This document shows positions 1 to 32,784 of a stretch of DNA of 32,784 bases, in pieces; position 1 is the first letter of the stretch, and each line of letters begins with the position of its first letter. The position numbers and the translations under genes are program-made. Location of the stretch: positions 1 through 32,784 of IMG/VR virus record IMGVR_UViG_3300042392_001828; one strand, given 5' to 3'. The notes beneath the pieces were generated by a model. The model ran no database searches. It was not told the DNA's origin and saw only the letters and a list, made by a program, of their open reading frames with translations. This DNA comes from a virus.

Positions 1-524
1 GGCTCCAGGCCAGCATCCTGCCGCGCGGCTTCCACCTTCTTCGCGGGGGTGTTGGCTGCGGGCTTCTTAGCCTCTGCGGCCTTTGCCGCCTGGACTGCGG
101 TAACGGTCGATGCCTGCCCCGTTGGCTCTTGAAGGTAGGCTTCGATCTTCGGATTCTCTTCGCCCGCCTTGTTGACGTAGCTACCCGTCTCAATGTTGAC
201 CCGCCGACCCTGGAGCTTGCCTTCGTCCCAATCCTCACCGCGGATCGGAGGCGCGACACCAGCCGCGCGGGCAACGGCGCTAATCTTCCCCAAGAAGTTC
301 GTTGGGATCGAATCGAACACGCGGTAGCGCCCGTGTTCGTGGATGACATCGATCCAGAGGGAAAGGCAGTCGCCGCTGGGGTTGCGCTCGTTGACGCGCC
401 AGCCCGGCTTGATTTCCGACCGCTCAATCGTGGCAAGGTACTTGCCGTGAGGAAGGCAACCCTTCGGGGCTTGCGCCTGCTCACCAACAACATCCGTAGG
501 AAACTCATCCCAATTGATCCTCAT
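1..524 (-). CDS. ssDNA-binding-like phage protein (DUF669 style), C-terminus cut by window
   Basis: The protein starts MRINWDEFP at 524 and runs off the left edge after about 174 codons. The first ~130 residues read as a compact beta-rich domain that includes GKYLATIERSEIK and ENPKIEAYL. This is the layout I associate with DUF669-type phage proteins, which often act as single-strand DNA-binding proteins beside recombinases. The visible C-terminal part is an Ala/Lys/Pro-rich linker (AKAAEAKKPAANTPAKK), as is common before an acidic SSB tail. Its ATG overlaps the stop of the upstream gene (ATGA), so it is translationally coupled within the leftward early operon. It lies downstream of the RecA-like ATPase, which fits a recombination/replication module. 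The family assignment is by eye. Confidence 0.65.
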   Translation of the reverse strand, partial: MRINWDEFPTDVVGEQAQAPKGCLPHGKYLATIERSEIKPGWRVNERNPSGDCLSLWIDVIHEHGRYRVFDSIPTNFLGKISAVARAAGVAPPIRGEDWDEGKLQGRRVNIETGSYVNKAGEENPKIEAYLQEPTGQASTVTAVQAAKAAEAKKPAANTPAKKVEAARQDAGLE

Positions 525-748
525 CCGTGAATCTCCGGTTTCGCCTGTTCTCCGATCTTCGCCGCGCCGTCCGTGGCGATTTGCTGAACCTCAACCAAGA
601 ATCGATCAACGCTCATTTGGCCGAAATCAAAAGACCGTAGCGCCCGCCGAATCTCCTCAACACGGCTTTCGCGTTGAGCTATCGCCGCGGCATCTTCCGC
701 CGCCTTCTCTTTGCGCCGGGCCCAGGGGGTCTTGTCATGCCACGGCAT
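521..748 (-). CDS. small early protein of unknown function, 75 aa
   Basis: The protein is 75 residues long, starting MPWHDKTPWARRKEKAA. It is charged and largely helical (AAIAQRESRVEEIRRALRSF) and shows no membrane segment or recognisable domain. I chose the ATG at 748 because GGGAGGGGG sits 6 bases upstream of it. The longer open frame to 823 adds only a basic, low-quality stretch. It overlaps the end of the upstream gene by 14 bases and the next gene by ATGA. It therefore belongs to the same early transcript, between the ATPase group and the SSB-like gene. Unknown function. Confidence 0.6.
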   Translation of the reverse strand: MPWHDKTPWARRKEKAAEDAAAIAQRESRVEEIRRALRSFDFGQMSVDRFLVEVQQIATDGAAKIGEQAKPEIHG

Positions 749-1106
749 CGGTTGCCCCCTCCCGCTTCCAAGCTGCGGCCTCCGCAAGAATCTTGTTGGC
801 AGCGACCAACGCATTGCGGACAACGAGGGAAGTGTCGATGCTCCCCAGGGTTCGCGTTGCCCAATCGCAATCGGTCAAGACGCGACGAAGGGACGCAACC
901 AACAGCGGCGCGTATTCCGCGATCTGCTCATCATTAGGGCAGGGGGGAGGAACGCTATCCCTCAACTCACAGAAGGAATTGAACATGCGCGACCGATCCT
1001 GAATCGATCTCCTGCGGCGCTGCGCCATCTCCTCCAGAGGATCGAGCGGCTTTTGGTCCCGCTCCTCTTCGCTCAACTCAAACTGTGTACGCGGTGGCTG
1101 GTTCAT
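735..1106 (-). CDS. early protein of unknown function, 123 aa
   Basis: The protein is 123 residues long. It begins with a polar, probably disordered ~40-residue N-terminus (MNQPPRTQFELSEEERDQ) followed by a helical C-terminal half (APLLVASLRRVL and VVRNALVAANKILAEAAAW). Its ATG is coupled to the stop of the ATPase gene (ATGA at 1103-1106). I recognise no family. Its position between the RecA-like ATPase and the SSB-like protein suggests a role in DNA recombination or replication, by context only. Confidence 0.65.
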   Translation of the reverse strand: MNQPPRTQFELSEEERDQKPLDPLEEMAQRRRRSIQDRSRMFNSFCELRDSVPPPCPNDEQIAEYAPLLVASLRRVLTDCDWATRTLGSIDTSLVVRNALVAANKILAEAAAWKREGATDAVA

Positions 1107-1984
1107 CTGGCCTCCTGGGGGATCAAGAGCGCCGACAGTTCGACCGTCTCCTCTGCGGTCAATTCCCCTTCCTGGGCAAGCGCCTCGAGGCGCTGCCGAA
1201 ACTTTGCGGCGACCACTGGAGTAACACCAGCGGCAATGGCTTCCTTCGCGCGGGCATAAGCCGCGGATCGGATGGGAGGAGCTGCGGGAATCTCATGACC
1301 CGCCGCAAGCCATGCGGCAAGCCGCTTGCCCGTCTCAACGGAGATCGGCTTGGGGTCAGTGTTAAAGAGGTTCGTTCGATCCTTCGACACGGTTGCGAAG
1401 TGACCGTCGTGAACGAGGTCGAGAACGATAGTGAACTCGTATTCGACACCGTCGCGCGTCTCGGTTTTCATGCCGAGTTTGACAACCTTTTTTCGCCCGT
1501 TCTCCTCGACCTGGGCGGTTTCGGTCTTTGCCCTGCCAGTGGCGATGATGTGCGCCGATGATCGCAGCATGGCATCGATGAAAGCCCGATGCCTGGGCGT
1601 GATCTCTGAATAGGCGCTCCAAGTGTTGCCCTTGAACTTTGCCCGCGCAACCTCGTCAACCAGTTCCAAGCAACCGCCCTTGCCCGACCACTCATGGGAG
1701 ATCGAGTCAACTACGATGACTTCGTACCCAGCCGCTTCCGCGGTCTGAATCGCATCAATGTAGGACTCCGGGGTGAACGGAGGTTTCAGATCGATCACAT
1801 CGAAATCATGGAGCGAATCGTAGATATCCGAACTGCCTTGCTCGGTATCGATGATCACGCAGCGCCCGCCCAAACCCTTTGCAATCAAGATCGCTCCCCA
1901 GGTCTTTCCGCTGTTGCTGGGCCCCGTGAGAAGCAACCGTAATTTGGTTGCCGATCTCTTGGCCTTGCGAATCTGAATCGTCAT
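1103..1984 (-). CDS. RecA-like phage ATPase (AAA_24 / Sak4-type recombination protein)
   Basis: A 293-residue P-loop NTPase. The Walker A motif is GPSNSGKT at residues 21-28, a probable catalytic region is DTEQG (46-50), and the Walker B strand is VIVVDS (89-94). This compact RecA-core layout with a C-terminal tail is typical of the phage AAA_24 family, which includes the Sak4 single-strand-annealing proteins. It probably binds ssDNA with the SSB-like protein encoded downstream. I start it at the ATG at 1984, with AAGGACAAACAGGA just before it. The frame stays open to a TTG at 2143, but those extra 53 residues look non-coding and lack a ribosome-binding site. The 1985-2120 stretch upstream therefore holds no convincing gene. 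Confidence 0.8.
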   Translation of the reverse strand: MTIQIRKAKRSATKLRLLLTGPSNSGKTWGAILIAKGLGGRCVIIDTEQGSSDIYDSLHDFDVIDLKPPFTPESYIDAIQTAEAAGYEVIVVDSISHEWSGKGGCLELVDEVARAKFKGNTWSAYSEITPRHRAFIDAMLRSSAHIIATGRAKTETAQVEENGRKKVVKLGMKTETRDGVEYEFTIVLDLVHDGHFATVSKDRTNLFNTDPKPISVETGKRLAAWLAAGHEIPAAPPIRSAAYARAKEAIAAGVTPVVAAKFRQRLEALAQEGELTAEETVELSALLIPQEAR

Positions 1985-2120
1985 TCCTGTTTGTCCTTCC
2001 TGTTTCTGGTAATTGGAAAACCCGCTCGCCGGTCCATCGGTCTGCGGGACTGCGTCCGTACGTTGCCGAATCCAATCGGCTCCGATCCGCTGCCAGCCGT
2101 GGCCGCGGGCCCGTCCTTGG

Positions 2121-2390
2121 TCAATCGATGTTGCTGGGGTCAAGGTTCAGAACGTCCAGCGGGATGCCGTCATACTTCGGGGGGTCGATGCACTCTGGCC
2201 CCACCGAAATCCAGGCCCCGCTAATCTCCACAACCACCCGACCCGGTTCCGCCGATTGCACGATGCCGCGAAAGCGCCGCCCGCCAGCGCTCCCCGTGAC
2301 TTCCGCCCCCTCAAGAGGAAGCGGATAACAGCCGCTCGCCTCAATCATCCCCGTAACCGCACCCAGGTATTCACAGTTATGCGCGTCCAT
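2121..2390 (-). CDS. small early protein of unknown function, 89 aa
   Basis: An 89-residue acidic protein whose middle reads like a small beta-barrel (GAEVTGSAGGRRFRGIVQSA then GRVVVEISGAWISVG). No family is recognised. A very good ribosome-binding site (AAGGAGAAAAGTA before the ATG) lies inside the end of the CsrA-like gene, and the two genes overlap by 14 bases, so they are co-translated. It is followed by a 136-base stretch without a gene before the ATPase start. Confidence 0.65.
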   Translation of the reverse strand: MDAHNCEYLGAVTGMIEASGCYPLPLEGAEVTGSAGGRRFRGIVQSAEPGRVVVEISGAWISVGPECIDPPKYDGIPLDVLNLDPSNID

Positions 2391-2598
2391 TACTTTTCTC
2401 CTTGAGCTTTTCGGCTTCCCGTTCCCTCGCTTCGATACGTCGAAGCAATTCAGTTCGCCAGATATCGAACTCTGGCGCGTCTATCTCAATCTCAACCACA
2501 TCGCTATTGATGGCAGCAACGCGGATAAAAACGTCGTTTGCTTTGTCCTCGCCTTGCAGCGTGATTGACTGACCAAGGTTGCGCGATAGTCGAAGCAT
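2377..2598 (-). CDS. csrA: phage-encoded CsrA-family RNA-binding regulator
   Basis: A 73-residue homologue of CsrA, the small dimeric beta-protein that binds GGA motifs in mRNA leaders and blocks or activates translation. It starts MLRLSRNLGQSITL, matching the CsrA pattern MLxLxRxxGExxxI, with R6 and G9 kept. The strand FIRVAAINSDVVEIEIDAP and the following IWRTELLRRIE match the region around CsrA Arg44, here R48. These two arginines form the RNA-binding surface in known CsrA proteins. Differences are about five extra residues in the first loop (QGEDKAN) and a longer charged C-terminal helix (EAREREAEKLKEK). Its own start has GAGGAAC as ribosome-binding site, itself a possible autoregulatory GGA site. 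It is the second gene of the leftward early operon. Confidence 0.85.
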   Translation of the reverse strand: MLRLSRNLGQSITLQGEDKANDVFIRVAAINSDVVEIEIDAPEFDIWRTELLRRIEAREREAEKLKEKSNGRA

Positions 2599-2600
2599 GG

Positions 2601-3232
2601 TCAGTTCCTCAAATCGTCTTTGTGATGGAGCGCCTTACCCAGCGAGCAACGGCGCTGAAGCTCCGCGATCTTTGCCGCGCTTCCAGGGATGCAACGGGAG
2701 GGGGGAACGTTGCCCATCTCCTCCCAAACTTCATCGCGGATCGATGTCAACTCTTCGATGGCACGGCAAAGAGTGTCATCGAGGATCGATGAATCCCCTT
2801 CGGCGGCGCGGGCTGCGTAAGAATCGCCCTCTAGTCCCGATCCGCCTGCGCGTTTCGGGTCGCCGTAAAGTCCGACTGTGTGGCAAAGTTGAGCATGAAC
2901 GTGAACGACTCTTCGGAGCCATTGCGCAACCTTCGCGGGCACCGCTGCCGCGATGCGAGTGCGCCGACCCTCTGCGTTGCCCTGAATGATCGGCGCGTCC
3001 CGCCGCTCTTTCTTGCGTGTCGTTCCTCTGGTGCCCAGTTGGCTGCGATCTCCGCAGCGGCGGCGAGAATCTCTTGCTGCGAGGGATCGCCGGGCATCTG
3101 TTCGCAACAGGCATCCGCAACCATTCCCCAAGTCACGGCATAGCTCCGCGATATGAGCCCAGCGATCCTCTCGATTGGCACCCCTTGCCGATACCATTCC
3201 GCCAGTTGCGACGGCTGGACGCTGACGCGCAT
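2601..3232 (-). CDS. first early gene, possibly frameshifted; HTH-like N-terminus
   Basis: The N-terminal reading starts MRVSVQPSQLAEWYRQG at 3232 (GGAG six bases upstream; an alternative ATG lies at 3244). It reads well as a helix-turn-helix-like regulator up to about EIAANWAPEERHARK. That frame stays open to a stop at 2831, but its second half looks poor. The better protein continues in the -1 frame from about 3017 (DAPIIQGNAEGRR, then AIEELTSIRDEVWEEMG) to a stop at 2601-2603. Either two overlapping genes, a -1 frameshift near 3010-3040, or a one-base assembly error would explain this. The coordinates given span the combined product. It is the first gene after the leftward early promoter and just precedes csrA. 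Function unknown. Confidence 0.45.
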
Positions 3233-3360
3233 TGGTTGCTCCATGCAATGAAGCGCAAGAGCGCGAGACGTTGCGAACGCTGGCCTTTCGGCCCCTCGTC
3301 AACGACTTGCCCAACGGGGCTGCGTCCTTGCTCATATCCATTCCCCAGGCTTTCCATTCG

Positions 3361-3379
3361 CAACCGTGTTTCGCGGTTG
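3361..3379 (-). promoter_or_regulatory. hairpin at the 5' end of the early leftward transcript
   Basis: The arms CAACCG and CGGTTG, separated by 7 bases, can fold just downstream of the expected start (about 3384) of the leftward promoter. A 5'-terminal stem of this kind can stabilise mRNA or present a binding loop. The rest of the leader to 3233, about 130 bases, shows no convincing gene. Confidence 0.4.
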
Positions 3380-3390
3380 GATGGGGGGGA

Positions 3391-3411
3391 TTTCTAAGGG
3401 ATGCCTAGAAA
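3391..3411. promoter_or_regulatory. operator O1 (dyad)
   Basis: A 21-base dyad with arms TTTCTA and TAGAAA around nine bases. Its right half read inward (TTTCTAGGC) resembles the halves of the second dyad 14 bases away (TTTCCTAGG and TTTCTTAGG), which argues for one protein binding both. It overlaps the -10 and spacer of the leftward promoter. The XRE protein encoded at 3979-4239 is the obvious candidate binder. Confidence 0.6.
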
Positions 3412-3419
3412 ATCGTCAA
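3391..3419 (-). promoter_or_regulatory. leftward early promoter (sigma70-like)
   Basis: On the minus strand TTGACG (3419-3414) is followed by a 17-base spacer and TAGAAA (3396-3391). That is 5/6 and 4/6 matches to the -35 and -10 consensus at ideal spacing. It faces the early operon, and the first dyad operator covers its spacer and -10, so a repressor bound there would block it. Confidence 0.65.
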
Positions 3420-3421
3420 GG

Positions 3422-3449
3422 GCATTTCCTAGGGGGGCCTAAGAAATGC
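3422..3449. promoter_or_regulatory. operator O2 (near-perfect 28-base dyad)
   Basis: The left arm GCATTTCCTAGG and right arm CCTAAGAAATGC pair with one mismatch around four G bases. The half-site TTTCyTAGG is shared with O1. It lies between the leftward promoter and the plus-strand ferritin-like gene. It could therefore control rightward transcription or provide cooperative repressor binding. As RNA it would also fold, but there is no clean U-run typical of a terminator on the minus strand. Confidence 0.55.
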
Positions 3450-3511
3450 TTTTTTGTGGCAGGATGATGCCGTTTTCACCCCTCTTGAGGCGGCGCAGCG
3501 CGCCGGAAAAA

Positions 3512-3982
3512 ATGCCCACCGCACCAACCGAAATCATTGACGCGCTTCAGGCTTCGATCCGCCTTCACTGGACCGCGGTCGAGAACTACCTAAGCCAAGC
3601 GGAACACGTCGCGCGATGGGGGTACGGACTGCTTGCCGAACGGTTCCGCGGGGATGCCGAAGAGGAGAGGGGGCATCTCGTCGCGCTGATGGCGCGCTTG
3701 GAATACTTCGATGCCGCGCCGTCGTTCGTCCACCAGTTCCCCGTTTGGCCGCGGCACGATGTGCCGGGCATCCTCGCCTACGATCTGGAGCTTGAGCGCA
3801 AAGCCGCGGAGGTCGAACGCGCGAACGTCATCGCGGCCCGGGCCTACGGTTGCGAAACCACCGCGGGGATTTTCGCGGCGCTCCTCAAGGATTCGGAGGA
3901 GTCAATCGGGAGGATCGAAGCCGATCAAAGAGTGATCGAGGCTATTGGCCTGGAGAACTGGCTACCCAACTACATTGGCTAG
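3512..3982 (+). CDS. bacterioferritin-like (ferritin-fold) protein
   Basis: A 156-residue protein, the length of bacterioferritin (about 158), with four long helices in the right order. Helix A reads TAVENYLSQAEHVARWGYGL. Helix B is EEERGHLVALMARLEYF, with the E52..H55 pair of the ExxH iron motif. Helix C is ILAYDLELERKAAEVERANV, with E95. Helix D reads KDSEESIGRIEADQ, and the C-terminus IEAIGLENWLPNYI resembles the end of bacterioferritin. By eye alignment the helix A Glu is His19, the helix D Glu/His pair is replaced by serines, and the haem Met is Arg. Iron oxidation may therefore be altered or lost. I chose the ATG at 3512; ATGs at 3464 and 3467 are alternatives. It converges with and overlaps the repressor gene by four bases. 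Confidence 0.6.
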   Translation: MPTAPTEIIDALQASIRLHWTAVENYLSQAEHVARWGYGLLAERFRGDAEEERGHLVALMARLEYFDAAPSFVHQFPVWPRHDVPGILAYDLELERKAAEVERANVIAARAYGCETTAGIFAALLKDSEESIGRIEADQRVIEAIGLENWLPNYIG

Positions 3983-4239
3983 CGGGCCCGGGGCCAGAGA
4001 CGATCCAGAGAAACCCCCAGGGCATCCGCCAGAGCGCGGAGCGTGGAAACCCTGGGGTCAACCGTATCGCCCCCGACGATGGCATAGACAGAGACTTCCG
4101 ACAGGCTTGCCGCTGCGGCAAGTTGCTGAACGTTCATCCCGCGGGCTTTCGCGTAGCGAGTGATCCGCTCCCCCGCTGGGCAAAGGGGGCGGGACCGGGG
4201 GCGACCCTTGCCCCGCGGTTTTTCGCTTGCCGTTGCCAT
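3979..4239 (-). CDS. XRE-family HTH regulator, probable phage repressor
   Basis: An 86-residue protein with a basic N-terminal tail (MATASEKPRGKGRPRSRP) and a classic Cro/CI helix-turn-helix. In that domain MNVQQLAAAASLSEVSVYAI is followed by STLRALADALGVSLDRLW. There is no peptidase or large dimerisation domain, so it is smaller than lambda CI. The start at 4239 has CGGAG nine bases upstream. It lies between attP and the ferritin-like gene. The two dyads at 3391-3449 are its most likely targets, which would make it the lysogeny repressor of the leftward early operon. Binding is inferred, not shown. Confidence 0.75.
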   Translation of the reverse strand: MATASEKPRGKGRPRSRPLCPAGERITRYAKARGMNVQQLAAAASLSEVSVYAIVGGDTVDPRVSTLRALADALGVSLDRLWPRAR

Positions 4240-4289
4240 TTGGGCTAACTCCGATTTGCCCCACCGGGGGGGGTCTGCGTAGATTCTTT

Positions 4290-4347
4290 TGGAATACACC
4301 CCGCTGGGCTCGAACCAGCAACCTTCGGTTCCGTAGACCGATGCTCT
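4290..4347 (-). other. putative attP: 3' part of a tRNA-Arg(ACG) gene
   Basis: Read on the minus strand, this stretch is the 3' part of a tRNA. It holds the end of the D-arm (TTTAGAGCA), an anticodon stem TCGGT/ACCGA around the loop CTACGGA (anticodon ACG, arginine), a variable AGGTT, and a T-arm GCTGG-TTCGAGC-CCAGC. A 3' acceptor strand GGGGTGT plus A follows. The 5' acceptor strand and most of the D-arm are missing, and the adjacent G/C runs do not replace them, so it is not a tRNA gene. A tRNA 3' fragment directly upstream of an integrase is the standard form of attP. The host attB is predicted to be its tRNA-Arg(ACG) gene. Confidence 0.8.
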
Positions 4348-4419
4348 AAACCCCCGCCGGGGGGGTAGCGCCCCCGTATTGGGCTGCGCTTAGTAGGAGC
4401 GGGGATGAACAAAAGGGCA

Positions 4420-4446
4420 AGGAAGCCTCAACAAAGGGAGCTTCCT
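4420..4446 (+). promoter_or_regulatory. int: hairpin over the integrase ribosome-binding site
   Basis: AGGAAGC (4420-4426) pairs with GCTTCCT (4440-4446), leaving a 13-base loop that contains most of the ribosome-binding site AAGGGAG. This could dampen integrase translation. The rest of 4348-4448 has a G/C-rich hairpin (CCCCC/GGGGG near 4351-4365) but no clear promoter. Confidence 0.35.
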
Positions 4447-4448
4447 AG

Positions 4449-5318
4449 ATGTCCACCGATAAAATGACGCTCTCGCGGTATCTCCGCGAGGACTATTGCT
4501 TGACCCACGAAATCGGGGTCGAAACCCAGCGGCAATACGAAATCGCCGTGCGGCTGTTTGAGCGCTGGAGCGGGGGCCCGGTCCCTCTTTCCGCCCTCGA
4601 TCCCCTCAAGGTGTCCGCTTGGCTCCGCGATCTTTCCGCGGATCGTTCCCCATCGACCGTGAGGGCAAAGCGGGTTCAGGTCATGTCCCTTTGGCGCGCC
4701 GCCGCAGACGATGGGCTTTGCTTGCCTCCCCTTCGCAGAGTGCGAAGTGTCCGCGTCCCCGCGAAAGACCCGGTGGCCTGGACCCACGCGGATGTTTGCC
4801 AACTCCTAGCGGCGACTGCCCGCCTTCAGCGCTGGCACCCCTGCGGCCTGCGCCGTTCCGATTGGTGGGCCCTCGCGGTACGGGTCGCCTGGGATACGGG
4901 CCTCCGCTGGGGAGACATGGTCAGCATCCGCGTTGACCAGATCAACGAGGGAGGGGTTTTGCGGATGACTCAATCGAAAGTCCAGCGCCCAATCCTCTGC
5001 CAGCTTTCCCTGGGGACGTTCGCAGCCGCGAGGGCATCGGTTGATCGTTGCCCCCGGGGCATCCTTCTTCCCTGGGCAGGGAGTCACGAAACCTTTTCCC
5101 AACAGGTTTCCCATCTGGTCAGGCTCGCAGGCATCCGCGCGGGAACGTGGAAATGGCTTCGCCGCGGATCGGCAACGGACGTTGAGCTAATCGAGCGCGG
5201 CGCGGCAACGGCTCACCTAGGGCATCGTCCAGGGTCGCGGATCGCTGCGGACAACTACCTCGATCCCGCGATCCTTGGAGCCAATCGCCCCGCCCCCCGG
5301 GAACTTCGCTACGGTTGA
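4449..5318 (+). CDS. int: tyrosine recombinase, phage integrase
   Basis: 289 residues. The N-terminal ~105 residues form a SAM-like core-binding domain (TQRQYEIAVRLFERW then PSTVRAKRVQVMSLWRAA). The catalytic domain follows, with R153 (DTGLRWGD), K177 (QSKVQR), R238 (box II KWLRRGSAT), H259 (AHLGH) and the nucleophile Y270 (NYLDP). The usual box II His (HxxR) is Lys235 here; I recall similar WLRR motifs in integrases of planctomycete elements, so it is likely a family trait rather than damage. The start has AAGGGAG upstream. attP lies immediately before the gene. The enzyme would integrate the phage into the host tRNA-Arg gene and, with a directionality factor, excise it. Confidence 0.9.
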   Translation: MSTDKMTLSRYLREDYCLTHEIGVETQRQYEIAVRLFERWSGGPVPLSALDPLKVSAWLRDLSADRSPSTVRAKRVQVMSLWRAAADDGLCLPPLRRVRSVRVPAKDPVAWTHADVCQLLAATARLQRWHPCGLRRSDWWALAVRVAWDTGLRWGDMVSIRVDQINEGGVLRMTQSKVQRPILCQLSLGTFAAARASVDRCPRGILLPWAGSHETFSQQVSHLVRLAGIRAGTWKWLRRGSATDVELIERGAATAHLGHRPGSRIAADNYLDPAILGANRPAPRELRYG

Positions 5319-5374
5319 CGAGTGGAGATTGTCGATTTAGGATTGGCGGTCCTCAACTCCCAGGAATGACCCAA

Positions 5375-5575
5375 ATGAAAATCGACCCTGCCCAGTACGT
5401 CCGCGTGGGAACCGCCGCAAAGCTCATGAACGTGACGAGGGCCTACGTCAATCGATTGATTGCGGACAACCGATTGCCAGCCATCGAAATTGACGGTCAA
5501 AACTTCGTCCGCGAAAAAGACGCGCTGGCCTTTGAGCGGCAACCGGGCATGGGGCGACCGAAGAAAGACGCATGA
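5375..5575 (+). CDS. small HTH protein, excisionase-like
   Basis: 66 residues with a winged-helix/MerR-like DNA-binding pattern. VGTAAKLMNVTRAYVNRLIA is followed by a short turn, LPAIEIDGQNFVREKDALAF. This is the arrangement of HTH_17/excisionase-like domains. Two in-frame ATGs exist (5366 and 5375). I prefer 5375 because AGGA lies eight bases before it. Directly downstream of int and overlapping the next gene (ATGA), it is a good candidate recombination directionality factor. A general transcription factor is also possible. Confidence 0.7.
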   Translation: MKIDPAQYVRVGTAAKLMNVTRAYVNRLIADNRLPAIEIDGQNFVREKDALAFERQPGMGRPKKDA

Positions 5576-5856
5576 AGAACAACCCGCAATGGATGCTCGT
5601 TCTCGATGACGATGGCAAGCGCACCCCGTTCGCGGGAGTCAACTTTGCCAACCGTCCAGGCCCTCCGCTCCCGCGGCCTGGGCACCCTATCCGCATCAAC
5701 GGGGGGTTTTTCTTCGTCTCCTCCATCACTCCCCTAACCGCGGACTACCAGCGGCTAGAGGTTGTCGTGATGAAGACCAACCGGGACGATTTCGCGGAAT
5801 TGGCTGGGCTGAAATCCAAGCCTAGGCCCCCCCGCCGCAAGCGCTTTCGCGGCTGA
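5572..5856 (+). CDS. small protein of unknown function after int/xis
   Basis: 94 residues, starting MKNNPQWMLVLDDDG and ending in a very basic tail (KSKPRPPRRKRFRG) that could contact nucleic acid. A hydrophobic strand-like segment, RINGGFFFVSSITPL, is visible, but there is no membrane helix long enough to span. It is coupled to the HTH gene by ATGA and followed at once by a terminator, so it is the last gene of the integrase transcript. Not recognised. Confidence 0.65.
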   Translation: MKNNPQWMLVLDDDGKRTPFAGVNFANRPGPPLPRPGHPIRINGGFFFVSSITPLTADYQRLEVVVMKTNRDDFAELAGLKSKPRPPRRKRFRG

Positions 5857-5880
5857 AACCCCAGCAACTCCGGGGTTTTT
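5857..5880 (+). terminator. rho-independent terminator of the integrase operon
   Basis: AACCCC pairs with GGGGTT around a nine-base loop, followed by TTTTT. It lies right after the stop of the preceding gene. It insulates the integrase operon from the promoter block at 5890-5950. Confidence 0.7.
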
Positions 5881-5888
5881 CGCTTTCC

Positions 5889-5952
5889 CGAAAAATCTTT
5901 TCTCAACCCCTTGCCATGCTATATCCGATTGGATACAGTAGGGCAGACGAGA
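5889..5952 (+). promoter_or_regulatory. promoter/operator block P3 (plus-strand copy)
   Basis: The order is A-tract AAAAATCTTTT, -35 TTGCCA (5911-5916), a 17-base spacer, and -10 TACAGT (5934-5939). The dyad TATCCGATTGGATA (5922-5935) covers the spacer and the start of the -10. A downstream GGGCAGACGA follows. The same ordered elements recur on the minus strand at 31803-31868 and 32181-32247, so this is a conserved promoter with a built-in operator. It drives the genes at 5983-7200. Confidence 0.75.
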
Positions 5953-5982
5953 ACGAAACCCAGGAACAAAGGAACCTCGACC

Positions 5983-6192
5983 ATGACTCACCGCGTCACC
6001 CGCAGCACGAAGAACGGTTGGACGAAGACTGACCGCTACACCTACACCCACGTTTCGGGCCTGCGGGTTGTCCGCAACGTCAACACGAATCGCTGGACGG
6101 TCGCCGGGGCTTCGGCCAATGACGGTGCCGAATACAAAACCCTTTGGCTTGCCATGTATGCGGCCAACAAGACCGCAGCGGAATGGGCCTGA
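5983..6192 (+). CDS. small accessory protein, 69 aa
   Basis: 69 residues (MTHRVTRSTKNGWTKTDRY...), basic at the N-terminus, with a likely beta-sheet middle (HVSGLRVVRNVNTNRWTV) and a helical end (YKTLWLAMYAANKTAAEW). No family is recognised. It is the first gene behind promoter P3. Its leader contains two GGA motifs (CCCAGGAACAAAGGAACC), the second serving as ribosome-binding site. The start at 5983 is supported by that site; an earlier in-frame start at 5911 would lie in the promoter. Confidence 0.7.
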   Translation: MTHRVTRSTKNGWTKTDRYTYTHVSGLRVVRNVNTNRWTVAGASANDGAEYKTLWLAMYAANKTAAEWA

Positions 6193-6202
6193 CCCCAGGC
6201 CA

Positions 6203-6229
6203 ACCCGCCCCGGGCTTTCCGGGGCGGGT
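6203..6229 (+). repeat. strong intergenic hairpin
   Basis: An 11-base perfect stem (ACCCGCCCCGG / CCGGGGCGGGT) with loop GCTTT lies between two small accessory genes. No U-run follows, so it is more likely an mRNA-protecting or partial-termination structure than a full terminator. Similar hairpins sit between the other small accessory genes. Confidence 0.6.
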
Positions 6230-6264
6230 CAGGATCAAACCCCAGGACGAAAGGAACCCAGCCG

Positions 6265-6456
6265 ATGAACCCCCTTGAAAGCCGTATCGCTGCCTTGACC
6301 GTTGCCCAGATCATCGACGTTCTGCGGGGCCTCGTCGCGGACACCAGCGACGAAGCCGCGAGGGTCACAACCGCTTGCCTTGCCCGCCTCTATCGGACGA
6401 TGCCCGAAGCGGAATACTGCAAGCTTTGCGACGAACTGTACGGGGCCTGGGGTTGA
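6265..6456 (+). CDS. small accessory protein, 63 aa
   Basis: 63 residues, all helical by appearance (RIAALTVAQIIDVLRGLV then EAARVTTACLARLYRTM), ending with two cysteines (YCKLC). Unrecognised. The leader reads CCCCAGGACGAAAGGAACCC before the ATG and closely resembles the leaders of the genes at 5983 and 6940, with two GGA motifs. It sits between two hairpins. Confidence 0.7.
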   Translation: MNPLESRIAALTVAQIIDVLRGLVADTSDEAARVTTACLARLYRTMPEAEYCKLCDELYGAWG

Positions 6457-6459
6457 TGA

Positions 6460-6480
6460 CCCGCGGCGCGTTGCCGCGGG
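6460..6480 (+). repeat. intergenic hairpin
   Basis: CCCGCGGC pairs with GCCGCGGG around GCGTT, just after the stop of the 63-residue gene. No U-run. It belongs to the same hairpin-then-leader pattern as its neighbours. Confidence 0.55.
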
Positions 6481-6512
6481 CTGCAGGATGACACCAAACA
6501 GAGGGACGAACG

Positions 6513-6893
6513 ATGATTGAGTCTGCACCCAACAAAACTACTTGCGTTTTCTATGTTCCGCCTTGCGATTACACAACGGACATTGAACCCGTAGCCGTCT
6601 TGGTCACAAGAGCCCACGAATCGAAGCCGAACCTTTACCGATGCAAGCGTCCCGCCAATCATTTGATGAGACGGGAAACATTTGATTGGGTTCAGGGCTC
6701 AATGCTTTTTGGCACCGAAGCCGAAGCTTGGGAGGTGATTGCTCAACGCCTTGAGCGCGTTGCCAACGATTTCCGATCCGCCGCCAACAAAGCCGCAGCA
6801 ATGCACGTCGCTTCTGTTGTCGCTGCTTGCGCCCGCAACGAATCCACCGACTGCCCCGATGCCCACACTTGCCGTCACGGTGTCGACGGTTGA
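6513..6893 (+). CDS. accessory protein of unknown function, 126 aa
   Basis: 126 residues. The N-terminal half is strand-rich (KTTCVFYVPPCDY, EPVAVLVTR). It is followed by a phrase typical of small phage proteins (GSMLFGTEAEAWEVIAQRLE) and a helical stretch. The C-terminus has several Cys/His (ACARNESTDCPDAHTCRHG) that could bind zinc. The ribosome-binding site AGAGGGACGAACG differs somewhat from the leaders of its neighbours. Unknown function. Confidence 0.65.
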   Translation: MIESAPNKTTCVFYVPPCDYTTDIEPVAVLVTRAHESKPNLYRCKRPANHLMRRETFDWVQGSMLFGTEAEAWEVIAQRLERVANDFRSAANKAAAMHVASVVAACARNESTDCPDAHTCRHGVDG

Positions 6894-6939
6894 CCCCTAG
6901 CTCGCCCTCATCGAACCCCAGGAAAAAAAGGAACCCACC

Positions 6940-7200
6940 ATGACCAACCTTGCCCAACTGACACAGCAACTCAACGAGGCCCGCGAAGAACTGAGACGCC
7001 TTGCGGCTGGCTACAGCGTTCCAGACGTCACCGCGGAGGAGGTTGTTGATTTAATCGGGTCTGCGCAAGATTTCGCGGCCTTCATGGAAGACCAAATGAA
7101 CCGCAGGTTTACCCGTTTGGGCTTGCTAGATATCGAAGATTCGGTCAACGGCTGGTTTGAGTACGCAGACAAGGTTGCCGCCCGCCGCGGGGAGGGTTGA
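6940..7200 (+). CDS. accessory protein of unknown function, 86 aa
   Basis: 86 residues, acidic, helical. A coiled-coil-like N-terminus (AQLTQQLNEAREELRRLA) is followed by AEEVVDLIGSAQDFAAFMEDQ and GWFEYADKVAA. The leader CCCCAGGAAAAAAAGGAACCC has two GGA motifs. It is the last gene of the P3 transcript and ends three bases from the convergent minus-strand gene at 7204, with no terminator between. Not recognised. Confidence 0.7.
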   Translation: MTNLAQLTQQLNEAREELRRLAAGYSVPDVTAEEVVDLIGSAQDFAAFMEDQMNRRFTRLGLLDIEDSVNGWFEYADKVAARRGEG

Positions 7201-7203
7201 TCC

Positions 7204-7545
7204 CTAGCCCGCCTGCCTGGACACATTTGGTCCAGGCTTGCACTTCTCGCAGGGGGCCCCCTTCGCTGCCTTGCACCCGCAGGAAGCCGGGCACGGGCAC
7301 GGCTCGACAACCCGCCCGTTGGGAATCCCCCCGGAGCCTCCGCATTTGCACCCTACGGGGCATTTGCCCACGGGGGGATTCGGGGCAGGGGCGGGGGGCT
7401 TCGGCCCCGGAGCGGGGCTATCCGGGGCCATGGCAGCATATGCCGCGATGACTGCGGCTTGGCAGCGGGCATCCTCAACCGCAACCGCGGAGGGATCGGC
7501 GGACAGGGACGCGAGGAGGGCGATTAGGGAGCGGTAGAGCGTCAT
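7204..7545 (-). CDS. cysteine-rich, possibly secreted small protein
   Basis: 113 residues. The N-terminus MTLYRSLIALLASLSADPSA resembles a signal peptide. It is followed by a Pro/Ala linker (PAPGPKPPAPAPNPP) and a C-terminal domain with paired cysteines (GKCPVGCKCGG, EPCPCPASCGCK, APCEKCKPG). The pattern suggests a zinc-bound or disulphide-linked knot. I chose the start at 7545 by the ATGA overlap with the tiny membrane gene upstream; a longer frame to 7791 exists but is a shadow. It is the last gene of the lysis/envelope block. Confidence 0.65.
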   Translation of the reverse strand: MTLYRSLIALLASLSADPSAVAVEDARCQAAVIAAYAAMAPDSPAPGPKPPAPAPNPPVGKCPVGCKCGGSGGIPNGRVVEPCPCPASCGCKAAKGAPCEKCKPGPNVSRQAG

Positions 7546-7625
7546 CGCGGCCCCGTTTCGTCTTTGTCCGTAAACCAAATGCCTAGCAGAACCGATGCCA
7601 CAACAATGAAAACGAAGACCAGCAT
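7542..7625 (-). CDS. 27-residue membrane peptide
   Basis: One hydrophobic helix (MLVFVFIVVASVLLGIWF) plus a short charged tail (TDKDETGPR). It is supported by ATGA overlaps at both ends and by GGAGGG seven bases ahead of the ATG. The size and topology suit a membrane peptide of a lysis block, such as a small holin or antiholin-like protein, but nothing proves that role. Confidence 0.55.
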   Translation of the reverse strand: MLVFVFIVVASVLLGIWFTDKDETGPR

Positions 7626-7933
7626 CACCAGCCCTCCCGATGGTTGAGGACTCGATGCCCCGCAGAATCCACCGCGGGGGCCTGGACGATGCCATGCCGC
7701 CCTTCTGGCTCCCGCTGCGGGTGGAGGACCGATTGGGCAACCGGGGACTCCTCCCCAGCCAGCGCGACGAACAGCCCCCACCGCGCGGCAAGCGCCGTGA
7801 GCTTGGCTAGCCCGCGGAGGACGGGGCGCGCGGGGATCGGCTCTGGCCTCACCGGGGACGCTGGGGACGATGCCAGCCACCAGCCGAAAGCGACCGCGAG
7901 AAGGAACGCAACATACGGGGGGCGCGTCGGCAT
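7625..7933 (-). CDS. small membrane-anchored protein, 102 aa
   Basis: An N-terminal hydrophobic segment (YVAFLLAVAFGWWLASS) is followed by a Pro-rich linker and a helical region (AKLTALAARWGLFVALAG), then a polar tail. The topology suggests an inner-membrane anchor with a periplasmic domain, as in spanin-like or holin-accessory proteins. Identity is not established. It is tightly coupled to the protease gene upstream (four-base gap) and the 27-residue gene downstream. Confidence 0.6.
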   Translation of the reverse strand: MPTRPPYVAFLLAVAFGWWLASSPASPVRPEPIPARPVLRGLAKLTALAARWGLFVALAGEESPVAQSVLHPQREPEGRHGIVQAPAVDSAGHRVLNHREGW

Positions 7934-7937
7934 CGTT

Positions 7938-9044
7938 TCACCTCACCAGGGATTCAACGGGAAGGATCGGGGCAGGCTCAAACCATGCCCCGTGATCGAT
8001 GGGAACTGGCTCCCAGTTGTCCGAAGTCGAAAAGCTCCAAGAGTCTCCCGCAGCCAAGACCGCTTCGGCATCGGCGCGGCTTATCCAAAACGACCCGTCC
8101 GGTTGATCGGGCGGATATTTTGCGCCCCCCTGGGGAGGCCATGCGCCAGACCATGAGTTAAGAACCAAAACCCCGTCGCGCGGGCTTCCGTTCTTCTGCC
8201 ATCTCAACCCCGCTAGGCACATCTGGTGGGGCCACGTTCCGTTCCGCGGGATGAATCCATGGGCATCTCTGGCGCTGGCCTGGAATCCAACGTTAGACGC
8301 AATCGTCATCGGGAACCCAGCCGAGAGCGATTGGACAAGCTCATCCCAGGTCGTGACCCGCGAACATTTCTTGATCGGATGCCGCTTGGCTTCGCCGTCG
8401 AACTTCCCGTTATCGCCGCGCCCACCGTTGCCCCAATTCCCCCACTCCTTTTCGAGCGCCTGCCCGCGGGTCAGATCGAGGCCGAACTCTGGGTATTCGC
8501 GCTGATAGATCACGCCCCAATCCCGCAGCCATTTCGCGGCATGGAATCCGGTTGATCCATCGGAGTAGCCCCCCGCTCCTTCGGGCCTGCCCCTAGCCTC
8601 CACGCGCGACCCGCCATAAATGCTGGGAGTAGATGGACGGTAAGGAACGTCGCCCATGAGCCCCGCATCCCATGCGAGGCTTTCCGCGAGGAAGACCGCG
8701 TGTTGCGCACCGTGGGCTACGCAACTTCCGATAGCACCCTGATTGGAAACCTCAAACGGTTTTCCGTATCTCTTGCGGGATGCTTTATCCGCTGCGCGCC
8801 AAAGGAAAACATCCTCGCCAACGGGAACCGCCATCGCTTGCGGCGCGGCGCTAGCAAAGAACCCTTCGCGCCCCATGGAGCGGACGAAGGCATCCGCGCC
8901 GTTTCGATCATCGACCCAGCCCGTAGCCTTCTCGAGGCGCGCCGCAACGCGGTGGGTTGCCCGCTCAACGAGCGTCCCGAGAATCGCCATCGCAACTACG
9001 AAAGCGACGGCAGACCATGACCAAGCGCGTTGCCTAACGGTCAT
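7938..9044 (-). CDS. papain-like (C1 family) cysteine peptidase, membrane-anchored
   Basis: 368 residues. An N-terminal hydrophobic helix (AVAFVVAMAILGTLV, residues 12-26) is a signal anchor. The catalytic domain has the papain order: oxyanion Gln102 and Cys108 in NQGAIGSCVA, His273 in WPHQMCLAG, and Asn296 in LNSWSG. All four key residues are present, so it should be active. The ribosome-binding site GGGAGGTAATGGC is excellent. It sits among small membrane proteins downstream of the tail genes, so it may act in lysis, on the envelope, or on host surface proteins. Phage papain-like enzymes are not classic endolysins, and the substrate is unknown. Confidence 0.8.
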   Translation of the reverse strand: MTVRQRAWSWSAVAFVVAMAILGTLVERATHRVAARLEKATGWVDDRNGADAFVRSMGREGFFASAAPQAMAVPVGEDVFLWRAADKASRKRYGKPFEVSNQGAIGSCVAHGAQHAVFLAESLAWDAGLMGDVPYRPSTPSIYGGSRVEARGRPEGAGGYSDGSTGFHAAKWLRDWGVIYQREYPEFGLDLTRGQALEKEWGNWGNGGRGDNGKFDGEAKRHPIKKCSRVTTWDELVQSLSAGFPMTIASNVGFQASARDAHGFIPRNGTWPHQMCLAGLRWQKNGSPRDGVLVLNSWSGAWPPQGGAKYPPDQPDGSFWISRADAEAVLAAGDSWSFSTSDNWEPVPIDHGAWFEPAPILPVESLVR

Positions 9045-9048
9045 GCCA

Positions 9049-9663
9049 TTACCTCCCAGCCGCGCGGGCTGCGGCTTTGGAAATGTCTTGGAACGCGCGA
9101 ACCCAGTTCATTCGCTCCGCGGCATCGACGGGCCCGCCATCGGTCCCAACGGCAGCATCGAGGAACGCGGCAATCCGATCCTTGGCTAGCGGTTGCTTCG
9201 CTCCGAGCGTGATTCCTTGCATGCGGAAGTCGCGCGCGTTCTTTCGGAGATCATCGAACTCCGCTGCGGTTGTCAGTCGCGGCGAGGATTGCTTGCCATC
9301 CCAGGCCACGGCATCGGCCAAGCCGAGCAACAACCTTTCCGTTGTCGTGGCATCGGCCTGGGCATCGGGCCCAACGAAAGCCCCGCGGAGATCGAGCGCG
9401 GGCCAGTTGTCGGGAGCGGGGGCGGGGGCTGGAGGGACCGGGGCAGGATTGGCGCTAGAGAGATACGCAGCCGCAAGCAGACACCACGGCAACAGAATTG
9501 CCGCAATGAGGAGCGGCGACGTTCCGCCGCTCGACTGCGGCGCAGGAAGCGACGGCAGCGGGGCAGGGGAGAACGAAGGGATTGCGGTGGGATGCTCTGA
9601 CCGCGACTGCCAAACCAGATACGCCACGGCAGCGCCCGCAAACAACCAAGGAAGCGAAATCAC
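9049..9663 (-). CDS. membrane-anchored Pro-rich protein, 204 aa
   Basis: It starts GTG at 9663 (MISLPWLFAGAAVAYLV), with CCGGAGG upstream and a GTGA overlap with the previous gene. A longer frame to 9846 lacks these features. An N-terminal transmembrane helix is followed by a Pro/Ser linker, a second hydrophobic stretch (LLIAAILLPWCLLAAAYLSS) and another Pro-rich linker. A soluble helical C-terminal domain (TTERLLLGLADAVAW, VRAFQDISKAAARAAG) follows. This suggests two membrane passes and a domain on one side, compatible with an envelope or lysis role. Not recognised. Confidence 0.65.
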   Translation of the reverse strand: MISLPWLFAGAAVAYLVWQSRSEHPTAIPSFSPAPLPSLPAPQSSGGTSPLLIAAILLPWCLLAAAYLSSANPAPVPPAPAPAPDNWPALDLRGAFVGPDAQADATTTERLLLGLADAVAWDGKQSSPRLTTAAEFDDLRKNARDFRMQGITLGAKQPLAKDRIAAFLDAAVGTDGGPVDAAERMNWVRAFQDISKAAARAAGR

Positions 9664-10028
9664 TTCGCGGCCTCCGGGGCCTGGGCCCGCGTGATGGATA
9701 GGATTTGCTCCAAAGCCCCGGAGGCTGCGGCGAGAACGAGGATGCGAATTGCGGGCTTGGTCACAAGCCAAAACGGCTGGAGATAGAAAGGCACCGCGTA
9801 GCCCGCGACGTTGTCGAAGAGGACCGCGACGATGGAAAGCGCCCAAGCCTTTTTGGCCGCGCCATCCGTTGGCACAGAGTCCAGGCCAACAACGAGAAGA
9901 CGAAGCAACTCGACAACGAGCGCCCCGAACTCCGCGACGGTTAGCCCGCCCTGTGCTTTCGCCCTTGCGTCAGCGAGAAACTTTGACGCAAGGGAAACGA
10001 TTCTCTGTTCCGGCAATTCGTCTGCCAC
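9660..10028 (-). CDS. small protein with hydrophobic helices, holin candidate
   Basis: 122 residues from a GTG at 10028 (MADELPEQRIVSL), just after the stop of the previous gene. Helical segments EFGALVVELLRLLVVGL, ALSIVAVLFDNVAGYAVPF and IRILVLAAASGALEQIL are moderately hydrophobic, and two or three could cross the membrane. The position just before other membrane proteins suits a holin-type role, but the amphipathic character makes this uncertain. Confidence 0.6.
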   Translation of the reverse strand: MADELPEQRIVSLASKFLADARAKAQGGLTVAEFGALVVELLRLLVVGLDSVPTDGAAKKAWALSIVAVLFDNVAGYAVPFYLQPFWLVTKPAIRILVLAAASGALEQILSITRAQAPEAAK

Positions 10029-10029
10029 G

Positions 10030-10542
10030 TTAGTACCCCGCGGGTCCGGTGATTGCGGTTCCACAAACCATGAGCGAATAGGAAACCATCCCCGTCGTTC
10101 CCGTTGCGGTCAGCTTGACCGTCGATTCCGTTGACGAAGCGGGCCAAGCGTGGGTCTGCTGGACCGCGAGAAGTTCGCCGCCTGGGCCAACGTCACCCGC
10201 GACCCGCCCCCAGCCGTTTGAGGTTCCAGGCCCGACGATGATTCGCGGGCCCGTGACGGTTTCGTTGTTCTGCAACCGGAACAAACGAACTTGCCGCATC
10301 GTCTGCGTCTGCGTTACCCCGAACGTCGGTCCCGTGAGGTTGAGCAGATCGAGCGTAACGCTCGACCCGCCAGTAACCGACCCGGAGGAAAACCAGATTT
10401 GATCGGAGAGAGGACCGAGGACATTGTCCAGCGAATAGCTTCCCGACTTTGAAACGCTAGAGACGTTCGTGCCCAACGTCTGAACGTCGGAGCGCGAAAC
10501 GTCAACCTGGGTTTTGATCGATCCCGAAAATGTGTCGGGCAT
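10030..10542 (-). CDS. beta-rich protein of unknown function, 170 aa
   Basis: 170 residues, Ser/Thr/Gly-rich with alternating hydrophobic residues (SVTLDLLNLTGPTFGVTQTQ, MRQVRLFRLQNNETVTG, STVKLTATGTTGMVSYSLMV). It reads like a beta-sandwich domain of the type found in tail or decoration proteins. The start is MPDTFSGSIK. It is followed closely by the holin-like gene. Likely virion-associated by composition and context; no family is recognised. Confidence 0.6.
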   Translation of the reverse strand: MPDTFSGSIKTQVDVSRSDVQTLGTNVSSVSKSGSYSLDNVLGPLSDQIWFSSGSVTGGSSVTLDLLNLTGPTFGVTQTQTMRQVRLFRLQNNETVTGPRIIVGPGTSNGWGRVAGDVGPGGELLAVQQTHAWPASSTESTVKLTATGTTGMVSYSLMVCGTAITGPAGY

Positions 10543-10551
10543 GGCAACCTC

Positions 10552-10779
10552 CTACGGGATCAACCCCAGGTCTATCGCTCGCTTGACTGCCGCGACCGTC
10601 TCCCCGATCTGGTAGGCAATCAGTTCGATTTGGCGCTGCGTGTAAGCGGGCCGCGATGTGATCTTGCCCCACGTTTCGGTAGTGCTAACGCGGTTTGCCA
10701 ACGGCAAAGCCGATCCCGAGGGCGGGAGAGATTCCCGACCCCCGCCACCGTGCCGCCAATGCGTGGGCCGCGCGATCAT
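10552..10779 (-). CDS. small protein of unknown function, 75 aa
   Basis: 75 residues. The N-terminal third is basic and glycine-rich, with poor coding quality (MIARPTHWRHGGGGRE). The C-terminal half is convincing (AYTQRQIELIAYQIGETVAAVKRAIDLGLIP) and looks like a short helical/HTH unit. The true start may be internal, and no good ribosome-binding site precedes the ATG at 10779. A repeated 14-base element lies 33 bases upstream. Confidence 0.45.
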   Translation of the reverse strand: MIARPTHWRHGGGGRESLPPSGSALPLANRVSTTETWGKITSRPAYTQRQIELIAYQIGETVAAVKRAIDLGLIP

Positions 10780-10809
10780 GCGACCAGACTACGGGCTATC
10801 ACGCCGACC

Positions 10810-11448
10810 CTAGAGGGGGTCTGGCTTGTCCGAAATCGTCCAGTGTTTCGGCGGATCGTTTCCCGCGTGTCGATCCCGCAGCGCCGCAACGATTGGGGTC
10901 AACTCGTCTGCTAGCGCTCGATACCCCCCGGGGAACTGCCGATCATCGTGGAGGCTTCCCGCGGCGCGGGCATCGGCAAGGATGGCAAGGCAGGCCAGAG
11001 CGGAACCAAGATGGGGGATTCCTTCTTCGTCCGATTCCTCCCCCTCAAACCATGCCGCCAGATGGCGCTGGCAAGCGTCAACGTAGATCGAGGCCCGAAC
11101 GGGCGAGGCCCGCCAGTTGGCGCGCCCGTACTTCAGCAACCCATTCAACAAGGCAACGCAGCCCATCGCGGTTGCCGTCATCGGCCAGAGATGGAACGGC
11201 AACTTGTCGGAGCCAATGGAGTCTTTGGGGTTCAGCGTGTCAGCGACACGGGCCCGCGGTTCCTGCGCCGTCTCAAGCTCTGCCGCCCCGCGCAAAATCC
11301 AATCGACCCCTTCACTCTCGCCCGATGGCTCTGCCTGGAGATCATCAACAACAACAGTTGCCGCTCCTTCAATAGTCGCCCGATCATCCGCGCCGCTGTT
11401 CCCCCCGTCGCAGTCCACCCGTTCGACGGGCCGTGCCGATTCGCCCAC
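10810..11448 (-). CDS. DUF5664-like protein (dATP/dGTP diphosphohydrolase-type annotation)
   Basis: The conserved part begins at about residue 69: DTLNPKDSIGSDKLPFHLWP, then LLKYGRANWR, YVDACQRHLAAWFEGEESDE and LGSALACLAILADA. These are signature phrases of the DUF5664 family, common in phages and often annotated as dATP/dGTP diphosphohydrolase N-terminal. The first ~68 residues are low in similarity. A GTG at 11448 has an excellent site (GGAGG seven bases before), but this stretch overlaps another frame with coding character (11232-11492). The stop TAG lies within a repeated 14-base element. A nucleotide-pool or regulatory role is inferred from the family name only. Confidence 0.7.
   Translation of the reverse strand: MGESARPVERVDCDGGNSGADDRATIEGAATVVVDDLQAEPSGESEGVDWILRGAAELETAQEPRARVADTLNPKDSIGSDKLPFHLWPMTATAMGCVALLNGLLKYGRANWRASPVRASIYVDACQRHLAAWFEGEESDEEGIPHLGSALACLAILADARAAGSLHDDRQFPGGYRALADELTPIVAALRDRHAGNDPPKHWTISDKPDPL
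10812..10825 (-). repeat. 14-base element, copy A
   Basis: AGAGGGGGTCTGGC on the plus strand (GCCAGACCCCCTCT on the transcribed strand) occurs identically at 19753-19766 and 30283-30296. This copy overlaps the end of the DUF5664-like gene and lies 33 bases before the first gene of the lysis-like block. Confidence 0.6.
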
Positions 11449-11492
11449 TGTCTCGCCTCCGTTGCTTCTTCTTCGGTATAGGGTTCGTTCAT
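11232..11492 (-). CDS. small overlapping gene of unknown function, 86 aa
   Basis: It begins MNEPYTEEEATEARQWANRH at an ATG coupled to the stop of the metallophosphoesterase gene (ATGA at 11489-11492). It reads well for ~50 residues (TAARMIGRLLKERQ then LLLLMI). The remainder is basic and looks like the shadow of the DUF5664-like gene in the other frame. The two genes overlap by more than 200 bases, so one may be shorter or one may be spurious. Confidence 0.45.
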   Translation of the reverse strand: MNEPYTEEEATEARQWANRHGPSNGWTATGGTAARMIGRLLKERQLLLLMISRQSHRARVKGSIGFCAGRQSLRRRRNRGPVSLTR

Positions 11493-12568
11493 CGCTTGCG
11501 AATGTCCTTCAAATCGCGGTCGCAATAAATCGGCATTGCCTTGGTAACCTCGTTGCGCCCGTGATCGATAATCACCGCGGCTTGGCAAGGCGCTTCGTTC
11601 GTGGCAGCGATCCGCGAAGCGTAGGCCGAATAGCCGATAAGGCTCCCGTTTGAAACGTAGCGGTGACTTCGCATCCATGCCATTTGATGCCAGTGCCCGA
11701 AGACCGTGAGATCGGCGCGTCCATAGCTGGCATCCCACGCAGCGTTCTTTTTGTTCACCGGAATCGTGATCCCACCGACCCCGCCGAAACTCTTGTAGGC
11801 ATGACCGTGATGCGCGCGCACCTTGAACCCGTCGAGGTCGATTTGGTTGAGATAGCTTTCGCTTATCTGCCAACGAACGTTCGCGCAAGGCTCGCTGGAT
11901 TGCATCATCAAATAGAGATTCTGCTCAAACGAATGATCCATTTCCGTACCAATCCGCGGGTCGCCCGTGCGCCCGTGATTGCCGCAGGAAGTAGCGATAA
12001 CAACTTCGTCTGCCTGTTTGGAAACCGCGTCAATGAATCCGCGAAGCCTCTTACCCGCCCATCGCGTAGCCTCCAGCGGCGCGAGTTGGGCAAGCTCCGC
12101 GCAATCTTCGTGGATATATCCCGTGATGAAGTCCCCACCCAACCAAAGGCAGACGCGGCGGATATCCGCCAACCTGCGTTCGTGATCGAGGATGACCGCG
12201 AAACGTTCCGCCAATTCAGCGATGCGACGATCCGCAATCTCTAGGTCAAAACGGTTGAGCCCGTTCGTCTCGAGGCGCACCAACTCCTCAACGTGCCAAT
12301 CCGATAGCAGGAGCATCATCGTTGCGGGATGCTTCCGCGACTTCGTCGCCCTGGTCGATAGCCTCTTGGCCTTCACTCCCGCGAGGCCCGCAAGAACATC
12401 CGCGCGGCTTCGCTCCGCTTCGATCTGCTTGAGGGCGGATTGATAGCGGGCCTTGAGGTTGTCGCGTTCCGTTCTCAGGCGCGACAACTCCGCATCCGCG
12501 GCAAGGCGAGACGAAGCGGCAACGGATGACGCAACCGAATCGGCTAGGGATTTGTTCGCTTTAGCCAC
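11489..12568 (-). CDS. metallophosphoesterase
   Basis: 359 residues. The N-terminal ~80 residues form a coiled coil (AELSRLRTERDNLKARY). A calcineurin-like phosphoesterase domain follows, with motif I D90-x-H92 (LLLSDWH), motif II D146 (LGGDF), motif III N197-H198 (CGNHGR), a His cluster near 253-256 (AHHGHAY), and the final H292/H294 (FGHWHQ). The two-metal site is intact. The start is GTG with AAGGAG upstream. In phages such enzymes may act as nucleases, RNA ligase-reversal phosphatases or on nucleotides, and the substrate cannot be read. It is followed by small genes that overlap by ATGA. Confidence 0.85.
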   Translation of the reverse strand: MAKANKSLADSVASSVAASSRLAADAELSRLRTERDNLKARYQSALKQIEAERSRADVLAGLAGVKAKRLSTRATKSRKHPATMMLLLSDWHVEELVRLETNGLNRFDLEIADRRIAELAERFAVILDHERRLADIRRVCLWLGGDFITGYIHEDCAELAQLAPLEATRWAGKRLRGFIDAVSKQADEVVIATSCGNHGRTGDPRIGTEMDHSFEQNLYLMMQSSEPCANVRWQISESYLNQIDLDGFKVRAHHGHAYKSFGGVGGITIPVNKKNAAWDASYGRADLTVFGHWHQMAWMRSHRYVSNGSLIGYSAYASRIAATNEAPCQAAVIIDHGRNEVTKAMPIYCDRDLKDIRKR

Positions 12569-12822
12569 GCCAAAACTCCTTGCCTTCCAACGGTTGAAAT
12601 CTTGCGCTCGTTGAGGCTCTTAGCGATTGCCTGGGAGAGTGCGTGAGCGGTGACGTTCCGCCCGTCGCCGTCGCGGTATTCACCCGCCAGCCATCGGAGC
12701 TTGATCGATTGGACTTCGCCGTAGACCGATTCGGGAATGTCGTTCCACCAACACGGGGTCTTTTTCTTGAGGAGCGTTTCCGCGACTGAATCCGCAAGCG
12801 GCTTGGGTGCCTTTGGCATCAT
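12544..12822 (-). CDS. small protein upstream of the metallophosphoesterase, 92 aa
   Basis: 92 residues starting MMPKAPKPLADSVAETLL. The middle VYGEVQSIKLRWLAGEY and the end TAHALSQAIAKSLNERKI / VGRQGVLAWLKR have helix-turn-helix rhythm, so DNA binding is possible. Its first residues resemble the first residues of the next protein (KSLADSVASSV). It is coupled by ATGA to the peptidase gene and overlaps the next gene by 25 bases. Not recognised with confidence. Confidence 0.6.
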   Translation of the reverse strand: MMPKAPKPLADSVAETLLKKKTPCWWNDIPESVYGEVQSIKLRWLAGEYRDGDGRNVTAHALSQAIAKSLNERKISTVGRQGVLAWLKRTNP

Positions 12823-13094
12823 TCGCCTTCCTCGTCTTTGTGGCTGAACCCGTGGGCATAGACGATGCCCGCCAGTTCATCAGCAAACTCCTCGACCGCT
12901 TCCTCTGACAGATCGGGCCAACGCGCGTGAATCAATTCATGAAGGATGACGTTGAGACGCGCTTCGCCGTGGAGCTTTTGGGAAACGCGGATCGTCTTTT
13001 TCTGGTAGTCGCAATCCCCGTAGATCGATGATGGAACGGGGCAGACGCGGATCGTCCATCGCTCCCCGCCGATCCATATTTTGCGACTGCTCAT
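12819..13094 (-). CDS. small HExxH metallopeptidase-like protein
   Basis: 91 residues with a zinc-peptidase helix NVILHELIHARWP, in which H52-E53-x-x-H56 forms the HExxH motif. A downstream acidic helix (EEAVEEFADELAGIVYAHGF) may supply the third ligand. Size and order resemble minimal SprT/M48-like phage proteins. The start has CGGGAGCACTC upstream. It opens the small operon with the 92-residue protein and the metallophosphoesterase. Target unknown. Confidence 0.7.
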   Translation of the reverse strand: MSSRKIWIGGERWTIRVCPVPSSIYGDCDYQKKTIRVSQKLHGEARLNVILHELIHARWPDLSEEAVEEFADELAGIVYAHGFSHKDEEGE

Positions 13095-13152
13095 GAGTGC
13101 TCCCGTTGGCCTTCAATTGTCGAGCAATTCAGAGCGTGTCTAGGGTTGGTTG

Positions 13153-13620
13153 TCACTTTGGGAAGGCAGGAGATTTGGCAAGCTCAAGCCTTGCCGCCTC
13201 GACGGCGCGGCCAATCATCACCCGCGCCGCGGTGGCAATGAACGGGAATCCCCTTTTGTTCGCCGCCTCCCGCAGATGCTCAACCACTTCCTCAATCCTG
13301 CGAATTGTTTCGTCCGGTCCCCAGGCATCCATCTTTGCCGCGAAGGAATCGCAACCGCAGGAACCGTCATCCTTGATCCCAAACCATGCAATTGATTTCT
13401 TGAGCTGGCATCCGGGGCCGCACAAGTGAAGCGCGATACGCTCGTTAAATGATTCAGGGGAATATCGGACAACCATCTCCCAATAGGTCGAATCGCGGAT
13501 TTCAATTACTTCACCAACACCTGGTTCAAACCGGACAACACCGCTTCCCAAAATGGCATCCATGTAGCCAACTGGTTTCATATGCTCAACAGCCTTGACG
13601 GCATCAAGAGAAACGAGCAT
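13153..13620 (-). CDS. Cys-containing phage protein, 155 aa
   Basis: It starts MLVSLDAVKAVEH, its ATG sharing a base with the previous stop (TAATG). A central pair of cysteine motifs (LHLCGPGCQLKK and GSCGCDSFAAKMDAWG) could bind zinc. A helical C-terminal half follows (IRRIEEVVEHLREAANKR). Similar small Cys-motif proteins are common near distal tail genes of phages from the same apparent host group, but I cannot assign a function. It ends the tail operon. The 58 bases after it hold only a weak dyad AATTG-N5-CAATT (13115-13129). Confidence 0.55.
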   Translation of the reverse strand: MLVSLDAVKAVEHMKPVGYMDAILGSGVVRFEPGVGEVIEIRDSTYWEMVVRYSPESFNERIALHLCGPGCQLKKSIAWFGIKDDGSCGCDSFAAKMDAWGPDETIRRIEEVVEHLREAANKRGFPFIATAARVMIGRAVEAARLELAKSPAFPK

Positions 13621-14054
13621 TAGGGTGGGCTCCCGATTGCCGTGCATGCGGAGGCTTGGCTAGCGTTATCAATTGGAGTGGTGTTCCATCCTGAACCGTC
13701 CTGCCCTCCGCAGCCTGTCGAGGACGGGAACCCTGGTGGTTGTGAACCTTGCGGCCAAGCGGCGACCGGCGCGCCTGTTCCTCCGAGCCTGAAAAACCAG
13801 CCCGTCGAGTTTGGTTGACATGGCGAATCACCCCACCCGCCAGGAACCCCATCGGGAAAAACGATAACGCCGAGAACTGGATTGAAATATGACTGTCGGT
13901 AACAACGAACAAACCGAGAAACGGTTATCTGCCCATAGTTTGCATACTGCCGAAAACAGTAGCAGATCACGCCCGTGCAACAGCAGGCTTTGTTAGCGGC
14001 CAACCCGCCTCCCTTGAGGAGCAGCAATCCGTTGAATGTGATAAGTCCCGCCAC
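13620..14054 (-). CDS. cysteine- and glycine-rich tail-associated protein, 144 aa
   Basis: 144 residues from a GTG at 14054. The sequence is rich in Cys, aromatic residues and Gly (ANKACCCTGVICYCFRQY, FVRCYRQSYFNP). It looks like an exposed, disulphide- or metal-stabilised protein, for example a distal tail or receptor-binding component. An alternative TTG start inside (before AANKACC) has a better site, AAGGGAGG. Triplet CCC motifs of this kind are unusual. Function unknown. Confidence 0.55.
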   Translation of the reverse strand: MAGLITFNGLLLLKGGGLAANKACCCTGVICYCFRQYANYGQITVSRFVRCYRQSYFNPVLGVIVFPDGVPGGWGDSPCQPNSTGWFFRLGGTGAPVAAWPQGSQPPGFPSSTGCGGQDGSGWNTTPIDNASQASACTAIGSPP

Positions 14055-14067
14055 CTTTACGCTCGTC

Positions 14068-15009
14068 CTAGTTTGGATTGCTATAGGGAGTCACGCACTC
14101 GGTCATTCCAATTTCAATCGCGGTCCCTTCTTCGATGGAATGAACCCAAACCTTTTTCCTGCGGAAAACAAGTTTCGATGTGGTAACTCCTGCGGTTGTG
14201 GTTGAAACGATTTCCGCCGTGTAAACCACTTCCACTTGATCCGCTTCGGGGGCGATTAGGTAATTCACCCCGGAAGTTGTTTGCCCGATGATGACCCATT
14301 TATCCGCTAACACTTTTCCAAAATAGTTGTGGGCGGTTACCGATTCCCCGGTGGCTGTTTCGTATCCAGGCGACCCCCCATAAATCGCAATCGATGCGGA
14401 AGTATTCTTTGCCCAATCGGCGGAAGTTCTTCCAAGCCTTACGGAACCGCCAGAGGCTCCCGACCCGATCCGCAACAGGCACCATTTCCCATTGCCTGTT
14501 CCAGACTCTTTCCAAAGGATCACCGCTGGGCCAGACGTTGCCGATGCAAACGCTGACGTTGAGCCTGGGACCGGAACAGCGAAACCGTGGCTAGCATCGG
14601 TGACGTTGATTTTTGCTTGGACAACACCAGCGATTGCCGCCCGCCCGAACTTGCCTGCGGCGATTGGTTCAAGAGAGACAACGAAAGCCCCGGAGGCCCC
14701 GGTTGTCGGAAGCCCCCCAATGATTGCCGGGTCTGATTGGAACTGCGCTACCGATGCCCCCGTAGACCCCGCAGGAGCGGCAACAGCCCCGTTGATTGCC
14801 AACACCCCCCAGAATCCAACCGCGCTGCCCGCGTCGTTCCTGACGTGGATTTGGTGGTTTAGCGCGGAAGGCCCCTGGACCCCGGAGGCTTCCCGCCCGC
14901 CCTGCTCACCGAGGACGATATCCGCCGCCTGTTGTGCGCGGTTCCAAGCCCTCGCGGAGATTGCCCCGCCGATCTTCATTCCCTTTTCGATGCGCCCGTT
15001 TCTCGTCAT
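14068..15009 (-). CDS. distal tail / baseplate-like protein, 313 aa
   Basis: 313 residues. An N-terminal helical segment (ARAWNRAQQAADIVLGEQG) precedes a long beta-rich Gly/Ser/Thr-rich body (SGAFVVSLEPIAAGKFGRAA, GKWCLLRIGSGASGG, DKWVIIGQTTSG). This N-helix plus beta-body layout is usual for phage fibre or baseplate-hub extension proteins. ATGA overlap with the preceding tail gene puts it in the tail operon, after the tape measure. Exact role inferred. Confidence 0.65.
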   Translation of the reverse strand: MTRNGRIEKGMKIGGAISARAWNRAQQAADIVLGEQGGREASGVQGPSALNHQIHVRNDAGSAVGFWGVLAINGAVAAPAGSTGASVAQFQSDPAIIGGLPTTGASGAFVVSLEPIAAGKFGRAAIAGVVQAKINVTDASHGFAVPVPGSTSAFASATSGPAVILWKESGTGNGKWCLLRIGSGASGGSVRLGRTSADWAKNTSASIAIYGGSPGYETATGESVTAHNYFGKVLADKWVIIGQTTSGVNYLIAPEADQVEVVYTAEIVSTTTAGVTTSKLVFRRKKVWVHSIEEGTAIEIGMTECVTPYSNPN

Positions 15010-15929
15010 ACAACACCGATCCCCAGGTCCGCGAAGGAACCCCAGTTGTAGACTTGATTTACATAGACAAACTTAGGAACCTGAACGAGCGACGAACTAG
15101 CTTCCTGCTTTTCATAGACCACCCATAGGTAGTCGTGCCCGTTCTTCTCAACCCCGGTGATCGAGCCAATAGCAAGCGCTGCCATGGTCTTTCCGTTGCC
15201 GCAGTTAGGAGCCGCTGTGAATCGGTATCGCAGATTCCAGGGACCATCTCCGCGGTCTGCGTCCCATTCCTGGGAACCGCTGCAACCATGGAAGAACACT
15301 TCCCCGGAATCGAACCCACGGAACGTGGCATCGTTGATTGACTTCGTCGTTGCGGCAACTTTGCGGATGTAGGCGGATGTGATGTAGGACGAAGGAACGT
15401 CGTACACTTCCTCCCAGGTCAACCCGGGCACTTCGATCTCAACCCCGTTGACCCGCTCCCCATCAACTCCGATTGCCCCGTAATTCCTGGGAACGTTTGT
15501 ATTCTCGCCAGACGATCCCCAGCGACGTTCGCCGTTGTTGACGAGCGGTTTCGTTAGAGTGCCAACAACGGGCGCGGTGGTTACATGGGTCGATCCGCCC
15601 GTCGTGTCGAATGATCGAGCGCGGCGGATTGGCTGCGTCTCCGTAGAGTCCGCGCCCATCTTTTCGTAGGCAATCGTGACTTGCCAAGCCTTGTCGCCCA
15701 GGTAGGTAACGGAGTAGGACTCCGCGCGCAGCCTTACCGAAATGTTTCCGGGGTACTGCCAGTAAGCCAACGAAGATGAAATCCTCGAGTTGGCTTCCGC
15801 ATGGACTACCGTATCGTCGTTCGTTCCAAAGACCTTGTAGCTTTTGGCATACGTTGACGGGGCGCGCTTGCCCAGGCGAACGATTGTCGCTTGCCGCGAA
15901 TCTTTGTCCTCAATCCACGATAGCGGCAT
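15006..15929 (-). CDS. minor tail protein after tape measure, 307 aa
   Basis: 307 residues, strand-rich throughout (QATIVRLGKRAP, AWQVTIAYEKMG, NLRYRFTAAPNCGNGKTM). It begins four bases after the tape measure gene, the place where siphophages encode the distal tail protein or tail hub. No specific family is recognised. The start MPLSWIEDKDSRQ is the first ATG of the open frame. Confidence 0.7.
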   Translation of the reverse strand: MPLSWIEDKDSRQATIVRLGKRAPSTYAKSYKVFGTNDDTVVHAEANSRISSSLAYWQYPGNISVRLRAESYSVTYLGDKAWQVTIAYEKMGADSTETQPIRRARSFDTTGGSTHVTTAPVVGTLTKPLVNNGERRWGSSGENTNVPRNYGAIGVDGERVNGVEIEVPGLTWEEVYDVPSSYITSAYIRKVAATTKSINDATFRGFDSGEVFFHGCSGSQEWDADRGDGPWNLRYRFTAAPNCGNGKTMAALAIGSITGVEKNGHDYLWVVYEKQEASSSLVQVPKFVYVNQVYNWGSFADLGIGVV

Positions 15930-15932
15930 CTG

Positions 15933-17972
15933 TTACTCCTGAACCTGACCACTAGCCAAAACAGCATCGCGGGTTTCTTCGGCTACCTTCAAATGCCTTT
16001 CGGCAATGTTGTTGCCGACACCCATGCCACCAGCAGCGAACGCGGAAAACGTTCCCATGACTTCCGTTTTCGTCTTGGCTGCGTTGCCAGCGCCGCCCAA
16101 CTCCGGTCCCTTTTCGGTCAGAATGTCCGCAAGGATTTCGGCCTGGGATCGCGGGTCGAAATTGGCACCAGCCCCCGGGGGCAACGCGGGGCCCATCTCC
16201 CCCGCAGGCCCGGCAATGGCTGCGGCTGCGGCTGGTTTGCCTGGGCCTGGAAGAGCGGCAAGCCTTGCCGCCATGACCGCATCCCCATCGGCTCGCAATT
16301 GCTCAACCCTCTTGTTGCTGGCTTCGCTCGCGGCAGCGCGGGCAGACTTGTTTGCCGCCGTTCGATCCTTGATCCCTGCAATCCTTTTTTCTTTGCCTTC
16401 CTTGCTCAAGGAAGTCATTTTCTGAAACTGGATTTGAGCGCTCGCAATCTCTTCGTCAATGACGTTGAGGAAGCCACGGAAGATATCCGCAAGAAGGTTC
16501 CACGTTTGTTCCCAGCCAACGGCGAGGTTGGTGTAAAGAGCCGTGAAAGTGTTTTGGACACCCACAACCCAGGGGCCCACCGCGGACATGATTGCATCCT
16601 GCCCCTTGATCCAATCGAGGGCAGTCTTGCCAATATCCGTTTGCAGTCCGACGAAAGCCAAACTCACAAGCGCAATTGCGGCGACCACTGGGGTAGCGAA
16701 GATTGCGCCAATCGTGGCGAGAGCGCCGAGTGCCGTGCCCACCGAAGAGATGACTATCCCGAGCCCCGCAAGAACAGCGCCAAGAGCGACCGACCCAGCG
16801 GCGACCGCTGCGATCTGGACAACCGCTTCCCCGTTCTTTCGCGTCCATTCTGTCATCGTCTCAATGGCAGAAAGAACGGACGGTAGCATCCGCTCTAGAG
16901 CTGGGGCGACTGCCTGCGAAACCTGAATCGCCAGCCTTTCGAGCGCGGCAAGAACCTTGAGCCCGTTGCCAGAAAGCCCGCTCATCAACTGATTGAACTT
17001 CTCGCCCACGGGCACGGCTTCGTCCATGGCTTTCCGCATATCGCGGAAGCCTCCTACCCCGCTGCCCTGGAGGATGGCAGCGGCGCGGATGGCATCGGCA
17101 CCAAAGACGCGGCGCAGAACGTCATCCTTTGCGACTTGCCCCAGGTCGCCCATCGAGCGGTTGAGCGTGTCGATGATGTCGACAAGGGGTTTCATCTGAC
17201 CGTCAGCGTTGCGGAACGATTCGACGGTCAGACCAATTTCCTTCATCGCTCCGACCGCATCATCAGCGGGAGCCATCAACCGCATCAGCATGGTTTTCAG
17301 CGACGTTCCCGCGTCCGATCCCTTGACCCCGTTATTGGCGAGGATCGCCAGCGCCGCGGAAACATCCTCGATCTTTTGATTGGCAAGACCCGCAACGGCG
17401 GAAGTCATGGAGAACGCTTGAGCGATTCCCTCAATCGAAGTGCTGGACGCATCTGCCGCAGAGGAGATCGAATTGGCCGCAGTGCCAGCGTCAACCTTGA
17501 AGACGTTCATTGCGTCAGACATGACAACCGCAGCGGCGGCAACTTCCATTTGCCCAACCTTGGCAAACTCAATCGCAGCTTTGCCAGCGCCGCCGAGAAC
17601 CTTCTCAAGCGGCATACCCGCTTTCAGCAACTCGAGGAAACTTTCAGCAACGGCAGCGGGGCCCATGCCCATCGACTTCGACAAATCCATCGAAGCCTTC
17701 GTGACTTCCGCAATGTCCTTGCTCGTCGCGCCCGTGCTGGCCTGGATGTTCAACAGCACATCTTGAAACTTCGCGCCGCTGCGAACGCTGGCAGCGAAAG
17801 GGGCGACCGCAGCCGCGCCCATCATCCCAATCTTTTTGCCAGCGCTCGAAAGGTTCTTCCCAACCGCTTGCATCTTTTGCTCGACCGCTTTCAGAGTGCG
17901 GTAAAGCTGTTTCGGATCGGCTCCGATCTCAACGAATGATCGACCCAGCCGAATAGCGCCTGCCATGCTCAT
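15933..17972 (-). CDS. tail tape measure protein
   Basis: 679 residues. The N-terminal ~370 residues match the tape-measure domain pattern (TIGR01760 type): helices such as GAKFQDVLLNIQASTGAT, TSIEGIAQAFSMTSAVAGLA, ALAILANNGVKGSDAGTSLK and LRRVFGADAIRAAAILQG. Strong hydrophobic segments follow (AAVAAGSVALGAVLAGLGIV and PVVAAIALVSLAFVGLQ), as expected for a protein that also helps form the DNA channel. The C-terminus is Ala-rich and charged. The length fits a fairly short flexible tail, about 100 nm by the usual 1.5 Å per residue rule. ATGA coupling to the chaperone frameshift frame upstream is the typical tail-gene order. Confidence 0.93.
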   Translation of the reverse strand: MSMAGAIRLGRSFVEIGADPKQLYRTLKAVEQKMQAVGKNLSSAGKKIGMMGAAAVAPFAASVRSGAKFQDVLLNIQASTGATSKDIAEVTKASMDLSKSMGMGPAAVAESFLELLKAGMPLEKVLGGAGKAAIEFAKVGQMEVAAAAVVMSDAMNVFKVDAGTAANSISSAADASSTSIEGIAQAFSMTSAVAGLANQKIEDVSAALAILANNGVKGSDAGTSLKTMLMRLMAPADDAVGAMKEIGLTVESFRNADGQMKPLVDIIDTLNRSMGDLGQVAKDDVLRRVFGADAIRAAAILQGSGVGGFRDMRKAMDEAVPVGEKFNQLMSGLSGNGLKVLAALERLAIQVSQAVAPALERMLPSVLSAIETMTEWTRKNGEAVVQIAAVAAGSVALGAVLAGLGIVISSVGTALGALATIGAIFATPVVAAIALVSLAFVGLQTDIGKTALDWIKGQDAIMSAVGPWVVGVQNTFTALYTNLAVGWEQTWNLLADIFRGFLNVIDEEIASAQIQFQKMTSLSKEGKEKRIAGIKDRTAANKSARAAASEASNKRVEQLRADGDAVMAARLAALPGPGKPAAAAAIAGPAGEMGPALPPGAGANFDPRSQAEILADILTEKGPELGGAGNAAKTKTEVMGTFSAFAAGGMGVGNNIAERHLKVAEETRDAVLASGQVQE

Positions 17973-18340
17973 GATAGTTTTCGCCCGAAAAGGCGCTCGA
18001 TATCTTCGTGGCTAGGAGTCTTGGCTTTCGGCTTGAGCTTGCCCCCGCTGGGGTGCCGCTCAATCGGCTTGACGGGTCGCGCGCCCTTTTGCTTCAGCGC
18101 GTTGTCGATGCGGGCTAGGAGGGTTGCGGTGTGCCACCAATCGGAATCGACTCGTCCATCGCGGGCGAGGAACAACTCTCGGAATGTCCATTCCCCGGGG
18201 TGGCATCCGATGATGCCTGTGGCTTCCCAGACCGCAGGCCAGAAAGATCGGAGATGGCTTGCGTCAGGATTTCGGTTTCGGCCTTTGCCAGTTCCGCCGC
18301 CACGAGTGCCAGCAGTTCGCGGCGGCGCGTCGGGAAAAAA
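17969..18340 (-). CDS. frameshift extension of the tail assembly chaperone (gpT-like)
   Basis: This frame has no good start codon of its own. Its meaningful part begins with FWPAVWEATGIIGCHPGEW, TFRELFLARDGRVDSDWW and HTATLLARIDNALKQKG, and ends in a basic tail before the tape measure ATG. In siphophages this piece is made by a -1 frameshift from the chaperone gene. A canonical in-frame heptamer T TTT TTC lies at 18340-18334, and the -1 frame is open from there to the stop, giving a fused product of about 233 residues. A slip further downstream, nearer the end of the helical frame-0 region, is also possible. Confidence 0.65.
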   Translation of the reverse strand, partial: FFPDAPPRTAGTRGGGTGKGRNRNPDASHLRSFWPAVWEATGIIGCHPGEWTFRELFLARDGRVDSDWWHTATLLARIDNALKQKGARPVKPIERHPSGGKLKPKAKTPSHEDIERLFGRKLS

Positions 18341-18669
18341 GAGATGAGTTCCAGCTCAAAGGCATCGCGGGCAATCTCGAAATGGTCCCCGCAAAACCCG
18401 TCCTGAAACTCCTCAACGGTGAGCTTCTTCTCTTCGATCTGCCGTGCGAGGACAACGCGGAGGACTTCCACCAACTTGCTGTAGTTGTTGCGGAGCAGGG
18501 TAAGCGCTGCGTTCGCGGTGGGAACGTCGCCCAGGTCGAAGGGGCGCGTCTGCGTCTGCCCGCCCTCGATGTCCGCTTCGTAGGTCACGGCATCGCGGAC
18601 GCGGAGGACCGCGGAAGTGGTGAGGGCGATTTGCCATTCGCGCCCCAACGAATCACGAAAACTTCTCAA
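18115..18669 (-). CDS. tail assembly chaperone (gpG-like)
   Basis: 184 residues, directly upstream of the tape measure, the position of lambda G. The N-terminus is strand-rich (WQIALTTSAVLRVRDAV). Helices follow (ALTLLRNNYSKLVEVLRVVL, ARDAFELELISFFP, LLALVAAELAKAETEIL). The last ~40 residues are Ser/Pro-rich and look like a shadow of the extension frame. Chaperones of this type coat the tape measure during tail assembly. Its ATG overlaps the third tail-tube-like gene by four bases. Confidence 0.75.
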   Translation of the reverse strand: MRSFRDSLGREWQIALTTSAVLRVRDAVTYEADIEGGQTQTRPFDLGDVPTANAALTLLRNNYSKLVEVLRVVLARQIEEKKLTVEEFQDGFCGDHFEIARDAFELELISFFPTRRRELLALVAAELAKAETEILTQAISDLSGLRSGKPQASSDATPGNGHSESCSSPAMDESIPIGGTPQPS

Positions 18670-19025
18670 CGCAAACCTCCGATTGATTGGGCAAGAGAGA
18701 TCGAAAAGGCGCGGACACCGTCGAGGGGTTGCCCGTCGCTAACCCCCGTCACGATGAATACAAGCCCCGAGGGCAGGCCCGTTGCCGATACGGCAATCGT
18801 CTCCCCGGAGACTGCGAAGCCCGCTGCGGTGATCGCAGCGGCATCGTCAATCGTGTCCACCGTCAGAGCGTAGGAATAGCCCGTGGAGTAGGACGCTCCC
18901 GCGCGCGTCCCGAAAGCATCAACCTGAATCGTCGTCGGTTGGAGATCGACCGAAACATCGCGGACCCCGGGGACCGCAATGCCGCCGAAAAGGATCGAGC
19001 AATCTCTGCCCAGGGAAATGCCCAT
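18666..19025 (-). CDS. tail-tube-like protein 3, 119 aa
   Basis: 119 residues, beta-rich (SVDLQPTTIQVDAFG, GYSYALTVDTIDDA). It ends with the motif GQPLDGVRAFSISL, which matches EPLDGIITYDVEL and QPLDGLVTYTITV in its two neighbours. The shared C-terminal strand pair suggests one common fold, most likely that of tail tube or tube-related proteins, since all three precede the chaperone and tape measure. Start supported by AAGGGTGG. Confidence 0.65.
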   Translation of the reverse strand: MGISLGRDCSILFGGIAVPGVRDVSVDLQPTTIQVDAFGTRAGASYSTGYSYALTVDTIDDAAAITAAGFAVSGETIAVSATGLPSGLVFIVTGVSDGQPLDGVRAFSISLAQSIGGLR

Positions 19026-19037
19026 ACGGCACCACCC

Positions 19038-19352
19038 TTATTTCTGGCGAACGGTGATCGTGTAGGTAACGAGACCGTCAAGCGGTTGGCTTTCCTCGAC
19101 ACTGACCGCGGTGTATCCGCTGCCGCTAGCGCGGAGATCGGAGATCACCGCGTCCGCGTCATAGCAAGTGATCGTCGCTTCGTTGGTCACAAGCCCACCC
19201 GTGACCGAGCGATAGCTTGCGCCGGTCGCGGCCACCGTGCCACGATGGGTGCAATCGATGGGCTCGACCGACTCGCTCCAAGTAACGTCGATGATGCCAG
19301 TCGCGCCGACCGATCCGGTTGGCGTTCCGGCCTGATAGCCAAGGCTGGGCAT
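19038..19352 (-). CDS. tail-tube-like protein 2, 104 aa
   Basis: 104 residues, the middle member of three tandem beta-rich proteins sharing a C-terminal PLDG-x-x-x-Y/F-x-I/V motif (SQPLDGLVTYTITV). The N-terminal half reads GIIDVTWSESVEPIDCTHRG, which resembles AVDLTHSESAATYDTTKKG in the next-upstream protein. Copies 1 and 2 are therefore closest to each other. Ribosome-binding site AGGGGGAAGCA. Which copy is the real major tail tube cannot be told from sequence. Confidence 0.65.
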   Translation of the reverse strand: MPSLGYQAGTPTGSVGATGIIDVTWSESVEPIDCTHRGTVAATGASYRSVTGGLVTNEATITCYDADAVISDLRASGSGYTAVSVEESQPLDGLVTYTITVRQK

Positions 19353-19369
19353 TGCTTCCCCCTTTTTGG

Positions 19370-19699
19370 TTACTGAACGCCGCGCGAAAGCTCAACGTCG
19401 TAGGTGATGATCCCGTCGAGGGGTTCGTTTTTCGTAACCTTCACAACGAGATACTTGGCGGATTCAACGAAGCCGCTCGCACAGGTGTAAGCAATCGTGA
19501 CCGAATCCCCTCGCGCACACCCGGGGGCATCGATGCAATTGACCGTGATCGTTGATTCGATCCAGCCCTTTACGATGCGGCGATAGGTGTCGCCCTTTTT
19601 GGTCGTGTCATACGTTGCGGCGGATTCCGAATGGGTCAGATCGACCGCATTGGCGATCCCAGTTACCGAAACGTCTTTGCCAAGAGTCATCGTTACCAT
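19370..19699 (-). CDS. tail-tube-like protein 1, 109 aa
   Basis: 109 residues: GIANAVDLTHSESAATYDTT, then VKGWIESTITVNCIDAPG, then the family motif NEPLDGIITYDVEL. It is the first of three tandem paralogue-like tail genes. The start at 19699 has GGAGAAAACC upstream; a second ATG follows at 19690. A repeated 14-base element lies 54 bases upstream, so this gene may begin a separate transcript. Confidence 0.65.
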   Translation of the reverse strand: MVTMTLGKDVSVTGIANAVDLTHSESAATYDTTKKGDTYRRIVKGWIESTITVNCIDAPGCARGDSVTIAYTCASGFVESAKYLVVKVTKNEPLDGIITYDVELSRGVQ

Positions 19700-19752
19700 G
19701 GTTTTCTCCAGGGGCGGATACCCACGAAGGTAGGCCCCGGAAGCCGAAACCG

Positions 19753-19766
19753 AGAGGGGGTCTGGC
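19753..19766 (-). repeat. 14-base element, copy B
   Basis: Identical AGAGGGGGTCTGGC, abutting the stop codon of the tail gene at 19766 and 54 bases before the first tail-tube-like gene. The other copies precede the head and lysis sub-clusters. Confidence 0.6.
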
Positions 19767-20467
19767 TAGGAGTTTTGGACGCTCATTGCGGACCCCGTCC
19801 GATGGAGCGCGTCTTGAAACTTCTTCATGATCTTTCCGCGTACCGCGAAATAGCCAATTTGCATGAAGGATTTGCCGCTGATTTCCCGCTTGATCGTCAT
19901 GAGGGATTTGCTCGCATCCCCTTCCTTGAGGAAGCCGTAGACCGTGCCCTTCGGGTCTTTACCCTTTCGCATATCGCGGAACTTCTGTTGGAGCGTTTGG
20001 GCTGGGGGTACGAAGGAGAACGTTGCTTGGCCTCCGATGTCGTGGAGGTCTGCCAGCCATTGGGCCTTTGCCGCCCCAACAACTACGGACTTTGTCCGAC
20101 CGTCCCAATCGGATTCGATTGAGCGATTGAGGAAGCCTTTTGGGAATTGGGAGGTCTTCCACGAAGTGACCTTGTCGGGCTTCGGGACGCGGTAGACCGC
20201 GGCCACGAACTGGGTTTCCCCGCCGCCCATCTTCCGCTTGAGGAACCTCCCTCGACTGTCGCGGATTGCGTTGACGCGGCGCTCCGGCTTGCCCTTCTTC
20301 ACAACGTAGAACGTTGGCTTGGAAGCTGGGCTCCGCTGCGACATTTGCCGTTGAATCGAACGGCGCGTATCCATGCCCGCCCACTTGAGGGTATCGCGCG
20401 TTGCTTGGTCATACCGCTTAAGAAGCTCGCTGGTGTCCCAATGAAACTTCGTCGTTGACCTTGCCAC
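19766..20467 (-). CDS. tail completion / HK97 gp10-like protein, 233 aa
   Basis: 233 basic residues, starting MARSTTKFHWDTSELLKRY. The N-terminal helix TRDTLKWAGMDTRRSIQRQM is followed by RGRFLKR and strands such as SVVVGAAKAQWLADLHDIGG. This resembles the HK97 gp10 family of tail-completion proteins in overall build: basic, an N-terminal long helix, and a W-x-x-x-x-x-x-GG segment. It lies between the tail-terminator-like gene and the tube genes, where gp10 homologues belong. Match by eye. Confidence 0.6.
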   Translation of the reverse strand: MARSTTKFHWDTSELLKRYDQATRDTLKWAGMDTRRSIQRQMSQRSPASKPTFYVVKKGKPERRVNAIRDSRGRFLKRKMGGGETQFVAAVYRVPKPDKVTSWKTSQFPKGFLNRSIESDWDGRTKSVVVGAAKAQWLADLHDIGGQATFSFVPPAQTLQQKFRDMRKGKDPKGTVYGFLKEGDASKSLMTIKREISGKSFMQIGYFAVRGKIMKKFQDALHRTGSAMSVQNS

Positions 20468-20470
20468 GGT

Positions 20471-20917
20471 TCACCCCTGGAAGGAAGGGTAGCTCACGGT
20501 GATAGCCGCGCGCCAGACGTTGCGGTCGTTCAGCGCGTCATCCGGGTTGACTTCGCAATTGACCGAAAGCGGGGAGCCGATGCCGTTGGGGAAATCGACC
20601 GACTCATCCCATTGGTGGGCATAGAGGAGATCGACAAGGGTTTCCGCCATGTCCGAAATCTCCGTTAGCTCCGCGTCCGTTTCGACCCGCTGGGCGATGA
20701 AAACATAGATGGTGTAATTCTTGCGGATGCCGTTCGACCGATGAATCCGGGTTGGATCAAAGCCCCCTGGGGTAACGATGATCGCGGGGGAGCCTAGGTC
20801 TTCAACGTCTTTTTGCACCCAGTTCATCCGCTCAACCGTCGTGCCAGCAATCGGCCAAGTTTCTGCGACCAGCGCAGCGGCGACGGAATCCGCGAGGGTT
20901 TGTAGATTCGCGCTCAT
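20471..20917 (-). CDS. tail terminator-like protein, 148 aa
   Basis: 148 residues. It has a helical N-terminus (LQTLADSVAAALVAETW), central strands (PAIIVTPGG, KNYTIYVFIAQRV), a helix (EISDMAETLVDLLYA) and a last strand (NVWRAAITVSYPS). This order is that of phage tail terminator or minor-tail gpU-like proteins. Its start overlaps the glycosyltransferase stop (ATGA), so structural and glycan genes are co-translated here. Confidence 0.6.
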   Translation of the reverse strand: MSANLQTLADSVAAALVAETWPIAGTTVERMNWVQKDVEDLGSPAIIVTPGGFDPTRIHRSNGIRKNYTIYVFIAQRVETDAELTEISDMAETLVDLLYAHQWDESVDFPNGIGSPLSVNCEVNPDDALNDRNVWRAAITVSYPSFQG

Positions 20918-21975
20918 ACAACTGGCTCCGCGGTTCCGGCCTCGACTCGTTCCATCGCGGCAACGTTGGCCGCAATTCGCTGGTCATCTGGCAATCGTGC
21001 CAGAGCTTCGCGGGCCAGCGCTAGGGCCTCTGGTACGTTTCCTAGGTTCCAACAAGCAACGGAGGCGAGATCGTAACCCCGTCCGCGGGAGTCTGGATCG
21101 GTGGCATGGGTCGCGGGCCCGCTGGCATCGATAGCCTTTCGGGCAAACTCCAGGCAGGGTTCCCATTCTTGGAGATGGTAGGAGCGCAGCGCGGATAGCT
21201 CCCAGCCGTCCGGTTCCTGCGGCGCTTCTCTGACCGCTGCCCGCAGATGGTTTTCGTCCTGGGTCAACCGCCAGAGTTGCCGCCGCGCGTAGGCTCGCTC
21301 CGAATAGTTTCCGCCCTTCATCGAGAGATAGCGGGCAAACTCCGCGGGGGCGCGAGGGTCGCCCTTGTAGCCCATTTCGCGGGCCAGATACCAACGGGCG
21401 CGGGCATCGTGCGGCGCTTCCTTGACCGCGATTTCCAATAGGAATAGGTCGCTCTGGTGACTCTTCCCAGGGTCGCGGTGGTGGACAATCTCCAGGCCCT
21501 CCGCAAACCGCATGACCTTTTCTCCGGTCCAGCACATCAGCCCCTCATGGGTCGCCTGCGACCAGCGGAAGCCCGCGCGGGAATGGACTCGGTCGCAATT
21601 GAAAACCATCCCCGGAGAACCATCGGGGCGGAAGCTCCACACATAGCGGTAGGTCAGGCAGTTGACCGTATCATCCCAGGCCCGTTCGATGGCATCCCGC
21701 CAACCGGGTTGAAGGCGCTCGTCTAGGTCAAGGCGAATAGCAACGTCGATGTTGCTTGGCAGATGATGAAGGGAAAGATTGTGCGCGTCATCCCAGCGCC
21801 ACGGCACTACGTTGCCATGCACAACCGTCACCCCGCTTTCCTCGAGCGCGGCTACCGTACCATCTTCGGAGCCCGTATCAGTGACAACACGGCAATCAGC
21901 ATCGCGGCATGATTCCGCCCAGGCTTTCGCGTGTTTCTCTTCGTTGCGCGAGAGCGCGTAGATTCCGACTCTCAT
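20914..21975 (-). CDS. family-2 glycosyltransferase with C-terminal TPR-like repeats
   Basis: 353 residues. A GT-A fold starts with MRVGIYALSRNEEKHAKAW. The donor-binding region is VVTDTGSEDGT and the metal-binding DxD motif is RLDLDERL. An acceptor-side stretch follows (VWSFRPDGSPGMVFNCDRVH, then ATHEGLMCW). From about residue 190 there are helical pairs with TPR rhythm (DARARWYLAREMGY, EWEPCLEFARKAID, NVPEALALAREALARLPDD). The start at 21975 overlaps the methyltransferase stop (ATGA). It probably adds a sugar to a phage fibre/capsid protein or a host surface glycan. The acceptor is unknown. Confidence 0.8.
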   Translation of the reverse strand: MRVGIYALSRNEEKHAKAWAESCRDADCRVVTDTGSEDGTVAALEESGVTVVHGNVVPWRWDDAHNLSLHHLPSNIDVAIRLDLDERLQPGWRDAIERAWDDTVNCLTYRYVWSFRPDGSPGMVFNCDRVHSRAGFRWSQATHEGLMCWTGEKVMRFAEGLEIVHHRDPGKSHQSDLFLLEIAVKEAPHDARARWYLAREMGYKGDPRAPAEFARYLSMKGGNYSERAYARRQLWRLTQDENHLRAAVREAPQEPDGWELSALRSYHLQEWEPCLEFARKAIDASGPATHATDPDSRGRGYDLASVACWNLGNVPEALALAREALARLPDDQRIAANVAAMERVEAGTAEPVV

Positions 21976-22583
21976 TCGTCCACCTTTTCGATGATGCCTA
22001 GGCGGCGCAAGCCGTCCTCGACGAAACGGACTTGCCGCCCGTGGGCCTCGCAGAAACGAGTTACTGCAAGCTCCACCGATGGGTTGTCGCAATCGTCCGC
22101 GAGGATCACGGGGCAATCCGCGACCAGTGCCAGATCGGAAAAGCAACCCGCGTCCGAATGATCCCCGTCAACGTGCGCGAACTTCGCCCCGTCTGGCAGA
22201 CGATAGATCGAATGGGAGTTGGCTACGATCAACCGGGCATCGATGGCTTGCGTCTTCATCATCGCGCGGAACCATGGAATGGTTTTGTGGGAATCGTCAT
22301 CCAATCCGCCGTCGATGCAAACCGCGGAGAAGACTGCTCCGATGTGATCCGCGCCCGTTGCGAAGGCCAGCATTGAATACCCCGCGCGGCTTCCGATCTC
22401 CAGCATCGGGCAGATTTGGCGACCGTAGGACTTCGCCGCGGCGAGAGCAATTGACGCCTTCCATGCGTAGTGCATCGCAACGCGGTCATCGAGTTTGAAC
22501 CAATCAAGCGGCATCCATCGCGCGGCAAGAACCCTTCGCACATCTGCAATTAACACTTCATCGGGCGGAATCAGTGCGATCAT
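21972..22583 (-). CDS. class I SAM-dependent methyltransferase (Methyltransf_24 type)
   Basis: 203 residues. The SAM-binding glycine loop is PMLEIGSRAGYSMLAF and motif II is VCIDGGLDDD. The motif AHVDGDHSDAGCFSDL is characteristic of Methyltransf_24 proteins, which often methylate sugars. ILADDCDNPSVELAV follows. The start at 22583 has GGAG about 11 bases upstream and overlaps the previous gene by 26 bases. Its place between a glycosyltransferase and a glycosidase-like protein suggests glycan methylation. Confidence 0.75.
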   Translation of the reverse strand: MIALIPPDEVLIADVRRVLAARWMPLDWFKLDDRVAMHYAWKASIALAAAKSYGRQICPMLEIGSRAGYSMLAFATGADHIGAVFSAVCIDGGLDDDSHKTIPWFRAMMKTQAIDARLIVANSHSIYRLPDGAKFAHVDGDHSDAGCFSDLALVADCPVILADDCDNPSVELAVTRFCEAHGRQVRFVEDGLRRLGIIEKVDE

Positions 22584-23667
22584 TTGGCGATAGCTCCAGT
22601 TTGCAAAACAGGGGCGCGGTGAGGTTCCAAGCGGCATCCGCGGAGATCGTCACTGCCCAGGCTTCCGCGTCCCGAACTCCAAACGTGATGACCACTTTCC
22701 CGCCGCTCGCAGCCATGCCAGCGGCAAACTCAATTGCCCGCGGTTCCCTGAAAGAGAACGGACGGGAAACCCGTGCCAGTTGGAGGGTATTCGTAAACCA
22801 GACCAACCGATGTTCGTAGGCCCTCTGGTTGCCGATCCAAGCAACCTCATGGACGCAGGCCAGCCACCCGCTCCCGAAGGGGATCAACTGGGAACCGCCC
22901 CGGAAGCCGCGGGAAATCGGGTCTGCCTCCCAGTGACGCAACAGGCAGTATTCGTCGGGGTAGTCTCTGCGCTCCTGAACGGAGAGCGTGTAGCCGTTGA
23001 CGTTGGCCGCATAGAGCCAGCCCGCTTTCCCAACGAGCGGCATCCAGTTCTTTTCGTGTTCCTGGGCCCCCGCCGATTCGATGACGCGGAGGGAATGGAA
23101 CCGGGCTTGACGTATGTCAAGTTCCGCCGTGGCGATACGGCAGCGCCCATCGAACGGCGCAACGTCCCGCACCGTGGCCGATACGCCGATACCGCTGGCT
23201 GTTGGTCGAAGCCTGCAGTCCTCCAGGCCCGTAACTGGGAATCCGGTTGTCTGGTAATCGGGCCCCTCGATGCGCCTCGAGGAAATGACCGAAAGATCGG
23301 GCGCAAGTTCGCAGAGGATATTCGTCGTGCGAATCGTGCCCGCGTCCTCGTCTGGCATCACATAGCGACCATCCAAGATTGCGTAGTTGGATGATCGGAC
23401 AATCGCAAGGAACCCGCCATCCCGCGCGAGGATCGTTGGATTGAACAGCGACCAACCTTCCTCCGCGGGTGGAACGTCCAAGCGAACGAAGGTTGCCGTT
23501 GCCAGTTCGTCTAGGGTCGCAGCGTAGTTCGTGCGAGCGGAACGAACGGCTTGTTCCGTTTCCTCATCGATGCCAAGCGATAGCAACCGCTCGCAGGCGC
23601 GGAGGCCCGCTTCATGCTCACCGCATTTGTGCCCGTTGTTGGCGATTGATAGCAGGGAATCTATCAC
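22558..23667 (-). CDS. beta-propeller glycosidase/phosphorylase-like protein with TPR-like N-terminus
   Basis: 369 residues from a GTG with GGAGG upstream. The N-terminal ~55 residues are TPR-like helices (GLRACERLLSLGIDEETEQA). The rest matches five-bladed propellers of the GH43/GH130 kind: LFNPTILARDGGFLAIVRS, TGLEDCRLR, EKNWMPLVGKAGWLYA, RGGSQLIPFGSGWLACVHEV and VVITFGVRDAEAW. The acidic and basic residues of NP, EDCR, EKNW, HEV and GxxD motifs are kept. Members often travel with glycosyltransferases. It is the first gene of the glycan cassette, preceded by its own promoter candidate. Exact reaction unknown. Confidence 0.65.
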   Translation of the reverse strand: MIDSLLSIANNGHKCGEHEAGLRACERLLSLGIDEETEQAVRSARTNYAATLDELATATFVRLDVPPAEEGWSLFNPTILARDGGFLAIVRSSNYAILDGRYVMPDEDAGTIRTTNILCELAPDLSVISSRRIEGPDYQTTGFPVTGLEDCRLRPTASGIGVSATVRDVAPFDGRCRIATAELDIRQARFHSLRVIESAGAQEHEKNWMPLVGKAGWLYAANVNGYTLSVQERRDYPDEYCLLRHWEADPISRGFRGGSQLIPFGSGWLACVHEVAWIGNQRAYEHRLVWFTNTLQLARVSRPFSFREPRAIEFAAGMAASGGKVVITFGVRDAEAWAVTISADAAWNLTAPLFCKLELSPNDRTDSAR

Positions 23668-23696
23668 TGTGCCTCCGTGCGAAAGGTTACTTCCGC

Positions 23697-23724
23697 ATCA
23701 TCGGATAGCGCGGGAGGCTGTCAA
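23697..23724 (-). promoter_or_regulatory. candidate promoter of the glycan cassette
   Basis: On the minus strand there is a perfect -35 TTGACA (23724-23719), a 16-base spacer and GATGAT (23702-23697), 4/6 to consensus. This lies in the 83-base gap just before the cassette. It would let the three glycan genes be expressed apart from the structural operon. Confidence 0.5.
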
Positions 23725-23750
23725 TCGTTACTTCCCTATTCTTCCCGCGT

Positions 23751-24074
23751 TTATTCCCAGATCATCGGCTCTTGCGGCGGCATCATTTCCATTGCTTCGC
23801 CCCACGAAATAACCTCAACGCTCGCGCCGAGGACGGCTTGATCCGCCGCAAGCCACATTGCGGCCAAAAGCCCGCCGGGCCTGACTTCGGTCAGAACGTC
23901 CGCGCACAACATCAGCCGACCATCGACCAGCGGCGACGGGACCGGAACGCAGTTGCTGGAGCCGTAGGCGGCGTGAAGTTGGCCGAGCCTTGCGGCCAGG
24001 GCGGGGGCAAACACGAGCGCGAGACCGCGGGCCTCGGTGTCACTGATCGGCAGGGAGAGGTCGCGCAGCAGCAT
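23751..24074 (-). CDS. small tail-fibre-associated protein, 107 aa
   Basis: 107 residues from an ATG at 24074 with GGGAGGTAACGC upstream: MLLRDLSLPISDTEARGLA, then APALAARLGQLHAAYGSSNC, LVDGRLMLCADVLTEV and GLLAAMWLAADQAV. No family is named. Small proteins of this look often follow fibre genes in related phages, perhaps as chaperones or accessory fibre subunits. It ends the fibre group before the glycan cassette. Confidence 0.6.
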   Translation of the reverse strand: MLLRDLSLPISDTEARGLALVFAPALAARLGQLHAAYGSSNCVPVPSPLVDGRLMLCADVLTEVRPGGLLAAMWLAADQAVLGASVEVISWGEAMEMMPPQEPMIWE

Positions 24075-24078
24075 TGCG

Positions 24079-24924
24079 TTACCTCCCGAGAGCGGTGTTG
24101 AGTTCAATCACCGCAGCAGAGAACGCGGCGGCCTGGGTGGCGTTTAGGCCGGTGCCGATAGAGTAAATGCGGAATGTTCCCGCGCTGTATTGGATGATGC
24201 TGCCGATGTTGTTCAGGGCAAACACAGAGACCGGAAACGTCTGAGAGTTTGGAGAGACGGACGTTGTGTTAGTGACAGTCAGTGACCCGCTGCGGTAGAT
24301 CGAAGATGCCGTTGCCGATGTCCTCGTGCCAATAATGTGAGATTCCGCTGTCGCTGGAGACGCGATCAATGGAAACTGCCCCGTCAAAAACGACCCTTGG
24401 CGGTACGACCGGCCCGTGCCGTTGAACGTCGCATGCTCGTAGAAGAAGAACGAGTTCGAGGAATTGCCGTCCGACGACCCCATAAACGCACGCGAACCGG
24501 AAGTAACAAGCCCAGTAGCGCTGACCGACATATGCGAGCTGGTTGTCGTCGGCAGGTTGGCGACGGTAAATCCGGTCTGAAGATACTTGTTCGTCCCGTT
24601 GCCCCTGAGGCCGCCCGTGGCTCCCGTCTCGACGAAGTCGGCCGACACGAAATTGACGTTGGTATCAGTCACATTTCCGAACGTCGTGCCGCCGAACGTC
24701 GGCCCTCGGTAAAGCGGGACAAGAGCGCCGGACAGGTTGCCGCCAGCGAAGGGATTGAGCCTGTAGATGGCCGAGCGGTACGCCCCTTGATCCGCCGCCG
24801 CGCAGAAGTCGCTGACGGCCCGCAGTACCGTCGTCGAGATCGTGCCGCCGTTGGACGAGGCGCGGGTGGCCCAGTCGATGGCTTCGTGGTGGATCGTCCG
24901 TGAAACGAACACCGGGAGCGGCAT
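24079..24924 (-). CDS. tail fibre / receptor-binding-like protein, 281 aa
   Basis: 281 residues from MPLPVFVSRTIHHEAIDWAT; a longer frame to 25005 is a shadow. A helical segment (TTVLRAVSDFCAAADQ) is followed by YRLNPFAGGNLSGALVPLYRG and a beta-rich Ser/Thr/Gly body (HMSVSATGLVTSGSRAFMGS), ending in GLNATQAAAFSAAVIELNTA. This resembles LamG-like fibre tips seen in phage tail proteins. The ATG shares a base with the collagen-like gene stop, which suggests that the two proteins assemble together. Confidence 0.6.
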   Translation of the reverse strand: MPLPVFVSRTIHHEAIDWATRASSNGGTISTTVLRAVSDFCAAADQGAYRSAIYRLNPFAGGNLSGALVPLYRGPTFGGTTFGNVTDTNVNFVSADFVETGATGGLRGNGTNKYLQTGFTVANLPTTTSSHMSVSATGLVTSGSRAFMGSSDGNSSNSFFFYEHATFNGTGRSYRQGSFLTGQFPLIASPATAESHIIGTRTSATASSIYRSGSLTVTNTTSVSPNSQTFPVSVFALNNIGSIIQYSAGTFRIYSIGTGLNATQAAAFSAAVIELNTALGR

Positions 24925-25739
24925 CAGATCACCCGCCACTGGGTGCCGTCGTACTGCGCCACGACGTTCCCGCCGTTGACGGGAGCGACCACCGAGCCCG
25001 CCCACGGCACCGCGAATCGAGCGTTGGCGTTCGCGCCGGTCGCGTGCTGGAACGTCGCCGCTCCGGTGGTGCCAACGACGAGGAACTGTTTCGTGGTGCC
25101 CGTTGGCCCCGTGATCGAAAGAGCCTGGATCGCCGCGCCGGTGGCAAGCGTGAGGTAGTACACGTCGAACCCGCCGTCGAGTGTCAGCGGGTTGTAGACC
25201 CCAGTGCCAGACAACAAAACACCCGTGACGGTTGTTTGGAAGCCGGGGCCCGTGGCACCCGTGGCTCCATCGCTGCCGTTGCTTCCGTTCGTTCCGTTGC
25301 TCCCCGCCGCACCAGCCGGGCCCGTATCTCCGCGAGGCCCCGTAACCGTGGAAGCGGGCCCCGTATCCCCGCGAGGCCCCGTAACCGTGGAAGCCTCGCC
25401 AGTGGGCCCCGCAGGCCCCGTAACGGTCGATGCCGCCCCGGGGCTCCCCGTGGGCCCGGGAACGGTAGACGCAGCCCCAGGGGTTCCCGGGGCACCGTCC
25501 GCGCCGCGCGGGCCCGTATCGCCCCGGGGCCCGGTAACGGTTGACGCTGGGCCCGTGCTGCCGACCCCAGCCTGACCCGGGGGCCCCGTAGGCCCGTTGA
25601 CTCCTTGGGAAACAAGGTAATCCCGCAACTGCTGGATCGATGCCCGCCGCGCGCCGCCAGCCTGGGAGACGAGGACAAGGTCAGCGCCGGTCATCCCCGT
25701 TACCGCGGTCAGATCACCAACGCGCTTTTGCAGTGGCAT
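24924..25739 (-). CDS. collagen-like tail fibre protein
   Basis: 271 residues. The N-terminal ~46 residues (LQKRVGDLTAVTGMTGADLV, RRASIQQLRDYLVSQG) are a virion-attachment domain of the kind seen in phage fibres. Residues ~48-170 are Gly-x-y collagen repeats with Pro. The end is a beta-rich knob (VYYLTLATGAAIQALSITG, VVAQYDGTQWRVI). Within the collagen part a phrase (A/E)STV(T/P)GP recurs five times, twice as a near-identical 39-base DNA repeat. It should form a trimeric stalk. Confidence 0.8.
   Translation of the reverse strand: MPLQKRVGDLTAVTGMTGADLVLVSQAGGARRASIQQLRDYLVSQGVNGPTGPPGQAGVGSTGPASTVTGPRGDTGPRGADGAPGTPGAASTVPGPTGSPGAASTVTGPAGPTGEASTVTGPRGDTGPASTVTGPRGDTGPAGAAGSNGTNGSNGSDGATGATGPGFQTTVTGVLLSGTGVYNPLTLDGGFDVYYLTLATGAAIQALSITGPTGTTKQFLVVGTTGAATFQHATGANANARFAVPWAGSVVAPVNGGNVVAQYDGTQWRVI
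25318..25394 (-). repeat. two near-identical 39-base tandem units in the collagen-like gene
   Basis: Each unit encodes GPASTVTGPRGDT. They differ by a base or two and form the most regular part of a longer imperfect repeat array that encodes the collagen stalk. Such repeats can expand or shrink, so fibre length may vary and short-read assembly may be unreliable here. Confidence 0.7.
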
Positions 25740-25742
25740 TGG

Positions 25743-26162
25743 TTACTCCACAAGCGGGACAACGATTTCGTCGCCCTGCTCTGTGACAATGTAATTCAGA
25801 TCGCGGTCGATGCGCTTCGTGTGGACTCTCACCAGCGATTCAAATGCGTCCCCGTAATGGAAGACGGGAACTCCTTTCGGGGCGGCGACTTCGTAGAACC
25901 GCGCGACCCCGTCCATCTCCTCTACGATCTGGTCACCTCGCAGCGGAACCCCGTAGGGTAGCGCGGCAACGGTCATGAGGAAGTCGCGCGATTCAAAAGT
26001 CTCGATGACCCCGTTTTGGTTTGCGGCCTCGAATGTCGATCTGCCAATCGTCGCCAAGCATTGCGAAGTGTTGGCACCGCGCTTGTATGCGACCGTGACC
26101 GCAGCGGACGCGGCGAGTTGCCCCGCCAGCCATGCGGCACCAGATCGGAGGAGATCGGCCAA
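25743..26162 (-). CDS. head-tail connector-like protein, 139 aa
   Basis: 139 residues from a TTG at 26162, with GAGGTG as ribosome-binding site: MADLLRSGAAWLAGQL, then strands VTVAYKRGANTSQCLATIG, RDFLMTVAALPYGVPLRGDQ and GVARFYEVAAPKG. VRVHTKRI closes a small domain. Its place between the capsid cement gene and the fibre genes suggests a head completion or connector protein. An identical-looking TTG start context is used by the next gene upstream. Confidence 0.55.
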   Translation of the reverse strand: MADLLRSGAAWLAGQLAASAAVTVAYKRGANTSQCLATIGRSTFEAANQNGVIETFESRDFLMTVAALPYGVPLRGDQIVEEMDGVARFYEVAAPKGVPVFHYGDAFESLVRVHTKRIDRDLNYIVTEQGDEIVVPLVE

Positions 26163-26253
26163 GGCAACACCTCACGCGGGAACGCAAGCCCCGCGAGCGG
26201 AAGCGACGTTGCGCTATCCGCTCGCGGGTTGCGTGGGATCAACCGTCGATGGA

Positions 26254-26583
26254 TCACGTTCCGACGTTAAGCAGAACCTTCACCGTCGTGTCGGTAGCGA
26301 CACGGGCCGCGGCGAGGCGACCCGCGTAGGCACCCGTCGAAGCATGGGCGATTCCGCTCGCCGCGTAGTAGCGGATCGAAGAACCCTGGGCCCCGGTCGC
26401 GCCCGTAGCACATGGCATGAAGACAACACCGCGGGTCAGGACCGAACCCAGCTTGTTCGCTGCAATCGGCACGGCGGCAACCGTGACGAGCGTATCGAGG
26501 ACAACCACCTGCCCCGCCACAACGGCGGAAGCGGGGGTGTAGTCGATGGATTCGCCCGGCTGGAAATATCCGATATCGGCCAA
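26254..26583 (-). CDS. capsid cement/decoration protein (DUF2190-like)
   Basis: 109 residues from a TTG at 26583 with GAGGTG five bases before; a GTG at 26625 is less likely. The sequence GESIDYTPASAVVAGQVVVL, then VTVAAVPIAANKLGSVLTRG and TDTTVKVLLNVG is the pattern of DUF2190 proteins, small beta-barrels that decorate or cement capsids. It lies right after the major capsid gene, the expected position. The 91 bases after it hold no other gene. Confidence 0.75.
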   Translation of the reverse strand: MADIGYFQPGESIDYTPASAVVAGQVVVLDTLVTVAAVPIAANKLGSVLTRGVVFMPCATGATGAQGSSIRYYAASGIAHASTGAYAGRLAAARVATDTTVKVLLNVGT

Positions 26584-26625
26584 GGGATCACCTCGTTTCT
26601 TTGGTTGGAGTTTTGGAACCCTCAC

Positions 26626-26656
26626 GCGGAGCGGGTGGATTCACCACCCGCCCCGC
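26626..26656 (-). repeat. strong hairpin after the major capsid gene
   Basis: A 13-base stem (CCACCCGCCCCGC against GCGGAGCGGGTGG, one G-U pair) with loop ATTCA lies in the 88-base gap between capsid and cement genes. There is no U-run. It may protect capsid mRNA or partly terminate transcription, giving more capsid mRNA than downstream message. Confidence 0.55.
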
Positions 26657-26671
26657 TGCGGATTACTGCGT

Positions 26672-28600
26672 TCAGGAAACCGCCAAGCGGAGGGTCGAGA
26701 GCGGTTCAGACTTGGAAACTCCAAAGTCCATATATCCGCGGATACTTACCCCAAGCTTGTCAGCATCGGGCATGACGTTCTCAATCGTCGGCGTTTGCTG
26801 CCCGTTGAGGAACACCACATCCATCGCGGAGAGATCGGCGGCATCGGCCATGAGGAACCAAGTCGTTGCCGAAGTGAGATAGTTGCTCACCACAACGTCG
26901 TACCGACCGCGAAGAACATTGTTCGACGGGGCCCGGCTGGCAGCGTTACCGACACCGTCCGCGATGAGAAGCGAACTCGTCATCAGCTCCGCAGCGGTGA
27001 TCTCCAGTTCCGGCGGAACGAGGAGGATACGCGGAGCGATCCCGAGCGGGTTGCCATCGGGATCGGTCAACTTTCGGAACGCGGTCGCGGCAGTCTTCAA
27101 CGAAGACAGCGAGAGCGCGTTACCAGCCGCAGCCGTGACCGACTGATAATAGCTGGCATTGCTCGCAAGGAACTCCGCCCAAATCGTCTCGTTGAGGGCG
27201 AGAGCGCTTCCTCGACCCATCCGCTGCGGGATAGCCGAAAGAGCGTTCAAGTCATCGTTGTAGAGATCGGCTCTTGTAATCTGGCTCATGACCCCCCACG
27301 TTTCCGCGGAGAGGCTGCGCTTGTAGTCGGTCGCGTTGGCGGTTTTCAGTTCGCCACCGTTACCAACCTTCTTGAACTTGAAATCGCCATTCAACCGGAA
27401 CAGGTTGATAGCCTTGAAGTCGTTGACCGAACGAACCGCGCTGATGCGCTGCCAAGCGTTCTCGACAGAGTTGAACCCCTGGAGGAGAAACTTGTTGACC
27501 ACCGCGGAGAGGAGGTCAGCGATCTGGTGCGAAGCGAAAGCCGCCTGGATGATGAGCGGCAAGCTCCGGTCGTTGACCCTCGCGCTTCCCGTGTATCCGT
27601 TGGCCCGCGCGGCCTGGACGAACACTTCGGAAAGCGAGAGATCACGCCGGTTCTTGTCCGCGGCTTCCAGGGTCTTCGCGTCGTAATGCTTCTCCACACC
27701 GTGGAGGCCAGCATTGACGCAAAGCGCGGCCTCGATCACCGATGCCGAAGGCATGGAAGCCTCGACAACGTGGATCGCGGGACCGGCGGGACGCTGGGCC
27801 CGGGCCTCCAGCAACTTAGCGGTTGCGGCCTGGGCCTCCAGCAATTGCCCCAGACGCTCGTTCTGCGCGGCAAGTTCCGCCCGCAGTTCGTTCAGCGAAG
27901 CGGGGTTGCCGTCGCTGACGCTCGCGCCATCCCCGCCCTTGGCCTGGACGATGGGAGCCTTGTTATCCGCAGCGCCGTTCGCCGCGGCTTCCACCGATAC
28001 GGTGGGCTTGGGGTTCGTGGCGTCGTGCGCCATATCGAGGCCCTTCATCGCTTCCGCAGCGATCGCGGCAGACGTAGCGGGGTCTGCGCCCATCAAGACA
28101 ACTGAAACCTCCCGCAGCTTGGCGCTGCGGACTACGGAGATCGGGCCCACGAAGTCGCGCCCGTTGACGGCAACTTTCTGGCCCGCGGCAAAGTTCTCAA
28201 TTCGCCCGGGGTCTGCCCCGATGCTGGCCTGGAACTTCATTCCCTTTTTGGCGAGTTGGAGAACGCGCTCCGCGATGGGAGACGTTCCGAAGATTTCGCC
28301 GGACAACGTCAGTTGTCGCCCGTCGTTATTGAGCATTGACGATTGGCCCAGGATCGCATCGAGGGAGGTGTCATGCCCCCAAAGGATCGGAACGCTATGG
28401 CTCGCCTCAAGTCCGTTGAGATCGACAACGAGCGGACTGCGCGACCATGATTGGCGGATAGCCGCGCCGGTATAGCCAACCATTTGAAACGTTGGCGTTC
28501 TCTCGAGTCCGCTTTCCATTGCGGAAAGCTCGATCTCCGCGGAGAGCGCAAGAACGTTGACCTTCGCGGCCTGGGCATCGGTAGCGTTTCGGTCGCTCAT
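26672..28600 (-). CDS. fused prohead protease - major capsid protein (Mu gpT-like)
   Basis: 642 residues. Residues 1-180 form an HK97-type prohead serine protease with His76 (ILWGHDTS) and Ser126 (KFQASIGAD). An Ala/Gly-rich linker and a coiled coil at ~233-270 (LNELRAELAAQNERLGQLLE) serve as a scaffold-like delta region. From about 290 the capsid domain follows. Its conserved phrases resemble Mu gpT-type capsids: FKAINLFRLNGDFKFKKVG, MSQITRADLYNDDLNALS, QRMGRGSALALNETIWAEFL and MDVVFLNGQQTPTIE. Protease, scaffold and shell are thus on one chain, and self-cleavage would release the shell protein. ATGA overlap with the portal gene. Confidence 0.9.
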   Translation of the reverse strand: MSDRNATDAQAAKVNVLALSAEIELSAMESGLERTPTFQMVGYTGAAIRQSWSRSPLVVDLNGLEASHSVPILWGHDTSLDAILGQSSMLNNDGRQLTLSGEIFGTSPIAERVLQLAKKGMKFQASIGADPGRIENFAAGQKVAVNGRDFVGPISVVRSAKLREVSVVLMGADPATSAAIAAEAMKGLDMAHDATNPKPTVSVEAAANGAADNKAPIVQAKGGDGASVSDGNPASLNELRAELAAQNERLGQLLEAQAATAKLLEARAQRPAGPAIHVVEASMPSASVIEAALCVNAGLHGVEKHYDAKTLEAADKNRRDLSLSEVFVQAARANGYTGSARVNDRSLPLIIQAAFASHQIADLLSAVVNKFLLQGFNSVENAWQRISAVRSVNDFKAINLFRLNGDFKFKKVGNGGELKTANATDYKRSLSAETWGVMSQITRADLYNDDLNALSAIPQRMGRGSALALNETIWAEFLASNASYYQSVTAAAGNALSLSSLKTAATAFRKLTDPDGNPLGIAPRILLVPPELEITAAELMTSSLLIADGVGNAASRAPSNNVLRGRYDVVVSNYLTSATTWFLMADAADLSAMDVVFLNGQQTPTIENVMPDADKLGVSIRGYMDFGVSKSEPLSTLRLAVS

Positions 28601-30051
28601 GCTTCGGCCTCGTCTTCCGCGTCTTGGGTTTGGGTTTCTTGGTAGGTCGCTTCCGGTTGGAGATCGACCATCAAATTGAGATCACGCATGAGCGCGATTT
28701 CTTTTGCCCGCTGCGCCAACTCGACTTGCCAATCCTTGCCCTGCTTCCCGTACTCATGGGCAAGCGTTGTCGTGTGGGTGCGGAGGCGCGTCTCTTGCGC
28801 GTTGGCTTCCTTCGATGGGTCAACGTGCTCGCGCCCATCCCAGGCCCATTCCCAATCCCATTCGGAGATTGGCGGCATCCCCCCGGGGATAAGACCAAGC
28901 GGAATGGCTTCGTCGCACCATGCAAGGAAAATGCGGTCGAGCGCGGTATGCCGCAGGTCATCGCGCTCCGTGCGGATCATCTCATGGTAAAGGGCATGAT
29001 CCATCCGACCCGAAGCGTAGTTGTAGCCCGACGAATCAAGCGCGGTCATGTTGTACGGCAACCCAACGGATCGCCCGATCTCGTTGAGGATTTCGCGCTT
29101 GAACATCGAATACGTTGACGTTGGCTGTTCCGCCTTGAGTTGCGAAATGTCATAGCCGCTGGGGAGCGTGACGATGGAACGCTTCTGAATGTCCATACTC
29201 TGGAACGCGCCGCCGTCAACCTCGTCCACTTCCGCCGCTGGGGAGTTGGTATGGAGGAACGCGGCAAAGTCCGCAGCGGTTTCGGCTGCGGCAATCACGG
29301 CATCGGTGAAGCGGCGCATCGAGCCAAAGAGGCGAAGCGCGGGGGCGACTTCCGAAAGACCGCGATGCTGCGCGGGGCGGATTTGCTTGAACCAATGGAT
29401 GACGTATTTCGCTTCGATGCGGTCGAAGTCGAAATTGGAAATCATGTAGTTGGAACCGGGATGATATTTCAGCCGCTTGTAGGCGACCACATTCCCGTAC
29501 TCGTCAAACTCCAGACCGTCAACAATCGACCCTTCGGGGGTCGTGTTGGGAATGTAGAGGCCAATCGGGGTGGCGATCATTTCCGCCTCGATCAAGCGGA
29601 GATCAAGCTGGACCCCGTCAAGGGTTGGATTCGTGACGAACTGCGCGAAGGCTTCGCCGTCGATCAACCGCGATTGGCGCATCGTTCGCAACTTGGCCGC
29701 GAGTTTGATTCGATGCCCCCAGCGCGAGAAGGCCCGCTCAACGGCGCGGTCTGCCTCTTGGTTCCCGGTCTGAATCTGGAGGCGCGGGCCCGTGCCGATA
29801 AGATCGGAGGCGAGGGTTTCGGTGATCCCCGCCAGATACGAATTGTTCAGACGTTCGTATCGGGCGCGGTTGCGGATTCGTTGCCGCTTGACCGCGGTTA
29901 GCGCGCCGTCGAGGGAGTACCAATCCGCGTTGGCCCAATGGGCAGAATCGTCGGACTGCTCCGCGATATCGATGCGCGCCCTGACCCGCTGCGGCTGGGG
30001 GGCCTGCGGCGGGGCCTGGGGGACGCGGCGGAAGAGATCGAGGAATCCCAT
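28597..30051 (-). CDS. portal protein (lambda family)
   Basis: 484 residues. Signature stretches of the lambda-type portal family (PF05136) are present: ARYERLNNSYLAGITETLAS, DLIGTGPRLQ, RQSRLIDGEAFAQFV, SNFDFDRIEAKYVIHWFKQ, RPAQHRGLSEVAPAL and GLPYNMTALDSSGYNYASGR. The C-terminus is acidic and disordered. Twelve copies form the ring through which DNA enters the head. It begins with no gap after the small head protein (TAG directly followed by ATG). Confidence 0.95.
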   Translation of the reverse strand: MGFLDLFRRVPQAPPQAPQPQRVRARIDIAEQSDDSAHWANADWYSLDGALTAVKRQRIRNRARYERLNNSYLAGITETLASDLIGTGPRLQIQTGNQEADRAVERAFSRWGHRIKLAAKLRTMRQSRLIDGEAFAQFVTNPTLDGVQLDLRLIEAEMIATPIGLYIPNTTPEGSIVDGLEFDEYGNVVAYKRLKYHPGSNYMISNFDFDRIEAKYVIHWFKQIRPAQHRGLSEVAPALRLFGSMRRFTDAVIAAAETAADFAAFLHTNSPAAEVDEVDGGAFQSMDIQKRSIVTLPSGYDISQLKAEQPTSTYSMFKREILNEIGRSVGLPYNMTALDSSGYNYASGRMDHALYHEMIRTERDDLRHTALDRIFLAWCDEAIPLGLIPGGMPPISEWDWEWAWDGREHVDPSKEANAQETRLRTHTTTLAHEYGKQGKDWQVELAQRAKEIALMRDLNLMVDLQPEATYQETQTQDAEDEAEA

Positions 30052-30249
30052 CTAGATCGTCCCCCCGGGCTTGAGGGACGAAATACGGAGCCCACGATAG
30101 ACGGTCTTCGCCGCAGCCTTTGCGGCAAGGTATTGATCCGCCGCGATTTGATCCGCGAGGGAATGCGCCTCCGCTTCGCCTGCGTCAGTGCGCACGCGCT
30201 TGGGAGCTTGGGCCGCGGCTTGGAGTGCGTCGGATACTTCGTCTGCCAT
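30052..30249 (-). CDS. small head protein upstream of portal (gpW position)
   Basis: 65 residues: VSDALQAAAQAPKRVRTDAG, then HSLADQIAADQYLAAKAAAK and TVYRGLRISSLKPGG. Lambda has gpW at this spot, and similar 60-70-residue proteins with an IAADxYLA phrase and RGLR end are common before portals. Homology to gpW itself is not evident, so I call it by position only. A terminator and the third copy of the 14-base element lie just upstream, so it is the first gene of the head transcript. Confidence 0.65.
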   Translation of the reverse strand: MADEVSDALQAAAQAPKRVRTDAGEAEAHSLADQIAADQYLAAKAAAKTVYRGLRISSLKPGGTI

Positions 30250-30282
30250 GCCCTAAACGGTATGGCAACGCGCGGGAATCCT

Positions 30283-30296
30283 AGAGGGGGTCTGGC
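30283..30296 (-). repeat. 14-base element, copy C
   Basis: Identical AGAGGGGGTCTGGC, downstream of the bidirectional terminator and 34 bases before the first gene of the head cluster. With the other copies before the tail and lysis clusters, it is a candidate late promoter or control element. Confidence 0.6.
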
Positions 30297-30305
30297 ATCA
30301 AAGAG

Positions 30306-30340
30306 AAAGGCCCGGGGGCATCGCTGCGCCCCGGGCCTTT
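30306..30340. terminator. bidirectional terminator between accessory genes and head operon
   Basis: A 12-base stem AAAGGCCCGGGG / CCCCGGGCCTTT with an 11-base loop works on either strand, with T/C-rich flanks on the minus strand (CCTTTCTCTTTG). It separates the small accessory genes at 30367-32150 from the head genes. The head operon therefore needs its own start signal downstream. Confidence 0.75.
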
Positions 30341-30366
30341 AGTGCCGACCGTGGAGGGAGGCTAGG

Positions 30367-30624
30367 TCAGTCAATCGCGGGATTGGTAAAGAAGGCAACG
30401 TAAGCGCCGCCGCCCGTTACCCTGCCGATCCAATTCCCGGTTGCCGTGTCCTTGACCCTCGCCCCCGAAAACCCTGGAACGAGCGCGAGGACCGTAGCGC
30501 GCCAAATATCATCCGCCCCCTTCCGCGGGGCAGTGACCGGGCTACCGATCCCCGACAAGAGTTGCCACGAATCGCGGGCAGGATCGTAGAGGAAGATTGG
30601 GGGGCGCTTGGATGGTTCAGCCAT
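30367..30624 (-). CDS. small accessory protein, 85 aa
   Basis: 85 residues, strand-rich (PPIFLYDPARDSWQLLSGIG, WRATVLALVPG, NWIGRVTGGGAYVAFF). The leader reads ACAACCAAAGGAACCCATT before the ATG and matches the A-rich AAAGGAACC leaders of the other accessory genes on both arms. It is the last gene before the terminator. No family recognised. Confidence 0.65.
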   Translation of the reverse strand: MAEPSKRPPIFLYDPARDSWQLLSGIGSPVTAPRKGADDIWRATVLALVPGFSGARVKDTATGNWIGRVTGGGAYVAFFTNPAID

Positions 30625-30657
30625 AATGGGTTCCTTTGGTTGTGGTGTTGCCAGAGC

Positions 30658-31185
30658 CTAGCCGTTGATGTTTTCCCCGCTGGCATTGAGAACGTACCAG
30701 GGGCGACCGGGGTAGTTCTGCTCCGCGTAATCGTTCGCGGCATCGTCTCCCGCAGCGGAGAAGGTTTCCAAAACCTCAAAACCGCCCGTGGATTCAATCA
30801 CAAAAGCGACTTTGTAGATTCGCTCAACGCGACCCAAAAACGCTTTGCCCTGAAAAAACCAATGCCCTAGTTCGTCTCTTTCGTAATCGGCTGCGTCATT
30901 GGCTTCCCACTTTTCGGATGTGAAGGCCGGTCCCGGGGAGTTGTGGGTAGCGGTGAACGTCATCACATCGACGGTTTCGCGGTTGGTGGTGATTCGATGG
31001 GTTGGGCGAAAACTTGCGGTCGTCGTCCTGTCTCCTTGCGCTGGCGTTCCGCAGCAAGCGCAGCGCCCGCTTTCGCATGGGCCAAGGGTTGCCTCCGCGG
31101 AATCAATCGCGGGGCTATCGCACTCCACGCAGCCTGGGCAGTACGCGGAACCGTCAAGCCAATACCAATCGGTCTTTGCGGTCAT
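30658..31185 (-). CDS. accessory protein with N-terminal Cys cluster, 175 aa
   Basis: It starts MTAKTDWYWLDGSAYCPGC at 31185, with GAGGAGAAAAGACG before it; an upstream alternative start is less likely. Cysteines in YCPGCVEC and GRCACCGTP suggest a small zinc-binding region in the first ~50 residues. The rest is mixed (VDVMTFTATHNSPG, VERIYKVAFVIESTGGFEVL, DYAEQNYPGRPWYVLNASG). Not recognised. Upstream, GTATACT at about 31238-31244 is a possible isolated -10, without the full promoter block. Confidence 0.6.
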   Translation of the reverse strand: MTAKTDWYWLDGSAYCPGCVECDSPAIDSAEATLGPCESGRCACCGTPAQGDRTTTASFRPTHRITTNRETVDVMTFTATHNSPGPAFTSEKWEANDAADYERDELGHWFFQGKAFLGRVERIYKVAFVIESTGGFEVLETFSAAGDDAANDYAEQNYPGRPWYVLNASGENING

Positions 31186-31254
31186 CGTCTTTTCTCCTCG
31201 TTGGTGTCCTCGCTCCCCAGGCAACGCGCCGGGGGAGTATACGGTTGGGGCGGG

Positions 31255-31458
31255 TCAGCAATCCCACATTGCGTTGAACAGGTCGATAGCGGCAACAGCC
31301 GTTTTGGAAGCCGCAGGAAGGATGGATTCGTCTTGGTTTGCCAGCCATTGCGCGATGTAGGCAAGTCCAATCATTTTGCAGATTTCATTTTTCAGGCAGA
31401 TTCGGTACTCCCTGCCAACTGCCTTGTTTGCGGCTTGGGCAAGTTTTTCAGCGTTCAT
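31255..31458 (-). CDS. small accessory protein, 67 aa
   Basis: 67 residues, helical (AEKLAQAANKAVGREYRICL, MIGLAYIAQWLANQD, ASKTAVAAIDLFNAMW). The leader CTAGGAACAAAGGAACCGCG has two GGA motifs, nearly the same as that of the plus-strand gene at 5983. A strong hairpin lies just upstream. Function unknown. Confidence 0.65.
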   Translation of the reverse strand: MNAEKLAQAANKAVGREYRICLKNEICKMIGLAYIAQWLANQDESILPAASKTAVAAIDLFNAMWDC

Positions 31459-31489
31459 CGTCGCGGTTCCTTTGTTCCTAGTGGCTGGG

Positions 31490-31515
31490 CCCCGGGGGCG
31501 AAATTGCCCCCGGGG
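31490..31515 (-). repeat. intergenic hairpin
   Basis: A 10-base stem CCCCGGGGGC / GCCCCCGGGG with loop GAAATT lies between two small accessory genes. It is one of the hairpin-then-leader units of this arm. Confidence 0.6.
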
Positions 31516-31524
31516 GGGTAGGGG

Positions 31525-31773
31525 TCAAGCTCCGATGTAGTGGTAGTAGCCGCGGCTTCCGACAACCCAGGTTTCCTTGCCCTGCTGGTCGTTAGCCTGA
31601 ATCATTTCGTGCCCGCCGTAGTAGAAGTCCATCCCCGCAGCGATCTCGTTCGCGGTCTGCTCGTTGTCGCAGACGATGGGACGAAGGGGGTACTTCCAGC
31701 CGCGGGGGTCTTCGAGAACTTTGAGAACATCCTGAACGAACTGGCTGGGGGTGGTGATCGTGCTAGCGTTCAT
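31525..31773 (-). CDS. small accessory protein, 82 aa
   Basis: 82 residues: helical start (TPSQFVQDVLKVLEDPRGW), then YPLRPIVCDNEQTANEIAAG and GMDFYYGGHEMIQ, with an aromatic end (GSRGYYHYIG). I believe similar small proteins with an xYYHYxGA end occur in other phages, but no function is known to me. Promoter P1 lies just upstream, and the leader CCAAACAAAGGAACG fits the shared pattern. Confidence 0.65.
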   Translation of the reverse strand: MNASTITTPSQFVQDVLKVLEDPRGWKYPLRPIVCDNEQTANEIAAGMDFYYGGHEMIQANDQQGKETWVVGSRGYYHYIGA

Positions 31774-31802
31774 CGTTTCGTTCCTTTGTTTGGGTTGTCC
31801 GT

Positions 31803-31868
31803 CCGTCTCTGCCCAAAGTATACAGTCGGATATTGTGGGGTCAAGGGGTGAGGAAAAGATTTTTTCGG
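31803..31868 (-). promoter_or_regulatory. promoter/operator block P1 (minus-strand copy)
   Basis: Read on the minus strand: AAAAAATCTTTT, then -35 TTGACC (31844-31839), a 16-base spacer, and -10 TATACT (31822-31817), with the dyad-like TATCCGACTGTATA across the spacer and -10. GGGCAGAGACGG follows. It matches P2 and P3 element by element and drives the 82-residue gene and probably those downstream to the terminator. Confidence 0.75.
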
Positions 31869-31873
31869 GGGAG

Positions 31874-31901
31874 CCCCCGGAGGCCAGATTGCCTCCGGGG
31901 G
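31874..31901 (-). repeat. intergenic hairpin upstream of P1
   Basis: An 11-base stem CCCCCGGAGGC / GCCTCCGGGGG with loop CAGATT lies after the stop of the 79-residue gene and before P1. It may end or protect the transcript from P2. Confidence 0.6.
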
Positions 31902-31910
31902 GGGAGGGGG

Positions 31911-32150
31911 TCAGACAATCGAAACCTTGCGGCGGAAGTTGCCGTGGAGGTTGTCCAGAGCTTCGGAGTCAATCTCCCCGTTGAGCGTCACGCAATCCCA
32001 GCGGATGACCGCGGCAACCGTTTCGATGGTTGCCACAACCGGGCCAAAGTTCTTGAGCCCGTAGCCAAACAGGATCGAGGTGTCGATCTTGCTCAAGTCG
32101 GCATCGCTGCGGGCAATCTTCAAAGCGGCGGAAAGTTCGTTGCGGGTCAT
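31911..32150 (-). CDS. small accessory protein, 79 aa
   Basis: 79 residues: MTRNELSAALKIARSDADLS, then KNFGPVVATIETVAAVIRWD and EALDNLHGNFRRKVSIV. Mostly helical, no domain recognised. Its own promoter (P2) and leader (CACCAACCAAAGGAAACC) suggest that it is an independently expressed accessory gene rather than part of the terminase transcript. Confidence 0.65.
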   Translation of the reverse strand: MTRNELSAALKIARSDADLSKIDTSILFGYGLKNFGPVVATIETVAAVIRWDCVTLNGEIDSEALDNLHGNFRRKVSIV

Positions 32151-32180
32151 GATCTGGTTTCCTTTGGTTGGTGTCCCGTT

Positions 32181-32247
32181 CGTCTCTGCCCCCTGTTGTA
32201 TCCAATCGGATAATGTGGGTCAAGGGCTTGAGCAAAGATTTTTTTCT
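32181..32247 (-). promoter_or_regulatory. promoter/operator block P2 (minus-strand copy)
   Basis: Read on the minus strand: AAAAAAATCTTT, -35 TTGACC (32223-32218), a 17-base spacer, -10 TACAAC (32200-32195). The dyad TATCCGATTGGATA, identical to that in P3, overlaps the spacer and the start of the -10. GGGCAGAGACGA follows. It drives the 79-residue gene at 31911. Confidence 0.75.
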
Positions 32248-32276
32248 TGCAGGGGATTTCCCCGGGGAAAATAGGG

Positions 32277-32507
32277 TTATCCGCCCTTGAAATCCGTATG
32301 GATCGGCCCGCGTTCAGTTCCCCAAACGGCAAGACCAATCAGCTTTGCCCGAAGATTTTCGGGCTTTGCCCAAGTGCTGTACGGGTCGCCATCTTCTCGG
32401 CATGGGTGGATGGTCAACGCATCGGCTTCGGTTTCCGCGGCAACAACGGCAGAAACGTACTCACCCCATCCGACTTCGCCTATCCGTTCGAGTAGGTACA
32501 GATTCAT
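32277..32507 (-). CDS. small phage protein between terminase and accessory genes, 76 aa
   Basis: 76 residues from MNLYLLERIGEVGWGEY, with VSAVVAAETEADALTIHP and AKLIGLAVWGTERGPI to the end. This compact ferredoxin-like-looking pattern (xxYLLxR...YxSAVVAAxxEEEA...IGxA...RG) is one I recognise from many phages as a conserved protein of unknown function. A longer frame to 32561 lacks a ribosome-binding site. It follows the terminase stop by about 40 bases. Confidence 0.65.
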   Translation of the reverse strand: MNLYLLERIGEVGWGEYVSAVVAAETEADALTIHPCREDGDPYSTWAKPENLRAKLIGLAVWGTERGPIHTDFKGG

Positions 32508-32547
32508 GGATTGCCCATTGAGTTGAGAACGTCGGACGGGGCCCAGG

Positions 32548-32784
32548 CTATTTCCCGCCAAACCGCCGGACTTGGATTTTCCCGCCAGACCCCTTCGGGA
32601 CGCTCACGGTTCTCCGTTTCCGCCCCGCGGCCTCCGTTGCCGTTGGGTGGACCCCCTGGATGGATGCCGCGACGGCGCAGCCCACAAGGCAATCGAGCCA
32701 ATGATTCTCCCGCCCCGCGGCTTTCCACTCGTCTACGATCCGCCCGCGGCCTTCAACTCTCACGGGGTACTCGCTCGTTAGATG
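32548..32784 (-). CDS. terL: terminase large subunit (GpA-like), C-terminal part only
   Basis: The reading enters at the right edge without a start and ends with TAG at 32548. It contains HLTSEYPVRVEGRGRIVDEW and then ENHWLDCLVGCAVAASIQG, the end of the nuclease domain of GpA-type large terminases, where a conserved Asp of WLDC helps bind metal. A basic tail follows (GRKRRTVSVPKGSGG). The ATPase half lies outside the window. With the portal further left this gives the normal order terminase - portal - capsid on the minus strand, interrupted here by accessory genes. Confidence 0.8.
   Translation of the reverse strand, partial: HLTSEYPVRVEGRGRIVDEWKAAGRENHWLDCLVGCAVAASIQGVHPTATEAAGRKRRTVSVPKGSGGKIQVRRFGGK

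Follow-up and report, generated by a model that had tools for sequence, protein, structure and literature searches.

Three copies of one promoter/operator block, P1, P2 and P3, are dispersed over a virus record of 32.8 kb (the window, that is, the whole stretch of 32,784 nucleotides that was analysed). They probably form a dispersed phage regulon, in which a small HTH_17 protein encoded at 5366-5575 would repress all three promoters through a shared palindrome. It is very likely, as judged from sequence, that this protein binds the palindrome as their cognate regulator, and quite likely that it represses rather than activates. A dispersed regulon with its own repressor had been proposed from an earlier reading of the letters (the sequence-only reading); the regulon and a regulator of its own, apart from the XRE-type lysogeny operator, are now well supported, with the HTH_17 protein as the candidate, and the repressing action is stated more cautiously. 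The best reading is a dispersed regulon, similar to Aca systems, that controls early accessory genes with a probable anti-defence role and for which we infer both the repression and the timing.

The promoter block and its copies

The ordered elements that had been described as shared by P1-P3 were all found in their places. The common frame consists of an A-tract, the -35 element TTGMC, a 17-bp spacer (16 bp in P1) containing TATCCGAYYGGATA, and the -10 element TACARTR. The blocks and the hairpin in front of P3 are located as follows:

About 5855-5880, plus strand: terminator-like hairpin and T-run (fold -9.9 kcal/mol, then TTTTTCGCTTT), which separates P3 from the int-HTH operon
5891-5955, plus strand: P3 block; A-tract 5891-5900, -35 TTGCCA 5911-5916, operator TATCCGATTGGATA 5922-5935, -10 TACAGT 5934-5939; 52.4 bits
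31803-31868, minus strand: P1 block; -35 TTGACC 31844-31839, operator TATCCGACTGTATA 31832-31819, -10 TATACT 31822-31817; 21.5 bits
32181-32247, minus strand: P2 block; -35 TTGACC 32223-32218, operator TATCCGATTGGATA 32212-32199, -10 TACAAC 32200-32195; 48.4 bits

These scores come from a position matrix based on 25 promoters from other phages; the copies in the window did not contribute to it. By this matrix and a pattern scan, the window has no copies besides P1, P2 and P3; its best unrelated site scores 1.0 bit, and the three-copy block is far above chance. P3 against P2 is also the window's top inverted repeat (53 nt, 81%). The pattern TATCCGAYTGNATA has three exact matches in the window (5922-5935 on the plus strand, 31819-31832 and 32199-32212 on the minus strand), and the reversed pattern, used as a control, has none.

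The exact inverted repeat TATCC-N4-GGATA that had been noted in P2 and P3 is present in both, and the P1 dyad is imperfect. The dyad had been thought to cover the -10 region; its end does overlap the -10 hexamers of P3 and P2, but by the last two bases (TA) alone, and most of it lies within the -35/-10 spacer. The claim that the copies are set apart by terminators or hairpins holds for P3 and for P1, which has a strong GC hairpin upstream (-26.8 kcal/mol), while the structure upstream of P2 is weaker (-13.0 kcal/mol).

A motif-model search of the rest of the genome and of related phages had been suggested, and the frame was found again in dozens of uncultivated phage contigs. A TTGAC-N6-TATCCGAYTGGATACARTR frame is common to the 25 non-redundant promoters, and the palindrome is their best conserved part. 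The leader is less conserved than the operator, since the strict leader pattern TATCCGATYGGATACANTNGGNCAGA was found in two contigs only.

The HTH_17 protein and its linkage to the palindrome

The candidate regulator and its neighbour are:

4449-5318, plus strand: tyrosine integrase (phrog_1, E=7e-21), directly upstream of the HTH gene
5366-5575, plus strand: small winged HTH protein (HTH_17, Xis/MerR-like), 69 aa, alternative start ATG at 5375; proposed regulator of P1-P3

The protein matches Pfam HTH_17 with E=3e-4, at 21 bits and thus below the Pfam cut-off of 27. Its AF2 model (pLDDT 87) has the winged-HTH order, with BldC (Z 7.1) and Pukovnik Xis (Z 6.7) as the best structural matches; lambda Xis and, at moderate Z of about 5-6, MerR members also matched. 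In a profile search of the PDB, Pukovnik Xis was the sole plausible relative (E=0.14). A search of 50,697 deposited phage genomes gave no relatives, so the system had little chance of being noticed.

A second regulator, phage or host, had been implied by the sequence-only reading, and the HTH family is present in 18 of the 21 motif-bearing virus records, the remaining three being fragments of 15, 7 and 9 kb. An independent scan for the HTH protein gave 80 loci, of which 56 are distinct, the window included. Around the HTH gene there are 40 palindrome sites in 47 kb, against 23 in 478 kb elsewhere. The palindrome lies near the HTH gene in 18 loci; permuted half-sites gave 0.18 on average, with a largest control value that equals the observed count and most likely represents the true half-site among the sampled permutations. 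In many relatives, a perfect palindrome accompanied by a -35 is found some 190-260 nt downstream of the HTH start, and the promoter of the HTH gene itself has a degenerate, weaker copy at -33. The SRALAYR subclade (12/56) has no such site nearby, and no recognisable operator was found in the gene's own promoter in the window and in the sister phage G004; behind the integrase, the window gene may share a transcript with it. The motif phages have common ancestry, and inherited linkage may account for some of the co-occurrence.

In more distant phages, the own-promoter and target sites change together, and five specificity classes can be distinguished. The promoter is kept, with other palindromes, in front of P1- and P2-gene homologs in L172-L174, L175, L176/L178, L177 and L171, and the HTH gene's own promoter carries a matching palindrome in L171, L175, L178 and L180. 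With one phage taken per class, the true own-target pairing is about the best of 120, as 0.86% of pairings reach it and the minimum possible is 0.83%. The promoter frame, its conservation, the linkage to the HTH family and the co-change of the palindromes can thus be read directly from the sequences compared.

Other readings of the promoters

Activation in the manner of MerR, with the HTH protein turning on transcription from its site in the spacer, for example in a lysogen, is unlikely. The modelled winged-HTH DNA-binding domain is MerR/BldC-like, and the dyad sits in the spacer as in MerR promoters. MerR-activated promoters have spacers of 19-20 bp, whereas those of the P1-P3 type have 17 bp (16 in P1) with good -35/-10 hexamers. 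The 69-aa model also lacks the long C-terminal, MerR-type dimerisation helix, and no MerR effector domain is present.

Another regulator that was considered is the XRE protein of the window, which lies near a separate operator pair:

3979-4242, minus strand: XRE (HTH_3/HTH_31) repressor, considered unlikely as regulator of P1-P3
3391-3449: separate operator pair (TTTCTAAGG..CCTAGAAA type), flanked by divergently oriented genes; differs in type from the P1-P3 sites

Binding of the dyads by this repressor, which would place P1-P3 in the regulon of the lysogeny repressor, is quite improbable. Such proteins bind palindromes over promoters, and the XRE protein weakly resembles the HI1420 antitoxin (E=0.0008), while XRE-type HI1420 operons in six bacterial genomes have exactly this palindrome, TATCCGATYGGATA, in the same promoter position; sequence alone is therefore insufficient to name the regulator. 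However, HTH_3/XRE proteins are found in only 4 of the 21 motif-bearing records, and the motif is concentrated near the HTH_17 gene, with which it co-varies. The adjoining sites are a different palindrome, in agreement with the earlier observation that the dyad differs from the operators at 3391-3449, and the recognition helix SEVSVYA differs, by eye, from GRESLYK of HI1420. An HI1420-type antitoxin was also rejected as the phage regulator, as the window has no homolog beyond the weak XRE match. In the HI1419/HI1420 systems the operator is followed by the toxin and the XRE antitoxin that regulates it, an arrangement not found in the window, whose cassettes contain no such toxin gene.

It is also quite unlikely that the HTH protein is mainly an excisionase, with the dyads as RDF sites that overlap promoters incidentally. 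The gene is a small winged HTH gene directly 3' of the integrase, and the fold matches Pukovnik Xis and lambda Xis, but the sites, as far as 26 kb distant, precede genes and are nearly always in register with the -35/-10. Regulation of several promoters through a palindrome would set the protein apart from Xis, MerR and BldC, which it resembles in fold; the protein may have a double role as excisionase and regulator, by analogy with P2 Cox. Finally, a generic strong host promoter, acquired several times with a palindrome that has no regulator, would suit the near-consensus -35/-10 and the UP-like A-tract, but is highly improbable and was rejected after 257 Gb of bacterial and archaeal genomes gave 11 matches, six of them toxin-antitoxin operators, against about 7 expected by chance on our estimate, and as the palindrome is the best conserved part of the block and is swapped for another palindrome in other phages.

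Genes behind the promoters and related systems

Small genes are found behind each copy of the block:

5983-6192, plus strand: P3 cassette gene 1, 69 aa; no relatives found in viral_contigs
6265-6456, plus strand: P3 cassette gene 2, 63 aa; 36-41% homologs in L093, L096 and L099, in each the second gene behind the operator
6513-6893, plus strand: P3 cassette gene 3, 126 aa; no assigned function
6940-7200, plus strand: further gene downstream of P3, 86 aa; has the AAAGGAAC leader in common
31525-31773, minus strand: P1 cassette gene 1, 82 aa; homologs in L016/L170 (99%), L171 (82%) and L096 (63%), all preceded by P1-P3-type promoters
31255-31458, minus strand: P1 cassette gene 2, 67 aa
31911-32150, minus strand: P2 cassette gene, 79 aa; the promoter frame is shared by all seven of its homologs (67-70%)

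Conserved genes with elements that are not conserved had been named as the outcome that would speak against the regulon, and every one of the nine P1- and P2-gene homologs was found to have kept the frame; where the dyad differs, another dyad-like element occupies the same position. In L096, homologs of the P1 gene and of P3 gene 2 stand together behind one operator, adjoining the HTH gene.

None of the window genes behind P1-P3 matched a known anti-defence family, and no toxin family was seen among them. In relatives, many small genes of no assigned function stand behind the same type of switch, together with a few recognisable anti-defence genes. The 60 records that carry the HTH gene contain three ArdA antirestriction genes, each of them behind a palindrome of the P1-P3 kind, and in G004 the first gene behind the P3 equivalent is LPD29. 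No acr family was found among the downstream genes in Pfam and PHROGs, whose Acr coverage is poor. The proposal of anti-defence genes in the sequence-only reading is thus supported by association, through ArdA and LPD29, and it is slightly favoured that many of the target genes are of this kind.

In Aca/acr-aca promoters, a small phage HTH protein acts with an inverted repeat inside a strong core promoter, and variable small genes lie downstream (PMC9410906). The block likewise has its conserved inverted repeat within a core promoter, which the HTH protein would control, and in many relatives the regulator's own promoter has a site. Here, in contrast, sites occur at scattered places in the genome, the protein is Xis/MerR-like, no acr family was seen, and the HTH gene precedes its target cassette, with its own promoter in relatives, whereas Aca and acr genes share an operon, in which the regulator gene usually comes after acr. 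In archaeal viruses, conserved early regulatory sequences of anti-defence genes, with the wHTH protein Aca8 as presumed repressor, similarly place one strong sequence before many small unrelated genes at separate places (PMC11065993). Those viruses are unrelated and use TATA/BRE promoters, whereas bacterial -35/-10 elements with a palindromic operator are found here. The SAS/ESAS elements of Cluster K mycobacteriophages are also dispersed and conserved, some with inverted repeats, before a subset of small genes (PMC3203893), but SAS lie at translation starts, whereas here a promoter has the dyad in its spacer and a candidate regulator.

In the proposed mechanism, the 69-residue HTH protein, probably as a dimer, would bind the 14-bp palindrome in the spacer between the near-consensus -35 and -10 and most likely block RNA polymerase. 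Upon infection of a fresh cell, where the protein is still absent, transcription from these promoters would start immediately and lead to expression of the small accessory genes, which probably serve in anti-defence or host takeover. The protein would then accumulate, in many relatives from a promoter with the weaker site copy, and shut the accessory promoters off. Such an early burst followed by shut-off would fit the architecture at least as well as the lysogeny expression suggested before, because the near-consensus promoter holds the operator and the regulator appears autoregulated in relatives.

The wider claim is evenly balanced: that this uncultivated phage clade has a dispersed anti-defence regulon under an undescribed family of Xis/MerR-like wHTH repressors, with at least five co-diversified regulator-operator specificities, and that the operator marks dozens of gene families without known function (about 60 clusters), many of them new anti-defence genes. 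An anonymous repeat has become a named candidate regulator-operator pair, and the five-class set of matched HTH-operator pairs forms a data set on specificity change in winged-HTH proteins. If the regulon is true, the operator would serve as a sequence bait that picks out accessory genes, probably of anti-defence function, at any position in these phage genomes, and its reach would not be confined to the neighbourhood of the regulator.

Three copies of one promoter/operator block

The sequence-only reading that one block occurs at three places was confirmed for P1, P2 and P3 in this contig from an uncultivated virus. These copies and the regulatory elements discussed with them are as follows:

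5889-5952, plus strand: P3
31803-31868, minus strand: P1
32181-32247, minus strand: P2
5366-5575, plus strand: gene of a 69-aa winged HTH protein of the HTH_17 type, the proposed regulator of P1-P3
3979-4242, minus strand: gene of an HTH_3-type repressor (XRE)
3391-3449: a separate operator pair of different sequence

P3 and P2 form the top-scoring inverted repeat of the entire window (53 nt, 81%), and the core TATCCGAYTGNATA has exactly three matches in the record, with none for a reversed-pattern control. A position matrix trained on 25 promoters from other phages, with the window copies excluded, scored P3 at 52.4 bits, P2 at 48.4, P1 at 21.5 and the best unrelated site at 1.0. Therefore, the window holds three sites and no further ones. 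The block consists of an A-tract (often AAAAATCTTTT), a C, the -35 element TTGMC, a spacer and the -10 element TACARTR. The spacer of 17 bp (16 in P1) contains a 14-bp palindrome, TATCCGAYYGGATA, and the -10 begins with its final TA.

P3 lies downstream of the int-HTH-orf operon (4449-5856), separated from it by a terminator-like hairpin, and a strong GC hairpin precedes P1. P1 and P2 occupy a typical moron site on the opposite strand, bounded by the end of the terminase reading frame (TerL, assigned from sequence, with similarity to relatives also found) and the portal gene (28597-30051). Two relatives (G005 and G006) carry promoters at the corresponding place.

Other features of the window were also observed. 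A complete tRNA-Arg (ACG) gene (4294-4367, minus), possibly an attachment site or a phage tRNA, is present between the XRE and integrase genes. A ferritin-like protein gene (3446-3982, plus; PF00210, E=5e-13), unusual at such a phage position, is separated by the 3391-3449 operators from the early operon, which it faces. A start-associated leader, AGGAACAAAGGAACC..ATG (5952-5986, 6234-6268, 6910-6940, 31455-31479), is common to the small genes and recalls the start-associated sequences of cluster K phages. One 642-aa reading frame (26672-28600, minus) fuses head protease and major capsid domains, and a beta-1,4-glycosyltransferase-like gene (20914-22146, minus; phrog_13126, 3e-71) is found inside the tail gene region.

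The candidate regulator and its operators

In an all-against-all protein comparison, one small protein, the 5366-5575 product, was common even to otherwise distant motif-bearing phages. Of 21 motif-bearing records, 18 encode a member of its family and four an XRE-type protein; the three that lack the family are fragments of 15, 7 and 9 kb. A separate scan using the HTH alignment alone gave 80 loci, where the palindrome clusters near the HTH gene (40 sites in the surrounding 47 kb versus 23 in 478 kb elsewhere). The commonest layout in relatives is a degenerate copy at about -33 in the HTH gene's own promoter and a perfect copy in the promoter immediately 3' of the gene; no clear operator was found in the promoter of the window HTH gene. 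Other subclades have TTGCC instead of TATCC, with the spacer register unchanged.

The AF2 model of the HTH protein (pLDDT 87) has the order strand-helix-helix-strand-strand-helix, and its fold most resembles BldC, mycobacteriophage Pukovnik Xis, MerR-type regulators and lambda Xis, with moderate Z scores of 5-7. Given the 17-bp spacer and good hexamers, a dyad-bound protein would be expected to obstruct polymerase, not to rescue a weak promoter, and repression is the likelier predicted mode.

Homologs of the P1 gene (L170, L171) and P2 gene (L172-L178) in other records all lie 70-85 nt behind the same promoter frame, in which the palindrome varies: TTGCCGATCGGATA in L172-L174, ACTACCGATAGGTA in L175, CCTAGTATTCCGATAGCGGTATACTAGG in L176 and L178, TATGTCCGATACCGGATATA in L177 and TACTAACGATAACGATAGTA in L171. 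A matching palindrome is present in the local HTH gene's own promoter in L171, L175, L178 and L180. For example, the own site of L171 is CTAACG-N4-CGTTAG and its target CTAACG-N4-CGATAG; in L178 these are TTCCGACGTCGGTA and TTCCGATATCGGTA. When each class is represented by a single phage, essentially none of the 120 possible pairings of own and target sites betters the real one. Judged from sequence, this matched change is the behaviour of a regulator and operators evolving together. Promoter duplication within a phage could be the source of part of the effect; even so, the conclusion that own and target sites are kept alike would stand.

A general host promoter is ruled out by the rarity of the pattern in prokaryotes: the motif is present in dozens of uncultivated virus contigs, with only 11 matches in 257 Gb of bacterial and archaeal genomes. 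Six of these are promoters of HI1419/HI1420 toxin-antitoxin operons, and the others look like chance. In these operons, from six unrelated bacteria (L022, L024, L025, L026, L027, L028), TATCCGATNGGATA lies in the -35/-10 spacer; palindrome and register are the same as in the phage promoters, whereas the regulator family differs (XRE). Convergence or operator exchange is possible.

Target genes and known systems

Behind 79 promoters, 188 genes in 60 clusters were called, mostly short and without known function; the promoter is constant and the genes behind it vary. At one locus (L096), a single operator adjoining the HTH gene precedes both a P1-gene homolog (63%) and a homolog of the second P3 gene (36%), which makes the window arrangement appear to be one ancestral cassette type split over two arms. 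In one phage group (L029:4767-5378, minus; L165 near 361-990), the strong operator is followed first by a gene whose product is longer and bears an HTH_17 domain at its C terminus, possibly a bifunctional effector-regulator.

Pfam searches on 55 representatives (E below 0.003) identified ArdA, GP88, LPD29, DUF551 and one HTH_17 protein. ArdA was found three times in 60 records, nearly all with the HTH gene. Every ArdA gene either follows a palindrome of the P1-P3 kind or comes second after the main operator. LPD29 is the first gene behind a P3-equivalent in G004, a sister phage. LPD29 is a domain of polyvalent proteins, for which counter-defence roles have been proposed. No named relatives of the window P1-P3 genes were found, so an anti-defence function there is guilt by association.

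Aca proteins have their inverted repeat within the core of a strong acr promoter (PMC9410906). The proposed regulon follows the same logic; the Aca operon feature was not found for the HTH system, which is therefore Aca-like and not an Aca. Cluster K SAS/ESAS (PMC3203893) make a third parallel and are built differently. Still closer is the case of archaeal viruses, in which a single strong regulatory sequence is common to many small, dispersed early genes, together with the wHTH Aca8 (PMC11065993). The proposed phage regulon differs in its regulator family, regulator position and bacterial promoter.
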